Source: Lutibacter citreus (GTDB lineage: Bacteria > Bacteroidota > Bacteroidia > Flavobacteriales > Flavobacteriaceae). Taken from it: 64,000 nucleotides of DNA. Shown here piece after piece: positions 1-64,000 of the stretch. The notes beneath the pieces are model-generated. The model made no database searches, was not told the origin of the DNA, and saw nothing but the letters and a program-made list of their open reading frames with translations. The DNA is taken from NCBI RefSeq assembly GCF_003260195.1, contig NZ_QEIH01000006.1:248001-312000 (forward strand), read 5' to 3'. The position numbers and the translations under genes are program-made. Positions within the stretch are counted from its first letter, which is position 1. Each line of letters begins with the position of its first letter.

Positions 1-1972
1 TTGGCAATCTTTGGTAACCTAATTGCCTTGATCTATCAAATGAAGTATTATCGGGCACCGATCTGGTTCCCCAACCATTTACTGCTCCACTAGTCCACAT
101 TCCCATACGACCTGCAAAACTTAATTCCATAGATTTATCCGTTGTTTCTTCCATTGAAGGCACAAAAACATCGGCAAATTGACCTGACATTAAACCTGAC
201 CAAGATTCTAGATAGTTTGAACCTAACCAAAACACATTTTTAGAACGTAGAAACACATTTGTATTTTTACCTTGCGCATATTTAGCTAACGGATACAATA
301 AATCATTCACTAAAAAGTCTAAATTTTCTTTATGATGATCTTCAACCTCTGGATAAATTAATACTGTTTTTTTACCTTTTGCCTCATCAATAACTTTTTT
401 AGTAGTGTTTAAGCTAAACATAAACGGGTCGTTTCCGTGTCCCGCCCAATAAGCAATTCCAGGCTCATTTTCATATTCTTTTGTAATAGTTTCAATAGCT
501 TCGTTTTGCGTTAGAGTATATTTTTTTCTTCTATCTCTGGCTTTTCTGTATTTTTCATTTGCTAAAGATGATCGATCAAATTTCTCTACATTTCTTAAAA
601 ATATTGAGTTTAAAAAAATAGGATTTTTATACTTTCTATCTATTTCATTTTTTAATGCCAATTCACTATTTGGCACACTTTCTGTCATTAAATAAACAGG
701 TTGTGAGTTATTTTGAGTTGATGGCTTTTTAAACTTTTTTAAATTTTCTCTAACTGAATTTGTATTGGAAATAATTTCAGCAATTTTACCTTTTGGCTTT
801 AAATTTTCAAATTCCTTTTTCCAGTTTTTGTTATCCGTATTTATAATATGAATACAGCTTCCTCCACTTTGTGAACTAGCTAAAATTATACGACCTGTTA
901 TTTCATCTTTAACCATATCGTTATAAGAATAGGTACTCATTAATCGCTCAACTTCTTTTTGTGTTGAATTTGCAGTATACAAATGAATTTGACTTCCTGC
1001 TCTTGTTAAATAAGTGTTTTTACCATTTTGATTAATAATTGCATTATGCGCTATATCATATCCAAACTTTACTTTTGTAATTTGGTTAAAACTAAATTTA
1101 TCTTGAGTTAAATTATATGTTGAAACCAACAAATCATTAGCGTGAGCAGAAGCCCCTAAAATTATTTCTTCATTACCATCATTATCAACATCTGCAACTT
1201 TAAAATCGCCCAAAGGTCTAATTCTAATTTTCTTTTTCAGTTCTTTTGTTGCTTCAATCTTTACTTTTTTAAATGGTAAATCTTCAAAAACATTGAAAAA
1301 GTACAATGTCCCAGGCACATTCATATGGTTATTTGTACCTAAAACAACCAAAACCTCGGTTCCATCAGATTTTTTAATAGATCTTATAAAATTAGACGTT
1401 GAAACATTACTTTCTGGCATTTCCTTTTTATACTTACTCCAAGGTTTTTCAATAGAAAATGTTTTAGATTTTATTTCCTTTATCATTTTTCCTTTTGAAG
1501 ACAGATAATAAATACTTTTATCAAAACCTCCAGCTACCACATAGGTTTCTTTTCCTTTTGAAATTCCATAAACAGCATACATTGGAGCATCATTTTTTTT
1601 GAAACTCCACAAGGTTTTTCCATTAGAATCTAAACAATAAATAGTACCGTTAGCATTGGCTACTAAAATTTCATCCTTACCATTACCTGTAATATCTTTA
1701 CACCAAATATCGTGATTCATAAAACCCGACAACTCATTCTTCCATAGAACTTCACCCTTATAATCTACGCCTAAAACTGTTCCTTCAAAACTTGAAGCAA
1801 CTATATATGATTTTCCTTTATTTTGAGCTGCTCTTACTTTTAAAATTGTTAATCCTGTTTCTATGCTTACAATTGCTGGATCTCCTTTTATTTCACTATT
1901 AAAGCTAATTGTATTTGCATGAATTATTGATGTAAACAACACTAATATAACTGCGTAAAAATTTTTTCTCAT
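1..1972 (-). CDS. Secreted beta-propeller/glycosidase paralogue, lambda-carrageenase-like (3' end outside window)
   Basis: The frame is open from the ATG at 1972 to the left edge, so about 657 residues are visible and the C-terminus is missing. It begins with a signal peptide (MRKNFYAVILVLFTSIIHA). Residues to about 370 carry beta-propeller blades with the motif DVDNDGNEEIILG, a typical calcium-loop FG-GAP/PQQ-like blade. The second half matches the two neighbouring paralogues segment by segment: WAGHGNDPF (WGGHGNDPY in the others), IYPEVEDHH, VFVPSMEETTDKSMELS, and RSVPDNTSFDR near the edge. It starts 7 nt after the stop of the 945-residue paralogue, so the two are almost certainly co-transcribed. 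The propeller plus C-terminal catalytic domain resembles lambda-carrageenase (GH150, about 940 residues). That assignment is from remembered architecture and not from an alignment; another galactan hydrolase is possible. Confidence 0.6.
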   Translation of the reverse strand, partial: MRKNFYAVILVLFTSIIHANTISFNSEIKGDPAIVSIETGLTILKVRAAQNKGKSYIVASSFEGTVLGVDYKGEVLWKNELSGFMNHDIWCKDITGNGKDEILVANANGTIYCLDSNGKTLWSFKKNDAPMYAVYGISKGKETYVVAGGFDKSIYYLSSKGKMIKEIKSKTFSIEKPWSKYKKEMPESNVSTSNFIRSIKKSDGTEVLVVLGTNNHMNVPGTLYFFNVFEDLPFKKVKIEATKELKKKIRIRPLGDFKVADVDNDGNEEIILGASAHANDLLVSTYNLTQDKFSFNQITKVKFGYDIAHNAIINQNGKNTYLTRAGSQIHLYTANSTQKEVERLMSTYSYNDMVKDEITGRIILASSQSGGSCIHIINTDNKNWKKEFENLKPKGKIAEIISNTNSVRENLKKFKKPSTQNNSQPVYLMTESVPNSELALKNEIDRKYKNPIFLNSIFLRNVEKFDRSSLANEKYRKARDRRKKYTLTQNEAIETITKEYENEPGIAYWAGHGNDPFMFSLNTTKKVIDEAKGKKTVLIYPEVEDHHKENLDFLVNDLLYPLAKYAQGKNTNVFLRSKNVFWLGSNYLESWSGLMSGQFADVFVPSMEETTDKSMELSFAGRMGMWTSGAVNGWGTRSVPDNTSFDRSRQLGYQRLP

Positions 1973-1979
1973 ATGTTAA

Positions 1980-4817
1980 TTATTGAAGAGGTTTTTCTAA
2001 TTCTATATCTATAAATTTGAACATTCCACAAGGAATATTTATGGTAATTTGTTTTGTTTTATTAGTTTCAAAATTCTCGCCATTTAAAATATCAACCACG
2101 TTTTTAGAATTAATTGTATTAAAGGTTACAACCGCCTTTCTATCATTTGGATTTAAATATCCGTTATCTACAATGGTTAATCTTAAATGTTTTGGTGACG
2201 TTTGCGCTACAACCCAAGCAACGTTACCTTTAACAGTTATAGGCAGCAATTTAGCACTTTCTTTAATACTTTTTTCAACCGTTTTATAATAAGAATTTGC
2301 CAAAAATTGTTGTTTACCGTCTTTTGAAAAATAATCTTTCCCATCGGTTAAAAACTCCTTCATTATATTTTTATAAATGGGATGTAAATGATCTGTAAGT
2401 TTGCCTCTTGGAGCAGCTTTATCTGCAAAAACCCCGTTTTGAGGAGGTGTAATTAATACCAATCCATTTTCATAGGAAGGCAAAAAATTCACTCTTCTAT
2501 CTTTTACACCTGCTGCGTATTTTGAAAAATCCCAATCCGTAACTGGGGCACCAGGCCAAGAACCATTTAAATGACTAAACACAAAATGATTATTTTCTTC
2601 AAATTCCTGATTGTAAAAAGTAGTCCATTTTGTATTGCTACTTTCTTCTAAAAATTGTTCATTTGGAGGAAGCATACTTAAATGCACTGGTGAAAAACTA
2701 ACTATTTCTTCACGCTTTGGAACATACAAAGCTCCCTTAGCAATTAACTCCCACAACATACTCATATATTCCTGATCTACTGGAAAATTGTGTAAATACT
2801 GAGCGCCTTGTGAAATTTGATATACCATTGTTCTTAAAAAATGGTTTGGTAACATTTGATGTGAATGTTGTCTTAACCTATCTAAACTAGGGTTGTCTCT
2901 TGCACAACGCGAACCCCAACTATCAGTAGCTCCACTTGTCCAAATTCCTAATCGAGAAGCTAAACTTAACTCCATAGATTTATCGGTTGTTTCTTCCATT
3001 GAAGGAACAAAAACACTAGAAAACTCACCAGACAATAATCGAGACCACATTGGTAAATATACATTCGCTTGCCAGAATGAATGTTTGGTACGTACATAAA
3101 TTTGACCATTTTTATCACTCGCGTGTTTAGCTAACGGATAAAAATAATCTTCCATTACATAGGCAAAGTTGTCTGAATGATCTTCCAATTCAGGGAAAAT
3201 CTGCACTGTTTTTTTACCGTTTGCACCATCCAATATTTTTTTATTTGTACTTAACTGGTACATATATGGATCATTTCCATGACCACCCCAATAAGATATT
3301 CCTGGAGCGTTCTCATATTTTGGAAGTACTTTTTCAAGTATTTCATCCTGACTTAAAATATATTTCATTCTACCATCTCTTCGCTCTCTATAACGTTGGT
3401 TTAAAATACCTGAACGATCCCATTTTTCTTTATCTGAATTTGCTCCATTTAAAAATACTGGGCTCGAATAATTGGTTTTAATATCTTCAACCAAATCTTT
3501 AACAGTACTTGGAATAGATTCAGACATTAAATATACTGGCAAAGGAGTTCGCTCTCTTTTTGGAGCTTTAAAAATTTTTAAACTCTCTCTAAGAGATACA
3601 GAGTTCTTTAAAATCTTAGCTATTTTTCCTTTAGGATTAAAATTCTCATAAGCTGTTTTCCAATGCTTATTCTCAGTATTAATTATAGAAATACAACTAC
3701 CTCCACTCTGAGCACTTGCTAGTATAATATTACCAGTTTTAGTATCCTTCCACATATCATTAAAAGAATATTTATTTACTAAAACCTGGGTCTTGTTTAT
3801 ACTAAAATCTAATGGTACCAATAAAATTCTAGCACCAAATAAAACAAAATATTTAGGCACTCCATTATCAGAAATTAATTCTGGTTGAGCAATGCGATAC
3901 CCAAATTTATCAATTCCATTTTTTATAGCATTAATATGATATTGACTTTGAATATCACTATTTATATCAACTTTTAATAAACTAGCAGTTTGAATCATTC
4001 CTGTACTTCCTACAATAAGCTCTTCATTCCCATCACCGTCTGAATCTACGCTACGTAACTCTCCTAAAGGCCTTACCCCTTCTAAGATAATAGTTTTATA
4101 AGGCTTCTCTTCTAACGGATTGAATAGATAAACAGAACCTCTAGCTTGAATTGCCATTGTATGAATAACACCATGCACAGCCAACACTTCTTTTCCATCT
4201 GCTTTTTTTACTTTTCTAATAAAATTAGCAATATGACACGTACTATCTGGAATAGCTTTTGGATAAGGTTGCCAAGGATTTTCGACTGAATAATTATATG
4301 AAGAAATTTCTTTAACTAACTTTCCTTCTGAAGACAAATAATAGATGCTTTTATCATAACCTCCACAAACTACATAGTTTTTATCATCTTTTTTTATGGT
4401 ACAAACAGAATACATTGGAGCATTATTCTGCTTGAATTCCCATAATAATTCACCTTTATTATTTAAACAATATAACGTTCCGTTTGCATTTGCAACTAAA
4501 ATTTCATCAATACCGTTACCCGTAATATCTTCACACCATAAATCGTGGTTCATAAAACCTGATAGCTCATTTTTCCAAAATACTTTTCCACTATAAGAAA
4601 CTCCTATAATTGTTCCTTCGTAGCTAGATGCAACTATATATGAAGTAGCCTTATTTTGGGCTGTTCTAATTTTTGAAATTGTATAACCTGTATCAAAACT
4701 CAAAAACCCATTATTAGAAACAGACTTTGCGTTTTGAGCATTTAAATTAGCTTGAAACAAATTTGTAATTAATAGAAATAAAACTATTAAAAATTGTGAT
4801 ATTTTATTCAACTTCAT
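1980..4817 (-). CDS. Secreted beta-propeller/glycosidase paralogue, lambda-carrageenase-like (GH150 candidate)
   Basis: 945 residues with a signal peptide ending near LFQANLNAQ. Residues about 35-370 form propeller blades (NNKGELLWEFK, DSDGDGNEELIVGS). From about residue 420 comes a domain that looks like a glycoside hydrolase barrel: YLMSESIPS, GISYWGGHGNDPYMY at about 505-520, IFPELEDHSD, VRTKHSFWQ, VFVPSMEETTDKSMELS, a PVDQEYMSMLWELIAKGAL helix and WPGAPVTDWDFSKYA. The acidic residues in PELED and EE are candidates for catalysis, by inference only. Size and architecture fit lambda-carrageenase CglA-type enzymes (about 940 residues, N-terminal propeller). There is no T9SS tail and no lipobox, so it is either periplasmic or released. 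It has its own upstream region (4818-5007) behind a terminator and is followed 7 nt later by the third paralogue. Confidence 0.6.
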   Translation of the reverse strand: MKLNKISQFLIVLFLLITNLFQANLNAQNAKSVSNNGFLSFDTGYTISKIRTAQNKATSYIVASSYEGTIIGVSYSGKVFWKNELSGFMNHDLWCEDITGNGIDEILVANANGTLYCLNNKGELLWEFKQNNAPMYSVCTIKKDDKNYVVCGGYDKSIYYLSSEGKLVKEISSYNYSVENPWQPYPKAIPDSTCHIANFIRKVKKADGKEVLAVHGVIHTMAIQARGSVYLFNPLEEKPYKTIILEGVRPLGELRSVDSDGDGNEELIVGSTGMIQTASLLKVDINSDIQSQYHINAIKNGIDKFGYRIAQPELISDNGVPKYFVLFGARILLVPLDFSINKTQVLVNKYSFNDMWKDTKTGNIILASAQSGGSCISIINTENKHWKTAYENFNPKGKIAKILKNSVSLRESLKIFKAPKRERTPLPVYLMSESIPSTVKDLVEDIKTNYSSPVFLNGANSDKEKWDRSGILNQRYRERRDGRMKYILSQDEILEKVLPKYENAPGISYWGGHGNDPYMYQLSTNKKILDGANGKKTVQIFPELEDHSDNFAYVMEDYFYPLAKHASDKNGQIYVRTKHSFWQANVYLPMWSRLLSGEFSSVFVPSMEETTDKSMELSLASRLGIWTSGATDSWGSRCARDNPSLDRLRQHSHQMLPNHFLRTMVYQISQGAQYLHNFPVDQEYMSMLWELIAKGALYVPKREEIVSFSPVHLSMLPPNEQFLEESSNTKWTTFYNQEFEENNHFVFSHLNGSWPGAPVTDWDFSKYAAGVKDRRVNFLPSYENGLVLITPPQNGVFADKAAPRGKLTDHLHPIYKNIMKEFLTDGKDYFSKDGKQQFLANSYYKTVEKSIKESAKLLPITVKGNVAWVVAQTSPKHLRLTIVDNGYLNPNDRKAVVTFNTINSKNVVDILNGENFETNKTKQITINIPCGMFKFIDIELEKPLQ

Positions 4818-4916
4818 TTTATATCTTCTTTATAATTAACCTCTTTTAAAGAATTAATTTCAACATGAAAATCAGCTCTTAAATTTTTATTATAATTTAA
4901 GATTGAAACTTCAGTA

Positions 4917-4924
4917 TAAAAATA
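4917..4924 (-). promoter_or_regulatory. Candidate -7 box for the 945-residue gene
   Basis: Minus strand reads TATTTTTA, a near match to the Bacteroidota -7 consensus TAnnTTTG. It lies about 100 nt upstream of the start codon and about 40 nt downstream of the shared motif at 4961-4984. No convincing -33 TTG was seen. Confidence 0.3.
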
Positions 4925-4960
4925 GACTTCTTCATATAGATGTTAAAATAACAACTACTA

Positions 4961-4984
4961 GTAAAATGTTTTGTATCTGTTAAT
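4961..4984 (-). promoter_or_regulatory. Candidate operator shared by locus promoters
   Basis: On the plus strand this reads GTAAAATGTTTTGTATCTGT followed by TAAT. A similar string, GTAAAACTTTGTAGCTACT followed by AAT, lies upstream of the 977-residue paralogue at 10995-11016, and GTATCTGT recurs upstream of the 370-residue gene at 7930-7937. It is a plausible binding site for the hybrid two-component regulator encoded in this locus. That is inference from similarity and position. Confidence 0.3.
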
Positions 4985-5008
4985 CTTTTTAATGTATGTA
5001 TGGGTATA

Positions 5009-5036
5009 AAAAAAGGAAGCGCAAACTTCCTTTTTA
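5009..5036 (-). terminator. Rho-independent terminator after the 436-residue gene
   Basis: AAAAAGGAAG, loop CGCAAA, CTTCCTTTTT: a perfect 10-bp stem with U-tracts in both orientations. It sits between two minus-strand genes and so probably ends the transcript of the 436-residue gene (stop at 5252). Apart from this hairpin and the motifs at 4917-4984, the 434-bp gap 4818-5251 shows nothing. Confidence 0.75.
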
Positions 5037-5251
5037 TAACATATTAATCAAACAAAATAACATGAATCTTTAACTGTATTAAATACATATTCTAAAACTT
5101 AAAAACATCTTATTTTTACAAAGTTTAAAAGTATAACAATCTCTAAATGAATGTGTACCCCTTAATACATATTTTGTACCTATGCGTAAAAAAGACCACC
5201 TAATTAAAATAGACAGCCTTTTTTTGTATTCTTAATAAAAAAAATAAATTC

Positions 5252-6562
5252 TTATTTTATTTGTATTTTCTTACTATAAAACCTTCCTTCAGATTGTACT
5301 TTTACAATGTACAATCCACTAGACAATTCTTCAACTGGCATTCTATAGCTTTTATTTGCATTTTTAATGTTCTTTACTTCAACACCCTTTAGATTATAAA
5401 CGCCAATTTCACTTCCGTAAGGACAGTCTATACTTAATTCAGCACTAGCTGGATTTGGGTAAATATTTACACCTTCTAATTGTTGATAATCTTCAACACC
5501 TAATGTAGCTGCATAAACAATTTCTCCTGTAGTCCTTTGCGCTAATGCTCCTGGAGCACCATCATGAGTAATATAACTTAATTGTGTTGGAGTAAGTGTT
5601 GTGGTAAATTTTAGCACATCTTCCTTGAAACCTACAATATTAAGTTTTACCAAAGTATATGCTCCTTCAGTAGTTATATCCCCTGCAGTTACGTTTAAAA
5701 CTGTATTCTTAATATTTAAGGTTAAGGTATTATTATCTTGTTTAAAATTAAAACCTTTAATATTATCTTGGTTTGCATTAATATTTATTGTTAAGTCGCT
5801 ACCATCTTCATCTGCTGTTGCTGTGATTTGGCCTTCAATTGAATTCGCTCCATTTATGGTTACTGAACCTCCGTTGTTTCTTAATAATAATTCTGTATTA
5901 ACATCTCTAAATAAATTTATAGAGTTAATTAACACATCATAAATACTTCCAGATGAAACGTCCCCTGAATGATTAGTTAAATCAGATCCACTTCCAAATA
6001 CTATATTAGAATTAGTTTGTTTATGAATAAAAATGTTTCCAGCTCCTTCAATTATACCATTAAATTCCATCACATTATTAGATTCATTGTCAATTCTTAA
6101 TGTTTTATTTATTATTGTTAAGGTTTTATTGGCTGAAAAAATAATTTTATTATTGATATGACCAGCTGTTGTTTCTATAACTGCAGTAGTATTACCAGAA
6201 GGATTTGTATCAATTTCTAGATCACAATTAAAATTTAAAACTGCATTTTGTTGATTTAAAATAACATATTCTTGATCCAAACATTTTAATGTTAAAGTAG
6301 TACCCATCACACCTGTTATTGAATGATCACCACCAACACCCAAAACTATACCTGAAGCTACGCCTGGAACATTTAGAATTGGACTTGCCTCAAGAGTTAC
6401 CAAATCGTTTGCATCCGGAATTCCTGCAGACCAATTACCTGGTGTATCCCAATTACTATTACTAATATCTGCATTTGTAAATGTCGTTTGCGCATTTAAG
6501 TGAATATGCAACCCTACAACTATAAAAAGCAATAAAAAAAAATTACGTAATTTTATATCCAT
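5252..6562 (-). CDS. Secreted beta-helix-like protein with T9SS sorting tail
   Basis: 436 residues. Signal peptide MDIKLRNFFLLLFIVVGLHI with cleavage near LNAQ. Residues about 25-345 are a series of short beta-strand repeats rich in N, T, I and V (NWDTPGNWSAGIPDANDLV near the start, then IIFSANKTLTIINKTL, SGDVSSGSIYDVLINS), as in parallel beta-helix or pectin-lyase-like surface proteins. No catalytic motif was recognised. The last ~75 residues are a type A T9SS sorting domain: VNIYPNPASAELSID, LKGVEVKNIKN, LSSGLYIVKV, KKIQIK. It should therefore cross the outer membrane through T9SS. It sits inside the polysaccharide locus between the carrageenase-like genes, so a substrate-binding or surface role is plausible but unproven. 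It has its own promoter at 6613-6641. Confidence 0.7.
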   Translation of the reverse strand: MDIKLRNFFLLLFIVVGLHIHLNAQTTFTNADISNSNWDTPGNWSAGIPDANDLVTLEASPILNVPGVASGIVLGVGGDHSITGVMGTTLTLKCLDQEYVILNQQNAVLNFNCDLEIDTNPSGNTTAVIETTAGHINNKIIFSANKTLTIINKTLRIDNESNNVMEFNGIIEGAGNIFIHKQTNSNIVFGSGSDLTNHSGDVSSGSIYDVLINSINLFRDVNTELLLRNNGGSVTINGANSIEGQITATADEDGSDLTININANQDNIKGFNFKQDNNTLTLNIKNTVLNVTAGDITTEGAYTLVKLNIVGFKEDVLKFTTTLTPTQLSYITHDGAPGALAQRTTGEIVYAATLGVEDYQQLEGVNIYPNPASAELSIDCPYGSEIGVYNLKGVEVKNIKNANKSYRMPVEELSSGLYIVKVQSEGRFYSKKIQIK

Positions 6563-6612
6563 ATTATGTATAATTAAAAAAACGGGGACATTTTATTAAT
6601 GTGGGAACTTTA

Positions 6613-6641
6613 CAAAAATAGAAAAATTTGTAAAGCAACAA
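6613..6641 (-). promoter_or_regulatory. Promoter of the 436-residue gene, with inverted repeat
   Basis: On the minus strand TTG (6641-6639) is followed 18 nt later by TATTTTTG (6620-6613), a full match to the Bacteroidota -33/-7 arrangement. A perfect 9-bp inverted repeat CTTTACAAA (6608-6616) / TTTGTAAAG (6627-6635) overlaps the core promoter and could be an operator. Confidence 0.5.
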
Positions 6642-6688
6642 GCCATAATCTCTCTATATATACCTGAAAACACTTAAGTTACTAAATA

Positions 6689-7801
6689 CTATCTTATTAT
6701 AATTTTTCTTTTAAATGAATTCTCATTATTAATAATATTCACGGTATACAATCCTTTAGATAAATTGCTAGTATCAATAATTACAAAACCATTTGATTTT
6801 TCTATTCTCTTAACTAAAGAGCCTAAACTATTGTGCATTAAAACAGTACTATTTATTGGCGTTTTTATATAAAGAAGACTTGAAACTGGATTTGGATACA
6901 CTAAAATGTCATTTAACATATCCACATTTTTCGCAAAAACACCTTCACAATTAATGGTTGTTGATACCTCTAATAAATCACCAGGAAGAACGTTAATTTC
7001 AAAATTATAAAACTGTGTTTCTAAAACAGTTTCACCATTAATTTTCACATTAAAAGGCGGTGTCCCCTTTTCTATCTGAACACTTGCTTTATTAGCTTTT
7101 ATTGAGGCCTTTCCAGAAATTGTATTTCCTTCTTCAATTTTTACATTAAAACATCTTTCAAAGTTTTTTTCGGCTAAAAAGATACAAAGTACGTATTCAC
7201 CTGGATTTATATTTTCGAGAATGGTTTTATCAGAAAAAGTACTTTTATGAATACCATTTAATGTAATTGCATAGTTTTCTGTTGAACCTGCATCAATTTC
7301 AATGGTACCATTATTTTTATCTGCACAAGTTTCTCCTGTTGTTTGTATGGTGAATTTATCATCAAAAACTTCATTAGCCTTCAATACTATAGCTATATCA
7401 TCTATATAAAAATTTCCTTCTCCAACTCCAAAAATTGTATCCTCTATTAATTGAATTATTAATAATCCTCCTTCAACTGAATTATCAATAGAAAATTCGT
7501 TTGTTAAAGTAACCCATTTACCGATTTCAATATCTTCAAATTCCCAAACTAAAGATTTCCCAATAGGCTTTATAGTTGTTTTTATTCCTTCAATATAAGC
7601 ATTAGGTTCAACCCAAACTTTTAAAGACATTTGGTAAGATCCTTCTTGCAAATTAAGTTTCGCATCTTCTACTGATTCGCCTCCAATAATTTTATAGGTA
7701 ATCTGATTGTATTTTTGAGAATACAACTGAGCTGAAATTAACAGAAACCCTACAAAGAAAGTAAAAAAACTAAGTTGTTGTTTTTTAAAATTCATTTTCA
7801 A
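6689..7801 (-). CDS. Secreted protein with carbohydrate-binding-like domain and T9SS sorting tail
   Basis: 370 residues with a signal peptide (hydrophobic FFTFFVGFLLISAQLYSQ). Residues about 35-145 look like a CBM4/9-type jelly roll: EGSYQMSLKVWVEPNAYI, then GKWVTLTNEFSIDN and the closing strand GNFYIDDIAIV, the usual YIDD signature of this fold. Residues about 150-290 are two beta-rich modules with paired cysteines (ETCADKNNGTIEID, GEYVLCIFLAEKNFERCF), similar to SprB/gingipain-adhesin-type repeats. The C-terminus is a T9SS type A sorting tail (ILVYPNPVSSLLYI, LSKGLYTVNI, KRKIIIR). No catalytic motif was seen. Its place between carrageenase-like genes suggests a secreted polysaccharide-binding accessory protein. 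The upstream gap 7802-8018 contains GTATCTGT, part of the putative operator. Confidence 0.7.
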   Translation of the reverse strand: MKMNFKKQQLSFFTFFVGFLLISAQLYSQKYNQITYKIIGGESVEDAKLNLQEGSYQMSLKVWVEPNAYIEGIKTTIKPIGKSLVWEFEDIEIGKWVTLTNEFSIDNSVEGGLLIIQLIEDTIFGVGEGNFYIDDIAIVLKANEVFDDKFTIQTTGETCADKNNGTIEIDAGSTENYAITLNGIHKSTFSDKTILENINPGEYVLCIFLAEKNFERCFNVKIEEGNTISGKASIKANKASVQIEKGTPPFNVKINGETVLETQFYNFEINVLPGDLLEVSTTINCEGVFAKNVDMLNDILVYPNPVSSLLYIKTPINSTVLMHNSLGSLVKRIEKSNGFVIIDTSNLSKGLYTVNIINNENSFKRKIIIR

Positions 7802-8018
7802 TATTATTAATTGTATTGTCTTTTTTTATCATTTAGTTGTTGTACCAATTTATACTTCGGCTTTGCTCCGCAACCTGGAACTAATAGAAGTAGAAGTGTG
7901 TCTTTTTTAATAATAATGTGCACTTTTAAGTATCTGTAACATGGACTTCTTAACCCTTGTTAAGAATCACAAACCTTTTATATTTATAATATTTAGCACA
8001 CATTTATTTTTTATAAAT

Positions 8019-10952
8019 CTAAAACGGGCTTGTTAATTCTATATCTATAAAGCGAAACATTCCGCAAGGTATTTCAACATTTAACATAGAATTTGATGTT
8101 TTAAACTCTTTTCCATCCAAAACATCCACTATTTTTTTAGGAACTATATTATTAAAACTTACAAATGCAATTCTATCATCTGGATTTAAATATCCGTTAT
8201 CTATTATGGTTAATCTCAAATGCGTTGGTGAAGTTTGCGCCACCACCCAAGAAACATCACCAGAAACTGTTATTGGCAATTTAGAGGAGCTGTTTTCAAT
8301 ATCCGATTTTATTGTTTTATAATATGTATCTGCGTTGTATTGAGTTCCACCAGAAGAAGCCGAGAAATAATATTTCCCATCCGTAAAATATTCCTTCATT
8401 TTATCCGCATAAAACGGATGCAAGTGATCAGTTAACTTTCCTCTAGGTGATTCTTTTCCTATTACTTCACTTGGAGGTGTAATTAAGACCAATCCGTTTT
8501 TATATGTTGGCAAAAAATGTTGTCTTCTATCTTTTGCTCCTGAAGCATATTTAGAGAAATCCCATTCCGTTACAGGAGAACCAGGCCAAGTTCCATTCAT
8601 TCTACTAAAAACTCTTGGTGTATTTAACTCAAAATTTTCATCATAATAAGATGTCCATTTTACACCGCTTCCATCCAACGCATAATCTGCATCTGGCTCC
8701 AACATACTTAAATGAACTGGTGAAATACTTAATATTTCATCTCGTTGTGGAACATACAACGCTCCCTTTGCAATCAGTTCCCACAATAAACTCATATACC
8801 CTTGATCTACAGCAAAATTATTAATATATGTAGCTCCAGAAGCAATATTATAAACCATTTGACGTAAAAAATGATTTGGTAATTTCTGATTTGAAAACTG
8901 TCTCAATCTATCAAAACTTGGATTGTCTGGAACACTTCTTGCTCCCCAATTATTAACCGAACCACTTATCCAAACACCCATTCTCCCAGCAACACTAAAA
9001 TCCATGGTTTTACCAGATGTTTCCTCCATTGAAGGCACAAAAACATCTGCATATTCTCCAGAAACTAATTTTGACCATAGCGGCATATGCACATGAGACT
9101 GCCAAAAAGTATGTTTTGTTCTAACATAAATTTTATTTTTACTTCCTTTTGAATATTCTGCTAAAGGATAAAAATGATCATTTAACACCCAAGCAAAATC
9201 ATCGGAATAAGATTCTAGCTCAGGATAAATCATTATATTATATTTACCTTCAGTTTTAGCTACGTCAATTATTTTTTTAAGCGTAGGTGTATTAATCATA
9301 TAAGGATCATTTCCGTGACCACCCCAATAGGATATACCTGGTTCATTTTTAAAAGTTGGTATTAATATATCTTGAACTTCTTGACTTGTTAGCTCATATT
9401 TTTTTCTTCCATCACGCTTATTTTTATAAACCTCATTTGCCAATCCACTTCTATCCCAATTTTCTACTTTGGGCATAAATGTCGATTTTAAAAATAACGG
9501 CGATGTATAATTCGTTTTTATATCATCTACAATTGATGCCACTTCTGAAGTAATGCTTTCTGTCATTAAAATAACTGGTTCTGAATTTTCCCAACTAGGC
9601 TTTTCAAAATTTTCTAAATTATTTCTAATTTTCTGAGTATTTTCTAATATCGAAGCAATTTTTCCAACTGGTTCAATATTTAAAAATGAGTTTTTCCATC
9701 CATCAATCTTTGTATTTAAAATATGAATAGCACTTCCACCAGATTGTGCACTTGCTAAAATTATTTTTTCAGAAGAATGATCAATCCACATATCATTAAA
9801 TGCATAATTAGCAGTTAAAACCTCCGCATTATTAACATTTCTATCTGAGGAAATAATAACTGCACTTGTACCCATTAATACAAAATAATTATATGAATCA
9901 CCCACTTTAAAAGCATCTGCCTGAGCAACTCTATAAGGCGTTTTATCCGTTTTTGGTCTTAATGTCTTCAGTTCAAATTTTATTTGCTCTTGATTGTTTG
10001 TATTAAACTCAACAAAACTAGCATCGTTTAAATGACTACTAGTTCCCATAAAAATTTCATCTACGCCATCATTATTGGTGTCAAAAACTCTTAATTCTCC
10101 TGTAGGTTTATTGTTTTTTAATTTAGTTGAACTACTTGGTAAATTTGCTAAAACATTAAACAAATACATACTCCCTTTAACCTGCATACTATTATTAGTC
10201 CCCAACACAGCGAGCATATCACTTCCATCTGCTTTTTTAACTTTCCTTAAAAAATTGATTGAATGTATATTATTAGCTGGTTTATGATCCCCAAAAGCAG
10301 TTTCTATGGAATATGTTGAAGAGGCAATAGTTTTAACCAAATCTCCAGTGGATGATAGGTAATAATAGTTTAAATCATACCCACCACAAACAACATAAGG
10401 TGTGTTATCTTTACGTACCACGCAAACTGCATTCATCGGAGCAATTGAAGGCTTAAATTCCCATAATTGTTCTCCTTTACTATTAAGGCAATATAAAGTT
10501 CCATCTGCATTTGCTGCAAAAATTTCATCTATATCATCGCCTGTAATATCTTCACACCATATATCATGATTCATAAATCCAGATAATTCATTTTCCCAAA
10601 CAATTTTCCCATCAAAACGTACAGCCAATAAAGTACCTTCATAACTAGAAGCAACAATATAATTGTTCTTCTTACTTTTTGCTACGCGTACTTTTAAAAT
10701 GGTTTTTTTGGTATCGAAACTTATTAATGGATTAACTTCAGTTAATGAAGAAAATTTTAAACTATAATCTCCTGAAGCTTTTTTTGAAGCATTGAATTCC
10801 CAATTTTTAGAGTTATCCGTTTTCCAACTTTCTGTTCCTTTTTCAAAACCAAAATAATCCTGATTTAGAAGATTTGTATTTTGAGCATCTACACTAAGCA
10901 AAGCAAATAAAAACACAAAAATTAATAATATTTTTACACGGAAACCCCCCAT
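8019..10952 (-). CDS. Secreted beta-propeller/glycosidase paralogue, lambda-carrageenase-like (GH150 candidate)
   Basis: 977 residues, the copy nearest the regulator. Signal peptide KILLIFVFLFALLSVDAQ. It differs from the other two copies by about 35 extra residues after the signal peptide (FGFEKGTESWKTDNSKNWEF, then ASGDYSLKFSS), which resemble the first strands of a CBM4/9 jelly roll and look like a domain remnant. The propeller (about 75-400; DTNNDGVDEIFMG) is followed by the conserved C-terminal domain: MTESITSEVAS, SYWGGHGNDPYM at about 541-552, IYPELESYSDDF, VFVPSMEETSGKTMDFS, WPGSPVTEWDFSKYA. The start ATG at 10952 follows a 108-bp gap downstream of the regulator stop. A possible -7 box TAATTTTA (10984-10977) and the putative operator lie in that gap. 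Function is by architecture; the enzyme class is not proven. Confidence 0.6.
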   Translation of the reverse strand: MGGFRVKILLIFVFLFALLSVDAQNTNLLNQDYFGFEKGTESWKTDNSKNWEFNASKKASGDYSLKFSSLTEVNPLISFDTKKTILKVRVAKSKKNNYIVASSYEGTLLAVRFDGKIVWENELSGFMNHDIWCEDITGDDIDEIFAANADGTLYCLNSKGEQLWEFKPSIAPMNAVCVVRKDNTPYVVCGGYDLNYYYLSSTGDLVKTIASSTYSIETAFGDHKPANNIHSINFLRKVKKADGSDMLAVLGTNNSMQVKGSMYLFNVLANLPSSSTKLKNNKPTGELRVFDTNNDGVDEIFMGTSSHLNDASFVEFNTNNQEQIKFELKTLRPKTDKTPYRVAQADAFKVGDSYNYFVLMGTSAVIISSDRNVNNAEVLTANYAFNDMWIDHSSEKIILASAQSGGSAIHILNTKIDGWKNSFLNIEPVGKIASILENTQKIRNNLENFEKPSWENSEPVILMTESITSEVASIVDDIKTNYTSPLFLKSTFMPKVENWDRSGLANEVYKNKRDGRKKYELTSQEVQDILIPTFKNEPGISYWGGHGNDPYMINTPTLKKIIDVAKTEGKYNIMIYPELESYSDDFAWVLNDHFYPLAEYSKGSKNKIYVRTKHTFWQSHVHMPLWSKLVSGEYADVFVPSMEETSGKTMDFSVAGRMGVWISGSVNNWGARSVPDNPSFDRLRQFSNQKLPNHFLRQMVYNIASGATYINNFAVDQGYMSLLWELIAKGALYVPQRDEILSISPVHLSMLEPDADYALDGSGVKWTSYYDENFELNTPRVFSRMNGTWPGSPVTEWDFSKYASGAKDRRQHFLPTYKNGLVLITPPSEVIGKESPRGKLTDHLHPFYADKMKEYFTDGKYYFSASSGGTQYNADTYYKTIKSDIENSSSKLPITVSGDVSWVVAQTSPTHLRLTIIDNGYLNPDDRIAFVSFNNIVPKKIVDVLDGKEFKTSNSMLNVEIPCGMFRFIDIELTSPF

Positions 10953-10994
10953 CTATAATACATTTTATTTAAAGCGTAAAATTATTACTAAAAG

Positions 10995-11016
10995 GTAAAA
11001 CTTTGTAGCTACTAAT
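10995..11016 (-). promoter_or_regulatory. Candidate operator upstream of the 977-residue gene
   Basis: Plus-strand GTAAAACTTTGTAGCTACTA followed by AT resembles the string at 4961-4984 (same GTAAAA, TTTGTA and CT/TAAT blocks, with a 2-nt length difference). It may be a regulator binding site common to the locus. Confidence 0.3.
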
Positions 11017-11060
11017 GTATTTAATGTTTCTTAGGGTAAATTATTTAACTTCTGCTTCAA

Positions 11061-14000
11061 TTAATCTTCAACATGTGAAGCATATTTCCCCGGAGAAATA
11101 TTATAGGTTTCTTTAAATAATTTACTAAAATGAGTACGGCTTTTAAAGCCTGTCATTATATAAACTTCATTTACAGATAATTTCTTATAACGTAAAAATT
11201 CAGCTGCTTTTTTTAACCTAAATGCTTTCAGCAGTTCAAATGGAGTTTGATCTGTTAATGCCTTCACCTTTTTATAAAAATGAGTTCTATTAAGGTATAA
11301 TTCTTTTGCAAAACTATTTAAATCTAACTCTTGATTATCCAAGTTTTTATCCATTAAATTATACAGCTTTTCTAAAAAACTTGCGTCTTTAGAGCTTTCT
11401 TTATTATTTTCAAAAGATAATGGTAATTCAATTTTAAACCTTTGTCTAAGTGTTTTTCTACTCTTTAAAAGCGCTTCTGTTTTAGTAACTAAATACTGTA
11501 TATTAAATGGTTTCTTTATATAGGAATCTGCACCATATTTTAACCCAAATAACTCATCTTCAATTGATGTACTTGCTGTTAATAGAATTACTGGAATATG
11601 ACTTGTTTTAATATCTGATTTAATTTGTTTACATAGATCAAACCCATTTAATTCTGGCATTAAAACATCACTAATTATAATATCTGGCCACTCATTTTCT
11701 AAAGCATTTAAACATTCTTTTCCATTTTCAAAAGATTTTACTTCAAAAAAGTTAGATAGAATACTACAAACAAAATTTCTCATTTCGTAATTATCTTCTG
11801 CAAAGAAAATTTTAGCATTTAAAAATTCTTTATCCACATCCAGACCGGAAATATTTACATCATTATCAAACTCTTTTTCAATATTAGGTGTATATGTTTT
11901 TTCTGCAGTTAATATTTTTAATTCAGCCTCATCTTCATCTTCAAGAATTAAATTTTTTACTATTGGTAAGACAACAGTAAACTCACTTCCTTCATTTAAT
12001 TTACTAGTTGCATTTATATATCCATAATGCATATCTACCAATCTTTTAGAAAACGCCAATCCAATTCCAGATCCGCCGGTATATGCACTATGTTTTTTTT
12101 GAGATTGATAAAATCTCTCAAAAATATGCTCTAAATCATCTGTATCTATACCTCTACCTGTATCTTTAATATGAATTATTAAATTATTATTATTTCGCTC
12201 AAAATGAAGCAGAATTTTATCACCTGCCTTTGTATATTTAAAAGCATTGTTCAATAAATTATTAATTATTTTCTCTAATTTATCTTTATCTGCAGATACA
12301 AATATTTTTGATTTTCCTTTTACTACTTCAAATTCTTTTTTATCAATTTCAGCCATAAACTTAAAATCTGAAGTAAGTTCCTCAATAAAATTATTGAAAT
12401 TAAAACTTGAAAAATGCATTTTTAATAAATTGGCATCTGCTCGTTGAAAATCATGAACTTGATCAACCAATTGCGATATTTTCTTAGCCTGTCTTTGAAC
12501 AATTGATAGTTTTGAGCTTACATCACTATTACTTTTAAACCTATCTACTAGTATTGAAATAGGACCAGAAATTAAAGTTAATGGCGTTTTAATTTCATGA
12601 GAAATATTTGAAAAAAATCGAAGTTTTGCTTTATTCAAATCCTTTACCGTATCAATTTCTAATTGTTCAATTTCAACCCTATGATTTAAAGTTTGAATTT
12701 TTAAAATAACATATACTGCAATGAAAATTAATAAGGCTAATAATGAAAAATATAAAAAGTATGCCAACCCTGTTTTCCAGAATGGAGGAGCAATAGTTAT
12801 TTTAAGTTTTTTAGGTGGTGTCCAGTTTCCTGCAGCATCTGAAGCCATAACGTTTAGCTCATATTTTCCAGCTGGCAAACCATTATAATGAACTGTATTT
12901 TGATTAGAAGGAACCTCAATCCATTCTTCATTTATTGGCTCTAACCTATATTTTAAATTGTGATTTTTTGGGTTTGAAAAATGAAGGGAAATCAAATCTA
13001 CCGAGAATACATTTTCATTATGTTTCAATTCAATATTATCAATTTCAGCTAAACTTGTATTTAAAAGCACCCTATTGTTTACAGTATCTCCAGGTGAAAT
13101 TACATTATTAAACAATTTAAATGCTCCAAACTCTAACCTAGGTAAAGCTTCTTTGTTTGAAATTTCTCCTGGTTGAAAATAACAAAACCCATCTAGACCA
13201 GAAAAAACCATTGATTTTTTTCCAACTGAATTTGCCGCATATGAAAAATCTTCAAAAGGCAATCCATCTTCTTTTGTAAACCTTCTTATACTAAAATCTT
13301 TAATATTTACTAAATTTAAACCAATATTAGTAGCTACCCATAAATTATTCTCTTGATCGTATAGTATATTTTTTACAGTGTTATTTGATAAACCATTTTT
13401 TTCTGTTAACGGCATAAACTCTGGTTCTGTTTCGCCATTTAAAACTTTACAAATTCCACCTCCTTCAGTTCCTAACCATAATTCTTTATTTGGTAGTCTA
13501 ATAATTGAGGTTACGAAGTTACTTGACAATGATTTTTTATTATTTATATCATTTACATATTGTTTAACTTCTATATTCTCAAATTTAGTATTTCCATCAC
13601 CAATATCCATCCTATACAAGCCGTCAGAATCATCTCCAATCCAAATAAAATCATATAAAGGATCTGCATAAACATATCTTACAAGAGACAATTTATTAGT
13701 TTTAAAAAACGGATGCTTTTCATTAAAAGATTCAATTTTCTGAACATCTCCTTTTTTATTTAAAGATATTCTATGAATATCAGATATGCTACCGGTCCAT
13801 ATATTTCCATATTTATCTTGGGCAATAGTTCTTGGTTGAATATCACTAAATTTTTCAGGAAAATTATCGGTAATCTTTTCTATTTTATTACTTTCATGCT
13901 TTATTCTACACAAACCAAACCCAGAAATTTTAACCCATAAATTTTTCCTTGAATCAACAAAAGCATTATTTACGTTTTTATTATGTTCTTTTGGTATTTT

Positions 14001-15191
14001 AAAATCTAGAGGCTCAAACTTATTTTTTGAAATATTAAATAATCCAATTCCTCCATGACTTGCCGTTACATAGAATCGATTCTTATCTATTGGTGATATA
14101 CTTAAAACATTATTAGACTGTATGGCATCACTATACCCCATACTTGTATTATAACTCTTAAATCCACTCTCTTCAACATCAAATTGAAAAACACCCTTAT
14201 TAAAAGTGGTTACCCAACAACCACTATTTGTTCTAGAATTTATTGAACTTATTCTTGTTAACCCCGATTTTAATATGAACCTAGATTTTTCATAATTTCT
14301 TCCATTAATAAAAGATTGAACATTATTTATTTTTATAACCCCTTCATCGTTGGTTCCTAGCCAAAGATTATTTAATTTATCAATAGAAGCACTTGTGAAT
14401 TTAAATTCTTTTAAGTCAATATTTTTTAGTCTAAAAGTATCATCGCTTGGTTTATAAACAATTATTCCAATACCTTTTTCTAAAGTAACTAGAATTGTAT
14501 TTTTATTTGCGCGAATTATATTATTGGTTGGAACTGTAACATCTAATTTATTGTGAAGAATTTTTTGAAATTTCTTAGTATTTATATTGAATAATTCTAA
14601 TCCTCTTTGTGTAGAAAATAGATATTTTTCATTATCTAGTTTAATTCCATTATAAAACTTTCTCTTATTTGCCTTATCAGATGTTGTATAACTCTTAATA
14701 AAAGAATAATTTTCATCAAAAACCATTACCCCATTATCTTCTGTTGCACATAAAATTAATTCATTATGCTCATCAATAATTATTTTTCTAATTATTGGTC
14801 CATTTACACCCTTATTTAATAAATTATTTGAATATATATTTTTGAATTTCTCAGTTTTGTAATCGTAAATAGTAATTCCACGATCTGTACCAATCCATAA
14901 GTTACCTTTAGTATCCTCATTTATTGCTCTAACTCTATTACTAACCAGTATTTTTTCATCAATTGTATTTTTATAAGTCTTAAGAGTATAACCATCATAT
15001 TTGTTTAACCCATCATATGTTCCAAACCACAAATAACCTTTTGAATCTTCTAAAATTGAAGTAACCCCATTATGAGCTAAACCTTCATAAATAGAAAGTT
15101 GATTTGAATACTTCAATTCTTTTTCTTGAGAAAACAAGCTAGAGACTGAAAACACTAGTATGAAAAATAACTTAAATGCTAATTTTAACAT
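11061..15191 (-). CDS. Hybrid two-component system sensor/regulator of the polysaccharide locus
   Basis: 1376 residues, the usual size of Bacteroidota HTCS proteins. After a signal peptide, residues about 30-690 carry two-component-regulator propeller repeats (DSKGYLWFGTYDGLNKYDG, TKGNLWIGTDRGI, NNLWVATNIGLN), then a Y_Y_Y domain at about 720-795 (LKYRLEPINEEWI, LPAGKYELNVMASD). One transmembrane helix lies at about 809-832. The cytoplasmic part has a histidine kinase core (ISHEIKTP, phospho-acceptor His865; ATPase motifs INNLLNNAFKY, DTGRGI, GGSGIGLA), a receiver domain (ISDVLMPELNG, phospho-acceptor Asp1175; KKPF) and a C-terminal AraC-type HTH (ELYLNRTHFYKKV, TGFKSRTHFSKLFKE). Such one-protein systems bind a glycan breakdown product in the periplasm and activate the neighbouring degradation genes, so the downstream minus-strand genes are its likely targets. 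Confidence 0.93.
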   Translation of the reverse strand: MLKLAFKLFFILVFSVSSLFSQEKELKYSNQLSIYEGLAHNGVTSILEDSKGYLWFGTYDGLNKYDGYTLKTYKNTIDEKILVSNRVRAINEDTKGNLWIGTDRGITIYDYKTEKFKNIYSNNLLNKGVNGPIIRKIIIDEHNELILCATEDNGVMVFDENYSFIKSYTTSDKANKRKFYNGIKLDNEKYLFSTQRGLELFNINTKKFQKILHNKLDVTVPTNNIIRANKNTILVTLEKGIGIIVYKPSDDTFRLKNIDLKEFKFTSASIDKLNNLWLGTNDEGVIKINNVQSFINGRNYEKSRFILKSGLTRISSINSRTNSGCWVTTFNKGVFQFDVEESGFKSYNTSMGYSDAIQSNNVLSISPIDKNRFYVTASHGGIGLFNISKNKFEPLDFKIPKEHNKNVNNAFVDSRKNLWVKISGFGLCRIKHESNKIEKITDNFPEKFSDIQPRTIAQDKYGNIWTGSISDIHRISLNKKGDVQKIESFNEKHPFFKTNKLSLVRYVYADPLYDFIWIGDDSDGLYRMDIGDGNTKFENIEVKQYVNDINNKKSLSSNFVTSIIRLPNKELWLGTEGGGICKVLNGETEPEFMPLTEKNGLSNNTVKNILYDQENNLWVATNIGLNLVNIKDFSIRRFTKEDGLPFEDFSYAANSVGKKSMVFSGLDGFCYFQPGEISNKEALPRLEFGAFKLFNNVISPGDTVNNRVLLNTSLAEIDNIELKHNENVFSVDLISLHFSNPKNHNLKYRLEPINEEWIEVPSNQNTVHYNGLPAGKYELNVMASDAAGNWTPPKKLKITIAPPFWKTGLAYFLYFSLLALLIFIAVYVILKIQTLNHRVEIEQLEIDTVKDLNKAKLRFFSNISHEIKTPLTLISGPISILVDRFKSNSDVSSKLSIVQRQAKKISQLVDQVHDFQRADANLLKMHFSSFNFNNFIEELTSDFKFMAEIDKKEFEVVKGKSKIFVSADKDKLEKIINNLLNNAFKYTKAGDKILLHFERNNNNLIIHIKDTGRGIDTDDLEHIFERFYQSQKKHSAYTGGSGIGLAFSKRLVDMHYGYINATSKLNEGSEFTVVLPIVKNLILEDEDEAELKILTAEKTYTPNIEKEFDNDVNISGLDVDKEFLNAKIFFAEDNYEMRNFVCSILSNFFEVKSFENGKECLNALENEWPDIIISDVLMPELNGFDLCKQIKSDIKTSHIPVILLTASTSIEDELFGLKYGADSYIKKPFNIQYLVTKTEALLKSRKTLRQRFKIELPLSFENNKESSKDASFLEKLYNLMDKNLDNQELDLNSFAKELYLNRTHFYKKVKALTDQTPFELLKAFRLKKAAEFLRYKKLSVNEVYIMTGFKSRTHFSKLFKETYNISPGKYASHVED

Positions 15192-15252
15192 AAATAAACT
15201 TAACCTTAAAACAACATAATTTTGCTGAAATTGAATAAAATACTGAGAGAAA

Positions 15253-15260
15253 CAAAAGTA
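15253..15260 (-). promoter_or_regulatory. Candidate -7 box for the HTCS gene
   Basis: Minus strand reads TACTTTTG, a perfect TAnnTTTG match, 62 nt upstream of the ATG at 15191. No clear -33 TTG. Between here and the small-RNA element (15261-15470) nothing else was recognised. Confidence 0.4.
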
Positions 15261-15474
15261 ATTAATTTAAAGTTAATATTTAGGGTCACTTATATTAAAT
15301 ATAGTGAAGAATACTAGGTCTTTAAAGCAATACATAATAATAGCTCTATTAAATTACCCATTAATAAAATAGAATCAAATTTAAATAAAATATGAAACTA
15401 TTAAATTTAACTAAAAAAAAATAGGACCTTGAAAATTATTAAAAGAAATATTTATTTTTAATTAAATAATCTAG

Positions 15475-15482
15475 TATCTTTG
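15475..15482 (+). promoter_or_regulatory. Promoter -7 box of small RNA copy A
   Basis: TATCTTTG is a perfect TAnnTTTG match, ending 7 nt before the first base of the 5' hairpin. Equivalent boxes precede the three other copies. Confidence 0.55.
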
Positions 15483-15489
15483 ACCCTAG

Positions 15490-15558
15490 TTGTGGGTTAT
15501 TTTTCCCACAATCTTTTTCATAGCAATTTACCCACCTCTCAACGATGTGGGTTTTTTT
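15490..15558 (+). ncRNA. Small RNA family, copy A
   Basis: Order of elements: 5' stem TTGTGGG (15490-15496) / CCCACAA (15505-15511), the invariant segment ATCTTTTTCATAGCAATTT (15511-15529), then terminator stem CCCAC (15531-15535) / GTGGG (15547-15551) followed by seven T. Three more copies (57710, 58082, 61907) share the invariant segment exactly but have different stem sequences that still pair. Compensatory change of this kind supports a folded RNA. Length about 70 nt. It is bounded by its own promoter box and terminator and overlaps no gene. It could belong to an Rfam family such as Flavo-1, which I cannot check. In this copy only, the 5' arm GTGGG could also pair with the terminator's CCCAC. 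Confidence 0.7.
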
Positions 15559-15652
15559 ATTTCAAAAAACAGTTTCAATTAATCTTCTGATTTATTTTAT
15601 TCACATATGAATAGAAATATCTAAACTTAAAATATATTTAAATTTAAGACAT

Positions 15653-15692
15653 AAAAAAACCACAATCCTTAAGAAAAGAATTGTGGAATATA
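15653..15692 (-). terminator. Terminator of tRNA-Gln
   Basis: On the minus strand CCACAAT (15686-15680), loop, ATTGTGG (15666-15660), then a T-run (15659-15653), directly downstream of the tRNA. Confidence 0.75.
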
Positions 15693-15696
15693 GCAG

Positions 15697-15767
15697 TTGA
15701 CCTACAAGGACTCGAACCTTGACTGACGATACCAAAAACCGGAGTGCTACCATTACACCATAGGTCA
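15697..15767 (-). tRNA. tRNA-Gln (anticodon TTG)
   Basis: The minus strand folds as a cloverleaf. Acceptor TGACCTA/TAGGTCA (7 bp, perfect), D arm GTGTAATGGTAGCAC, anticodon loop TTTTGGT giving anticodon TTG, T arm CAAGG-TTCGAGT-CCTTG, discriminator A. The CCA end is not encoded. The outermost pair of the anticodon stem is a C/T mismatch; the other four pairs are good. Confidence 0.95.
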
Positions 15768-15940
15768 TTTTGCGGGTGCAAATTTAGTGGAAAGTTTGAA
15801 TTCTGCAAATAAATTTCAACTTTTTTTTCAACTTTTTTTTAAAACATAGAGTTTTAGTACATTATTAACTAATAGTACAAAGCTTATTTTCAATAATTAC
15901 GTTTAATTTTATTAAATTCGCCACGTACAAAATAAACCAT

Positions 15941-18900
15941 ATGAATTCATTCAATTTTACTAAATGGAACACCATTCTTGGATGGGGTACATTTGCTATT
16001 GCATTAATAACCTACACCCTTACTTTAGAACCAACAGTTAGTTATTGGGATTGTGGAGAATATATTTCTACTGCAGTAAAATTAGAGGTAGGGCACCCAC
16101 CAGGAGCTCCTCTATTTCAAATGTTAGGTGCATTTTTTGCCATGTTTACAAGTGAAGTAACCGAAATAGCAAAAATGGTAAACTTTATGTCTGCTTTAGC
16201 AAGTGCTTTTACCATTTTATTTATGTTCTGGACAATTACAATTCTTGGGAGAAAATTAGTGAATAAGTCTAACGAAATTTCGTCAAGTTCATCTATTGCT
16301 GTTTTAGGAAGTGGTGTAGTAGGAGCATTAAGTTACACATTTTCAGATAGTTTTTGGTTTAGTGCAGTTGAAGGTGAAGTATACGCAATGTCTTCTTTTT
16401 TAATGGCTCTATTATTTTGGCTAGGCTTACGATGGGAAGCTCAAATAGGAAAACCAAATGGCGATAAATGGTTATTATTAATAAGTTTTGTAGTTGGTTT
16501 ATCCTTTGGTGTTCACATACTCTCTCTTTTAGTAATTCCTTCAATTGTATTTTTATACATCTATAAAAAATATAAAAACTTAAATCCAAAACAATTTATT
16601 TTAGCAAATATTGCTTCAATTTTAGTCCTTGTTTTTGTATTTAAAATGCTATTTCCTTATACTTTAAAATACTTTAGCGCCTTAGAATTGTTCTTTGTAA
16701 ATTCAATAGGATTGCCCTTTAATTCTGGAACTATTATTGCAGGAATATTGTTAATTGCTGTTTTTTATTTTGGATTAAATTATACCCACAAAAAAAATAA
16801 AGTAGAAGCTAATACATTAATTCTATCTATATTATTTATAATGATAGGTTTTTCATCTTGGCTAATGTTGCCTATTAGAGCAAATGCAGATACTACCATA
16901 AATGAAAATAATCCGTCAAGTGCGCGAGAATTATTAGCCTACTATGATCGTGAACAATATGGTGATGCAAACGTATTTTACGACACCTATTACTCAGTTG
17001 TTTTTAATAGAGATATTGATGAAAACAACCCAACAAAAGACGACAAACCGAAGTACGAAAAAAACGAAAAACTAGGTAAGTATGTTATTGTTAATCATTA
17101 CAAAGATGCACTTCCAAATTACAGTGACAAACACAAAGGTTTTATTCCTAGAATGGTAAACCCTAGCGCTTCAGTAGTTAAAAATTACAAAGCTATTGCC
17201 GGAATTCCTCAAAACAGTAAAAGAAGACCAACATTTATTGAAAACATCAAATTTATGCTTGATTTTCAATTTGGGTATATGTATGGAAGATATTTTTTAT
17301 GGAATTTTGTAGGAAGACAAAATGATGAACAAGGTCAGTTAGATTTACAAAATGGAAATTGGATAAGTGGAATTAACTTTATTGATGAAATACATTTAGG
17401 TCCGCAATCTAAATTACCTTCTGAAGTTAAAAATAATAAAGGAAGAAATACTTATTATTTCCTTCCATTAATACTAGGTCTTATTGGGTTCTTTTTTCAT
17501 CTTAAAAAAGATAAAAATGACTTTTACGTATTACTATTATTCTTTGCTTTTACAGGTTTAGCCATTATTTTTTACACAAATCCAAAACCATTTGAACCAC
17601 GTGAACGAGATTATGCAGTAGTAGGCTCCTTCTATATTTTTGCAATTTGGATAGGGTTTGGAGTATTAGCTATATTTGAAAAACTAAAAGAATTTGCCAA
17701 TAAAAACACGGTTGCAATAGCTGTTTCAGTTATTTCATTGTTAGCCGTTCCTACTTTAATGGCGTCACAAAATTGGGATGACCATGACAGATCTAATAGA
17801 TATACATCTCATTTAAATGCAAAAGCTTATTTAGATTCTTGTGATGAGAACGCAATATTATTTACCATTGGTGATAACGATACTTTTCCTTTATGGTATA
17901 TGCAAGAGGTTGAAAATTACCGAACTGATATGAAGCTTGTAAATACTAGTTTATTTCAAACCGATTGGTATATAGACCAAATGAAACGGAAAACCTATAA
18001 GGCTGATCCTATCCCTTCTCAATTAACTCATGACAAATATAAATGGGGAACTTTAGATGTGGCTTATTATTTTCCAGAATTATTCCCTCAATTAAAAGAT
18101 TCTGTTGTTAGTATTGATTATTTCATGAAATGGGTTGCAAGCGATAAAGACATCACTTATTATGATTTAGATGATGATGGAATTAAAGAAAAAGTGCTCC
18201 CTGCAAATAAAATTAGAATTCCGGTAAACAAAGAAACTGTTTTAAAAAATGGTATTGTAGCCCAAAAAGATGCAGATTTAATTGTTCCTTATATTGATAT
18301 TAAATTTGAAGGAGCATTAACAAAAAATAGAATTTTAATGCTAGATATTTTAGCAAATAATAACTGGAAGCAACCAATCTATTTTACAGGTGGAGCTCAA
18401 GCAGATGAAGAATATATTTGGCTAAAAGATTATCTACAATTAGATGCAATGACCTATAAATTGGTTCCAATTCATACTCCAAATAAAGGTAACTTTTTTG
18501 AAATGGGTAGAATTAACACAGACATTATGTATGAAAATGTTAAAAATTGGGATTGGCGAAATATTACAGATGACAACATCTATTTAGATGTTGAAACCCG
18601 AAAAAACTCAGTGACCTACAGGAACAATATGGAACGTTTAGCAAGAGAGTTAATGAAAGAGAAAAAGTTTGACAAAGCTGAAGAAATTCTTGATATATCT
18701 CTAGAAAAAATGCCCGTTAATAAATTTGGACACTATAGCATGTTAATTTCTTATATAGACTTATACTACGGTTTAAATAAGCCGGAAAAAGCAAGAAAAT
18801 TAGTTGCTGAATTAAAAATAATTTTTCAAGAAAGATTAACATATTACAGCCAATATGATGAAAATAATATTGATACTGTATTTGATGAAATTGAGAGAAC

Positions 18901-19042
18901 ATTTTTAATGTATGATCAATTGGTCAGATCTTCAGTTAAATTTGAGGACGATGAAGAATATGGTAATAAAATTAAAGATGAATATGTTGTATTTTTAAAA
19001 CTATTCGACTTTTTAATGCCTAATAAAGAAACAGCTCAATAA
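15941..19042 (+). CDS. DUF2723 multi-pass membrane protein (glycosyltransferase family 117-like)
   Basis: 1033 residues. The N-terminal ~570 residues are membrane-embedded with about 10-12 hydrophobic helices and the family start (TLEPTVSYWDCGEYISTAVK, GHPPGAPLFQM). The conserved DCGE and HPPG motifs sit in the first loop, where protein O-mannosyltransferase-like enzymes keep their catalytic acids. A long soluble part follows (SQNWDDHDRS, TIGDNDTFPLWYMQEVE, QPIYFTGGA) and ends in a TPR-like helical pair (EKKFDKAEEILDISLEK, NKPEKARKLVAEL). The family is near-universal in Bacteroidota and is classed as a polyprenyl-sugar-dependent glycosyltransferase, so protein or lipid glycosylation at the inner membrane is likely. 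The stop TAA shares its last A with the ATG of the deacetylase gene, which implies translational coupling. Confidence 0.85.
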   Translation: MNSFNFTKWNTILGWGTFAIALITYTLTLEPTVSYWDCGEYISTAVKLEVGHPPGAPLFQMLGAFFAMFTSEVTEIAKMVNFMSALASAFTILFMFWTITILGRKLVNKSNEISSSSSIAVLGSGVVGALSYTFSDSFWFSAVEGEVYAMSSFLMALLFWLGLRWEAQIGKPNGDKWLLLISFVVGLSFGVHILSLLVIPSIVFLYIYKKYKNLNPKQFILANIASILVLVFVFKMLFPYTLKYFSALELFFVNSIGLPFNSGTIIAGILLIAVFYFGLNYTHKKNKVEANTLILSILFIMIGFSSWLMLPIRANADTTINENNPSSARELLAYYDREQYGDANVFYDTYYSVVFNRDIDENNPTKDDKPKYEKNEKLGKYVIVNHYKDALPNYSDKHKGFIPRMVNPSASVVKNYKAIAGIPQNSKRRPTFIENIKFMLDFQFGYMYGRYFLWNFVGRQNDEQGQLDLQNGNWISGINFIDEIHLGPQSKLPSEVKNNKGRNTYYFLPLILGLIGFFFHLKKDKNDFYVLLLFFAFTGLAIIFYTNPKPFEPRERDYAVVGSFYIFAIWIGFGVLAIFEKLKEFANKNTVAIAVSVISLLAVPTLMASQNWDDHDRSNRYTSHLNAKAYLDSCDENAILFTIGDNDTFPLWYMQEVENYRTDMKLVNTSLFQTDWYIDQMKRKTYKADPIPSQLTHDKYKWGTLDVAYYFPELFPQLKDSVVSIDYFMKWVASDKDITYYDLDDDGIKEKVLPANKIRIPVNKETVLKNGIVAQKDADLIVPYIDIKFEGALTKNRILMLDILANNNWKQPIYFTGGAQADEEYIWLKDYLQLDAMTYKLVPIHTPNKGNFFEMGRINTDIMYENVKNWDWRNITDDNIYLDVETRKNSVTYRNNMERLARELMKEKKFDKAEEILDISLEKMPVNKFGHYSMLISYIDLYYGLNKPEKARKLVAELKIIFQERLTYYSQYDENNIDTVFDEIERTFLMYDQLVRSSVKFEDDEEYGNKIKDEYVVFLKLFDFLMPNKETAQ

Positions 19043-19671
19043 TGAAACCTTACTTTATTAAAACTCCAAAACTTGTTAAAATCATTTTCAATAAATGGTT
19101 TTGGAGTTTTAATAAAAAAGAAAAAACAATATACCTAACTTTTGATGATGGTCCAACTCCTGAAATTACAGATTGGACATTAAATGAGCTCAACAAGTTT
19201 AATGCAAAAGCAACCTTTTTCTGTATTGGTAAAAATGTAGTGAACCATCCTGAAATCTTTAAAAGATTAACTGAAAACAAACATGCTATTGGAAACCATA
19301 CCAATAATCATTTAAATGGCTTTAAAAATTCAAAAAAAGAGTATTTAACTAATTTTCAAAAAGCGGATACAACTTTATCTCACAATAGTTCAAATCTGTT
19401 TAGACCTCCTTATGGTAAATTAACTCTAAAACAAGCAAGAAACATTAGGAAACAAGATTATAAGATAATTATGTGGGATGTATTAAGCGCAGATTTTGAC
19501 CAAACTATAACTCCTAAAAAATGTTTGGAAAACGTTGTTAAAAACACAAAAAACGGAAGTATTGTTGTTTTTCATGATAGTATAAAAGCAAGCACCAATT
19601 TACAATATACGTTGCCTAAAATATTAGAATATTACACAGCCAAGGGCTACAGTTTTAAAAGTATAAATTAA
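19042..19671 (+). CDS. Polysaccharide deacetylase family protein (NodB domain)
   Basis: 209 residues, a compact NodB homology domain with no signal peptide. The metal-binding and catalytic motifs are present: TFDDGPTPE (motif 1, about residues 33-41), GNHTNNH (motif 2, metal-binding His pair, about 90-96), RPPYGKL (motif 3), MWDVLSADFD (motif 4) and VFHDS (motif 5). It should remove N- or O-acetyl groups from a glycan; the substrate cannot be told from the sequence. The start codon overlaps the stop of the DUF2723 gene, so the two probably act in the same envelope glycan pathway. Confidence 0.88.
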   Translation: MKPYFIKTPKLVKIIFNKWFWSFNKKEKTIYLTFDDGPTPEITDWTLNELNKFNAKATFFCIGKNVVNHPEIFKRLTENKHAIGNHTNNHLNGFKNSKKEYLTNFQKADTTLSHNSSNLFRPPYGKLTLKQARNIRKQDYKIIMWDVLSADFDQTITPKKCLENVVKNTKNGSIVVFHDSIKASTNLQYTLPKILEYYTAKGYSFKSIN

Positions 19672-19677
19672 CCTTTT

Positions 19678-19974
19678 TTAAACGTATTGTTGCACTAAAC
19701 TAATTAGTGAATTAGCATCTTGCTCTCCAGACTGCCTCCATTTCATTTCACCATCCTTATAGATAATAAATGTTGGATTTCCCTTGATTCGTAATGCATT
19801 TGCCAACATTTCATTCTTTTCAATATCAATCTTAATCACTTTAGCACTATCTCCTAATGCTGCAGCAACATCACGCAATATAGAATGTAAACTATCTGTA
19901 CCGTCTTCCCACTCTGTATAAAAATCGATTAAAACAGGAATCTCAGAGCCAATTAATTCTCCAAATTTTGTCAT
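19678..19974 (-). CDS. Thioredoxin-fold protein lacking the CXXC active site
   Basis: 98 residues, all one thioredoxin domain. It keeps VLIDFYTEW, VIKIDIEKN, the cis-proline loop GNPTFIIYKDG and the last helix. Where thioredoxins have WCGPC it has WEDGTD, and the protein contains no cysteine at all, so it cannot do dithiol exchange. It may be a binding or chaperone-like thioredoxin-fold protein; its function is unknown. It is convergent with the deacetylase (6-bp gap) and has its own promoter box at 20029-20036. Confidence 0.8.
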   Translation of the reverse strand: MTKFGELIGSEIPVLIDFYTEWEDGTDSLHSILRDVAAALGDSAKVIKIDIEKNEMLANALRIKGNPTFIIYKDGEMKWRQSGEQDANSLISLVQQYV

Positions 19975-20028
19975 GAATTTTTAATTTTTTTTCTCTTCAG
20001 CTTCAAAATAACTAAAGTTGCTTATATA

Positions 20029-20036
20029 CAAATGTA
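20029..20036 (-). promoter_or_regulatory. -7 box of the thioredoxin-like gene
   Basis: Minus strand TACATTTG, a perfect TAnnTTTG match, 55 nt upstream of the ATG at 19974. Confidence 0.45.
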
Positions 20037-20060
20037 ACATTTTAATTTAAAAAACTATAA

Positions 20061-21272
20061 TTACTTCTTTTTCAAAGTAATTACTGTAATTTCAGGCCAA
20101 ATTCCTACCCTTCCTGGAAAAGCTAAAAAACCAAAACCTCGGTTCACATTTATATACCGCCCAAACTCATTGTAAATTCCTGCCCAATATTTATAAATAT
20201 ATTGTACAGGACTCCATTTTATCCCTGGAATTTCTATTCCAAACTGCATTCCGTGCGTATGCCCACTTAAAGTTAAGTGGTAATTATTTGAGTGGTTTTT
20301 AACCTCCTGCTCCCAATGAGAAGGGTCGTGGCTCATTAAAATTTTAAAATCATTTTTATCTATTTTTGATGAAGCTAATTGTAAATCTCCTGCTTTTTTA
20401 AATCGTGTACCCCAATTTTCAACACCTATTAATGCAATTTTATCTGCCCCTTTTTCTAAATAAATGCTATCATTTAATAATAAATTAAAACCTATTTTTG
20501 GGTGAATATCCTTTATTAATTTAAAATTTTGTTCCTTTTCTTCTATGGTTTTCCAACTAACATATTCTCCATAATCGTGATTTCCTAAAACTGAAAACTT
20601 CCCATCTTTTGATTTAAGTTTACTAAAAAGAGGAATCCAAGGAACCATTTCATCGGCAGTATTATTTACAATATCCCCTGTAAATAAAATCACATCAGAT
20701 TCTTGCTCATTAATTAAATCTATACCAAGACTTATTTTAGCCTCATCATCAAAACTACCACTATGTATGTCTGAAAGGTGCGTTAATTTATAACCATCAA
20801 AAGCTGTTGGCAAATCATTAAAGTATAGCGTATGTTTAATTACTTGGTAATTGTATTTTCCTTTTACCATTCCATATAAAACAGAACTGAATGGTATTGC
20901 CGCCAAACCTAAAGCTAGTTTGCTTACAAACGATCTTCTTTCAGGAAAAAATTCAGATGTTTTAGAGATTCCAAAATAATTAAATCCGGTTTTAAAAACT
21001 CTAAAAATATCTTCACCAAATAATACTAAAAGTGCAACTATTTTTGGTGTTAACACTAAAATTAATAACCCAAACGCAAGCATTACTTGCTGGCTTAACC
21101 CTTTGGATTCTCCAATAGAATTAATACTATAAATTACATTAGCTATTACTACTATAGAAACTAACCAATAACTAATAAACACAATTTTATTTCTTGTAAT
21201 TGTTTTTATACTTTGAAAAGCATAAAAATCTATAAAAAGTACAATTACTATAAAAATGAACCATCTAACCAT
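20061..21272 (-). CDS. Membrane-anchored metallophosphoesterase (YaeI-like)
   Basis: 403 residues. Three N-terminal hydrophobic helices (VRWFIFIVIVLFIDFYAF, the segment starting near residue 30, and VMLAFGLLILVLTP) and a short fourth lead to a calcineurin-type phosphoesterase domain from about residue 155. The dinuclear metal motifs are complete: HLSDIHSG (DxH), FTGDIVNN (GD), LGNHDYG (GNHD), SHDP and SGHTHGMQFG (GHxH). This architecture matches YaeI/YkuE-type enzymes, some of which hydrolyse membrane lipid head groups; the substrate here is unknown. A perfect -7 box lies so close (21278-21285) that the mRNA may be almost leaderless. Divergent from the secreted-protein gene at 21450. Confidence 0.85.
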   Translation of the reverse strand: MVRWFIFIVIVLFIDFYAFQSIKTITRNKIVFISYWLVSIVVIANVIYSINSIGESKGLSQQVMLAFGLLILVLTPKIVALLVLFGEDIFRVFKTGFNYFGISKTSEFFPERRSFVSKLALGLAAIPFSSVLYGMVKGKYNYQVIKHTLYFNDLPTAFDGYKLTHLSDIHSGSFDDEAKISLGIDLINEQESDVILFTGDIVNNTADEMVPWIPLFSKLKSKDGKFSVLGNHDYGEYVSWKTIEEKEQNFKLIKDIHPKIGFNLLLNDSIYLEKGADKIALIGVENWGTRFKKAGDLQLASSKIDKNDFKILMSHDPSHWEQEVKNHSNNYHLTLSGHTHGMQFGIEIPGIKWSPVQYIYKYWAGIYNEFGRYINVNRGFGFLAFPGRVGIWPEITVITLKKK

Positions 21273-21277
21273 AAAAA

Positions 21278-21285
21278 CAAATCTA
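21278..21285 (-). promoter_or_regulatory. -7 box of the metallophosphoesterase gene
   Basis: Minus strand TAGATTTG, a perfect TAnnTTTG match, 5 nt from the ATG at 21272. If used, transcription would begin at or within a few nt of the start codon. Confidence 0.4.
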
Positions 21286-21405
21286 ACTTTATTTTATGAT
21301 TCTTATAGAATTGTATTTTAAAATTATGAGGTATTTAACACTTGTTACTTAGCAATTTAACTTTGTGAAAAATCTATTTGCTAACATTTATCATATTTTA
21401 AATTG

Positions 21406-21413
21406 TATGTTTG
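21406..21413 (+). promoter_or_regulatory. -7 box of the secreted 256-residue protein gene
   Basis: TATGTTTG, a perfect TAnnTTTG match, 36 nt before the preferred ATG at 21450. It overlaps the upstream in-frame ATG at 21411, which argues that translation does not start there. Confidence 0.5.
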
Positions 21414-21449
21414 CGAATTAATAAATACTTAACCCCTAAAAAAATTATC

Positions 21450-22217
21450 ATGAAATTAACCGTTATTAAAAAAAATTATCACCCCTCTTCACTCATTTTA
21501 GTGTATTCTTTTTTATTTTTAACCACTTTTAGTGCATTTTCACAAGTTGGTATTGGAGAAACATCTCCAACTGCTGTACTACATTTAAAAGCAGGCACAA
21601 CAACTACAGGAACGGCCCCCTTAAAATTCACAACACAAGTAAGCCCACTAACAACAATTGAAGAAGGTACTATGGAGTATGTTGGTCACTCTCTTCAATT
21701 CTCTCAATTTTTAAAACGTAGAGGTATTGCTATGAGTGAAGATGTTAGAATAGAAACTACAGATTTAATAAATACCACCTCTGAAACCTCCCCTCCACTT
21801 GCAATTGTTCAGCATGGTCCTAATTATCTTGAAGTTGGAAAATCAGAAGAGACAGTAATAAGAGGAATTATTGAACAGAAAAGCAATAATGGTAATTTAA
21901 CCTTTCGCGTTAAATATGCAGGTACAACAATACATACCTTAGAAACAGAAGACCTTAAAGGTATCTCTTCTAATACTCCTTTTGTACTTACAATAATAGC
22001 AACTTGCCGAAGCATAGGAACTAACGGATCAATACAAATAAATTCATTTTTAGAAGTAGCAGGAGAAAAACCTGTAGGTGGAAGTACTTTAGTAAACCCT
22101 ATAAATACTAAATTAGAGGAAGACACAACTATAACAGCTAAATGGAGTGTTGCAAATACATCAAATAGTTTAACTGTTGAGCAATCTAGAACCTTATGTA
22201 TAGAACCCAATAAATAG
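21450..22217 (+). CDS. Secreted protein of unknown function (VGIGETSP type)
   Basis: 256 residues from the ATG at 21450. An upstream in-frame ATG (21411) lies inside the promoter box and would add 13 residues before the signal peptide, so it is rejected. The signal peptide (SLILVYSFLFLTTFSAFSQ) is followed by QVGIGETSPTAVLHLKAGT, the start seen on many Bacteroidota exported proteins with a phage-tail-fibre-like N-terminus. The remainder is beta-rich with no catalytic motif and no T9SS tail. A similar start (QVGIGTTSP) occurs in the convergent gene at 22344-23831. Function unknown. Confidence 0.65.
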   Translation: MKLTVIKKNYHPSSLILVYSFLFLTTFSAFSQVGIGETSPTAVLHLKAGTTTTGTAPLKFTTQVSPLTTIEEGTMEYVGHSLQFSQFLKRRGIAMSEDVRIETTDLINTTSETSPPLAIVQHGPNYLEVGKSEETVIRGIIEQKSNNGNLTFRVKYAGTTIHTLETEDLKGISSNTPFVLTIIATCRSIGTNGSIQINSFLEVAGEKPVGGSTLVNPINTKLEEDTTITAKWSVANTSNSLTVEQSRTLCIEPNK

Positions 22218-22311
22218 TATAAAGATTTTTAAACTAGTAAAAGACTATTTGTTTTAACAAAAAATTCCAATCATCAAGATTTTAAAATAGAAATATTTCC
22301 CTATTAAAATA

Positions 22312-22342
22312 AAAAATACCTCGAAAAATCGAGGCATTTTTT
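22312..22342. terminator. Bidirectional terminator between convergent genes
   Basis: CCTCG AAAAAT CGAGG (22319-22334), flanked by an A-run on the left and a T-run on the right. It can serve both the plus-strand gene ending at 22217 and the minus-strand gene ending at 22344. Confidence 0.75.
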
Positions 22343-22343
22343 A

Positions 22344-23831
22344 TTAATTTATTACCAAATTAAGTGAAACTGTCAATACTCTTCCGTTAGTACCACCATT
22401 TCCGTCTCCATCTCTATATTTTTCAACCCACACTTCAATAAAATCACCTTCTTCTAGCTCTACAGAACCAACAATAGCTAAAGCTCCTACATCAAAATTT
22501 GCTCCGACCTCTCTATACACTCGGGTACTTTCAACTACGGTTGCATTTGTATCTCCATTATTTCCTTTTGCTATATAAAATATAAATAAATCATCAAGTA
22601 AATTACCCTGAAATGACAAACTTGTATTAATATTGAAATACCTCTTTTTTTCACCATTATAAACAAGTCTATTTTCTCCCACTGCTGAAAATCTAAACAA
22701 ATTAGTTGAATTTGTATTACCTGACAATTTTGTACGACTACTAGTCCCTGTATCATTAATTGAAAATGTTGTTGGAGTTCCAGAACCAACAGACCCGTTT
22801 AAATTAATATCACCAATTGCAACATCGTCTTTTTCTGTAAGTATTCCCGGGCACTCAACCTCCCATTTATCATTAAATTTATATCCAGCATAAATTTCGG
22901 GTGCATACCCCGCAACTCTAGTACCAACACCTGAAAAGCTAACTTCAGACAAGGATGCAGAAACTGTAATTGTTGGGTTTGCACTCACATCCACCCCTGT
23001 TTCTCCAGTATCAGCAACTACCCTTCCATTAGCAATTTGTAAATTTCCAAACGTTCCAGATAGCTTTAAAAAAGTTCCTGAATTACTACCTGTCCAAAAT
23101 ATTTTATCCATAAAAAAAGAAGTAATATTAGAAACATCAAAACCATTATTACTACTTGTAACTTGTAATACTTCAAAAAAGACTGAAAACAAATCAGAAA
23201 TTATTCCAAGCGAAGAAGCATTTTTTACTAGAACGCTATATGCTGCAACACTGCCAGCTCCAGCACCACCTGTAATATTAAAAACTTGCTCACCTCCACC
23301 TTCAATCACAAGATCTTTAAAACGTGCTCCTTTTGCACCAATAAAAAAAGTTGATCCTGACCCATTTCTCAAAATATCTTCTCCCGTATCTCTACCAATA
23401 ATATTAGCACCATTTAATTCTATAGGTTTATCAAAAGTAATATCACCATTAATTTCATAAGTAAAACTATCTGATAGTAGATATTTAGAATCACCTCCAT
23501 TTGATAACTCATCAGCCAAATCCGCAACACTTTTAACTAGTTTATAATTATCTCTTTGAATAGCTCCTTCTAATTTCACCCATACACTACCATTAAAGTA
23601 ATAAAATGAATCCTCAATAGTATCAAAAACAAGCAAACCTTTTGCTGGACTAGAAATACCTGTTCGTTGAGTACTTGTCATTCTTGGTGTTAAAACACCT
23701 TGTGTAGTTGAGGTCAAATCTAAAACAGAGGATCCATGGGGGCTTGTAGTTCCTATTCCTACTTGAGAAAATATACTCAAGTTAAAAAACACCAATAGCA
23801 TAGCTATTGATAATATTTTTTTTGATTTCAT
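22344..23831 (-). CDS. Secreted protein with tail-fibre-like start and beta-solenoid-like body
   Basis: 495 residues. Signal peptide MKSKKILSIAMLLVFFNLSIFSQ, then QVGIGTTSPHGSSVLDLTST and the usual continuation TQGVLTPRMTSTQRTGI ... GLLVFDTIEDSFYYFNGSVW, a recurring module of Bacteroidota surface proteins. Residues about 105-320 are beta-strand rich and resemble a right-handed helix (LSDSFTYEINGDITFDKPIE). The last ~170 residues look like a beta-sandwich (RLVYNGEKKRYFNINTSLSF, EEGDFIEVWVEKYRDGDGNG), like virion or spike head domains. No T9SS tail and no enzyme motif. Possibly a surface-exposed structural protein; function unknown. Confidence 0.65.
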   Translation of the reverse strand: MKSKKILSIAMLLVFFNLSIFSQVGIGTTSPHGSSVLDLTSTTQGVLTPRMTSTQRTGISSPAKGLLVFDTIEDSFYYFNGSVWVKLEGAIQRDNYKLVKSVADLADELSNGGDSKYLLSDSFTYEINGDITFDKPIELNGANIIGRDTGEDILRNGSGSTFFIGAKGARFKDLVIEGGGEQVFNITGGAGAGSVAAYSVLVKNASSLGIISDLFSVFFEVLQVTSSNNGFDVSNITSFFMDKIFWTGSNSGTFLKLSGTFGNLQIANGRVVADTGETGVDVSANPTITVSASLSEVSFSGVGTRVAGYAPEIYAGYKFNDKWEVECPGILTEKDDVAIGDINLNGSVGSGTPTTFSINDTGTSSRTKLSGNTNSTNLFRFSAVGENRLVYNGEKKRYFNINTSLSFQGNLLDDLFIFYIAKGNNGDTNATVVESTRVYREVGANFDVGALAIVGSVELEEGDFIEVWVEKYRDGDGNGGTNGRVLTVSLNLVIN

Positions 23832-23887
23832 AAGTCTTTTTGTTTTAATTAATTAAATTTCAGGGTTTTACTAGGGTTGATTTGCGC

Positions 23888-23895
23888 TAAACATA
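23888..23895 (-). promoter_or_regulatory. Candidate -7 box of the 495-residue gene
   Basis: Minus strand TATGTTTA, one mismatch from TAnnTTTG, 57 nt upstream of the ATG at 23831. Confidence 0.3.
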
Positions 23896-24049
23896 ATACA
23901 TTATTTTTTATTAAAGCAATATTTAAATATAAAAACCACTATTTTTTAGGAATTCTCAAAAATTATATAATCTAACATATATATTTTGCATATTTCATAA
24001 ATATTTGAGTCACAAACAATTATGAAATCGTATATTCAAATTGTTTTCA

Positions 24050-24057
24050 TACCTTTG
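24050..24057 (+). promoter_or_regulatory. -7 box of the 234-residue T9SS protein gene
   Basis: TACCTTTG, a perfect TAnnTTTG match, 60 nt before the ATG at 24117. Confidence 0.5.
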
Positions 24058-24116
24058 AACTTTTATAATTTGTATGTACCCCTTATAATTATAATAAAAT
24101 TTAAACCCCAAATAAT

Positions 24117-24821
24117 ATGACTCCCCAAATAAAAAACTCAATCTTTTTTGTTGCTTTTATACTTACATCTTTTTGCTATGGGCAAGATTTAAGCATTGCA
24201 AGCTCTGAATCTATCACAATAAAAAACGGAACAACCTTCTATGTAAACGGCTTAGGATTAACCCCTACAGAAGATCTTACAATTAATGGAGTAAACGCAA
24301 TTACAAAAACATCCACAGCTTTATCAGCTGAAACTATTGAAAGGGTTTTTACCTTTGATAATTTTATATCAGGTTTTAAAGGAGAACTTGTGTTATTTTA
24401 TGAAGATACAGAATTAAATGGCCTAACAGAAGGCGACCTTGTTCTACAAGTTAAAAACGATTTAGGTGCTTGGAATCCATATTCAGGTACACTTAACACT
24501 ACGGATAACACACTAGCTTTTACATTTGGATCTCTTGTGAATTTCTCAACTGTAACTGCAAGTTCTCCTAGCGCTACATTAGCTATTAAAGATTTTGCTA
24601 CATTAGATTTGCAAGTTTACCCTAACCCTGCAGTCTCTATGGTTAATATAAATACAAAACTAGATATTGAAATTAAGGTTTATGATACTATTGGACAAAT
24701 GATTTTACAAACACAAGAAAAATCAATAGATATTTCTCAACTAGCAAGAGGTTCATATTTTTTTATAATAAAAGACCTTTCAACTAGCGCTTTAAATTCT
24801 TACCAAATTGTAAAAATTTAA
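24117..24821 (+). CDS. Small secreted protein with T9SS sorting tail
   Basis: 234 residues. Signal peptide ending FCYGQ. Residues about 22-150 form a beta-rich domain of unknown function (SESITIKNGTTFYVNGLGL, VFTFDNFISGFKGELVLFYE). The final ~80 residues are a T9SS type A sorting domain: LDLQVYPNPAVSMVNINTK, VYDTIGQMILQTQ, LARGSYFFIIKD, YQIVKI. The protein is therefore expected on the cell surface or in the medium. It clusters with two other exported proteins (21450 and 22344), but no shared function can be inferred. Confidence 0.7.
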   Translation: MTPQIKNSIFFVAFILTSFCYGQDLSIASSESITIKNGTTFYVNGLGLTPTEDLTINGVNAITKTSTALSAETIERVFTFDNFISGFKGELVLFYEDTELNGLTEGDLVLQVKNDLGAWNPYSGTLNTTDNTLAFTFGSLVNFSTVTASSPSATLAIKDFATLDLQVYPNPAVSMVNINTKLDIEIKVYDTIGQMILQTQEKSIDISQLARGSYFFIIKDLSTSALNSYQIVKI

Positions 24822-24891
24822 TATTTATAAAAATACGATTACCCACAACTTAAAAATATTACTTTATAATTCCATAAATTTATTTTATATA

Positions 24892-24899
24892 TAAATTTG
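24892..24899 (+). promoter_or_regulatory. -7 box of polA
   Basis: TAAATTTG, a perfect TAnnTTTG match, 78 nt before the polA ATG at 24978. Confidence 0.4.
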
Positions 24900-24977
24900 T
24901 AAAAGACATGCTTTAATGCATTGTTAAAATTGATTTTATTACTTTTACTCAAATTAAAAATTTCAATTTAACTAGCA

Positions 24978-27803
24978 ATGTCTTCAAAAAAACGCCTTTT
25001 CTTATTAGATGCCTTCGCCTTAATATTTCGTGGTTATTACGCACTTATTAAAAACCCTCGAATTAACTCAAAAGGAATGGATACTTCCGCTATTTTAGGA
25101 TTTACAAATTCCTTATTAGAAGTAATTAAACGAGAAAAACCTGATCATTTAGCGGTTGCTTTCGATAAAGGTGGTTCACACAGTAGAAATGAAGCTTTTC
25201 CCGAATACAAATCTAACCGACAAGAAACTCCCGAAGCCATAAAAATTGCAGTTCCTTACATTCATAAAATTTTGGAAGCTATGCATATTCCAATTATTGA
25301 AAAAGAAGGTTTTGAAGCAGATGATTTAATTGGAACCCTGTCTAAACAAGCAGAAAAAGCAGGTTTTGAAACATATATGGTTACTCCAGATAAGGATTTT
25401 GCGCAATTGGTATCGGAAAATATTTTTATGTATAAACCAGCCCGAATGGGAAATGGTATTGAAATTTGGGGAATTCCTGAAGTTCAAAAAAGATTTGAGG
25501 TTGAAAGACCTGAACAAGTTATTGACTATTTAGGAATGATGGGGGATGCTGTTGATAATATACCCGGACTTCCTGGTGTTGGAGACAAAACTGCTAAAAA
25601 GTTTCTAAAACAATATGGAAGTATGGAAAACCTATTAGCAAACACTCATGAGCTAAAAGGTAAAATGAAAGAAAAAGTTGAAGCCAACAAAGAACTTGGT
25701 TTACTTTCTAAAGAATTGGCAACAATAATATTAGATTGCCCTGTTCAATTTCATGAAGATGATTATTTATTAAATCATCCAAATACCGAAAAAACCAATG
25801 AAATATTTAAGGAATTAGAGTTCAGAAGAATTGCTGAAAGATTACCATCAATATTTAAATCTTTTCCAGCTTACGGACAAGAAGTAATAGAGAAAATAGC
25901 AGAACCAACTACTCAAAACTCAACTGCTACACCAACTCAACAATTCGATTTATTTTCAACACCAAACGAAGAAACTACTGAAACACCCTCGGGATATCTT
26001 TCAAATGATAATACCAGTCATTTTTATCAATATGTGAATACTTCACTGTCAAAAAAACTATTTTTAAAAAAGCTACAAGAAAAAACTTCAGTTGCATTTC
26101 ATATTGAAACTATTGGTAACAATAGTTTTGAGTCTCAAATTATTGGAATTTCATTTTCATATGAAAAAGGAAAAGGACATTATATTCCAATTTTCAGCAA
26201 TGAAGAAAATGATAATTTAAACCTACTTAAAGATTTTTTCGAAAATGAAAAAATTGAAAAAATAGGTCAAGATTTAAAATATGCAATTAAAGTTTTACAC
26301 AAAAACAATATACAATTAAAAGGAAAATTATTTGATACGCAATTGGCTCATTACCTAATACAACCCGATATGCGTCATGATTTAAATGTACTTTCTGAAA
26401 CTTATTTAAATTACCAACCAAAACAATTAACTGACCTTATTGGTAAAAATGGTAAAAATCAACTTTTAATTCAAGATATTACTCTTGAAAAACAAACACA
26501 ATATGCGGTTGAAATCTCAGATATTACTTTTCAATTAAAAGAACTTTTTGAAAATGATTTGGAAAAATTAAATCTTACTAGTTTATATAATGACATTGAA
26601 ATTCCTGTATTAAGGGTTTTAGCATCAATGGAATTAGAAGGAATTAAATTAGATGAATCATTTTTAAATTCATTATCAGAAAAATTAACAGAAGACATTA
26701 ACAAATTAGAAAGTACAATTTATGCTGAAGCAGGAATAGAATTTAATTTAGCATCTCCAAAACAATTAGGCGACGTACTTTTTGACCATTTAAAACTTGT
26801 TGAAAAACCTAAAAAAACAAAAACGGGCCAATATGCAACAGGAGAAGAAATCCTATCTAAATTAGCTTCAAAACATACTATTGTTCAAGAAATTTTAGAA
26901 TGGAGAGGTTTGGTAAAATTAAAAAACACCTATATTGATGCATTACCAAAAGAGGTAAACAAAACAACAGGTAGAGTGCATACAACTTATAGCCAAGCAG
27001 TAGCTTCAACAGGAAGGTTAAGCTCTAACAATCCCAACCTTCAAAATATCCCTATTAGAACAGAACGAGGCAGACAGGTTAGAAAAGCATTTGTTCCAAG
27101 AGATAATAATTACACTTTAATAGCAGCAGATTACTCGCAAATTGAACTTAGAATAATTGCAGCCTTAAGTGAAGATGAAAGTATGATTCAATCATTTAAA
27201 AATGGAGAAGATATACACGCGGCCACAGCAGCAAAAATATTTGGAATTGAACTTAGTGAAGTAACCAGAACTCAACGTGGCGAAGCTAAAGCTGTAAACT
27301 TTGGTATTATTTATGGCCAAGGAGCGTTTACATTAGCGCAACAATTAAATAAATCAAGAAAAGAAGCAAAGGAATTAATTGACAATTATTACAAAACATT
27401 TCCAAAATTAAGCGAATACATATCTAATCAGGTAAATATTGCCCGAGATAATGGTTATGTAGAAACTGTTTTAAAAAGAAGACGAAATTTAAAAAACATC
27501 AATTCTCACAATGCAATTGTTAGAGCTGGTGACGAAAGAAATGCTGTAAACGCACCAATTCAAGGAAGTGCAGCTGATATTATAAAAATCGCAATGATTA
27601 ATATTCACAAATTTTTAACTGAAGGAAATTATAAAACCAAAATGTTACTGCAAGTACATGATGAATTGGTTTTTGATTTACATAAAGATGAAGCTTCCGA
27701 ATTAAAACAAATTATAAAAGAAAAAATGGAAAATGCCTTTAAACTTTCGGTTCCATTAACTGTAGATTTAGGTGAAGGAAAAAATTGGTTGGAAGCACAT
27801 TAA
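24978..27803 (+). CDS. polA: DNA polymerase I, with inactivated 3'-5' exonuclease site
   Basis: 941 residues, full length. The 5' nuclease domain spans about 1-295 (FLLDAFALIFRGYYAL, AFDKGGSHSRNEAFPEYKS, EADDLIGTL, TPDKDFAQLV, GMMGDAVDNIPGLPGVGDKT). The polymerase domain spans about 545-941 with motif A (LIAADYSQIELR), motif B (RGEAKAVNFGIIYGQ) and motif C (QVHDELVF). The middle proofreading domain keeps its fold, but all three catalytic aspartates of the Klenow site are replaced: FDTET is FHIET (His375), NLKYD is DLKYA (Ala436), and YxxED is YAVEI (Ile513). The Glu of the first motif and the Tyr of the third remain. The enzyme should fill gaps and remove RNA primers but not proofread. It is monocistronic by position. 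Confidence 0.95.
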   Translation: MSSKKRLFLLDAFALIFRGYYALIKNPRINSKGMDTSAILGFTNSLLEVIKREKPDHLAVAFDKGGSHSRNEAFPEYKSNRQETPEAIKIAVPYIHKILEAMHIPIIEKEGFEADDLIGTLSKQAEKAGFETYMVTPDKDFAQLVSENIFMYKPARMGNGIEIWGIPEVQKRFEVERPEQVIDYLGMMGDAVDNIPGLPGVGDKTAKKFLKQYGSMENLLANTHELKGKMKEKVEANKELGLLSKELATIILDCPVQFHEDDYLLNHPNTEKTNEIFKELEFRRIAERLPSIFKSFPAYGQEVIEKIAEPTTQNSTATPTQQFDLFSTPNEETTETPSGYLSNDNTSHFYQYVNTSLSKKLFLKKLQEKTSVAFHIETIGNNSFESQIIGISFSYEKGKGHYIPIFSNEENDNLNLLKDFFENEKIEKIGQDLKYAIKVLHKNNIQLKGKLFDTQLAHYLIQPDMRHDLNVLSETYLNYQPKQLTDLIGKNGKNQLLIQDITLEKQTQYAVEISDITFQLKELFENDLEKLNLTSLYNDIEIPVLRVLASMELEGIKLDESFLNSLSEKLTEDINKLESTIYAEAGIEFNLASPKQLGDVLFDHLKLVEKPKKTKTGQYATGEEILSKLASKHTIVQEILEWRGLVKLKNTYIDALPKEVNKTTGRVHTTYSQAVASTGRLSSNNPNLQNIPIRTERGRQVRKAFVPRDNNYTLIAADYSQIELRIIAALSEDESMIQSFKNGEDIHAATAAKIFGIELSEVTRTQRGEAKAVNFGIIYGQGAFTLAQQLNKSRKEAKELIDNYYKTFPKLSEYISNQVNIARDNGYVETVLKRRRNLKNINSHNAIVRAGDERNAVNAPIQGSAADIIKIAMINIHKFLTEGNYKTKMLLQVHDELVFDLHKDEASELKQIIKEKMENAFKLSVPLTVDLGEGKNWLEAH

Positions 27804-27948
27804 TACTAAATATTTCAAAATTTAAGTTAATCCATTTTTAATCATTACTTTAAGTAATATATTATACTAAGCATATAACATAAAACGTCTCTATTAAATT
27901 CAATTATAAATAACTGTAACTTACTGTTTATTATATAAATAATAATTG

Positions 27949-27956
27949 TACATTTG
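27949..27956 (+). promoter_or_regulatory. -7 box of rplM-rpsI
   Basis: TACATTTG followed by CAC, a perfect TAnnTTTG match, 55 nt before the GTG start of rplM. Confidence 0.5.
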
Positions 27957-28011
27957 CACTCCCTTTTTAGAGGGATAAAATAAATGTTTAACTATAACAA
28001 AGAATTTAATT

Positions 28012-28470
28012 GTGAGTAAATTAAGTTACAAAACAGTGTCAGCTAACAAAAATACCGTTACTAAAGAGTGGGTATTAGTTGATGCAGACGGCCAAACGTT
28101 GGGTCGTCTAGCTTCTAAAGTAGCAATGCTAATTAGAGGTAAATACAAGCCAAATTACACTCCTCACGTAGATTGTGGAGACAATGTAGTGGTTATCAAC
28201 GCAGAGAAAATAAAATTAACTGGTAAAAAGTGGACTGACAAATCTTACATTCGTCACACAGGATATCCAGGTGGTCAAAGATCATTAACTGCAACAGAAA
28301 TGTTTGAAAAAGACCCAACACGTCTTATTGAAAAAGCAGTTAAAGGTATGTTACCTAAAAACATTTTAGGGAGTGCTTTGTTCAGAAACTTATATGTTTA
28401 TGCAGGAGCAGAACATAAACAAACTGCCCAATCACCTAAATTAATTAACGTAAACACCGACCTTAGATAA
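28012..28470 (+). CDS. rplM: 50S ribosomal protein L13
   Basis: 152 residues, typical Bacteroidota length. The hallmarks are LSYKTVSANKNTVTKEWVLV, DADGQTLGRLASKVAMLIRGK, HVDCGDNVVVINAEKIKLTGKKW, YIRHTGYPGG and GMLPKN. The start is the GTG at 28012; the residues before LSYKTV fit the family and no nearby ATG is in frame. L13 binds 23S rRNA early in assembly of the large subunit. rpsI starts 2 nt after its stop, the usual L13-S9 operon. Confidence 0.97.
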   Translation: MSKLSYKTVSANKNTVTKEWVLVDADGQTLGRLASKVAMLIRGKYKPNYTPHVDCGDNVVVINAEKIKLTGKKWTDKSYIRHTGYPGGQRSLTATEMFEKDPTRLIEKAVKGMLPKNILGSALFRNLYVYAGAEHKQTAQSPKLINVNTDLR

Positions 28471-28472
28471 TT

Positions 28473-28859
28473 ATGGATACAATTCACAAAATAGGTAGAA
28501 GAAAAACAGCTGTTGCTCGTGTTTATGTTTCTGACGGAAAAGGAAACATTACCGTAAACAAAAAAGAATATAAAGATTACTTTACTACACCACATTTGCA
28601 ATATAAAATTATGCAAGCATTAAATTTAACTGATAATGCAGAAGCATTTGACATTAAAGTAAATGTATTTGGAGGTGGTATTACTGGTCAAGCAGAAGCT
28701 ATTCGTTTAGCTATCTCAAGAGTTCTTATTGAAATAGACCCTGAACACAGAACTATTTTAAAACCAGAAGGATTACTTACAAGAGATCCAAGAATGGTTG
28801 AACGTAAGAAATTCGGTCAAAAGAAAGCAAGAAAAAAATTCCAATTCTCAAAACGTTAA
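28473..28859 (+). CDS. rpsI: 30S ribosomal protein S9
   Basis: 128 residues. N-terminal IGRRKTAVARVYV, central GGGITGQAEAIRLAISRVL, and the basic C-terminal tail ending QFSKR, whose last Arg contacts the P-site tRNA in known ribosomes. Co-transcribed with rplM. A structured leader for rpsB follows. Confidence 0.97.
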   Translation: MDTIHKIGRRKTAVARVYVSDGKGNITVNKKEYKDYFTTPHLQYKIMQALNLTDNAEAFDIKVNVFGGGITGQAEAIRLAISRVLIEIDPEHRTILKPEGLLTRDPRMVERKKFGQKKARKKFQFSKR

Positions 28860-28881
28860 TCGTTTTATACAATTATTGGTA

Positions 28882-28998
28882 CACCAATTTACTTGGTGGT
28901 TCATTGAAATTAAAAATAAAGTTGTCGTTGATCAGTCAATGACTGTACAAAGTTTAGCATCCAAATAGGGAAGATCGTTTTATCGCTACTTCCCTATT
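28882..28998 (+). promoter_or_regulatory. Structured leader upstream of rpsB
   Basis: The 172-bp gap before rpsB holds two hairpins: CACCAA/TTGGTG (28882-28887 / 28893-28898) and AATAGGGAAG/CTTCCCTATT (28964-28973 / 28989-28998, 10 bp, 15-nt loop). Neither is followed by a T-run, so they are not terminators. A structured 5' UTR in front of rpsB suggests feedback control by S2 protein, as known for other phyla. This is inference. Confidence 0.4.
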
Positions 28999-29031
28999 GC
29001 TAAGTCTCAACGGAACGTAAACTAAATACAA

Positions 29032-29790
29032 ATGGCAAATATTGAAATTAAAGAATTATTAGATGCAGGTGTACACTTTGGTCACCTTACTAGAAAATGG
29101 GATCCAAACATGGCTCCTTACATTTATGGAGAACGTAATGGTGTTCATATCATTGACCTTTACAAAACTTCTGCTAAAATTGAAGAAGCTGCTGAAGCTT
29201 TAAAGAAAATAGCAATTTCTGGTAGAAAAATCCTTTTTGTAGCTACAAAAAAACAAGCAAAAGAAATTATTTCTGACAAATCTAAAAGTGTTAACATGCC
29301 TTTCATTACTGAAAGATGGCCTGGCGGAATGTTAACAAACTTTATTACTATTAGAAAAGCTGTTAAAAAAATGGCTACTATTGATAGAATGAAACAAGAT
29401 GGTTCTTTTGATGCACTTTCAAAAAGAGAAAAATTACAAATTAACCGTCAACGTGAAAAACTTGAAAAGAATTTAGGTTCTATTACTGATATGACACGTT
29501 TACCAGGAGCAATTTTTGTTGTTGATGTAAAAAAAGAACATATTGCTATTGCTGAAGCTAAAAAATTAAACATTCCAATTTTTGCAATGATCGATACAAA
29601 CTCTGATCCAAGAGGAATTGATTATGTTGTACCTGCAAATGATGATGCTTCTAAATCTATTGAAAAAGTATTAGGTTTTATTATTGATGGTGTTGCTGAA
29701 GGTTTAGCTGAAAGAAAAGCTGGTAAAGACAAAGTTGCAGAAGCAAAAGCTGAAGCGAAAACTGAAGTAAAAACTGAAGTAAAAAAATAA
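29032..29790 (+). CDS. rpsB: 30S ribosomal protein S2
   Basis: 252 residues: ELLDAGVHFGHLTRKWDPNM, YIYGERNGVHIIDL, FVATKKQAKEII, RWPGGMLTNFITI, LPGAIFVVDVKKEHIAIAEA and DTNSDPRGIDYVVPANDDA are diagnostic. The C-terminal tail is an Ala/Glu/Lys repeat (KAEAKTEVKTEVKK), common in Bacteroidota S2. It is followed by tsf, the conserved S2/EF-Ts operon. Confidence 0.97.
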   Translation: MANIEIKELLDAGVHFGHLTRKWDPNMAPYIYGERNGVHIIDLYKTSAKIEEAAEALKKIAISGRKILFVATKKQAKEIISDKSKSVNMPFITERWPGGMLTNFITIRKAVKKMATIDRMKQDGSFDALSKREKLQINRQREKLEKNLGSITDMTRLPGAIFVVDVKKEHIAIAEAKKLNIPIFAMIDTNSDPRGIDYVVPANDDASKSIEKVLGFIIDGVAEGLAERKAGKDKVAEAKAEAKTEVKTEVKK

Positions 29791-29837
29791 TTATTGTAAA
29801 ATAGTTGAACCCTAGTTCAACAAAAAAGATTTATAAA

Positions 29838-30803
29838 ATGGCAAAAATTACGGCCCAAGAAGTAAATAAATTAAGAAAATCTACCGGAGCTGGTATGATG
29901 GACTGTAAAAATGCACTTGTTGAAGCAGAAGGAGATTTTGACAAAGCAATTGAAATTTTACGTAAAAAAGGACAAAAAGTTGCTGCAAAAAGAGCTGATA
30001 GAGATTCTTCAGAAGGTGCTGTTATAGCTAAAGTAAATGCTGATAACACTAAAGGCGCAATCATTTCATTAAACTGTGAAACTGATTTTGTTGCTAAAAA
30101 TGATGCTTTTGTTGCTTTGGCTCACGAATTTGCTACTATTGCACTTAACACTAATTCAAAAGAAGAGTTTTTAGCTGCTGATTTTGGAGGAATGACAGTT
30201 GCTGAAAAATTAATTGAGCAAACTGGTGTAATTGGTGAAAAATTAGAAATTGGTGGTTTTGAAGTTGTTGAAGGTGGTTTTGTAGGTTCTTACATTCACG
30301 CTGGAAACAAAATTGCTGCTGTTGCTGCTTTATCTGATAACGTTGATGGTGCTGATGTAGTTGCTAAAGATGTATCAATGCAAGCTGCTGCAATGGGAGC
30401 TTCTATATTATCTTACAAAGATTTTGATCCTGAATTTGTTGCTTCAGAAACTGAAGCTAGAATTGCTGTTATTGAAAAAGATAATATTGAATTAGGAAGA
30501 TTAGGAAAAACATTAAAAAATATTCCTACATTTATTTCTAGATCTCAATTATCTGATGAAGTAATTGAAGCTACTAAAGTAAAATTACAAGAAGAACTTA
30601 AAGCTGAAGGGAAACCAGAAGCAATTTGGGATAGAATTCTTCCTGGTAAATTAGAAAGATTTATTTCTGATAATACTACTTTAGATCAAGAACAATGTTT
30701 ACTAGATCAAAACTTTATTAAAGACGAGAAAAAAACCGTTGCTGAGTACGTAAGCACTATTGGTGTTTCTGTAACAGGATTTAAAAGAGTTTCTTTAGCT
30801 TAA
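29838..30803 (+). CDS. tsf: Elongation factor Ts
   Basis: 321 residues from the ATG at 29838 (MAKITAQEVNKLRKSTGAGM). An upstream in-frame ATG at 29805 would add 11 residues foreign to the family and is rejected. The N-terminal UBA-like domain has TGAGMMDCKNALVEAEGD, the core has SLNCETDFVAKNDAF, and the C-terminal helix has FIKDEKKTVAEYV. EF-Ts exchanges GDP for GTP on EF-Tu. It is followed by a strong terminator. Confidence 0.97.
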   Translation: MAKITAQEVNKLRKSTGAGMMDCKNALVEAEGDFDKAIEILRKKGQKVAAKRADRDSSEGAVIAKVNADNTKGAIISLNCETDFVAKNDAFVALAHEFATIALNTNSKEEFLAADFGGMTVAEKLIEQTGVIGEKLEIGGFEVVEGGFVGSYIHAGNKIAAVAALSDNVDGADVVAKDVSMQAAAMGASILSYKDFDPEFVASETEARIAVIEKDNIELGRLGKTLKNIPTFISRSQLSDEVIEATKVKLQEELKAEGKPEAIWDRILPGKLERFISDNTTLDQEQCLLDQNFIKDEKKTVAEYVSTIGVSVTGFKRVSLA

Positions 30804-30828
30804 TAAAGTACTTGAAATTATATATTAA

Positions 30829-30858
30829 AAGCCTCGCAAATTGCGAGGCTTTTTTTTT
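30829..30858 (+). terminator. Terminator of rpsB-tsf
   Basis: AGCCTCGCAA/TTGCGAGGCT stem (30830-30850) followed by a run of nine T. The rest of the gap to pyrH shows only the promoter box. Confidence 0.9.
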
Positions 30859-31039
30859 GATAAAATGTTTCAATTTTTACTTTAACCAGTAAAATAATTA
30901 TAAAAGAACATTTTCAAAAAGTTACGTAGTAACAATAATTTAAATTTTCTTATAAATTAAACTGAAGTATTACTTAAAGAGAATATGAGTATTTGAAATT
31001 ACATTTTAAATATTAAATAAATTTTATCCTACTATTTCA

Positions 31040-31047
31040 TATATTTG
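31040..31047 (+). promoter_or_regulatory. -7 box of pyrH-frr
   Basis: TATATTTG, a perfect TAnnTTTG match, 19 nt before the pyrH ATG. Confidence 0.5.
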
Positions 31048-31066
31048 CATAACTTTCAAATGAATT

Positions 31067-31774
31067 ATGACTTATAAACGAATTTTACTAAAATTAAGCG
31101 GTGAAGCACTAATGGGCGAACGCCAATACGGAATTGACCCTAAAAGACTAAAAGAATACGCTATTGAAATAAAAAAAGTTGTTGATAAAGGCGTTGAAGT
31201 TGCAATTGTTATTGGTGGAGGGAACATTTTTAGAGGTGTTGCAGCAGCTAGTAATGGTATGGATAGAGTTCAAGGCGACTATATGGGTATGTTAGCTACT
31301 GTAATTAATAGCTTAGCACTACAAAGTGCACTTGAAGAAGAAGGTATTAATACACGATTGCTAACTGCAATTAAGATGCAACAAGTAGCCGAACCATTTA
31401 TTAAACGTAGAGCTGTAAGACATTTAGAAAAAGGTAGAGTTGTAATTTTTGGAGCCGGAACAGGAAACCCTTACTTTACAACTGATACAGCGGCGGTTTT
31501 AAGAGCTATTGAAGTTGATGCTGAAGTTATTTTAAAAGGAACTCGTGTAGATGGAATTTACAATGTTGACCCTGAGAAAGATAAAAACGCCATTAAATTT
31601 GAAAATATTTCGTATAAAGATGTAATGAATAAAGGCTTAAAAGTTATGGATATGACTGCTTTTGCCTTGAGTCAAGAAAATAATTTACCTATTATTGTAT
31701 TCGATATGAATACCAAAGGAAATCTTGAAAAAGTAGTTTCTGGTGAAACTATTGGTACCAAAGTTGATAAATAG
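31067..31774 (+). CDS. pyrH: UMP kinase
   Basis: 235 residues, an amino-acid-kinase fold. Family segments: [76 protein letters not shown]-side [15 protein letters not shown] and [18 protein letters not shown]. It phosphorylates UMP to UDP for RNA and DNA precursors and for sugar nucleotides. frr starts 24 nt after its stop, the widespread pyrH-frr pair. Confidence 0.97.
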
Positions 31775-31798
31775 ATAATTAATATAATTTTTTCAAAC

Positions 31799-32353
31799 AT
31801 GAATGAAGAATTAAGCTTCATAATAGATAGCACAAAAGAATCAATGCAAAATGCTATTGAGCATTTAGAAAAGCAATTTAGAAACATTAGAGCTGGAAAA
31901 GCAAGTCCATCTATGTTAGGAAGTGTTACTGTAGATTATTACGGCTCACAAGTTCCATTAAGTCAAGTTGCCAATGTTGGAACTATGGATGCTCATACAA
32001 TAACTGTACAGCCATGGGAAAAAAACATGCTTCATGAAATTGAAAAAGCAATTATGATAGCTAACCTAGGATTTAACCCTATGAATAATGGTGAAATTGT
32101 TATTATTAATGTCCCTATTTTAACTGAAGATAGACGTAAAGATCTTTCGAAACAAGCAAAGGCTGAAGCTGAAATTGCAAAAGTGAGTGTTAGAAATGAT
32201 CGTAGAGAAGCAATGAATGAAATTAAAAAAACCGATGCTTCTGAAGATATGAAAGCTAATGCCGAAGTTGATATTCAAAAATTAACTGATAAATATAGCA
32301 TTGAAATAGATAGTTGTTATAAAGTAAAAGATGCAGAAATAATGAAAGTTTAA
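31799..32353 (+). CDS. frr: Ribosome recycling factor
   Basis: 184 residues, normal length. It has the three-helix-bundle signature (NIRAGKASPSMLGSVTVDYYG, PLSQVANV, ITVQPWEKNMLHEIEKAI) and LTEDRRKDLSKQAKAEAE, VRNDRREAMNEIKK. It acts with EF-G to split the post-termination ribosome. A perfect terminator follows at 32379. Confidence 0.97.
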   Translation: MNEELSFIIDSTKESMQNAIEHLEKQFRNIRAGKASPSMLGSVTVDYYGSQVPLSQVANVGTMDAHTITVQPWEKNMLHEIEKAIMIANLGFNPMNNGEIVIINVPILTEDRRKDLSKQAKAEAEIAKVSVRNDRREAMNEIKKTDASEDMKANAEVDIQKLTDKYSIEIDSCYKVKDAEIMKV

Positions 32354-32378
32354 CTATCTTAAATTTATCATAAAAGCA

Positions 32379-32404
32379 AAAAGCACTCAATCGAGTGCTT
32401 TTTT
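32379..32404 (+). terminator. Terminator of pyrH-frr
   Basis: AAAAGCACTC/GAGTGCTTTT stem (loop AATC) with a T-run. Confidence 0.85.
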
Positions 32405-32411
32405 AATAAAC

Positions 32412-32419
32412 TATATTTG
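32412..32419 (+). promoter_or_regulatory. -7 box of the DUF5686 gene
   Basis: TATATTTG, a perfect TAnnTTTG match, 22 nt before the ATG at 32442 and just after the frr terminator. Confidence 0.5.
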
Positions 32420-32441
32420 TTCACATCACAAAAATTACAAA

Positions 32442-34955
32442 ATGAGAAGGGTACTTTTTATCATTTTTATTATTCCCTTAATAGCATTTTCTCAAAAACA
32501 AATTCAGGGTGTTGTAATTGATGGTGAAACAAAAAGCCCACTTCCATTTGCTTCAATAGTTACAAATACAGGTTTTGTAACATTAACTAATGCTGACGGA
32601 ACCTTTTTAATCAAAACAAAAAATCCATTTAACACTCTAAAAATATCATATATAGGGTATGAAACCTTTTCTGTTTCAGTAAACTCAGATAATAAATATC
32701 TTAAAGTAGAATTAAATACTACTGTTGAAAGTTTAAATGAAATTTTAATTACAGCTAAAGAAAACCCTGCGCTAAATATTATTAGAAATGTTATAAAAAA
32801 CAAGCCTAAGAATGACATAGAAAAATCTTTAAACAGTTTTAAATTTAACACTTACAATAAGATTTTAGTAACTGCAAACCCAGATTCTATTGACGGTAAA
32901 ATAGATTCTGTTTTTATTGTTTCAAAAAACGGAATTAAAGAATTTGAAAAACTTGACTCTTCTAATTTTAAATTTAAGAAGGATATTATAAAACAACATC
33001 TTTTTATTTCAGAAAAAATTTCAGAATATAGATTTCAAAAAGGAAAAAAGGAAAAAGAATTGGTTCTTGCCTCTAGAATGGCCGGGTTAAAACAACCAAT
33101 TTATGAACTTTTAGCCATAACGTTTCAAGACCTTTCATTTTATAATGAAGTATACACCTTAGCAGGTACAAAATACACTAACCCTATAGCAAATAATGCT
33201 CTTAAATTATATAATTACAAAATTTTAGACACTGTATTTAACGGTGTTAATAAATCCATTTTAATTCATTTTAAACCAAAACATAAGAAAAAATTTCTTG
33301 GCATTGAAGGTGTTTTATACATAGATTCTAAACAATTTGCAATTACAAAAGCTATTGCTGAATTAAAAGGTATGGTAAATGTAAAGGCAACACAAAACTA
33401 TAGCTTTAATAAAAGTTTTAATATTTGGTTCCCAAAGGATATGAATGTTGTTTTAAAAAAGGGTGAAAATGATGAAAGAATTGCTTTATTTGGAGGTGCC
33501 GTAAAAGTATCTAAGGACAAGAGAAAGGATTCAATTATTAACACCAAAGAAAAAGATGAAAGTGATATTACCTATTTTATATCAAAATCCAGTAATTCCA
33601 ACATTTTAATAAACACACCTGTTGTTGTAAAAAACTCATCCGCTACAATTGATTTTATGGATGATGCCAACAAAAAATCAGAATTATTTTGGAATTCATA
33701 TAGAACCGATTCCCTTTCTAAAAGAGGAGAAACAACTTATACCTTTTTAGATAGTTTAGCAAAAAAAGAAGGTGTTGGTAAAAAAATAAATATAGCTAGA
33801 AATATTTTAAAAGGCTACTACCCTACTAAATTTATAAACCTAAATTTAGGTAAGATTTTAAACCTAAATAATTATGAAGGATTACGGTTAGGTTTTGGAG
33901 GGGAAACTAATAGTAATTTTTCTAACACGTTTAAAATAGAATCTTATGTTGCTTATGGAACTAAAGATAAGGACTTTAAATATAGTTTTGGAGCATCAAC
34001 TCGTTTAAACAAAAATTCTAACACTTGGTTAGGAGCTAAATTCACAAATGATTTAAAAGAAGCAGCTGCCCTTAATTTTATAAAAGAAAATAATTCCTTT
34101 TCCCCAATTAATCCTAGAAATTTAAACATTGATAAATTCTACAACTATAAAACTATTAGCGGATTTTTAAAACATGATTTTCAACCAAATTTAGAAACTA
34201 AATTTCAATTCAGTACAGGAGATTATTTACCAGTTTTTGATTATAACTTCATCTCTCCAACAAAAAATATTATTGAATATACATTATCAACTGCCACTAT
34301 TGGATTTCAATACAACCCAAAAAGTGAATATATGAATTCGCCTTTGGGAAAATTAACAATTAAAAATAGATATCCACAATTCACTTTTCAAATAACTAAA
34401 AGTTTTGAAGACTTATTTGAAAGTGATTTTGAGTTTACTCAATTAAACATCAGAGTTTTTCATAAAATAAATAGATTAAGAAAAGCCCAAACTACAATTC
34501 TAGCAGAAGGTGGTATTGTATGGGGAGAAGCTCCAATTTCACATTTATTTAACTCAACACCTAATTATACATTTAAAAGTCCGTGGGCAAAACGTATAAC
34601 TTTTGCGGGTAAAAACAGTTTTGAAACAATGGGCTATAACGAGTTTATTTCTGATAAATTTGCATCTGTACATATAAAACATCATTTAAAAGCCTTTAAC
34701 ATAAGCACTAAATTTAAACCACAACTTACTTTGGTATCTAGAGCTGCTATTGGATCAATACAAAACCCACAATATCATTTTGGTTTGCAATTTAAATCCT
34801 TAAATAAAGGATATTTAGAAAGTGGTTTAGAATTTAATAGTTTACTTAAAGGATTTGGTTTAAGCGCATTTTACAGATATGGTGCTTATAAAAATGAAGA
34901 ATGGAGCGATAATTTAGCTTTAAAATTAACCTATAAATTAAGACTTGGTTTTTAA
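32442..34955 (+). CDS. DUF5686 family outer-membrane protein with carboxypeptidase-regulatory-like domain
   Basis: 837 residues. Signal peptide RRVLFIIFIIPLIAFSQ, then a carboxypeptidase D regulatory-like beta-sandwich at about 20-105 (IQGVVIDGETKSPLPFASIV, TNADGTFLIK, LKISYIGYETFSV), which in Bacteroidota usually precedes an outer-membrane barrel. The remainder alternates beta-strands (DFKYSFGASTRLNKNSNTWL, FQYNPKSEYMNSPLGKLTI) and ends in RLGF with an aromatic last residue, typical of outer-membrane barrels. There is no TonB-dependent plug. The role is unknown; it may be structural or involved in transport. Confidence 0.8.
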   Translation: MRRVLFIIFIIPLIAFSQKQIQGVVIDGETKSPLPFASIVTNTGFVTLTNADGTFLIKTKNPFNTLKISYIGYETFSVSVNSDNKYLKVELNTTVESLNEILITAKENPALNIIRNVIKNKPKNDIEKSLNSFKFNTYNKILVTANPDSIDGKIDSVFIVSKNGIKEFEKLDSSNFKFKKDIIKQHLFISEKISEYRFQKGKKEKELVLASRMAGLKQPIYELLAITFQDLSFYNEVYTLAGTKYTNPIANNALKLYNYKILDTVFNGVNKSILIHFKPKHKKKFLGIEGVLYIDSKQFAITKAIAELKGMVNVKATQNYSFNKSFNIWFPKDMNVVLKKGENDERIALFGGAVKVSKDKRKDSIINTKEKDESDITYFISKSSNSNILINTPVVVKNSSATIDFMDDANKKSELFWNSYRTDSLSKRGETTYTFLDSLAKKEGVGKKINIARNILKGYYPTKFINLNLGKILNLNNYEGLRLGFGGETNSNFSNTFKIESYVAYGTKDKDFKYSFGASTRLNKNSNTWLGAKFTNDLKEAAALNFIKENNSFSPINPRNLNIDKFYNYKTISGFLKHDFQPNLETKFQFSTGDYLPVFDYNFISPTKNIIEYTLSTATIGFQYNPKSEYMNSPLGKLTIKNRYPQFTFQITKSFEDLFESDFEFTQLNIRVFHKINRLRKAQTTILAEGGIVWGEAPISHLFNSTPNYTFKSPWAKRITFAGKNSFETMGYNEFISDKFASVHIKHHLKAFNISTKFKPQLTLVSRAAIGSIQNPQYHFGLQFKSLNKGYLESGLEFNSLLKGFGLSAFYRYGAYKNEEWSDNLALKLTYKLRLGF

Positions 34956-34987
34956 TAATCATCTAATTAAAAGCTAAACTATTTTAT

Positions 34988-34995
34988 TACCTTTG
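34988..34995 (+). promoter_or_regulatory. -7 box of the RND/MMPL transporter gene
   Basis: TACCTTTG, a perfect TAnnTTTG match, only 13 nt before the ATG at 35009, implying a leader of under 10 nt. Confidence 0.45.
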
Positions 34996-35008
34996 CAAAA
35001 ATTTTTTT

Positions 35009-37390
35009 ATGGGTTTTTGGAATCAGGTTTCAAGATTAATTTTAAAAGGGAGATTTGTTATATTAATTATAATAGCCGCTTTCACGTATTTTTTATCTAC
35101 ACAAATGGAAAACATGCGTTTTTCATACACAGAAGCAAATCTGCTTCCCGAAAACCATGAAGTAAACATTAATTATGATAAGTTTCTTAAACTTTTTGGA
35201 GAAGAAGGAAATTTAATAATTTTAGCTGTTCAAGATTCAACAATTTTTACGGCAGATAAATTTAATGCTTGGAATGAGTTATCTAAAAAACTTAATGCAT
35301 TTAATGAAGTAGATTTTACGGTTGCCATTGGTGATATTCAAAAATTGAAAAAAAATTCTGCTGAACAAAAATTTGTTGTTGAACCATTATATGACAAAAT
35401 CCCAACTACAAACCAGGAAGTTTTAAAAATTAAAGAAGACCTTTTTGAGAACCTACCCTTTTTTGATAATTTTCTTTTCAATAAAAAAACAGGAACAATT
35501 AGAACTGTGGTTTATATGCATAAAGATATTGTTAACACTGCAGCCAGAAAAGATTTTATTTTTGATTCGTTAAATCCAACCATAGAACAATTTGAAAAAG
35601 ACAACAACATAGATGTTCGCATATCTGGTATGCCATATATACGTACTATGAATGCCCAAAATATAATTGATGAAATAGGTATGTTTGTTGGTCTTGCCCT
35701 TGCAGTTACCGCAATTATTTTCTTTTTCTTTTTCCGTTCTTTTAGAGCTACATTTATTACGTTACTTGTTGTTAGTATTGGAGTAATTTGGGCTTTTGGT
35801 TTTATTGGTTTATTTCAATATGAAATAACTGTATTAATGGCTTTAATACCTCCTTTAATAATTGTAATAGGTGTTCCTAATGCTATATTTTTAATTAATA
35901 AATACCAGCAAGAAGTAAAAAAACATGGAAACCAAGCAAAATCATTACAACGTGTAATATCAAAAATTGGTAATGCAACGTTAATGACAAATGTTACTAC
36001 TGCCTCTGGATTTGCAACCTTCATTTTTACAAAAAGTCAGTTACTTAGAGAATTTGGAACAATAGCTTCTATAAATATTCTAGCCATTTTTGTACTTGCA
36101 TTACTAATTATACCAATATTGTATAGTTTTTTGCCTTTACCTAAAGAAAAGCATTTAAAACATTTAGAACGTAAATGGATTGATGCAATAGTTAAATGGA
36201 TGGAATCTATTGTTAGAAACCACAGAATTGCTGTTTATATTACTACTACTACAATTATTATTATTAGTATGATTGGAGTTTATATGATAAAAGTTTCTGG
36301 TAGTTTAATTGAAGACATGCCAAAGGGCAAACAATTTTTTAAAGATATAGTGTTTTTTGAAGAAGAGTTTGGGGGAATTATGCCGTTAGAAATTTTAATT
36401 GACACCAAAAAAGAAAAAGGCGTAATGAAACTTTCCACACTAAAACGTATGGATGAGTTGAACGAAACTATTGATGAAATTCCTCAATTATCAAAATCTA
36501 TTTCCGTTTTAAACATAGTTAAATATTCAAAACAAGCTTTTTATAGCGGCAAACCTGAATATTACCAACTCCCTAACAATCAGGAAAAGAACTGGATACT
36601 TTCTTATATGAAAAATTCCAGTGGAAATTCAGATTCAGACATGTTAAAAAGTTATGTAGATTCAACAGGAAGATATGCTAGAATTACCACTTTCATGAAA
36701 GATATTGGTACTGATAAAATGGCAAAAATTGAAGATCGCTTACAGCAAAAAATAGATAAAGAATTTCCTAAAAAAGATTATACCGTTTCTATGACAGGTG
36801 GAGCACTTGTGTTTTTAAAAGGAACCACATTTTTAATAAACAATTTGGTAATATCACTGTCGTTGGCAATTATTTTAATTGCAGTATTTATGGCATTTAT
36901 GTTTAGATCGTTTAGAATGATTTTAATTTCACTTCTACCTAACATTTTTCCATTATTAATAACTGCAGGACTTATGGGATATTTAGGAGTACCTATTAAA
37001 CCATCAACTATATTAGTTTTTAGTATTGCTTTTGGTATTTCGGTAGATGATACAATTCATTTCTTAGCAAAATACAGACAAGAATTAAAAGTAAATAATT
37101 GGAGAATTAAAGAATCCGTTTATGCTGCCTTAAGAGAGACAGGAGTTAGTATGTTTTACACTTCAATAGTGTTGTTCTTTGGTTTTTTAGTATTCACTGT
37201 TTCAAGTTTTGGAGGAACAATTGCATTAGGAGGTTTAGTTTCAATCACTTTATTATTTGCAATGATTTCCAATTTAATCCTTTTACCGTCATTATTGCTT
37301 TCTTTAGAAAAAAGTATTGCCAATAAAAAAGTTTTTAAAGAACCTATTTTAGATATTTTACCTTCGGAAGATGAAAATGAAGATGTATAA
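35009..37390 (+). CDS. RND/MMPL-superfamily membrane transporter
   Basis: 793 residues with the duplicated RND layout: a helix at about 15-30, a periplasmic loop (to about 215), five helices (IGMFVGLALAVTAIIFFFFF, VVSIGVIWAFGFIGLF, LIPPLIIVIGVPNAIFLINK), then helix 7, a second loop and the second helix set (LISLLPNIFPLLITAGLMGY, VFSIAFGISVDDTIHFLAKY). The GISVDDTIHF motif carries the acidic residues of the proton relay in this family. It is short compared with AcrB and closer to MmpL/HpnN-like lipid or hopanoid exporters. The substrate is unknown. No membrane-fusion or outer-membrane partner lies next to it. Confidence 0.85.
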   Translation: MGFWNQVSRLILKGRFVILIIIAAFTYFLSTQMENMRFSYTEANLLPENHEVNINYDKFLKLFGEEGNLIILAVQDSTIFTADKFNAWNELSKKLNAFNEVDFTVAIGDIQKLKKNSAEQKFVVEPLYDKIPTTNQEVLKIKEDLFENLPFFDNFLFNKKTGTIRTVVYMHKDIVNTAARKDFIFDSLNPTIEQFEKDNNIDVRISGMPYIRTMNAQNIIDEIGMFVGLALAVTAIIFFFFFRSFRATFITLLVVSIGVIWAFGFIGLFQYEITVLMALIPPLIIVIGVPNAIFLINKYQQEVKKHGNQAKSLQRVISKIGNATLMTNVTTASGFATFIFTKSQLLREFGTIASINILAIFVLALLIIPILYSFLPLPKEKHLKHLERKWIDAIVKWMESIVRNHRIAVYITTTTIIIISMIGVYMIKVSGSLIEDMPKGKQFFKDIVFFEEEFGGIMPLEILIDTKKEKGVMKLSTLKRMDELNETIDEIPQLSKSISVLNIVKYSKQAFYSGKPEYYQLPNNQEKNWILSYMKNSSGNSDSDMLKSYVDSTGRYARITTFMKDIGTDKMAKIEDRLQQKIDKEFPKKDYTVSMTGGALVFLKGTTFLINNLVISLSLAIILIAVFMAFMFRSFRMILISLLPNIFPLLITAGLMGYLGVPIKPSTILVFSIAFGISVDDTIHFLAKYRQELKVNNWRIKESVYAALRETGVSMFYTSIVLFFGFLVFTVSSFGGTIALGGLVSITLLFAMISNLILLPSLLLSLEKSIANKKVFKEPILDILPSEDENEDV

Positions 37391-37463
37391 AAACGTTAAA
37401 ATTCTCTATTAAAATTTTTACTTTTCATTGGTAACTTTCCTTTCCAACTTTCATTAGTTAATG

Positions 37464-37471
37464 TATATTTG
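37464..37471 (+). promoter_or_regulatory. -7 box of asnS
   Basis: TATATTTG, a perfect TAnnTTTG match, 19 nt before the asnS ATG. Confidence 0.5.
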
Positions 37472-37490
37472 TTATTCCTAAATTTCAGAT

Positions 37491-38924
37491 ATGATTAGAA
37501 ATAATGTAGCGGAACTTTTAAGTTCAAAAAATTACTTACAAGAAGTAAATTTAAAAGGATGGGTTAGAACTTTTAGAGCAAATAGATTTATTGCTTTAAA
37601 TGATGGGTCTACAATAAATAATATTCAATGTGTTGTTGATTTTGAAAAAACAGACGAGAGTATCCTTAAACAGGTTACAACAGGTGCTGCAATTTCTATT
37701 ACAGGAACACTAACAGAGAGCCTAGGAAAAGGGCAATCAGTTGAAATACAAGTTTCAAAAATTGAAGTATTAGGGACATCCAATCCAGATGAATATCCAA
37801 TTCAACCAAAAAAACATAGTTTCGAATTTTTACGTGAAAATGCTCATCTAAGAATTAGAACTTCAACATTTAGCGCAGTAATGAGATTAAGATCTGCATT
37901 ATCATTTGCAGTTCATAAATATTTTACAGAAAATGGATTTTACAATTTCCACGCTCCAATTATAACTGGTTCTGATGCTGAAGGTGCAGGTGAAATGTTT
38001 CAAGTTTCTACTTTAGGCTTAGAAAATACACCCTTAAATGAAGATGGAAAAGTTGATTATAGCAAAGACTTTTTTGGAAAAGAAACAAACTTAACGGTTT
38101 CAGGTCAATTAGAAGCTGAAACTTATGCTATGGCCTTAGGGAAAGTATATACATTTGGGCCAACTTTTAGAGCCGAAAATTCAAATACAACACGCCATTT
38201 AGCAGAATTTTGGATGATTGAACCAGAAGTTGCATTTAATAATTTAGATGATAATATGGATTTGGCAGAAGATTTTATTAAATCTGTAATTTCATATGTT
38301 GTAGAAAATTATCCAGATGATTTAGCTTTTTTAGATAATAGACTAACACAAGAAGACAAAACAAAACCGGCAATTGAACGCAATGACATGTCTTTAATTG
38401 AAAAATTAAAATTTGTTGCTGAAAACAATTTTAAACGAGTAAGTTATACTGAAGCAATAGATATTTTAAGAAACTGCAAACCTAACAAAAAGAAAAAATT
38501 TCAATACATTATTAATGAATGGGGCGCAGATTTACAAAGTGAACATGAGCGTTATTTAGTTGAAAAACACTTTAAATGTCCAGTAATATTATTTGATTAT
38601 CCAGCAAATATTAAAGCTTTTTATATGCGTTTAAATGAAGACGGAAAAACAGTAAGAGCAATGGACGTTTTATTCCCTGGAATTGGAGAAATTGTTGGTG
38701 GTAGCCAACGTGAAGAGCGTTTAGACGTCTTAAAACAAAAAATAAGCGACTTAAATATTGATGAAAAAGAGCTTTGGTGGTATTTAGATACTAGAAAATT
38801 TGGTACAGCTGAGCATAGTGGTTTTGGCTTAGGATTTGAGCGTTTAGTTCAATTTGTTACCGGTATGGGAAACATAAGAGATGTAATTCCATTTCCAAGA
38901 ACACCGCAAAATGCAGACTTTTAA
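37491..38924 (+). CDS. asnS: Asparaginyl-tRNA synthetase
   Basis: 477 residues, class IIb. The N-terminal OB-fold anticodon-binding domain ([20 protein letters not shown]) runs to about 110. The catalytic domain has motif 2 ([20 protein letters not shown]) and motif 3 ([20 protein letters not shown], ending PFPRTP). The asparagine-type [13 protein letters not shown] distinguishes it from AspRS. It charges tRNA-Asn directly. Confidence 0.96.
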
Positions 38925-39000
38925 AAGTAACACAAACAAGAGTCGTTTTCATTATAATTTGTTTTTTGTATTTTTATAAAAAAAGCAACAACATATATTT

Positions 39001-40455
39001 ATGCTTAAACAGAGCTTACAGTTTAAATTATTACAAAAATTATCTCCTCAGCAAATTCAATTAATGAAATTGATTCAATTGCCTACACAAGCATTTGAAC
39101 AAAAATTAAAACAAGAATTAGAGGAAAACCCAGCTTTGGATAGCGGCAAAGAAAATATTGATGAATTTGAAAACACTCAAAATGATGAATATGATGATGA
39201 CGGGAACGATAGTATTAGTGCAGAAGATATAAATATTGATGAATATCTAAGTGACGATGAAATTCCTAATTATAAAACACATGCCAATAATTATTCTTCA
39301 GATGATGAAGAAAAACATATTCCTTATGCGTCTGGAACTTCATTTACACAGCATTTAAAAAGCCAGATGAATACCTTTAGGCTTACCGAGGATGAAGAAA
39401 TTATTACTGATTTTTTAATAGGAAGCATTGATGACAGCGGTTATATAAGAAGAGATTTACTTGATGTTTTAGATGATTTAGCATTTACACAAAACATATT
39501 TACTACAATTGAAGAATTGGAGCGACTACTTAATCTTGTGCAACAATTAGATCCTGCAGGAGTAGGAGCACGAAATTTAAAAGAGTGCCTAATTCTTCAA
39601 TTAAAAAGAAAAAAAGAAAAACCAAGTAGAATTTTAGCTATTGATATCTTAGTTAATTCTTTTGAACATTTTGCAAAAAAACATTATAAAAAATTATTAC
39701 AAAAATTTCATATTTCTGAAGAACAATTAAAAGAAGCAATTTCACAAATAGAAAAATTGAATCCAAAACCGGGAGGTTCATATGTTGGAAACAATAAAAT
39801 AGCAGAACAAATTGTACCTGATTTTAATATACGAATTGTTGAAGGAGAATTAGAGCTAACTTTAAATTCTAGAAATGCTCCTGAACTTCATGTTTCCAAA
39901 GAATACAATGATTTAATGTTGGGTTATAAAGATTCTAAAGAAAAAACTAAATCTCAAAAAGAAGCTGTTCAATTTATTAAACAAAAGCTTGATTCTGCAA
40001 AATGGTTTATTGATGCCATAAAACAACGCCAACAAACGTTGTTGTTAAATATGAATGCCATTATGAATCATCAAAAAGAATACTTCTTAACGGGTGATGA
40101 AAGGAAGTTAAAACCTATGATACTTAAGGATATTGCAGATGTTATAAATATGGATGTTTCTACAGTATCAAGAGTTGCAAATAGTAAGTATGTTAATACG
40201 CCTTATGGTACTATGCTTATTAAAGAATTTTTCTCTGAATCTATGAAAAACGATCAAGGAGAAGATGTTTCAACTCGTGAAATAAAAAATATATTAGCAA
40301 CTGTGGTTAAAGAAGAAAGTAAAAAGAAACCTTTAACGGATGATAAACTGTCAATTATTCTAAAGGAAAAAGGGTATCCTATTGCTAGAAGAACTGTAGC
40401 AAAATATAGAGAACAATTAGATATTCCTGTTGCTAGATTAAGAAAAGAGATTTAG
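39001..40455 (+). CDS. rpoN: RNA polymerase sigma-54 factor
   Basis: 484 residues. Region I is the Gln/Leu-rich activator-responding start (QSLQFKLLQKLSPQQIQLMK, IQLPTQAFEQKLKQELEENP). Region II is acidic (residues about 50-100). The core-binding domain follows (LVQQLDPAGVGARNLKECL), then the HTH (ADVINMDVSTVSRVANSKYV, TPYGTMLIKEFF), and the C-terminal RpoN box ARRTVAKYREQLDIPVARLR is intact. It directs transcription from -24/-12 promoters with enhancer-binding activators. The 203-residue membrane protein gene starts 9 nt later and is probably co-transcribed. Confidence 0.97.
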   Translation: MLKQSLQFKLLQKLSPQQIQLMKLIQLPTQAFEQKLKQELEENPALDSGKENIDEFENTQNDEYDDDGNDSISAEDINIDEYLSDDEIPNYKTHANNYSSDDEEKHIPYASGTSFTQHLKSQMNTFRLTEDEEIITDFLIGSIDDSGYIRRDLLDVLDDLAFTQNIFTTIEELERLLNLVQQLDPAGVGARNLKECLILQLKRKKEKPSRILAIDILVNSFEHFAKKHYKKLLQKFHISEEQLKEAISQIEKLNPKPGGSYVGNNKIAEQIVPDFNIRIVEGELELTLNSRNAPELHVSKEYNDLMLGYKDSKEKTKSQKEAVQFIKQKLDSAKWFIDAIKQRQQTLLLNMNAIMNHQKEYFLTGDERKLKPMILKDIADVINMDVSTVSRVANSKYVNTPYGTMLIKEFFSESMKNDQGEDVSTREIKNILATVVKEESKKKPLTDDKLSIILKEKGYPIARRTVAKYREQLDIPVARLRKEI

Positions 40456-40464
40456 AAGACAGCT

Positions 40465-41076
40465 ATGAAATTTTCAAAATTTATCTCTACTTTTTTTCAT
40501 CCAATAAATTTCCCAATAATTGGGACAGTTTTATACTTTTTGTTTGTACCTAAACACATTTATAAACCCCAAGAGCATATTATTTTAACAGTTATTCTTA
40601 TTGGAACTTATATATTCCCACTTGTATTTTTATTTCTTTTAAAACGCTTTAAAATGATAAATAGCCATCATTTAGTAACCATTGAAGAACGTAAATTTCC
40701 AACATTACTATTTATTGCTATATCTTTTATAATTGCTAATTGGCTGCTAAAAACAAGAGTTGTTAATTTGTTATCTCTACTTTATTTTGGGTATGGAATA
40801 GGATTTATTGCTTCTTATATCTTTTTGTTTTCTAAACAAAAAATTAGTTTACATACTGCAGCAATAGGAGGTTTAATCGGTTTTTTAGTTTATTTTAGTT
40901 TTGAATATAAAATAAACATATTAGGATTTTTAATTGGATTTTTTATTCTTAGTGGTATTATTGCTTCGGCTAGACTAAGATTAAAGGCTCACAATATAAA
41001 TGAAGTTTTTTTAGGATTTGTTACAGGTCTTCTTACTCAATTTCTAGTTTACGGAGTTTTTTATTACATAATGTAA
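40465..41076 (+). CDS. Small multi-pass membrane protein, PAP2-like
   Basis: 203 residues with about six transmembrane helices (IILTVILIGTYIFPLVFLFL, LLFIAISFIIANWLL, LLSLLYFGYGIGFIASYIFL). SLHTAAIGG and SGIIASARLRLKAHNINEVF with LGFVTG resemble the second and third phosphatase motifs of PAP2 phosphatases, but the first motif is not evident, so catalytic activity is uncertain. It is 9 nt downstream of rpoN. Its 3' end overlaps the convergent barrel gene by 13 bp. Confidence 0.6.
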   Translation: MKFSKFISTFFHPINFPIIGTVLYFLFVPKHIYKPQEHIILTVILIGTYIFPLVFLFLLKRFKMINSHHLVTIEERKFPTLLFIAISFIIANWLLKTRVVNLLSLLYFGYGIGFIASYIFLFSKQKISLHTAAIGGLIGFLVYFSFEYKINILGFLIGFFILSGIIASARLRLKAHNINEVFLGFVTGLLTQFLVYGVFYYIM

Positions 41077-41741
41077 AAGATTAATCCTACTTTTAAATCT
41101 TTAGCATCTATAGATTCATTAGACACAACTACATCATTAAATATTGGATTTAACCCATAATAAATAAACAAATTCCAAGTACTATATCCTGCTGATAAAG
41201 TTACTCCATACTTCCATTCATTAATTTCATCAATATTTTTAATTTTTAATTTCTCAACTGAATCTGAATAAACAGATTTAGATGAGAATATGTAAGATGC
41301 TTTTACACCTGCATAAACTCTAAAAAATTTATATTTGTTAATTGTCGAATTTCTAAATCTAAATTCAAAAGGAATATCTATTGAATGTAATCTTAAAGAA
41401 TTTGTTTTATAATCGGTAACAAACTCAAAATTTGTATTGAAATTATTTTTTGAAATTTTCAAGTTTTGAATATAAACATCATAACTATAACCAATTCCTA
41501 AAGCAATCCCTTTTGATCTTTTTTCATTAAAAGGAATATCTCTTATAAAACCAGCAGAAAAACCTCCAGAAAAGCCATTTTGAGAAAGACTAAGAGATTT
41601 ATCTAACATATTATTATAAGTTAAGGTTAAATATATTTGATCTTCTAAATAAGCATTATCTAGGCTGTCCTTACTCACTTGACCATTCATTAAGGTCAAA
41701 TTAAAGAGAAACACTATTACAAGAATTATATTTTTTATCAT
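41064..41741 (-). CDS. Outer-membrane beta-barrel protein (PorT-like fold)
   Basis: 225 residues from the ATG at 41741 (MIKNIILVIVFLFNLTLMNG signal peptide). An upstream in-frame ATG at 41779-41777 lies inside a perfect terminator stem and would place residues before the signal peptide, so it is rejected. The mature part shows alternating strands typical of the OMP beta-barrel 2 family: GFSGGFSAGFIRDIPF, GIALGIGYSYDVYI, RLHSIDIPFEFRFRN, FFRVYAGVKASYIF, and a final LKVGLIFYIM. A small porin or accessory barrel; function unknown. It follows the ExbB/ExbD cluster on the same strand but after a terminator. Confidence 0.7.
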   Translation of the reverse strand: MIKNIILVIVFLFNLTLMNGQVSKDSLDNAYLEDQIYLTLTYNNMLDKSLSLSQNGFSGGFSAGFIRDIPFNEKRSKGIALGIGYSYDVYIQNLKISKNNFNTNFEFVTDYKTNSLRLHSIDIPFEFRFRNSTINKYKFFRVYAGVKASYIFSSKSVYSDSVEKLKIKNIDEINEWKYGVTLSAGYSTWNLFIYYGLNPIFNDVVVSNESIDAKDLKVGLIFYIM

Positions 41742-41768
41742 AAATACAAAGATAAGTCTTAAACACAA

Positions 41769-41796
41769 AAAAGGCAATCATTACTGATTGCCTTTT
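41769..41796 (-). terminator. Terminator of the ExbB/ExbD operon
   Basis: Perfect 12-bp stem AAAAGGCAATCA / TGATTGCCTTTT with a 4-nt loop, 23 nt after the last exbD stop. Confidence 0.85.
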
Positions 41797-41819
41797 ATCT
41801 AAAATTATTTAACTAATTT

Positions 41820-42296
41820 TTATTTCTTAAAATTAGTACTTAAGTCACTTCCTTTTGAAGTAGAAAAACTAACTTTTAAAGCATTTATATCTCTTAATTG
41901 CTCTTTAATATCTAAAATAGTACCTACGTTTGCTTCTTTATCAGCTTTAATAGAAGTAGTCATAAATTTAACTTCCTCTTCTTTTCTTATAGCTCTTTCA
42001 GCAAAAATAAAACTAGGAACATCTTTTACATCAATGATTTTATCATTAACCTGAATTTTATCACCAGATATTCTTTTATCTTTAGATTTACCAACATAAA
42101 TAGTACTTACCAAACTTTTGTGCTCTAATTTCTTTACTTCACTAGCAACAGGTAATGTAGGTTTCTTTATTAATAAATCTGTCTCTCTCATAGTAGTTGA
42201 TACCATAAAAAAGAATAACAACATAAATACAATATCAGGTAAAGATGCCGTAGAAATTGCAGGTAAACCTTTTTTCTTCTTTTTAAACTTACTCAT
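41820..42296 (-). CDS. exbD: ExbD/TolR-family energy transducer subunit (second copy)
   Basis: 158 residues. A basic N-terminus (KFKKKKKG) leads to the single transmembrane helix LPDIVFMLLFFFMVSTTM with the essential membrane Asp, then a periplasmic domain ending with the ExbD-type helix/strand (TILDIKEQLRDINALKVSFS). Unlike the upstream copy it has no insertion. It is the last gene of an ExbB - small membrane protein - ExbD - ExbD operon. In Flavobacteria such clusters couple proton flow to TonB-dependent uptake. Confidence 0.88.
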   Translation of the reverse strand: MSKFKKKKKGLPAISTASLPDIVFMLLFFFMVSTTMRETDLLIKKPTLPVASEVKKLEHKSLVSTIYVGKSKDKRISGDKIQVNDKIIDVKDVPSFIFAERAIRKEEEVKFMTTSIKADKEANVGTILDIKEQLRDINALKVSFSTSKGSDLSTNFKK

Positions 42297-42304
42297 ATCT
42301 GATA

Positions 42305-42922
42305 TTATTTAATTGGTTCTGGTTCAGAGATTATCTGCGGATAGCTATCTTTCAATAAATCTATTTTCGCTTTTAATTTCTCACCTCCATTATCGTTGTA
42401 CTCTTTTAACATCTCCTTATAAGACACCTTATATTTCTGCAAAGCTAAACGGTTTCTTAAATCATTATATGCTGCTTCAATTTCATTTTGAATTGATACA
42501 TACATACCATAACTAGTACCTCTATCACTTTGTAAAGAAATAATTGCTTTAGATGGATGATCCGATGATGCTGGATCTTTTGCTCCCTGACAATAATCAC
42601 ATGCCTCTCCTGGTTTATCTCCTTTTGGGGCAGAAAGACCACCACCATTGTCAATAAAATCCATTGCTATTTTTCTTAAATCTGAAACTTGAATAAAGTC
42701 AGTACCTTCAATAAGAATTTGATTATTTCTGTTAACAGTAATATCTAAAACATTCTTTTCTTTAATAGTTACTTCTGGAGTATCCTCAGATTTCTCAGGT
42801 AATTTTCTAGAAATACCAGAATCTACATCCATAGTAGTTGTTACTAAGAAAAATATTAAAAGCAAGAACGCAATGTCTGCCATAGAACCAGCATTTATTT
42901 CTGAATTTTCTCTTCTTGCCAT
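42305..42922 (-). CDS. exbD: ExbD/TolR-family energy transducer subunit (first copy)
   Basis: 205 residues. N-terminal INAGSMADIAFLLLIFFLVT carries the membrane Asp. The periplasmic domain (NVLDITVNRNNQILIEG) has a Bacteroidota-type insertion containing a CxxC (ACDYCQGAKDP), possibly metal-binding or disulfide-forming. The end GMYVSIQNEIEAAYNDLRNR matches ExbD. It sits 8 nt from each neighbour in the operon. Confidence 0.9.
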   Translation of the reverse strand: MARRENSEINAGSMADIAFLLLIFFLVTTTMDVDSGISRKLPEKSEDTPEVTIKEKNVLDITVNRNNQILIEGTDFIQVSDLRKIAMDFIDNGGGLSAPKGDKPGEACDYCQGAKDPASSDHPSKAIISLQSDRGTSYGMYVSIQNEIEAAYNDLRNRLALQKYKVSYKEMLKEYNDNGGEKLKAKIDLLKDSYPQIISEPEPIK

Positions 42923-42929
42923 AGTTCTA

Positions 42930-43391
42930 TTATTTTACTAATCCTTTAACAAAATCTAATAGGAAAAACACTAAACCAATAGCTCCTAAGATAAAACTAA
43001 AGTTTATTCCTGTACTTACCCATTTTGAAATACTACCTGCTTCTCCATCTGGTAAAACTCTACCACTAACATCTAATACAGCTCCATCAGGTGAAACAGC
43101 ATAAGCAATTACAAGAAATACAGCTAAAGCTCCAAGTCCTATTAATGTTCTTTTAAGTCCTTGTGGATTCTTTACTAAATTTACAAATGAAAATACTACA
43201 GTAAGAATACCTGTGGCAATTAAAATAAATTTTGCAAAGCTAATAAACGGTGAAACAATGCTCGCTTGTACATCGGCATCTGTTTCTATTGTATCATCAC
43301 CTATCATAACAATTCTAATGAAAAAGTAGAAAGCTACTAATCCAATTAAACCTGTTACCAAGGTTAAGATTTTTGATAATTTCTTATTCAT
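42930..43391 (-). CDS. Small membrane protein of the ExbB/ExbD operon
   Basis: 153 residues with about four transmembrane helices (LTLVTGLIGLVAFYFFIRIV, FILIATGILTVVFSFVNLV, LIGLGALAVFLVIAYAV, FSFILGAIGLVFFLLDFV). No enzymatic motif. Genes like this are regularly found between exbB and exbD in flavobacteria, so a structural part of the complex is likely but not shown. Confidence 0.75.
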   Translation of the reverse strand: MNKKLSKILTLVTGLIGLVAFYFFIRIVMIGDDTIETDADVQASIVSPFISFAKFILIATGILTVVFSFVNLVKNPQGLKRTLIGLGALAVFLVIAYAVSPDGAVLDVSGRVLPDGEAGSISKWVSTGINFSFILGAIGLVFFLLDFVKGLVK

Positions 43392-43399
43392 AATAACTC

Positions 43400-44143
43400 T
43401 TATTTTTTGTGTCTAACCAAAAGGTCAACAAGTGAAATTGATGCGTCTTCCATATTATTTACAATACTATCTACTTTAGAGATAATGTAATTATAAAAAA
43501 TTTGAAGAATAATTGCAACAACCAAACCAAATACTGTTGTTAATAAGGCTACTTTAATACCCCCAGCAACTACTGTTGGAGAAATATCACCCGCTGCTTG
43601 AATAGAGTCAAATGCACTAATCATACCAATTACAGTTCCCATGAAACCAAGCATTGGTGCTAAAGCAATAAATAAAGATAACCAAGAAATGTTCTTTTCT
43701 AACAATCCCATTTGAACTCCACCGTAACCAACAACTGCTTTTTCAGCTGCGTCTACACCTTCGTCCATTCTATCTAAACCTTGATAAAATATTGAAGCTA
43801 CAGGTCCTTTTGTATTTCTACAAACCTCTTTTGCTGCTTCTACACCTCCAGAAGCTAAAGCTTCATCTACTTTATTCACTAATTTCTTAGTGTTTGTAGT
43901 GGCCATATTAAGATAAATAATTCTTTCAATTGCAATTGCCAACCCTAAAATTAAGGCTACTAATACAATTCCCATAAAAAATGGTCCACCTTCAATAAAA
44001 CGTTGTTTCAATTCTTGGTGAAATGTTTTCGATTCCGCATCAGCAACTTGTTCTGTTTTTGCTGAATCTTGTGCAATAGCTTTAGGAGCTGCTCCAAATA
44101 ACAATAATCCTGTAATTGCAAGGATAGTAAATACTCTTTTCAT
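43400..44143 (-). CDS. exbB: MotA/TolQ/ExbB-family proton channel protein
   Basis: 247 residues. Signal-like first helix (VFTILAITGLLLFGAAPKAI) and a second membrane anchor (GPFFMGIVLVALILGLAIAI), then a cytoplasmic loop and the conserved pair of helices LSLFIALAPMLGFMGTVIGM and ISPTVVAGGIKVALLTTVFG. With the two ExbD proteins it should form the proton-driven motor energising TonB. First gene of the operon; a weak -7-like box TATATTTA lies at 44182-44175. Confidence 0.9.
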   Translation of the reverse strand: MKRVFTILAITGLLLFGAAPKAIAQDSAKTEQVADAESKTFHQELKQRFIEGGPFFMGIVLVALILGLAIAIERIIYLNMATTNTKKLVNKVDEALASGGVEAAKEVCRNTKGPVASIFYQGLDRMDEGVDAAEKAVVGYGGVQMGLLEKNISWLSLFIALAPMLGFMGTVIGMISAFDSIQAAGDISPTVVAGGIKVALLTTVFGLVVAIILQIFYNYIISKVDSIVNNMEDASISLVDLLVRHKK

Positions 44144-44452
44144 CGTGTAATAGTTAATTATTAATTTTATGGTTTAAATATACTTAATTTTTCAAAAGCA
44201 AAAGAAATTTAACAAGAGTAAATTTATTCATCAAAAAAATCTCATCAATCACAGCTTTTGCGAATGGCAAGTAACAAAAAAATGTTGAATTTTGAAAATT
44301 TTAAAGCCACTTTAAATTATTTTTTTTTTAGCTTTAGGTTTTCAATAAAACTAAAAATAAATTGAGTAATTGTAATTTTTATTACAAAATTAATGATAAA
44401 TCCAAAAATTGATTGCAAAATTTTTAATAAATGGAGACTCGAATTTTAATTA
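44144..44452. other. 309-bp intergenic region, exbB side
   Basis: AT-rich, no convincing ORF, RNA or terminator. The only signal is the weak minus-strand -7-like box TATATTTA at 44175-44182 for exbB. Confidence 0.5.
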
Positions 44453-45481
44453 TTAACTGATTTCTCCTCTCAATGAAGTTTCAAATAATTCTTTAAATCT
44501 CAATTTCGGAATATCTTGACCTAATAAGTACATTAATTTCGCTAAAGCGGACTCTGTTGTTATGTCTTTTCCACTAATTATTCCCATATCTCTTAGTCTT
44601 TCACTTGTCTCATAATGCCCCATAATAACCGCACCACTATTACATTGTGTAACATTAACAATTTTCAATCCTTCATTTAAATATTTTTCTAAAAGTTCTA
44701 AGAACCAACTTTCAGTTAAAGCATTTCCAGAGCCATAAGTTTCCATAATTACTCCTTTTAAATTCTTAATTGACAAAATACTTTCTACCATTCTTTTCTG
44801 AATTCCAGGGAAAATTTTCAAAATTACAATATCATTATTTAAGTTTTTTCTAACTACTAATTGTTTAACTGTTATTGTCTTTTTAAGTAACTCTCTATTA
44901 AATTTTAAATAAACTCCACTTTCAGCCAAAGGCATTAAGTTTGGAGACGAAAAAGCTTCAAAATGTTCCGAATTAACTTTTGTTGTTCTATTTGCTCTAT
45001 ATAATTTATATTCAAAATACAAACAAACTTCGGATATAACGGGTAATCCACCTTCTTGAGATGAAGCTATTTCTATTGATGTTATTAAATTTTCCTTTGC
45101 ATCTGTTCTTAAATCTCCAATAGGCAATTGAGAACCCGTAAAAATTACTGGTTTCGACAAATTTTCTAACATAAAACTAATAGCTGAAGAAGTGTAAGAC
45201 ATGGTATCGGAGCCATGTAAAACCACAAAACCATTAAAATCCTGATAATTATCCTCAATTATTTCACAAATAGATACCCAATGCTGTGGATTCATATTTG
45301 AAGAATCAATAGGTTTTTCTAATGAAACACTTTCAATTTTACAATTTAAAAAATTAATCTCCGGTATTTGTTTTAATAAATTATCAAAATTAAATGCCTT
45401 TAGAGCTCCAGTTGTAAAGTCTTTTACCATACCTATTGTACCTCCAGTATAGATCAAAAGAATTTTAGGGATTTTTGTCAT
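44453..45481 (-). CDS. ansA: Type I L-asparaginase
   Basis: 342 residues, cytoplasmic (no signal peptide). ILLIYTGGTIGMVKD carries the first catalytic Thr, FVVLHGSDTMSYTSSAI the second Thr with Asp, and FTGSQLPIGDLRTDAKEN the catalytic Lys. The C-terminal domain has TYGSGNA and QCNSGAVIMGHYE. It hydrolyses asparagine to aspartate and ammonia. Divergent from the zinc peptidase gene (78-bp gap). Confidence 0.94.
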   Translation of the reverse strand: MTKIPKILLIYTGGTIGMVKDFTTGALKAFNFDNLLKQIPEINFLNCKIESVSLEKPIDSSNMNPQHWVSICEIIEDNYQDFNGFVVLHGSDTMSYTSSAISFMLENLSKPVIFTGSQLPIGDLRTDAKENLITSIEIASSQEGGLPVISEVCLYFEYKLYRANRTTKVNSEHFEAFSSPNLMPLAESGVYLKFNRELLKKTITVKQLVVRKNLNNDIVILKIFPGIQKRMVESILSIKNLKGVIMETYGSGNALTESWFLELLEKYLNEGLKIVNVTQCNSGAVIMGHYETSERLRDMGIISGKDITTESALAKLMYLLGQDIPKLRFKELFETSLRGEIS

Positions 45482-45559
45482 TTTGTCTTATTAATTAAAT
45501 TGGAATAATTTATGTTGTAAATTTATCAAATTAATACATATTAACTAAAAAATAAAAAC

Positions 45560-46255
45560 ATGATAGGTTATTATATTATAATTGGTCTTATATCGCTTGT
45601 AAGCTGGTTAGTAAGCCAACAATTAAAAAAGAAGTTTAAAAAATATTCACAAATTCATTTAAAAAATGGCTTAAGTGGTCGTGAAATTGCAGAAAAAATG
45701 CTTCACGATAATGGTATAAATGATGTTTCTGTTATCTCAACTCCAGGTAAATTAACAGACCATTACAATCCTACCAATAAAACGGTTAATTTAAGTGAAT
45801 CTGTTTACAATGAAAGAAATGCTTCTGCAGCCGCAGTTGCATCTCATGAGGTTGGCCATGCCGTTCAACACGCAAATGCATACAAATGGTTAACCATGCG
45901 TTCTCAATTAGTTCCAGTTGTAAATATCTCTTCAAAATTTTCAATTTGGTTAGTAATTGGAGGTCTTGCTTTAGGAGCTGCACAATCTTCCGGTTTAGGT
46001 TTTTATGTTGCAATAGCGGGTTTAATTATGATGGGGCTAGCCACATTATTTAGCTTTATAACTTTACCCGTAGAATATGATGCAAGCAATAGAGCGTTAG
46101 CTTGGTTAAAAACAAATAATATGTTAACTAATTCGGAACAAGATGGTGCTCAAGACGCGCTTAAATGGGCTGCTAGAACATATTTAGTAGCTGCAATAGG
46201 CTCTTTAGCAATGTTATTTTATTGGGGATTAAGACTTTTAGGATCAAGAGACTAG
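45560..46255 (+). CDS. Membrane zinc metallopeptidase (YugP-like)
   Basis: 231 residues. An N-terminal helix (YYIIIGLISLVSWLV), then KLTDHYNPTNKTVNLSESVY and the zinc motif VASHEVGHAVQHANAY (HExxH), followed by three further helices (KFSIWLVIGGLALGAAQSSG, AGLIMMGLATLFSFITL, YLVAAIGSLAMLFYWGLRLL). The VEYDASNRALAWL segment is also typical of this family and may provide the third ligand. The substrate is unknown; probably membrane-protein turnover. Confidence 0.88.
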   Translation: MIGYYIIIGLISLVSWLVSQQLKKKFKKYSQIHLKNGLSGREIAEKMLHDNGINDVSVISTPGKLTDHYNPTNKTVNLSESVYNERNASAAAVASHEVGHAVQHANAYKWLTMRSQLVPVVNISSKFSIWLVIGGLALGAAQSSGLGFYVAIAGLIMMGLATLFSFITLPVEYDASNRALAWLKTNNMLTNSEQDGAQDALKWAARTYLVAAIGSLAMLFYWGLRLLGSRD

Positions 46256-46478
46256 TCTTAAATTTTAATTAATCTACTAATTTCTGATCTAATCATATAA
46301 AAATTTCGGCATGAAAAAACCTTTTATACATTGAATATCTTAGTTAAAGATTCTTATTAAACATTTATTGTCTTTGCATAATACTTATTTAAAACAGACC
46401 AATAATTTAATGTATAATGATTTTATATAACCTTTAGAATTTCTTTAATTCTTTTAATTAATGAAGAATATTTAAAAT

Positions 46479-46530
46479 AAACGTATAAAAAAAAGGATAT
46501 GAAAACTCATATCCTTTTTTTTATACGTTT
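46479..46530. terminator. Long palindromic bidirectional terminator
   Basis: A perfect 24-bp inverted repeat (46479-46502 / 46507-46530, loop AAAC) whose core GGATATGA/TCATATCC is flanked by eight A/T. It serves accC on the minus strand and possibly the zinc peptidase gene. The rest of 46256-46478 shows nothing. Confidence 0.85.
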
Positions 46531-46540
46531 ATTAGAGAAA

Positions 46541-47893
46541 CTAATCTTCTTCTAATGGAGCAATTACAAAATCCTCCATGAATTTAGTAGTATAATTTCC
46601 TGATAAATACCCTTCATCTCTCATTAATTGTCTATGAAAAGGAATTGTAGTTTTAACACCTTCAATTACAAATTCATCCAAAGCTCTCCTCATTTTACTA
46701 ATTGCTTCTTCTCTTGTTTGAGCAGTAGTAATTAATTTAGCAATCATAGAATCGTAATTTGGTGGTATAGTATACCCTGCATATACATGAGTATCAACTC
46801 TTACTCCGTGACCTCCTGGAATATGTAATGTTTCTATTTTACCAGGATTTGGTCTAAAATCATTATAAGGATCTTCAGCATTTATTCTACATTCAATTGA
46901 ATGCAATTTAGGAATATAATTTTTTCCTGAAATTGGAATTCCCGCAGCAACTTTAATTTGTTCATATATTAAATCATAATCTATTACCTGTTCTGTAATT
47001 GGATGTTCTACCTGAATACGAGTATTCATTTCCATAAAATAGAAATTTCTGTGCTTATCTACCAAAAATTCTATTGTACCGGCTCCTTCATATTTTATAG
47101 ACTCAGTTGCCTTTACAGCTGCATCTCCCATTTTATTTCTTAACTGGGCAGTCATAAATGGTGATGGTGACTCTTCTGTTAATTTTTGATGACGACGTTG
47201 AATAGAACAATCTCTTTCTGATAAATGACATGCTTTTCCAAATGAATCTCCAATAACTTGAATTTCAATATGGCGAGGCTCTTCAATTAACTTCTCCATA
47301 TACATTCCATCATTAGCAAAACAAGCAAAAGCTTCTTGACGAGCAGCGTCCCAAAGTTCTCTTAAGTTTTCTTTTTTCCAAACGGCTCTCATTCCTTTAC
47401 CTCCACCTCCGGCAGTTGCTTTTAACATAACAGGAAAACCCATTTCATCTGCTAAAGCTTCTGCTTCTTCAAAAGTTTCTAAAATTCCATCAGATCCAGG
47501 AATAGTTGGTACTCCCGCAGCTTTCATTGTAGCTCTAGCGGAAGCTTTATCTCCCATCTGGCTAATCATATCAGCTGTAGCTCCAATAAATTTGATTCCG
47601 TGTTCTTCACAAAGTTTAGAAAATTTAGCATTTTCAGCTAAAAATCCATAACCTGGATGTATTGCATCTGCATTTGTAATTTCGGCAGCTGCTAAAATTG
47701 ATTGCATTTTTAAATAAGACTCACTACTTGGTGGTGGTCCTATACAAACAGCTTCATCTGCAAATCTTACATGTAAACTTTCAGCATCAGCGGTAGAATA
47801 AACTGCCACTGTTTTAACTCCAATTTCTTTACAAGTTCTTATAACTCTTAAAGCAATTTCACCTCTATTCGCTATTAAAATTTTTTTAAACAT
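46541..47893 (-). CDS. accC: Biotin carboxylase subunit of acetyl-CoA carboxylase
   Basis: 450 residues. [20 protein letters not shown] start, ATP-grasp glycine loop [45 protein letters not shown] (catalytic Arg and metal ligands) and [16 protein letters not shown]. It carboxylates the biotin on AccB using bicarbonate and ATP, the first step of fatty acid synthesis. Downstream of accB in fabH-accB-accC order; ends at the long terminator. Confidence 0.96.
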
Positions 47894-47974
47894 AAATTCT
47901 TCTAATTTTCAATATTAAAAAAACAAATTCCAAAAACATTTTTGGATTTTGAGAATTAAAAATTGTGATTTATA

Positions 47975-48457
47975 TTATGATGGATCTACTAAATATAGAG
48001 GCTGTCCAAATTCAACCGGTGTACCATCTTCTAAAAGAACTTTAACAATTTTACCTGAAACTTCCGCTTCAATTTCGTTAAATAACTTCATAGCCTCAAC
48101 CATACAAACAACAGTATCTGGGCTTACAGAATCACCTACTTCAACAAAAACAGGTTTATCTGGTGATGGTTTTCTATAAAAAGTCCCAATAATTGGTGAT
48201 GTAATTTCAATATATTTTGATTCAACTTCTGAAACTGCATCTTCCGTTGAACTAACTTCTACTGGTGCGGCTGGTGCGGCTGCCATTGGCATTTGCTGCA
48301 TTCCCATTGGAGCTTGCTGTACAATTGTAGTTTCAGTTTTTTCTGAACCTGTTTTAATTGTAATTTTAATGTCCTCCATTTCTAACTTAACTTCACTTGC
48401 TCCCGATTTGGCAACAAACTTTATTAAATTTTGAATATCTTTTAATTCCATATTCAT
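47975..48457 (-). CDS. accB: Biotin carboxyl carrier protein
   Basis: 160 residues. N-terminal helix (KDIQNLIKFVAKSGASEVKL), a Pro/Ala/Met-rich linker (MGMQQMPMAAAPAAPVEVSS), then the biotinyl domain with the biotinylation site CMVEAMKLFNEIEAEVSG (Lys in AMKL) and the thumb typical of acetyl-CoA carboxylase BCCP (SPIIGTFYRKPSPDKPVFVE). Works with AccC. Spaced 23 nt after fabH. Confidence 0.96.
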   Translation of the reverse strand: MNMELKDIQNLIKFVAKSGASEVKLEMEDIKITIKTGSEKTETTIVQQAPMGMQQMPMAAAPAAPVEVSSTEDAVSEVESKYIEITSPIIGTFYRKPSPDKPVFVEVGDSVSPDTVVCMVEAMKLFNEIEAEVSGKIVKVLLEDGTPVEFGQPLYLVDPS

Positions 48458-48480
48458 TAAGTTTTAGTTATTAATTTAAT

Positions 48481-49476
48481 TTAAGAATTATAAGCCCATT
48501 TAAGATAGATTGACCCCCAGGTGAATCCACCTCCAAATGCTGCGAAAATTATTTTATCTCCTTTTTTTAATTGCTTTTCATAATCTGCAATAAGTAGTGG
48601 TAAAGTTGCAGAAGTAGTATTTCCGTAATTCTGAATATTCATCATTACTTTTGAACTATCTAGTTTAATTCTATTGGCAGTTGCTTCGATAATTCTCTTA
48701 TTTGCTTGGTGTGCTGCCAACCAAGTAACATCTTCATTGGTTAAGTTATTTCTTGTCAATATTTTTTCAGCTACATCAGCCATATTGAAAACTGCATTTT
48801 TAAATACCGTTTTACCTTCTTGAAATATATAGTGTTCTTTTTTATCAAAAGTATCTTTATCCCACGGGTAAGAAGACCCACCTCTTTTTGCTCTTAAGAA
48901 TTCTCTTCCTGTACCATCACTTCTTAAATATTCATCTTGAACACCAAATCCTTCTTCGTCTGGCTCAAACAATGCAGCTCCTGCCCCATCACCAAAAATA
49001 ATACAAGTAGCTCTATCTGTATAATCAATAATTGAAGAACATTTATCTGCTCCAATTAATAACACTTTTTTATAACTTCCTGATTCTATATATTTAGCGG
49101 CTACTGACATACCGAACAAAAAACTAGAACAAGCAGCATCCATATCAAACCCAAACGCATTAACTGCTCCAATTTCTGAAGCAACATAAGCAGCTGTTGC
49201 AGCGGCTTGCATATCTGGAGTTGCTGTTGCAACTATAACGAGTTCAATTTCAGCTGGATCTAGGTTCTTCTTTTCAATTAGCTCTTCGGCGGCTTTAATA
49301 GCCATATATGAAGTTCCTAATCCCTCTCCCTTTAAGATTCTTCTTTCTTTTATACCCGTTCGTGAAGTAATCCACTCATCATTAGTATCTACCATCTCCT
49401 CTAACATTTTATTTGTTAAAATGTCTTCGGGCAGGTATTTACCCATGGCTGTAATTGCTGCAGTTATTTTTGTCAT
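48481..49476 (-). CDS. fabH: 3-oxoacyl-ACP synthase III
   Basis: 331 residues. ITAAITAMGKYLPEDILTN, then DTNDEWITSRTGIKERRI. The catalytic triad is complete: Cys in DMDAACSSFLFGM, His in WLAAHQANKRIIEA, Asn in IQNYGNTTSATLPL. It starts fatty acid chains from acetyl-CoA and malonyl-ACP. It lies with accB and accC downstream of rpmF, as in the plsX-fabH arrangement of other bacteria, but no plsX is present in this window. Confidence 0.95.
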   Translation of the reverse strand: MTKITAAITAMGKYLPEDILTNKMLEEMVDTNDEWITSRTGIKERRILKGEGLGTSYMAIKAAEELIEKKNLDPAEIELVIVATATPDMQAAATAAYVASEIGAVNAFGFDMDAACSSFLFGMSVAAKYIESGSYKKVLLIGADKCSSIIDYTDRATCIIFGDGAGAALFEPDEEGFGVQDEYLRSDGTGREFLRAKRGGSSYPWDKDTFDKKEHYIFQEGKTVFKNAVFNMADVAEKILTRNNLTNEDVTWLAAHQANKRIIEATANRIKLDSSKVMMNIQNYGNTTSATLPLLIADYEKQLKKGDKIIFAAFGGGFTWGSIYLKWAYNS

Positions 49477-49582
49477 ATATTATATCTTTTAATAAAAAAA
49501 GAACGTTCAAAGTAATGAAAATAAATTTACTTTTATGTTGAAAAACATCATAAATAAACGAATTCCACTCTAATAAACAAAA

Positions 49583-49610
49583 AAAAACCCTCAAAATGAG
49601 AGTTTTTTAA
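49583..49610 (-). terminator. Terminator after rpmF
   Basis: On the minus strand AAAAACTCTCA, loop TTT, TGAGGGTTTTT. One G-U wobble makes it pair fully only in this direction, so it terminates the rpmF transcript. Confidence 0.75.
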
Positions 49611-49630
49611 CTTCTTTTAATCAATAACTA

Positions 49631-49828
49631 TTAAGCTTGAACTACTTCTTCAGAATCAATTACAATCTGACCTCTGTAATAAAGTTTCCCTTCATGCCAA
49701 TGAGCTCTGTGATATAAATGAGCCTCTCCTGTTGTAGGATCAACTGCAACTTGAGGAGTTACAGCCTTGTAATGAGTTCTTCTTTTATCTCTTCTAGTTT
49801 TCGATATTTTTCTTTTAGGATGTGCCAT
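49631..49828 (-). CDS. rpmF: 50S ribosomal protein L32
   Basis: 65 residues: [20 protein letters not shown], then [20 protein letters not shown]. This is the zinc-free form, lacking the paired cysteines of C+ L32. The start overlaps the end of the DUF177 gene by 14 bp, giving the conserved DUF177-rpmF coupling. Confidence 0.96.
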
Positions 49829-50384
49829 TACTATTATTTTTTTCTATTAGTATATTCTTAAGTTTATTCCATCTTGGGTCAATTTCTTTTGAGTCATCAA
49901 CCTCCAAATTCTCATCTTTATCTTTAATTTCAAATTCTTTTAATTTTTCTAACATGTCCGATTTTAAAGTTCCATCCTCAACTCCCGGATGTATTCTTTT
50001 TATTGGAACACTCAAAACAATTGCTTCATAAATATATTGAGCAATGTTAAGTTTAAATTCTGAATGAGGTAGTATTAATAATTCCTCATTATCATCATTA
50101 TATTCTTCTCCAAATTTCACAACTAAATAAAAACTTGTTTCTATTGGCTGGTGAAATAACTCGTTTGTTACATCACAGGTAACTTCAACCCAACCAGAAA
50201 AAGTAAAATTTAATTCAAACAGTGTAGGCTTCTTTAAAAAAGAAACATTCACATTTACATTTGAATTGTAAAACTCTTCATACTTAAAAAAATCAAAGAA
50301 CTCTTTCTCTATTTTATAATCAAACTGATAATTCCCCTCTCTTAAACCGATAAAAGAAATATCAAAATCTTTTAAATCTTTCAT
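49815..50384 (-). CDS. DUF177/YceD family protein
   Basis: 189 residues. The family core is [20 protein letters not shown], followed by the acidic segment [20 protein letters not shown] and [17 protein letters not shown]. Members sit upstream of rpmF across bacteria, and the YceD family is implicated in 23S rRNA maturation. The translational overlap with rpmF agrees. No catalytic residues are known for the family. Confidence 0.88.
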
Positions 50385-50452
50385 AATAGAACTACAATTT
50401 GAGCGTGCAAAGATATAAATTATAATATAAAAGAGTAAAAAAAAATGATTTT

Positions 50453-51505
50453 TTATACTTTTTCTTTTGTTTGTTTTGTTTTTAAAACGTTTTCCGTCAA
50501 ACTTTTATACTCTTTTCTTGTTTTAAACACCTTAATAGCTGCGAAAACAGCTTCTTTAAATGAGTTGATATTTGCCTTGCTCTGCCCTGCTAACTCATAG
50601 GCTGTTCCGTGATCTGGCGAGGTTCTAATTTTACTTAATCCCGCAGTGTAATTAACTCCTTCTCCAAAAGATAAGGATTTAAAAGGGCCTAATCCTTGAT
50701 CGTGATACATGGCAAGAACTCCATCAAAATTCTTATAATTTTCTGACCCAAAAAAGCTATCAGCGGCATAAGGACCATAAATAAGTTTCCCTTCGCTTTG
50801 AATTTCGGCAATAGTTGGTCTTATTATTTCATCATCTTCATTTCCTATAACACCATTATCTCCACAATGTGGATTTAAACCTAAAATTGCAATCTTTGGT
50901 TTAGAAATTGCAAAATCAGCTATAAGAGTATTGTATAAAATCTCGACTTTCTTTTTAATTAATTCAGGAGTAACAGTTTCAGATATTTTAGAAACTGGTA
51001 TATGTCCCGTAATTAAACCAATTCTTAAAGAATTTGTCATTAAAATCATTAGGCTTTCACCTTCTAATTTAGATTCTAAATATTCAGTATGTCCCGGAAA
51101 ATGAAATTCTTCAGACTGAATATTATCTTTATTTATTGGAGCTGTTACCAATACATCAATTTCATTATTTGCTAAAGCATTTGTTGCTGCCTCTAAAGAT
51201 TCAAACGCTAATTTACCAGCTTCTGAGGTTGCTTTTCCTAATTCAAGATTTACATCATCTCTCCAAAGGTTTAAAACATTTATTTTCCCTTGAATAATGC
51301 TATCTAAACTTTTAATACCATTTACAGGAACATTAACATTAACTCTTTTTTTATAAGATGAAATTAATTTTGTACTTCCAAAAATTACAGGTGTACAAAA
51401 ATCTAACATCCGCTTATCTGAAAAGGTTTTCAAAATAATTTCTATTCCAATTCCATTAAAATCTCCTATAGAAATTCCTAATTTTATTTTTTCAAATTCG
51501 TCCAT
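50453..51505 (-). CDS. pdxA: 4-hydroxythreonine-4-phosphate dehydrogenase
   Basis: 350 residues from the ATG at 51505 (MDEFEKIKLGISIGDFNGIG). An upstream in-frame ATG at 51562 would add 19 residues unlike the family and would run into the divergent ribE promoter, so it is rejected. Family motifs: FHFPGHTEYLESKL (metal His), LGLNPHCGDNG, MYHDQGLGPFKSLSF (metal His) and TSPDHGTAYELAGQ. It oxidises 4-phosphohydroxy-threonine in the DXP-dependent pyridoxal phosphate pathway, using NAD. Confidence 0.95.
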   Translation of the reverse strand: MDEFEKIKLGISIGDFNGIGIEIILKTFSDKRMLDFCTPVIFGSTKLISSYKKRVNVNVPVNGIKSLDSIIQGKINVLNLWRDDVNLELGKATSEAGKLAFESLEAATNALANNEIDVLVTAPINKDNIQSEEFHFPGHTEYLESKLEGESLMILMTNSLRIGLITGHIPVSKISETVTPELIKKKVEILYNTLIADFAISKPKIAILGLNPHCGDNGVIGNEDDEIIRPTIAEIQSEGKLIYGPYAADSFFGSENYKNFDGVLAMYHDQGLGPFKSLSFGEGVNYTAGLSKIRTSPDHGTAYELAGQSKANINSFKEAVFAAIKVFKTRKEYKSLTENVLKTKQTKEKV

Positions 51506-51565
51506 AAATACGGTTATAATGCTTAATTTTGAGCTTACAAAAGTAATGAAATAAATTAACAAACT

Positions 51566-52150
51566 ATGTTTACAGGTATAATAGAAAGTTTAGGTTTAGT
51601 AAGAAATATTGTTAAAGAAGGTGAAAATTTGCACATAAGTATAGAATGTGATTTTACTTCTGAACTAAAAATTGATCAAAGTGTTGCTCATAATGGAGTT
51701 TGTTTAACAGCAGTTGATATAACAGATAACATATATACGGTAACAGCAATTAAAGAAACTCTTGATAAAACAAATTTAAAACATCTTAAAATTAATGACA
51801 AAATTAATTTAGAACGCGCTATGATTTTAGGAGATCGTTTAGATGGGCATATTGTTCAAGGCCATGTAGATCAAACGGCTGTATGTACAGAAGTTATTGA
51901 AGAAGATGGTAGTTGGGTTTTTAGTTTTGATTATGATAGCTCATTAAATAACGTTACAATTGAAAAAGGTTCTATTACTATTAACGGAACAAGTTTAACG
52001 GTTGTAAACTCAAAAAAGAATAGTTTTTCTGTCGCTATTATTCCATATACATATGAACATACTAATTTTCATACTTTTAAAAATGGATCTGTAGTAAATT
52101 TAGAGTTTGATGTTATTGGTAAATACGTTGCAAGGCTATTAGAAAAATAA
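51566..52150 (+). CDS. ribE: Riboflavin synthase, alpha subunit
   Basis: 194 residues with the two internal lumazine-binding repeats. N-terminal repeat: MFTGIIESLGLVRNI, VAHNGVCLTAVDI. C-terminal repeat: GDRLDGHIVQGHVDQ, ITINGTSLTVVN, IPYTYEHTNF. It dismutates two 6,7-dimethyl-8-ribityllumazine molecules to riboflavin. Divergent from pdxA across a 60-bp gap. It is the last core gene before the island. Confidence 0.95.
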   Translation: MFTGIIESLGLVRNIVKEGENLHISIECDFTSELKIDQSVAHNGVCLTAVDITDNIYTVTAIKETLDKTNLKHLKINDKINLERAMILGDRLDGHIVQGHVDQTAVCTEVIEEDGSWVFSFDYDSSLNNVTIEKGSITINGTSLTVVNSKKNSFSVAIIPYTYEHTNFHTFKNGSVVNLEFDVIGKYVARLLEK

Positions 52151-52366
52151 GAGTTGTTTTTTGCTGAAAAACAACTTCACTAAAGCTTTTGAATTAAAAA
52201 ATATTGAGATAACAACATTAATTTATTTCAAATAAATCGTTTTGTTCAGTCTATAAGTTGTTATTTAAATATAACACATAGGATAGCGAGAAATACTCTT
52301 CAATTTTAGACTGTTTATTTAACTATTTAATTAATAATAAAGAAATTAACACATCCCTTAAATAAG

Positions 52367-52399
52367 AAAGCCTTACAAACATTATATTTGTAAGGCTTT
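52367..52399 (-). terminator. Terminator next to the tRNA remnant
   Basis: AAAGCCTTACAAA / TTTGTAAGGCTTT, a perfect 13-bp stem with 7-nt loop. It lies downstream, in minus orientation, of the tRNA 3' fragment, so it is probably the original terminator of the disrupted tRNA locus. The rest of 52151-52366 shows only a hairpin (GTTGTTTTT/AAAAACAAC) just after ribE. Confidence 0.65.
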
Positions 52400-52413
52400 A
52401 CGTTTCATAAAAG

Positions 52414-52426
52414 TGGTCCCACTTGG
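52414..52426 (-). repeat. Attachment site: 3' end of a tRNA gene
   Basis: The minus strand reads CCAAGTGGGACCA. This equals the last half of a T stem (CCAAG), a 7-nt acceptor strand (TGGGACC) and discriminator A of a tRNA with 5' end GGTCCCA. The remainder of the tRNA is absent: sequence upstream of CCAAG has no T loop. A tRNA 3' fragment right beside a tyrosine recombinase gene is the classic attachment-site duplication left by integrative elements. From memory, a CAT-anticodon tRNA of Bacteroidota has this acceptor. Confidence 0.6.
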
Positions 52427-52611
52427 ACCTATATACAATAACAGCTACTTACCCCACATAACACCCTACAACCTTATTATATAAAGGATTGTTGAATGTT
52501 TTAATTAAAAATTAACATAAGCTGATATAGGCTATACACAAACTTTTTCGTCACAATAAGCGTCACAATATTTATATTTTATATATTTGTCTTGGTTTAT
52601 AATTATACTTT

Positions 52612-53904
52612 ATGGCTTCAATAAAATTACTGCTTAGAAACACTAAATCATTAACACCCGTATCTGTTAATTACGATGTTCATATTTCGGGAAACACAAG
52701 ACTAAGAGGATCTACAAACACAAAAGTATTGCCAAAGTACTGGGATCAAAAAAAACAAAAAATTAGAAATGTAACTGATCTTTATTCTACTAAAGATAAA
52801 TTAAATAGAGATCTATTAAATTTCAAGAAATTTGTCTTAGATCAATTAGCTATTTATACTACCAATAATTTAAATGAACAAAAAGAACTTTTAAAACAAG
52901 ATATTGGAATTTATTTTGGTAGGATTGAAGCTCCAACTAATGAAGAAATGACTTTCTATAAATTTGTTGATATTTTTATTGATCAAGCAGACAACAGAAT
53001 AAACAATAGTACAGGTAAAAAATTATCCAAAAGAACTATATTAGATTATAAACTAGCAAAAAAGTTAATTGAAGATTTTGAAAATTTATACAAATACAGA
53101 ATAACATTTGAATCTATAACTTTAGAATTTTACTATTCATTTATTGAATATTTAGAAGATAAGCATAGTTTTTCAGTTAATACTATTGGTAAATACATTA
53201 AAATACTAAAAGCTTTTCTACGAGCCGCAACTGATGAGGGGTATAACAATAATTTGAGTTTCCAAAATAAAAAATTCATTAAACCTACAGCTCCTTCTGA
53301 ACAGATTTATTTAAATGAAAATGAACTTTTAAAAATTATTAAATTAGATTTAACTGAACTTCCAAAAACTAGTAACGCAAGAGATTTATTTATAATCGGA
53401 GCCTATACAGGTTTACGTGTATCAGATTTTAATAATCTCACAAAAGAAAACATTAAAATAATTCAAGGAAAAAGAATGTTTGGGTTAATTGTTCAAAAGA
53501 CTGGAAATTATTTACCGATACCTATTCATCCTCAAGTTGAAAAAATATTAAAAAAACATAAAGGTAACCCGCCACAAACAATGAAACCTCAAGATATTAA
53601 TGATGAATTAAGAATTATTGGCAGAAAAGCTAAAATAAAAGAAATTACAACCATTAACACCATTAAGGGAGGTGAAAACATTACGAAAATGGTACCGAAA
53701 TATAAATTAATTAAGAATCATACAGCTAGACGTTCATTTTGCACCAATGCCTATATTGCAGGAATGTCTACCTTAGATATAATGGCTATAAGTGGACATA
53801 CTTCAGAAAAAACCTTTCTTAATTATATAAAGATAACAGCAGATGAAAGGGCAATAAAAATTGCTGAAAATCCATTTTTTAATCCAAAATTAAATTTAAC
53901 TTAA
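52612..53904 (+). CDS. Tyrosine recombinase / integrase
   Basis: 430 residues. N-terminal arm-binding domain of the Bacteroidota type (LRNTKSLTPVSVNYDVHISG), a SAM-like core-binding domain at about 105-230 (TFYKFVDIFIDQADNRI, TILDYKLAKKLI), then the catalytic domain: TGLRVSDF with Arg269, HTARR with His370 and Arg373, SGHTSEKTFLNYIK with His396 and the nucleophile Tyr405. All catalytic residues are present, so it is probably active. It is directly adjacent to the tRNA-derived attachment site. Confidence 0.93.
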   Translation: MASIKLLLRNTKSLTPVSVNYDVHISGNTRLRGSTNTKVLPKYWDQKKQKIRNVTDLYSTKDKLNRDLLNFKKFVLDQLAIYTTNNLNEQKELLKQDIGIYFGRIEAPTNEEMTFYKFVDIFIDQADNRINNSTGKKLSKRTILDYKLAKKLIEDFENLYKYRITFESITLEFYYSFIEYLEDKHSFSVNTIGKYIKILKAFLRAATDEGYNNNLSFQNKKFIKPTAPSEQIYLNENELLKIIKLDLTELPKTSNARDLFIIGAYTGLRVSDFNNLTKENIKIIQGKRMFGLIVQKTGNYLPIPIHPQVEKILKKHKGNPPQTMKPQDINDELRIIGRKAKIKEITTINTIKGGENITKMVPKYKLIKNHTARRSFCTNAYIAGMSTLDIMAISGHTSEKTFLNYIKITADERAIKIAENPFFNPKLNLT

Positions 53905-53942
53905 AACTTAATAAAATATTAACCCTGTAATCATAATTAAAA

Positions 53943-55361
53943 GTGTATTCTGTCAAACATTCCAATCAATTCATTATTCTTACAAAAAAATTTTTAAATA
54001 ATTTAAATGATCAAAAAATAATAGATTTCTCTTTAGATTACATTCTAATGCTATGTGATGATAATCTAATCTCTTATTCAAGAGAATATATAACAAGTCT
54101 CTCGGATAAAGATTTATTAATCTTTATCCGAAAATTCATAAAAAGTTTAAATGAAAAAGACTTTTCAAATTTCTCTAAAAACGCTATAATATTTTCCAAA
54201 GGAATTGGCTTCACAGGTTTCTCTAGAGAATATTTAGATAGTTTAGAAACGTATTACGACAAGTACAAAGCAAATATATATTCTAAAGACAAGATACCTT
54301 CATATCGTTACCCATTCAAGTTTGAGGACATCTTAATTGATGATAAAATTGATGAACATTTAATGTTAACAGCATTTCTAAATTGGGATGATATCACTTT
54401 TATGCAAAAAAAGGGGATGACTATAAAAGAAGCTGAAGATTATATTAATTACTCAAATTATATATTCAACCCCAAAATAGTAGATCTCGTCTATGATTAT
54501 TATTTAGAAAACATTAGAATTTATGATGAGATGGAGGAAGAGTCACAAGATATATCTAGATTAAAAATTTCATTAAACTTTGCTTTGGGTGAAGATGACA
54601 GAATAAATATTATAAAAACAGAACATCGAAAATATTCTGAAAAACTACAAAAAAACCAATACTATTTAGACTATTTCAATGACTTTAATAAAAAAAATAT
54701 TTACAATGAAGATGGAAAAACATTTGACAACGATTTCATTAAATTATTTAAACGTAATCTCGGACAAAATGATGATTTAATGATGGACTATTTATGTGAT
54801 GGATATACATATAATTATGAGGAATTAGCATATACTGAATTTGAACCAATACAAGAGTTCGACATAATCCCAGTAAACAAAAAGCCCGATTGTGACGTCT
54901 TTGACATCTTTAATTACAGAGAGTTTCGAGGAGTTTTACATATAACAGATTGCTTTAAAGCTCTTAATTTCTTAGAATCCGAATTAAAAAATAAAATTGA
55001 TAATTCTGCAGATAACCAAATAGATAACAAAATATTTCATGATAAAATTTTCAAAACAATTGATTCACAAAATATTTTTTACAAAACACTAGATTACACA
55101 AATGTCCTCAACAATAATGGTAAAGCAAAAAAGAGAGGTTTTCAGCCTATCTGTGATGCTATATTTAATAAACCCTTTTCTTTTTTCGATGAAATATTCA
55201 AATATGGAGTAACAAAAAAAGACTATATAATATATTTAGAAAATGAATTTGATATATCTATTCCAGATAAATCTAAACTTTCAGATGGATCGAGACACAC
55301 AGAAAATGTCAAAGATTTTATTAATTCTTGCTTAAAAGAACAAAATAAAACAAAGGAATAA
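53943..55361 (+). CDS. Island protein of unknown function with N-terminal 16-residue repeats
   Basis: 472 residues from a GTG start at 53943; no suitable ATG is nearby. No family recognised. Residues about 18-82 contain four consecutive 16-residue units with the pattern L-x-D-x-x-L-I-x-[FY]-S-x-x-[FY]-I-x-S, for example LNDQKIIDFSLDYILM, LCDDNLISYSREYITS and LSDKDLLIFIRKFIKS, probably a helical-repeat stack. The rest is acidic and aromatic-rich (DDLMMDYLCDGYTYNYEELA) with no catalytic motif, signal peptide or membrane helix. The C-terminus (SRHTENVKDFINSCLKEQNK) resembles the end of small element-encoded proteins. It sits 38 nt after the integrase and before the HTH gene. Confidence 0.6.
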   Translation: MYSVKHSNQFIILTKKFLNNLNDQKIIDFSLDYILMLCDDNLISYSREYITSLSDKDLLIFIRKFIKSLNEKDFSNFSKNAIIFSKGIGFTGFSREYLDSLETYYDKYKANIYSKDKIPSYRYPFKFEDILIDDKIDEHLMLTAFLNWDDITFMQKKGMTIKEAEDYINYSNYIFNPKIVDLVYDYYLENIRIYDEMEEESQDISRLKISLNFALGEDDRINIIKTEHRKYSEKLQKNQYYLDYFNDFNKKNIYNEDGKTFDNDFIKLFKRNLGQNDDLMMDYLCDGYTYNYEELAYTEFEPIQEFDIIPVNKKPDCDVFDIFNYREFRGVLHITDCFKALNFLESELKNKIDNSADNQIDNKIFHDKIFKTIDSQNIFYKTLDYTNVLNNNGKAKKRGFQPICDAIFNKPFSFFDEIFKYGVTKKDYIIYLENEFDISIPDKSKLSDGSRHTENVKDFINSCLKEQNKTKE

Positions 55362-55449
55362 CTCTATACTCATAAACTCCGAACAAAGTCTCTTTTTTCC
55401 CGAACAAAGTATTTATCACTTTTGCATCATCAATTTTAAAACATAAATT

Positions 55450-55734
55450 ATGAAGGAAGATGCAACATTAGTACACAACATTTCAAAAGATGAATTAGTT
55501 CACAACATCCTACAAGGTTTAGAAGTTAAACTAAAAGAATTTGAAACTAAATTCCAACCAAAAGAACCTACTACTTGGTTAACTAAAAAAGAAGTTGCTA
55601 CAATATTATCAATATCTACTGTTACAGTTGATGATTGGAGTAGAAAAGGTATTCTAAATCCATTTCGTATTGGAAATCGTATAAGATTTCAACGTAATGA
55701 GGTTGAAAAAAGTTTAATTAAAATAAACGAGTAG
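55450..55734 (+). CDS. Helix-turn-helix excisionase-like DNA-binding protein
   Basis: 94 residues. After a coiled-coil-like start (residues about 10-35), a MerR/excisionase-type HTH: TTWLTKKEVATILSISTVTV, DDWSRKGILNPFRIGNRIRF, QRNEVEKSL. This type lies near the integrase of many Bacteroidota elements and acts in excision control or transcription. The next gene starts 2 nt after its stop. Confidence 0.85.
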   Translation: MKEDATLVHNISKDELVHNILQGLEVKLKEFETKFQPKEPTTWLTKKEVATILSISTVTVDDWSRKGILNPFRIGNRIRFQRNEVEKSLIKINE

Positions 55735-55736
55735 TT

Positions 55737-56048
55737 ATGAAAGACCATACAAATATTAAGAAAAACTCTTTAGCCTTAATTGATCAACTTTTACTAAACT
55801 TAAATCAAGATATTACATTCATTCTTGATCAAAACACTAAAAGGCAGTACACTAATTATATTAATGAATTAAAACATATTAGAAATTCAGTAAAAGCAGA
55901 CCCGAGATTTCCTTATCAAATTATTCAAAACCAAATAGATTATCAATTGCGCACCGATAAATTCTTAAAAGTATTTCATGTGGATTTACATCTTGATGGT
56001 TTAATTAATAATGATTTTTTCACACCAATTGTACATGGTAGCAAATAA
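55737..56048 (+). CDS. Small island protein of unknown function
   Basis: 103 residues, mostly helical (KKNSLALIDQLLLNLNQDIT, YINELKHIRNSVKADPRF), no recognised domain. It lies between the HTH and DUF3987 genes with a 2-nt gap upstream and a 14-bp overlap downstream, so it is translated as part of the element operon. Confidence 0.6.
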   Translation: MKDHTNIKKNSLALIDQLLLNLNQDITFILDQNTKRQYTNYINELKHIRNSVKADPRFPYQIIQNQIDYQLRTDKFLKVFHVDLHLDGLINNDFFTPIVHGSK

Positions 56049-57315
56049 CTCGAACCCATTCCCTTATGAAGTTTTCCCTACCGAGATAATGATATTCTTA
56101 GAACAAGCAGAGAAAACATTAAACTTTCCTATTGATTTTTTAGGAAGCTCTATTTTATCAGCTTGTTCTGTAGCTATTGGAAATACCTATAAGGTTAAAA
56201 TTAAAGAAGGCTTTTACACAAAAGCTAACTTATATATGGTAATTGTAGGTAACGCTGGAGAAGTAAAATCACACCCATTAAGCCTTGCTTACGCTCCAAT
56301 TGAAAAAAAAGAAAAAGAAAGTTATCTCAACTATAAAAAAGAAATAGAAGAGTATGATTCTTTAAATGATGATGAAAAGAAAATAAGTTTAAAACCATTT
56401 TGGAAAAAACAAATTGTAAAAGATTTCACTCCAGAATCATTAATTAAAATTCATTCTAACAATTCAAGAGGTGTTTCAATACTTTCTGATGAACTCTTTG
56501 GTTGGATAAAAAACTTTGGCAGATACAACAGTTCTAGCGAACAAGAAACATACCTAAGTTTTTGGAACGGAGGATCTATTTCAGTAGATAGGAAAAGTGA
56601 CGAACCCATTAGATTAGACAATACTTATGTAAATATTATTGGGACAGTACAAACAAAGTTATTATCTGAATTAACAAAAAACAATAGAGGTGACAATGGG
56701 TTTATAGATAGATTTCTATTTGCATTCAATCAAAATCCTAAACCAGTACTTTGGAATAATGAAAATATTAATAAAGAATCAATAGAATATTATAACTTTT
56801 TAATTCAAAGATTATTTTCTCTAGAATTTAACAATTTTAATTCAAATATAATTTGTTTCTCACCAGAAGCAAATGAGCTTCTCATAAAATGGCAAAACCA
56901 ATCACGCCGTGACTGTTTTAATGACCCAATAAAAACAGGAATATTAGCTAAATACGAGGTTTATGTTGCTAGATTTTCGTTAATCATTCAGTTAATGCAT
57001 TGGGCATTAAATAATAAATCAAATAATAAAATTGAATTATTCGCAGTTGAAAATGCTATTAAACTAATTGAATACTATACCGTTAATGCTATTATTATAA
57101 ATAATAAAATAAACAACATTAACCCTTTAGAAGAACTAACAATTAATAAGAAAGAATTATATAATAGTTTAGATTCCAATTTCACAACAGTTCAAGCTTT
57201 AAAACAAGCTGCTTTTTATAAAATAAATGAACGTGCACTCTTTCGTTTTTTAAAAAATAGAACTCTTTTCAAAAAAGAAAAGCAAGGTTTATATTCAAAA
57301 CAATTAATAATTTAA
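56035..57315 (+). CDS. DUF3987 primase/helicase-like protein
   Basis: 426 residues from the ATG at 56035, which gives the natural start MVANNSNPFPYEVFPTEIM; an ATG at 56011 is in frame but would overlap the upstream gene by 38 bp. Walker A-like loop IVGNAGEVKSHPLSLA, then GVSILSDELFGWIKNFGRYN (Walker B-like acidic pair), ETYLSFWNGGSISVDRK and VNIIGTVQTKLL, all DUF3987 features. The family is found in mobile elements and phages next to integrases and is thought to take part in element replication. The C-terminal ~70 residues look like a winged helix (NFTTVQALKQAAFYKINERA). Confidence 0.8.
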   Translation: MVANNSNPFPYEVFPTEIMIFLEQAEKTLNFPIDFLGSSILSACSVAIGNTYKVKIKEGFYTKANLYMVIVGNAGEVKSHPLSLAYAPIEKKEKESYLNYKKEIEEYDSLNDDEKKISLKPFWKKQIVKDFTPESLIKIHSNNSRGVSILSDELFGWIKNFGRYNSSSEQETYLSFWNGGSISVDRKSDEPIRLDNTYVNIIGTVQTKLLSELTKNNRGDNGFIDRFLFAFNQNPKPVLWNNENINKESIEYYNFLIQRLFSLEFNNFNSNIICFSPEANELLIKWQNQSRRDCFNDPIKTGILAKYEVYVARFSLIIQLMHWALNNKSNNKIELFAVENAIKLIEYYTVNAIIINNKINNINPLEELTINKKELYNSLDSNFTTVQALKQAAFYKINERALFRFLKNRTLFKKEKQGLYSKQLII

Positions 57316-57328
57316 TACTCGGTCAATC

Positions 57329-57392
57329 TTGTCAGTTTTGTCAGTTTCAAAAGAAAATTGAATAAATACTGTTAAAACTGACAATAATGACA
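57329..57392. repeat. Paired direct and inverted TGTCAGTTTT repeats
   Basis: TTGTCAGTTTTGTCAGTTT (57329-57347) is answered by AAAACTGACAATAATGACA (57374-57392). The outer arms TTGTCAGTTTT / AAAACTGACAA are a perfect 11-bp inverted repeat, and the second half of each arm repeats the core. No terminator T-run follows. It lies between the DUF3987 gene and a small ORF and might be a replication or transfer site, or a repressor site. Confidence 0.4.
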
Positions 57393-57412
57393 CAACATTA
57401 CAATCATAACAT

Positions 57413-57658
57413 ATGGAAAAAATAAAATTTAAAATAACTAGATTCACTGAAATACCTATTGAAATACCTCTTGAAAATCAAAGAAAATTCCCTATCCATT
57501 CTCATTATTTAAAAAGAATTGATATTTCTTATAAAATATATGAATACCTACCAACAAAACATTTAAATGAAAAAAATTACAAGGAATATATGGTAAAATA
57601 CCTTTCAGAGAAGTTAACTACAAATAAAACCAGCGTTGAAATAGAAGTTATAAACTAA
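57413..57658 (+). CDS. Small island protein of unknown function
   Basis: 81 residues, basic, with no recognised domain, signal peptide or membrane helix (MEKIKFKITRFTEIPIEIPL, LKRIDISYKIYEYLPTKH). The ATG follows an A-rich stretch 21 nt after the repeat block. Codon use resembles its neighbours. It could be a real small gene but support is limited. Confidence 0.45.
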   Translation: MEKIKFKITRFTEIPIEIPLENQRKFPIHSHYLKRIDISYKIYEYLPTKHLNEKNYKEYMVKYLSEKLTTNKTSVEIEVIN

Positions 57659-57696
57659 TATTAAAAAATTAAACTATGTAATATAATTTTTTTGTT

Positions 57697-57704
57697 TAAA
57701 TTTA
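57697..57704 (+). promoter_or_regulatory. Candidate -7 box of small RNA copy B
   Basis: TAAATTTA, one mismatch from TAnnTTTG, ending 5 nt before the 5' hairpin. Confidence 0.35.
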
Positions 57705-57709
57705 ACTCC

Positions 57710-57780
57710 TAGTAGAAATATTTCTACTATCTTTTTCATAGCAATTTTTTTTAAAAGCTCTCATTCTTCGAGAGCTTTTT
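57710..57780 (+). ncRNA. Small RNA family, copy B
   Basis: 5' stem TAGTAGAA (57710-57717) / TTCTACTA (57722-57729), then the invariant ATCTTTTTCATAGCAATTT, then terminator stem AAAAGCTCTC (57753-57762) / GAGAGCTTTT (57770-57779) and a T-run. The stem sequence differs from copies A, C and D at nearly every pair but remains perfect. It overlaps no gene. Confidence 0.7.
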
Positions 57781-57820
57781 AAATTTTCAATTATAGCTAT
57801 TTTAATGTACAGCAACAAAT

Positions 57821-57828
57821 GTTGCAAC
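57821..57828. repeat. Isolated GTTGCAAC palindrome
   Basis: The same 8-bp palindrome that forms the array at 58187-58254. Further single copies or near copies are at 58325, 58344 and 62064, all in non-coding DNA of the island. The rest of 57781-58068 shows nothing. Confidence 0.4.
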
Positions 57829-58068
57829 AATATATGATTTCAATCCTACTTCAAATTTAGATATCCCTAATTATAAAATATATCTTTTAAAACTACTAAA
57901 TAAAATATATAATACTCCTTCTTTTAAATCTGAAATAATAATTCTGAAAGATTAAAACTGATTGCAACTGGATAGCAATCACTAGATATACACTACAAAC
58001 CCCGATATTATAAAGGTCTTATTGTATATCTAAGTTGGAATTTTATAAAGATTTAATAATTTATTTCC

Positions 58069-58076
58069 TATATTTA
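58069..58076 (+). promoter_or_regulatory. Candidate -7 box of small RNA copy C
   Basis: TATATTTA, one mismatch from TAnnTTTG, 5 nt before the hairpin, the same spacing as copy D. Confidence 0.4.
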
Positions 58077-58081
58077 AAATT

Positions 58082-58152
58082 ATTGCAGAGCAAGTCTCTG
58101 TAATCTTTTTCATAGCAATTTTTTTTAAGCTCTCATTTTTATGAGAGCTTTT
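58082..58152 (+). ncRNA. Small RNA family, copy C
   Basis: 5' stem ATTGCAGAG (58082-58090) / CTCTGTAAT (58096-58104), loop CAAGT, with one G-U pair. The invariant ATCTTTTTCATAGCAATTT follows, then terminator AAGCTCTCAT (58127-58136) / ATGAGAGCTT (58141-58150) and T's. It differs from copy D by only a few bases over about 85 bp, mostly in loops. Confidence 0.7.
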
Positions 58153-58186
58153 AAATTTTAAGGAACTAACTTTGAGTGCATGTTTT

Positions 58187-58254
58187 GTTGCAACGTTTGT
58201 TGCAACGTTTGTTGCAACGTTTGTTGCAACGTTTGTTGCAAGTTTTGTTGCAGC
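58187..58254. repeat. Iteron-like tandem array of GTTGCAACGTTT
   Basis: Six units of exact 12-bp period. The first four have the perfect palindrome GTTGCAAC (58187, 58199, 58211, 58223); the last two are GTTGCAAG (58235) and GTTGCAGC (58247). The regular 12-bp phasing and palindromic core suggest a multi-site protein-binding array such as iterons or an operator. Reading frames across it are low-complexity by-products. Confidence 0.65.
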
Positions 58255-58432
58255 CTGCAACTGTTAAAATTAAAGCGCTAAATAACAATAAGTTAAGCTT
58301 CAAAAGATAGTATTCCTTTAAGGTGTTGCAAGCTGTTACTTTTGTTGCAGACTGCATTTATTTTAATGAAAACAATAACTCTTGTCGCTACGGCTTTTAA
58401 CAATAAAATAATTTAACTATCTTTTAAAAAAA

Positions 58433-58702
58433 ATGATTGAAACATTAGTCGAAGCTATTGCTAAATCAATTTCAATGGGTAAATCATTTGGAATACCAAT
58501 TGCGTTCATTGCTTTTATTATTACTATTTTAACTTATTTTCAAAAGCAAGGAGAAGAAGCAAGGCATAGAGATTTACCTGAAGAAGAAAGAGAAAAAGTA
58601 GAAAGAAAAAAGCAAGAAATTAGACTTAACCGATGCATTATATCAATAATTGTAGTGATTGTAATAATCATATGGCTGATTTATGAATACTTTTCATCTT
58701 AA
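58433..58702 (+). CDS. Small two-helix membrane protein
   Basis: 89 residues. Two transmembrane helices (FGIPIAFIAFIITILTYF at about 19-36 and IISIIVVIVIIIWLIYEYF at about 69-87) joined by a highly charged cytoplasmic or periplasmic loop (EEARHRDLPEEEREKVERKK). No family recognised. It ends 10 bp from the end of the convergent protease gene. Small two-helix proteins are frequent as toxins or effectors in defence loci, but nothing here proves that. Confidence 0.6.
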   Translation: MIETLVEAIAKSISMGKSFGIPIAFIAFIITILTYFQKQGEEARHRDLPEEEREKVERKKQEIRLNRCIISIIVVIVIIIWLIYEYFSS

Positions 58703-58712
58703 AAAAATATCT

Positions 58713-59522
58713 CTAATTATTTCTTAACTCAAGTTTTAATTTCCATTCTTCAATCATTCTCAACTTTTCATTATTTAAATAAGTTCCCACACCATTGATT
58801 GAATTGACCCCAACTACATAAAACTCACCATTCCTTTTTACCATAATTGGAGACCCACTATTACCTTTCAATGTTTTAAGGCTATGTGTAAAATACCCCT
58901 TACCAACTTTTATAACTATCGAGGTATCTAAAGTCATTAAATACTTACCTCCATAAGGTTCTTCGGCTGGATATCCCGCACAAAAAATAGTATCCCCTTT
59001 AACTAATTTTTTACTACTATCCTTAAGTAGTTTTAAATATCGAAGTGAATTTAATTTTTTATTCTTATTTAAAATTTCATCTGGAATATAAATTAAAGCT
59101 ATGTCATTATCTTTTCTCGTCCAAGGAAAATAAAAAAAATACTTCTTTGGGTATTTAATATTTTTTCGATATCTAATTTTGATAAATACTGAATCTAATA
59201 ATTTATCGCTTCCAATTCTTGACGGGAATAACGTTAGCTTTTTAACAGAATGAAACGGCAACTTTGTTACGTTATGAGCCGAAGTAAGCAAGAAATTTCT
59301 TGAAATAAAAAATGCTGTTGAGTTTTTAATACTACCAGTAAATGGGAATCGTCTTACATCTTGGTATGAAATTGAATTAAAGCCATTTAATTCAATTTCT
59401 TCTTTAGAAATTTGATCAATAAATAAGGTCTGAGAATTACTTTTTCCACTTATACAAAGAGCCAATAAAAAAATAATCACAATCTTGTTGAAGTTTGAAT
59501 TTGATGTTTGAGCAAATACCAT
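58713..59522 (-). CDS. Secreted trypsin-like serine protease
   Basis: 269 residues. A hydrophobic signal segment at about 13-29 (KIVIIFLLALCISGKSNSQ) suggests export to the periplasm or beyond. The chymotrypsin-fold triad is complete: FLLTSAHNVT (His83), RKDNDIALIYI (Asp140), LKGNSGSPIMV (Ser222), with a following VVGVNS strand as in V8/glutamyl-type S1B proteases. It is 33 bp downstream of the 681-residue gene on the same strand, so the two form an operon. Its target is unknown. Confidence 0.82.
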   Translation of the reverse strand: MVFAQTSNSNFNKIVIIFLLALCISGKSNSQTLFIDQISKEEIELNGFNSISYQDVRRFPFTGSIKNSTAFFISRNFLLTSAHNVTKLPFHSVKKLTLFPSRIGSDKLLDSVFIKIRYRKNIKYPKKYFFYFPWTRKDNDIALIYIPDEILNKNKKLNSLRYLKLLKDSSKKLVKGDTIFCAGYPAEEPYGGKYLMTLDTSIVIKVGKGYFTHSLKTLKGNSGSPIMVKRNGEFYVVGVNSINGVGTYLNNEKLRMIEEWKLKLELRNN

Positions 59523-59555
59523 AATAAAATATTTTTTTATTAGACATATATATTA

Positions 59556-61601
59556 TTATTTATTCTTTTTATTAGTTTTAGATAGATTAAATAAGGGTAT
59601 ATCTACCATTAAGGCAAGGCTTGTTCTTAATACACTTTTTTCATCTAGAACATTGTTAATTTCAATTTCTCTCAATAATGGTGTGAATTGGCAACCTAAA
59701 GAAAGTGCCAATGGTGCATTCTTAAATCCATAAATAAAATAAAAACCTGGTGAAAATATTTGTTTCCATGTTATATTTTCTGGAAGGCCTTCTGCGGAAT
59801 CATTTTTAAACCTATAACTAAAAGGCGCTCCGATATCTATTATTGAAAAAAACAAAGAACTTGATGAAGATAATTCAGCTTCTGGGGTTAATTTCTTATT
59901 ACGGGTTGAAACAGAAAATCCAATTGGTGCGGTTATTCCAAAATTTCCACTTTCACTATTGGAGTGTTCATATCCAAAATATAATCCAGGATAAGCACTA
60001 ACATCTATAGAATAATCGAACCGTCTTTTTATTCGATAAGAACCAACAGGCAAAGCATAATTATTTATAATTTCTTTTATATCTACATTTTTATTCTCAG
60101 AAGCATTAATAACATCAACTAAAAAATTACCATAATAAATCAAAGAATTTATTAGCTCATTATCACTATCTACATCCGATACATGTTTCAAAAAACTTAT
60201 AGTTGATAATAAACTTTCTCCATAATTTTCACTTCCAATACTTCCAAAAAATATTTCAATATCTTTTGAAATAGGTAAATATTTTTTATACAAATTAGAA
60301 CCATAATAGTCCTCATCATTATAAAGTTTAAATGAAATTTCTATAGAATTATTTAAGGCTTTCAAAACAGAATTTAAATAAGAAAAATAGATCTTTAAGC
60401 TATCCTCACCTTCTGTTTTCTTGGTTATTTCTAGAGTGTTTTTAACATTATTTAATTCGGATACAATTTTTTTCACTCCATTATATAATATGTAATAATT
60501 ATCTTTTGTTATTAATTCTTTTAATGTAATTACGGTATTATTATTCTTTACTTTGATATTTTCAAACAATTTGCTATTCACTCCTTGTTGATATATAAGT
60601 CCTAAAAAATATTTTGCATTATATTCATAATCATATTCCAAAATATCTGACATATTAATCCAATCTTTCTTATTCTCAAATTCATCAACTTTAGTACAGT
60701 TTTTTGCTACTAGACTAAATAAACCAAAGTATGTGTCAAAATTATTTATATCATAATCTAAATTGGAATAATTTATATCTTCCAGAATTTCAATAGGATG
60801 ATAACCTTTTTCAACTTTGTCAATAATCTCATAAGTAAGTAAGAAATATTTTCCTATATCAGAGTTTCTAAACTCTTTATTCTCTTTAATTATGTTAGCA
60901 GATGTTTTTGGTAAATTATTAAGATCCTTTTTAAATGCGGTAATCCAAGTTTGACCTAAAGACGGAACGTCAAAAAATTGCCTGTTATCAATTAATAAAA
61001 ATGTATTTGGCAACAATGTTTTGGCTTGAATATTAATATTTATTGTGTTGTTGTTTAATTTTATAGGAAAATATAATGTATCACTTAGTTTACTCCTAAA
61101 ATTATCAAAAAATGTCAATGTTAATTCTTGTTTTGTCCTTTCAACTAAAAATCGAGACATTGCATCAATAATTTCGGTTGGTAATGATTTTCCAGAACTT
61201 GCTGTAGAATTACTGATCAGATCATGATTGTTAGATCCAACCACAAGAACCTCATCTAAAATTAGTGAATCAAGATAAATAGGAGCAATTTTGGTAGTCT
61301 CAATATTTACAGCTCTGATATCCTTAATTATTTTCATTAATTCTTTCACATTAATTTGCTCTAAATCTTTATTAAAAGGATTGTCAAGAAAAAATCTGAA
61401 ATTATTTAGAGCGTTTTTAGTTTTAACATCTATAGGATACTTATTATTTACACTTTCGGTACTAATAATAACATCTTGAATTTCGTGAACTCCATAATCC
61501 TCAATAATCATAGATTCCAAATATGCATTTTGTGAGTAAGAATTTAGATTAATTAAAATAATAAATGAAAAGTACAGCAATACATTAGTGAAGGTTTTCA
61601 T
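59556..61601 (-). CDS. Exported protein of unknown function with predicted C-terminal outer-membrane barrel
   Basis: 681 residues. Signal peptide KTFTNVLLYFSFIILINLNS, then a long largely helical region to about 500 without recognised motifs (FFLDNPFNKDLEQINVKELM, ITAFKKDLNNLPKTSANII). The last ~170 residues alternate hydrophobic and polar residues as in a barrel: DYSIDVSAYPGLYFGYEH, NFGITAPIGFSVSTRN, SLFFSIIDIGAPFSYRF, PGFYFIYGFKNAPLALSLG, RTSLALMVDIPLFNLS. This looks like a periplasmic domain anchored to the outer membrane. It is co-transcribed with the trypsin-like protease and could be its substrate, regulator or sensor. No homologue was recognised. Confidence 0.65.
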   Translation of the reverse strand: MKTFTNVLLYFSFIILINLNSYSQNAYLESMIIEDYGVHEIQDVIISTESVNNKYPIDVKTKNALNNFRFFLDNPFNKDLEQINVKELMKIIKDIRAVNIETTKIAPIYLDSLILDEVLVVGSNNHDLISNSTASSGKSLPTEIIDAMSRFLVERTKQELTLTFFDNFRSKLSDTLYFPIKLNNNTININIQAKTLLPNTFLLIDNRQFFDVPSLGQTWITAFKKDLNNLPKTSANIIKENKEFRNSDIGKYFLLTYEIIDKVEKGYHPIEILEDINYSNLDYDINNFDTYFGLFSLVAKNCTKVDEFENKKDWINMSDILEYDYEYNAKYFLGLIYQQGVNSKLFENIKVKNNNTVITLKELITKDNYYILYNGVKKIVSELNNVKNTLEITKKTEGEDSLKIYFSYLNSVLKALNNSIEISFKLYNDEDYYGSNLYKKYLPISKDIEIFFGSIGSENYGESLLSTISFLKHVSDVDSDNELINSLIYYGNFLVDVINASENKNVDIKEIINNYALPVGSYRIKRRFDYSIDVSAYPGLYFGYEHSNSESGNFGITAPIGFSVSTRNKKLTPEAELSSSSSLFFSIIDIGAPFSYRFKNDSAEGLPENITWKQIFSPGFYFIYGFKNAPLALSLGCQFTPLLREIEINNVLDEKSVLRTSLALMVDIPLFNLSKTNKKNK

Positions 61602-61893
61602 AGTAAATTTTTTTGGTTAGTTATTATTTAACAACAATCACTTTCAATTAAATAAAAGATAATAATGCGTTTAAATAATGAACTAAATATACAAAAAAAA
61701 TTTAAACAACTGATAATCTATCGTTTATAGATTTTAAATATTTATATTTTACTTGAAACATGACTATAAAATTCTGCCAAATAAATTGGAATACTTTTAT
61801 TTAATAGATATTTGATTAAACCAACTTTTACAGTATCGTTTTTAATTAACAATACTTTACCTCCAATTGGAAATTCCATATAGTCTAATAAAT

Positions 61894-61901
61894 TATATTT
61901 G
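61894..61901 (+). promoter_or_regulatory. -7 box of small RNA copy D
   Basis: TATATTTG, a perfect TAnnTTTG match, 5 nt before the hairpin. TTG at 61867-61869 is a possible -33 element, but its spacing of 24 nt is long. Confidence 0.5.
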
Positions 61902-61906
61902 AAATT

Positions 61907-61978
61907 ATTGCAGAGTAAGTCTCTGTAATCTTTTTCATAGCAATTTTTTTTAAGCTCTCCTTTTTTGAGAGCTTTTAA
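61907..61978 (+). ncRNA. Small RNA family, copy D
   Basis: 5' stem ATTGCAGAG (61907-61915) / CTCTGTAAT (61921-61929), loop TAAGT, the invariant ATCTTTTTCATAGCAATTT, terminator AAGCTCTC (61952-61959) / GAGAGCTT (61967-61974) and T's. It lies between the 681-residue gene and hsdR, oriented opposite to both. The rest of 61602-62094 holds one GTTGCAAC at 62064 and no credible gene. Confidence 0.7.
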
Positions 61979-62094
61979 ATTTTTAATAAAAGCACTTAAT
62001 AGAAGATACACACTCCGTTTTAAAAAGTAATGTAGGATTATTACAACTTTAAAAATGAATTTTGTTGCAACAAGTTTAATTATGATATCTATTT

Positions 62095-64000
62095 TTACCC
62101 CACCATTGGCCAATCACTATATTGCCCTTCTGCTTGTTCTATAACTTCTTTCAATAATTTATCCAAAGCAGAAAATGGAACCTTTCCTTTAAGTTCTTTT
62201 TTTACTGCTAAACGGATAGCTGCACGAGCATCTTCTTTCTTTCTCCAATCAAGTTGTAGATTTTTCTTTACTGAACCCACTACTTTATGTACTAAATCTT
62301 GCAAAGGTCCTTTTTGATTAAGTAGTTTTTCATTAGCTGAAAGTAAGTCATAGAATGCTAACTCATCTTCTGTTAGGCCTAATTCCTTAGTTCGTTTATC
62401 ATCATTTTTAAACTCAGTTGCAATGTCTAACAAGTGTTTTATAGCAGCTATGGAATCCAGACTGTTTTTGTGATATTTACCCAATACCTTATCAAGCTCT
62501 TCTTTTAAACTTGTCATCTTGCGAATGTTTTTATTCATTCGAACTTTTATCTCATCGTTGATGATCCTTCTAAGTAATTCAACTTTGATATTCTCGCTTC
62601 CTTTTTCTTTTACAATGGCTTGAAAACGGTCATCTATAATAGATATATCTATTCTCTCTAAATCATACATTGCTGCTAAATCCACAATTTCTTGTGATTC
62701 AATAGACTTACTTATCAAGTCTTTTATTCTGTCATTTTTGGTGCGCTGTGCCCCTGGAGGTACTTTAATTTTTCGAATGACTTGTCGTATTTTCTGTATC
62801 ACTCCAACTTCTTCCTGTATTTCCCAAATTCGTTTATCAGAATTGGTCATTGCGACAAGTTCTGTTAGCTTTCTTTCTTCGTGTAAAAACTCATCTGTAA
62901 CTGGGTCTGATTGTAATAATTTATCAACCAATCCATTAGACCATTTCAGTTTATCCATAGCGGACATATTATTAATGGTTTCAATACTGAAATTATCCAT
63001 TAAGTCCATTACTTTCTCAAATTGCGCTAAACACAACTCAACAGCAGTATCAATATTTATGGTAGGTTTTCCTTTTCCACCACCACTTGTATATTTTTTT
63101 GTAGCAGTCGCTAAGAATCCTGATATACCAATAAAATCTACTACTAAACCATTTGGTTTGTCTTCAAAAATTCTATTTACTCTAGCAATGGCTTGCATTA
63201 AATTATGCCCTTTCATTATCTTATCTACATACATAGTATGTGCGCAAGGAGCATCAAAACCTGTAAGCCACATATCACGAACAATCACAATTTTTAGAGG
63301 ATCTTCGGGTGTCCGGAAACGCTTTTTCACAGCTTCCATAGCATCCTTTGTTCTTACATGTGGATTCCATTCCTTAGGGTCTTTACTGATATTACTTGTC
63401 ATAATAACAGCAATTTCCGGGCAACCTTCTAACGCTGTAATGGCATCGTACATTTTTACGCAATTTCTTCTACTCATACACACAATCATTGCCTTGCCAT
63501 CCAAGGTTTTTATTCGTGCATTAAAGTGTGTTAAAATATCGGTTGCAACTCTTTTTACTCTGTCTTCTGCTCCTGCAGCATCTTCAATAGCTGCCCAAAC
63601 TGCATTGGTACTGTCTTCTTCTCCTTCAGCAACCTCTTCTAAATCTTGCGTATATTCAGCCTTGATATTTAAAGGAACCATTTTAGGCTCATAATAAATT
63701 GGTACCGTGGCACCATCTTCAACTGCTTGTTTTATATCGTATGTGTGAATTGTGGGACCAAAAACCAACTCGGTATCTGCATCTTTGCCATCTACAGGTG
63801 TTCCTGTAAAGCCGATAAATGAAGCATTTGGTACTGCTCTTCTTATGTTTTGTGCAAAACCACCATCATTAAAACCGTATTGGGTTCTGTGCGCTTCATC
63901 AGCCATTACTATTAAGTTGTAACGCTCTGACAACACCGGATGTTGAATTTCTTTTCCGTGCTCTAAATCTTTTAACCTAAATTTTTCTATAGTGGTAAAA
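62095..64000 (-). CDS. hsdR: Type I restriction enzyme, R subunit (5' end outside window)
   Basis: The frame runs open to the right edge, adding [20 protein letters not shown] before the GTG at 63936, so that GTG is not the start. About 635 C-terminal residues are visible. They carry the helicase part of Hsd[13 protein letters not shown] (motif II, DEAH), [19 protein letters not shown] (motif III), [14 protein letters not shown] (motif IV), [20 protein letters not shown] (motif V) and [15 protein letters not shown] (motif VI), then the helical C-terminal domain that docks on HsdM/HsdS. The nuclease domain, if intact, and hsdM/hsdS would lie to the right. It is cargo of the island and its product translocates and cleaves unmethylated DNA. 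Confidence 0.93.

Follow-up and report, generated by a model that had tools for sequence, protein, structure and literature searches.

The motif of the cyanobacterial small RNA Yfr1 is ACUCCUCACAC. In its published description, Yfr1 is near-universal in its lineage, holds the motif single-stranded between two stem loops, and inhibits translation initiation, and in a second cyanobacterial family, Yfr10, the loop of a stem-loop displays the motif (PMC6778093). Within Bacteroidota, the multicopy FopS family of Bacteroides thetaiotaomicron is reported to comprise 14 copies and to work with the RRM protein RbpB; its paper mentions a FopS sequence in a phage and states that FopS was deposited in Rfam (PMC11697453). 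FopS and GibS are described with a single-stranded seed that pairs at start codons, a sigma-ABfr promoter, and a terminator (PMC11697453, PMC7366714). In Flavobacterium psychrophilum, Rfp18 and other Rfp RNAs are reported as independent small transcripts, some of them conserved in the genus; deletion of rfp18 lowers two protease mRNAs, and Rfp18 is predicted to pair via its third stem-loop (PMC9723704).

Here we analyzed four elements in a stretch of 64,000 nucleotides from Lutibacter citreus (the window). We lean towards the view, with moderate confidence and from sequence comparison, that they form one family of small RNA (sRNA) genes, whose products are predicted to silence mRNAs by pairing of a conserved core with start codons. 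Each copy contains a TAnnTTTG or TAnnTTTA box, a 5' hairpin, the core ATCTTTTTCATAGCAATTT, which is predicted to be unpaired, and a terminator. The features of the window are as follows.

15475-15482, plus strand: copy A promoter-like box TATCTTTG (from sequence; predicted transcription start near 15487)
15490-15558, plus strand: copy A, predicted sRNA gene (from sequence and fold; profile match of 40.5 bits)
15490-15511, plus strand: copy A 5' hairpin of 7 bp (predicted fold)
15511-15529, plus strand: copy A conserved core (19-mer), predicted unpaired except for its first base (from sequence and fold)
15530-15559, plus strand: copy A terminator hairpin and T run (from sequence and fold)
57697-57704, plus strand: copy B promoter-like box TAAATTTA (from sequence)
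57710-57782, plus strand: copy B, predicted sRNA gene with hairpin 57710-57729, core 57729-57747, and terminator 57753-57779 (from sequence, fold, and profile)
58069-58076, plus strand: copy C promoter-like box TATATTTA (from sequence)
58082-58152, plus strand: copy C, predicted sRNA gene with hairpin 58082-58104, core 58103-58121, and terminator 58127-58150 (from sequence, fold, and profile)
61894-61901, plus strand: copy D promoter-like box TATATTTG (from sequence)
61907-61980, plus strand: copy D, predicted sRNA gene with hairpin 61907-61929, core 61928-61946, and terminator 61952-61974 (from sequence, fold, and profile)
52612-63936, no strand: likely integrative element with copies B-D (from Pfam matches; the extent is the gene span, not the element ends)

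The core 19-mer is exact in all four copies, as an earlier note on this DNA had claimed, and none of 100 shuffled windows reached four core matches at up to three mismatches (mean 0.37). A profile search of the window returned the four copies at 20.5-40.5 bits and all other matches at 6.5 bits or less. The fold z-scores of copies A, B, C, and D are -5.36, -5.71, -4.53, and -4.48, and in every case none of 200 shuffles folded as well. The predicted folds agree with the 5' hairpin, open core, and terminator proposed in the note, with the 19-mer contributing its first one or two bases to the stems, and the boxes it placed before each hairpin were located for copies A-D. The sigma-A box TAnnTTTG of Flavobacterium psychrophilum sits at -12 to -5 (PMC9723704).

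Copy A is flanked by a hybrid two-component regulator gene (11061-15191, minus strand) and a tRNA-Gln gene (15696-15767, minus strand). According to Pfam matches, the genes around copies B-D encode a tyrosine integrase (52612-53904), an HTH_17 protein (55450-55734), a DUF3987 protein (56011-57315), and a type I restriction subunit (62095-63936); these matches suggest that the genes and copies B-D are likely one integrative element. The note had assigned three copies to an island and one to the core chromosome. However, copy A does not occupy the usual site behind dnaJ; the dnaJ-linked copy of this genome (L002) is on contig C22, after dnaJ and ahead of the RNase P RNA gene. The dnaJ gene is followed by the sRNA in 83 of the 129 loci examined (84 copies). 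We note that the three copies of L156 come after another J-domain gene, so that 84 copies in 83 loci lie behind dnaJ, not 87 in 84.

The idea of a four-copy family was abandoned, as a genome-wide search gives nine copies, of which eight carry the 18-mer unchanged and the ninth has A in place of T as its first base. A search of the genome for the 18-mer at up to two mismatches found 16 places, seven of which are not copies. Five of these seven were displayed with their flanks and are without the hairpin-core-terminator layout, and none of the seven was accepted as a copy. Because such near-match places were not copies, the invariance of the core is not merely a product of searching with the core.

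Among the 37 same-genus genomes examined, all contain the 16-mer. The further copies in relatives that the note anticipated were found, with the 17-mer CTTTTTCATAGCAATTT present in 295 of 349 Flavobacteriaceae genomes and one match for the reversed control; the core is thus kept across the family. The copy number per family genome is usually one, and mostly one or two. Conservation across genera would fit one fixed partner, and the core might pair with another stable RNA instead of mRNAs, either rRNA or an sRNA as a sponge or antagonist. Yfr2, for example, acts on Yfr1 as a partner of this type. However, the seven near-match places of the L. citreus genome were examined as reading frames, and a long frame begins at one of them (L015); we regard a stable RNA partner as improbable.

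Of the 160 cellular places, 142 have a terminator, and one of these is a false positive. A 5' stem of at least 6 bp is present in 132 of these 142 places, compared with a mean of 44 and a maximum of 54 after shuffling (20 rounds). In a stem-arm swap test, own arms scored 9.39 and 10.29, far above swaps between copies, which scored at most 5.85 and 5.38 (200 rounds). Together with per-column counts, this test indicates that the hairpin sequences vary between copies while pairing persists, so that the compensating stems described earlier hold in a larger set. Full pairing in the per-column groups arises partly by construction, because the groups were formed from the best stem, but the variety of pair types is not a construction effect. 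Pairing was assessed by these two methods and not by the model from the MAFFT alignment A1, which had no base pairs because the hairpins were misaligned, and which served as a sequence profile only. A1 drew on 60 picked sequences minus L116, a gene start mistaken for a copy by the terminator rule, and L084, which is weak. L116 remains within the counts of 142 and 132, and was removed from the arm-swap, synteny, and per-column sets.

The kept stems, core, boxes, and terminators support the earlier suggestion of an RNA of about 70 nt, which may have a functional unpaired center. The elements could instead act as DNA, as portable transcription terminators or recombination sites, which would suit the presence of a terminator and of copies in mobile DNA and tandem arrays. 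But such a site would need neither a promoter box nor a 5' hairpin with covarying arms nor an invariant open core, 84 of 87 copies in the dnaJ cluster retain the TAnnTTTG box, and the swapped-arm test favors paired stems. We consider a role as DNA very improbable.

The note could not tell whether the RNA belongs to a known Rfam family such as Flavo-1. An Rfam 15 scan of the window and 20 loci found no family, Flavo-1 included, at or above the gathering cut-off; the best sub-threshold matches had E values of ~0.01 and half the cut-off score. Flavo-1 (RF01705), by name also a small RNA of Flavobacteria, is a separate family, as its covariance model does not match the sRNA and has matches elsewhere in L055. 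The literature searched contained no description of this RNA. No FopS or GibS name appeared among the Rfam matches at E values up to 5 for copies A-C and L061, a library that may not contain a FopS model.

Compared by description, the sRNA resembles Yfr1 in its near-universal presence and, in the predicted folds, in a single-stranded core between two stem loops. It differs in phylum, in core sequence, in the antisense relation of the core to a start codon, and in having copies in phages and mobile DNA. Like FopS and GibS, it is multicopy in L. citreus, with a promoter-like box and a terminator, though one or two copies are typical of the other family genomes. Its core is complementary to a start site and may pair at start codons as their seed does, but its preference for starts is modest and not clear relative to internal ATGs. 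As described, the 5' part of FopS is open and lacks a hairpin, whereas all four window copies have one there. The predicted small RNA would also resemble the Rfp RNAs as an independent small transcript, but Rfp18 is described with at least three stem-loops, and two hairpins are predicted here.

These bacteria do without Shine-Dalgarno pairing. The best reading, by analogy, is a trans-acting sRNA that blocks translation initiation in a Yfr1- or FopS-like manner. The RNA would be transcribed from the TAnnTTTG box, and the 5' hairpin and terminator would protect its ends and keep the core open. The core UUUUUCAUAGC would then pair with GCUAUGAAAAA at the 5' end or start of a target mRNA, and this pairing would block ribosome entry.

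The core is antisense to the translation start site GCU-AUG-AAA-AAG. The note had mentioned neither this complement nor the phage copies or the dnaJ-linked copy. Perfect antisense sites (15 fixed bases, AATTGCTATGAAAAAH) occur at 69 places in 349 genomes, compared with ~21 for the reversed control (table count); 30 fetched sites belong mostly to different, unrelated genes, and several do not mark the start of a gene. In 38 genomes, TTGCTATGAAAAAH occurs at 35 places and TTCGTATGAAAAAH at 15, a comparison spoiled by CpG depletion and by the fact that the 35 include at least one sRNA copy. In a wider YTGYY scan, TTGCT before ATGAAAAA is ~1.6 times as frequent as predicted from its neighbors, 32 versus 20 among the matches listed (hand count). 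The core prefers start regions over coding sequence, with 3 of 150 shuffled cores as extreme. The preference is modest, at 22 of 400 against an average of 7.7, and 4 of 150 shuffles did equally well. This start-region statistic uses 848 regions, after 56 of 904 from antisense-pattern loci were dropped. Windows at -10 kcal/mol were found for 32 of 848 internal ATGs versus 37 of 848 start regions, and the mean pairing energies are -5.84 and -5.66, respectively.

Perfect targets are therefore rare, and pairing at internal ATGs is almost as good as at true starts, which would also fit a core that is a protein-binding site, with the RNA titrating or recruiting an RNA-binding protein and the start-site complement being incidental. 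Moreover, base-pairing sRNAs usually require less constancy than this core shows, its dosage varies via extra copies and phages, and a second TTCATAG lies inside the 5' hairpin region of 11 of 141 copies versus 0.57 expected, a repetition often seen with protein sites. We also count this second motif in favor of start-codon pairing. We nevertheless find a protein site doubtful, as the sequence antisense to the core includes a start codon whose surroundings are typical of start sites, and Lutibacter recombinase leaders match this antisense in nearly all species examined. Searches for RRM_1 and Hfq in the L. citreus genome gave no match, and hence no known sRNA chaperone; the partner would be another protein, unlike that of FopS. 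RRM_1 matches were found in 8 of 25 same-genus genomes.

For start-codon pairing, seven families of neighbor genes were tested. The number of shuffled cores (of 60) that equaled the real core was 8 for dnaJ, 40 for grpE, 2 for the ABC ATPase, 23 for the ABC permease, 1 for the upstream gene U3a, 26 for the MscS-like gene, and 10 for the epimerase-like gene. The low values for the ABC ATPase and U3a were not counted as targets because their mean energies, about -6 kcal/mol, are weak and because the comparison covered seven families. A Zn-ribbon gene has a mean energy of -11.7, better than 100 of 100 shuffles and aided by its fixed ATGAAAA. Its 28 Lutibacter starts contain the full antisense in 5 cases and GCT in 9, and we do not call it a conserved target because the leader varies.

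The likeliest target in Lutibacter, judged from its leader, is an integron-integrase-like recombinase. GCT precedes an ATG in 26 of 28 distinct recombinase starts (24 at the chosen start and two at an ATG 17 bases upstream) versus 15 of 848 background genes, a result subject to selection since the gene was found through the antisense-site search. The remaining two starts have GTT, which preserves a G.U pair, and the three copies or fragments of this recombinase type observed in the L. citreus genome have TGCT-ATG. The mRNA is predicted to begin with GCUAUG, so that it would start exactly at GCU-AUG. The conserved GCU could by itself serve near-leaderless translation. Beyond Lutibacter, the core persists, but just 3 of 25 recombinase loci show GCT in the leader. 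At four loci, the DNA behind the recombinase was searched for direct repeats that would point to an integron array, and none was convincing.

We tentatively put forward a wider possibility, in which a riboregulator with the family core, encoded behind dnaJ, caps start codons, including the very 5' end of the near-leaderless recombinase mRNA, and in which phages and integrative elements have repeatedly captured the sRNA and thereby restrain host DNA recombination. The recombinase leader offers a sharp single-gene prediction of start-codon pairing. Flavobacteriaceae are abundant bacteria of sea, soil, and fish. If confirmed, the sRNA would be a family-wide regulatory RNA of this group without an Rfam match in the window and the 20 loci, and would exemplify an antisense mechanism that covers the start codon itself in bacteria lacking Shine-Dalgarno sequences. 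Copies in phages and elements would supply the same core to the host cell and, if so, would be a test case for host takeover at the RNA level. Plasmid records searched with one query gave no convincing copy. Extra copies are located on the integrative element, in tandem arrays, and in phages, which include Polaribacter phage Leef_1 and Tenacibaculum phage Gundel_1.

The four elements claimed in the earlier note were exact on re-inspection. They are the predicted sRNA genes of the window:
15490-15558, + strand: copy A
57710-57782, + strand: copy B
58082-58152, + strand: copy C
61907-61980, + strand: copy D

All four copies have the same layout, in which a TAnnTTTG or TAnnTTTA box is followed by a hairpin, the core ATCTTTTTCATAGCAATTT, and an intrinsic terminator. 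In the predicted folds of all four, the core is open and both hairpins are formed, with z-scores of -4.5 to -5.7. PMC9723704 places the TAnnTTTG box of Flavobacterium psychrophilum at -12 to -5, so the predicted 5' end of the sRNA either coincides with the start of the first hairpin or lies immediately ahead of it. Directly after copy C, window 58185-58250 contains short tandem units of the TTGTTGCAACG type, and related words are found near window 57815, 58345, and 62060.

The proposal that the stems differ but always pair was borne out in a larger set by arm-swap scores and column counts. Swapping arms lowered the own-arm score from 9.39 to 4.75 in the Lutibacter set (35 copies; highest of 200 trials, 5.85) and from 10.29 to 4.89 in 101 other copies (highest, 5.38), and as many as six pair types occur at one stem position. 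The 5' arms are nearly all different (31 distinct of 36 and 86 distinct of 98). By the terminator rule applied, a terminator follows 142 of 160 distinct cellular places, including one false positive (locus L116). The 5' stem has at least 6 bp in 132 of these 142 places, whereas 20 rounds of shuffling gave 44 such stems on average and never more than 54; as the sequences are kin, these structure statistics are not formal probabilities. A second TTCATAG is found within the 5' hairpin region in 11 of 141 copies, some of which are close relatives, compared with 0.57 expected from shuffles.

The description of a four-copy family is right for the window, but across all 35 contigs of the genome (5.1 Mb) there are nine copies. 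The 18-mer of the core is intact in eight of them, and the ninth differs at its first base, where A stands in place of T. At seven additional places the sequence is within two mismatches of the 18-mer; none of these was judged a copy. The 16-mer is present in all 37 Lutibacter genomes examined, at two to nine places per genome, including a few gene starts. It is also found in 3 of 23 genomes from other families of the order, at one place each; the sole one of these inspected, L017, is a gene start and not an sRNA. Within Flavobacteriaceae, the 17-mer occurs in 295 of 349 genomes and in 205 of 237 genera; among genomes of good quality the figure is 258 of 290. A reversed-pattern control gave one match in the 349. 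One copy per genome is usual, and the highest numbers in the 349-genome table are nine, in this genome, and eight. At least 118 stretches were matched in a scan of species genomes; of 80 listed titles, 79 are Bacteroidota and one is a Verrucomicrobia record, in which a long frame begins at the match.

The usual locus is behind dnaJ. Of 129 surveyed loci, which hold 135 copies, 83 (with 84 copies) have dnaJ as the preceding gene on the same strand. The distance from the end of dnaJ to the core is 49-322 nt, and the dnaJ frame was only partly caught by the ATG rule in ~12 of the 83. Three further copies, at locus L156, follow a different J-domain gene. Taken together, the 87 copies lie at a median distance of 71; TAnnTTTG is found in 84 of them, and 82 have stems of 6 bp or longer. 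The grpE cluster is one gene farther upstream in 74 loci, and the next downstream gene is an ABC-transporter ATPase in 52 places. Pfam checks of one representative per neighbour cluster confirmed DnaJ, GrpE, ABC_tran, ABC2_membrane_3, and MS_channel, and the dnaJ of this genome was likewise confirmed. The RNase P RNA gene starts ~60-70 bases past the core in the four loci scanned (Lutibacter L002 and L018, Polaribacter L055 and L061). Because there is little space for another terminator behind dnaJ, the sRNA may additionally be released from the dnaJ message. Another arrangement recurs in 5 loci (L042 and four others), where a small gene resembling those of membrane proteins is immediately 3' of the RNA.

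Window copies B-D are located inside or adjoining a likely integrative element with integrase, HTH_17, DUF3987, and restriction genes. A viral-contig scan returned at least 120 stretches, giving at least 101 new places, at least 35 of them with a terminator. When 47 viral stretches, picked with terminator and stem results in view, and two named phages were searched with the profile, 25 matches of at least 26 bits were obtained, counting one element twice in two cases (L350/L278 and L351/L269). Genes beside the tested viral copies include NinB-like, sigma-factor-like, and integrase genes. The copies in Polaribacter phage Leef_1 and Tenacibaculum phage Gundel_1 lie in unannotated gaps, before a neck gene and a tRNA cluster, respectively. 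In two other genomes the sRNA copies are arrayed in tandem, four at L443 and three at L444 (the L156 array), spaced ~250-490 bases apart. The L443 array adjoins a small frame that resembles, by eye, a membrane protein seen beside Lutibacter copies.

The Rfam scan suggested in the earlier note, covering the window and 20 loci, found no Rfam 15 family at cut-off on the RNA. The suggestion that it might be Flavo-1 did not hold, as the Flavo-1 model matches a different part of L055. On L061, the best sub-cut-off matches are unrelated enterococcal and leader families (E ~0.01). The core letters were not found in the literature searched, and searches on flavobacterial sRNAs returned no such family; the F. 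psychrophilum form may be one or more Rfp RNAs. The sRNA is like Yfr1 in layout and like FopS/GibS in proposed action, in which the core would pair with an mRNA start site and block translation initiation. It lacks defining features of both, so we file it as a new family. RRM_1 matched in 8 of 25 Lutibacter genomes and had no match in this genome, so that a FopS-like RbpB partnership would be unavailable here by the RRM_1 test. No Hfq match above cut-off was found in 40 genomes. One Lutibacter genome contains a weak Hfq-like match below cut-off (G012:C1:665554-665655, L289; E 4e-4).

The reverse complement of the core, AAATTGCT-ATG-AAA-AAG-A, reads as a gene start. In start regions from loci chosen independently of this antisense feature, the core pairs at -10 kcal/mol or below in 22 of 400, compared with an average of 7.7 for shuffled cores (4 of 150 shuffles did as well). 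When start regions were compared with coding windows, 3 of 150 shuffles gave as extreme a difference in counts and 11 of 150 in means. The preference of the core for start regions is modest. Starts showed no clear gain over internal-ATG windows (37 of 848 vs 32 of 848 at -10 kcal/mol), and the mean pairing energy is slightly better at internal ATGs. Two lipoprotein-like genes from different genera (L325 and L336), alike by eye, both carry a full antisense site at the start.

Three hits of the antisense-pattern search in the genus belong to one recombinase family, and a fourth, L319, is the same place as L364, another member. The recombinase has matches to phage integrase domains; its score with the integron-integrase model is 200 bits, below the cut-off of 265. 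The Lutibacter set has 30 loci, 29 with a start and 28 distinct, the ATG with a promoter-like box being chosen wherever one existed. GCT is immediately 5' of the chosen ATG in 24 of the 28 distinct starts and is replaced by GTT in two, whereas the background is 15 of 848 genes. In L364 and L365, GCT precedes an out-of-frame ATG 17 bases upstream of the chosen start. Most loci have the box at -15 to -8, so the predicted message begins GCU-AUG. Positions -5, -6, +8, and +9 are variable, which leaves a conserved block roughly as long as the pairing. The three recombinase copies or fragments of this genome, at or near contig ends, all have TGCT-ATG. Outside Lutibacter, GCT occupies this position in only 3 of the 25 loci that gave a start; the recombinase would thus be a lineage-specific target. 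In Lutibacter it would be the best candidate target.

The recombinase (L352-L381, L412-L439, and L440-L442) is close to integron integrases, with ~100 extra N-terminal residues. At E <= 1e-60 it was found in 139 of the 349 Flavobacteriaceae genomes. A good number of hits are at contig ends, as though adjoining repeats; no repeat array was found beside the recombinase in four loci examined. In L364 and L365, a six-codon upstream frame starts from TGCT-ATG, and its stop overlaps the next ATG; this frame is possibly a leader peptide.
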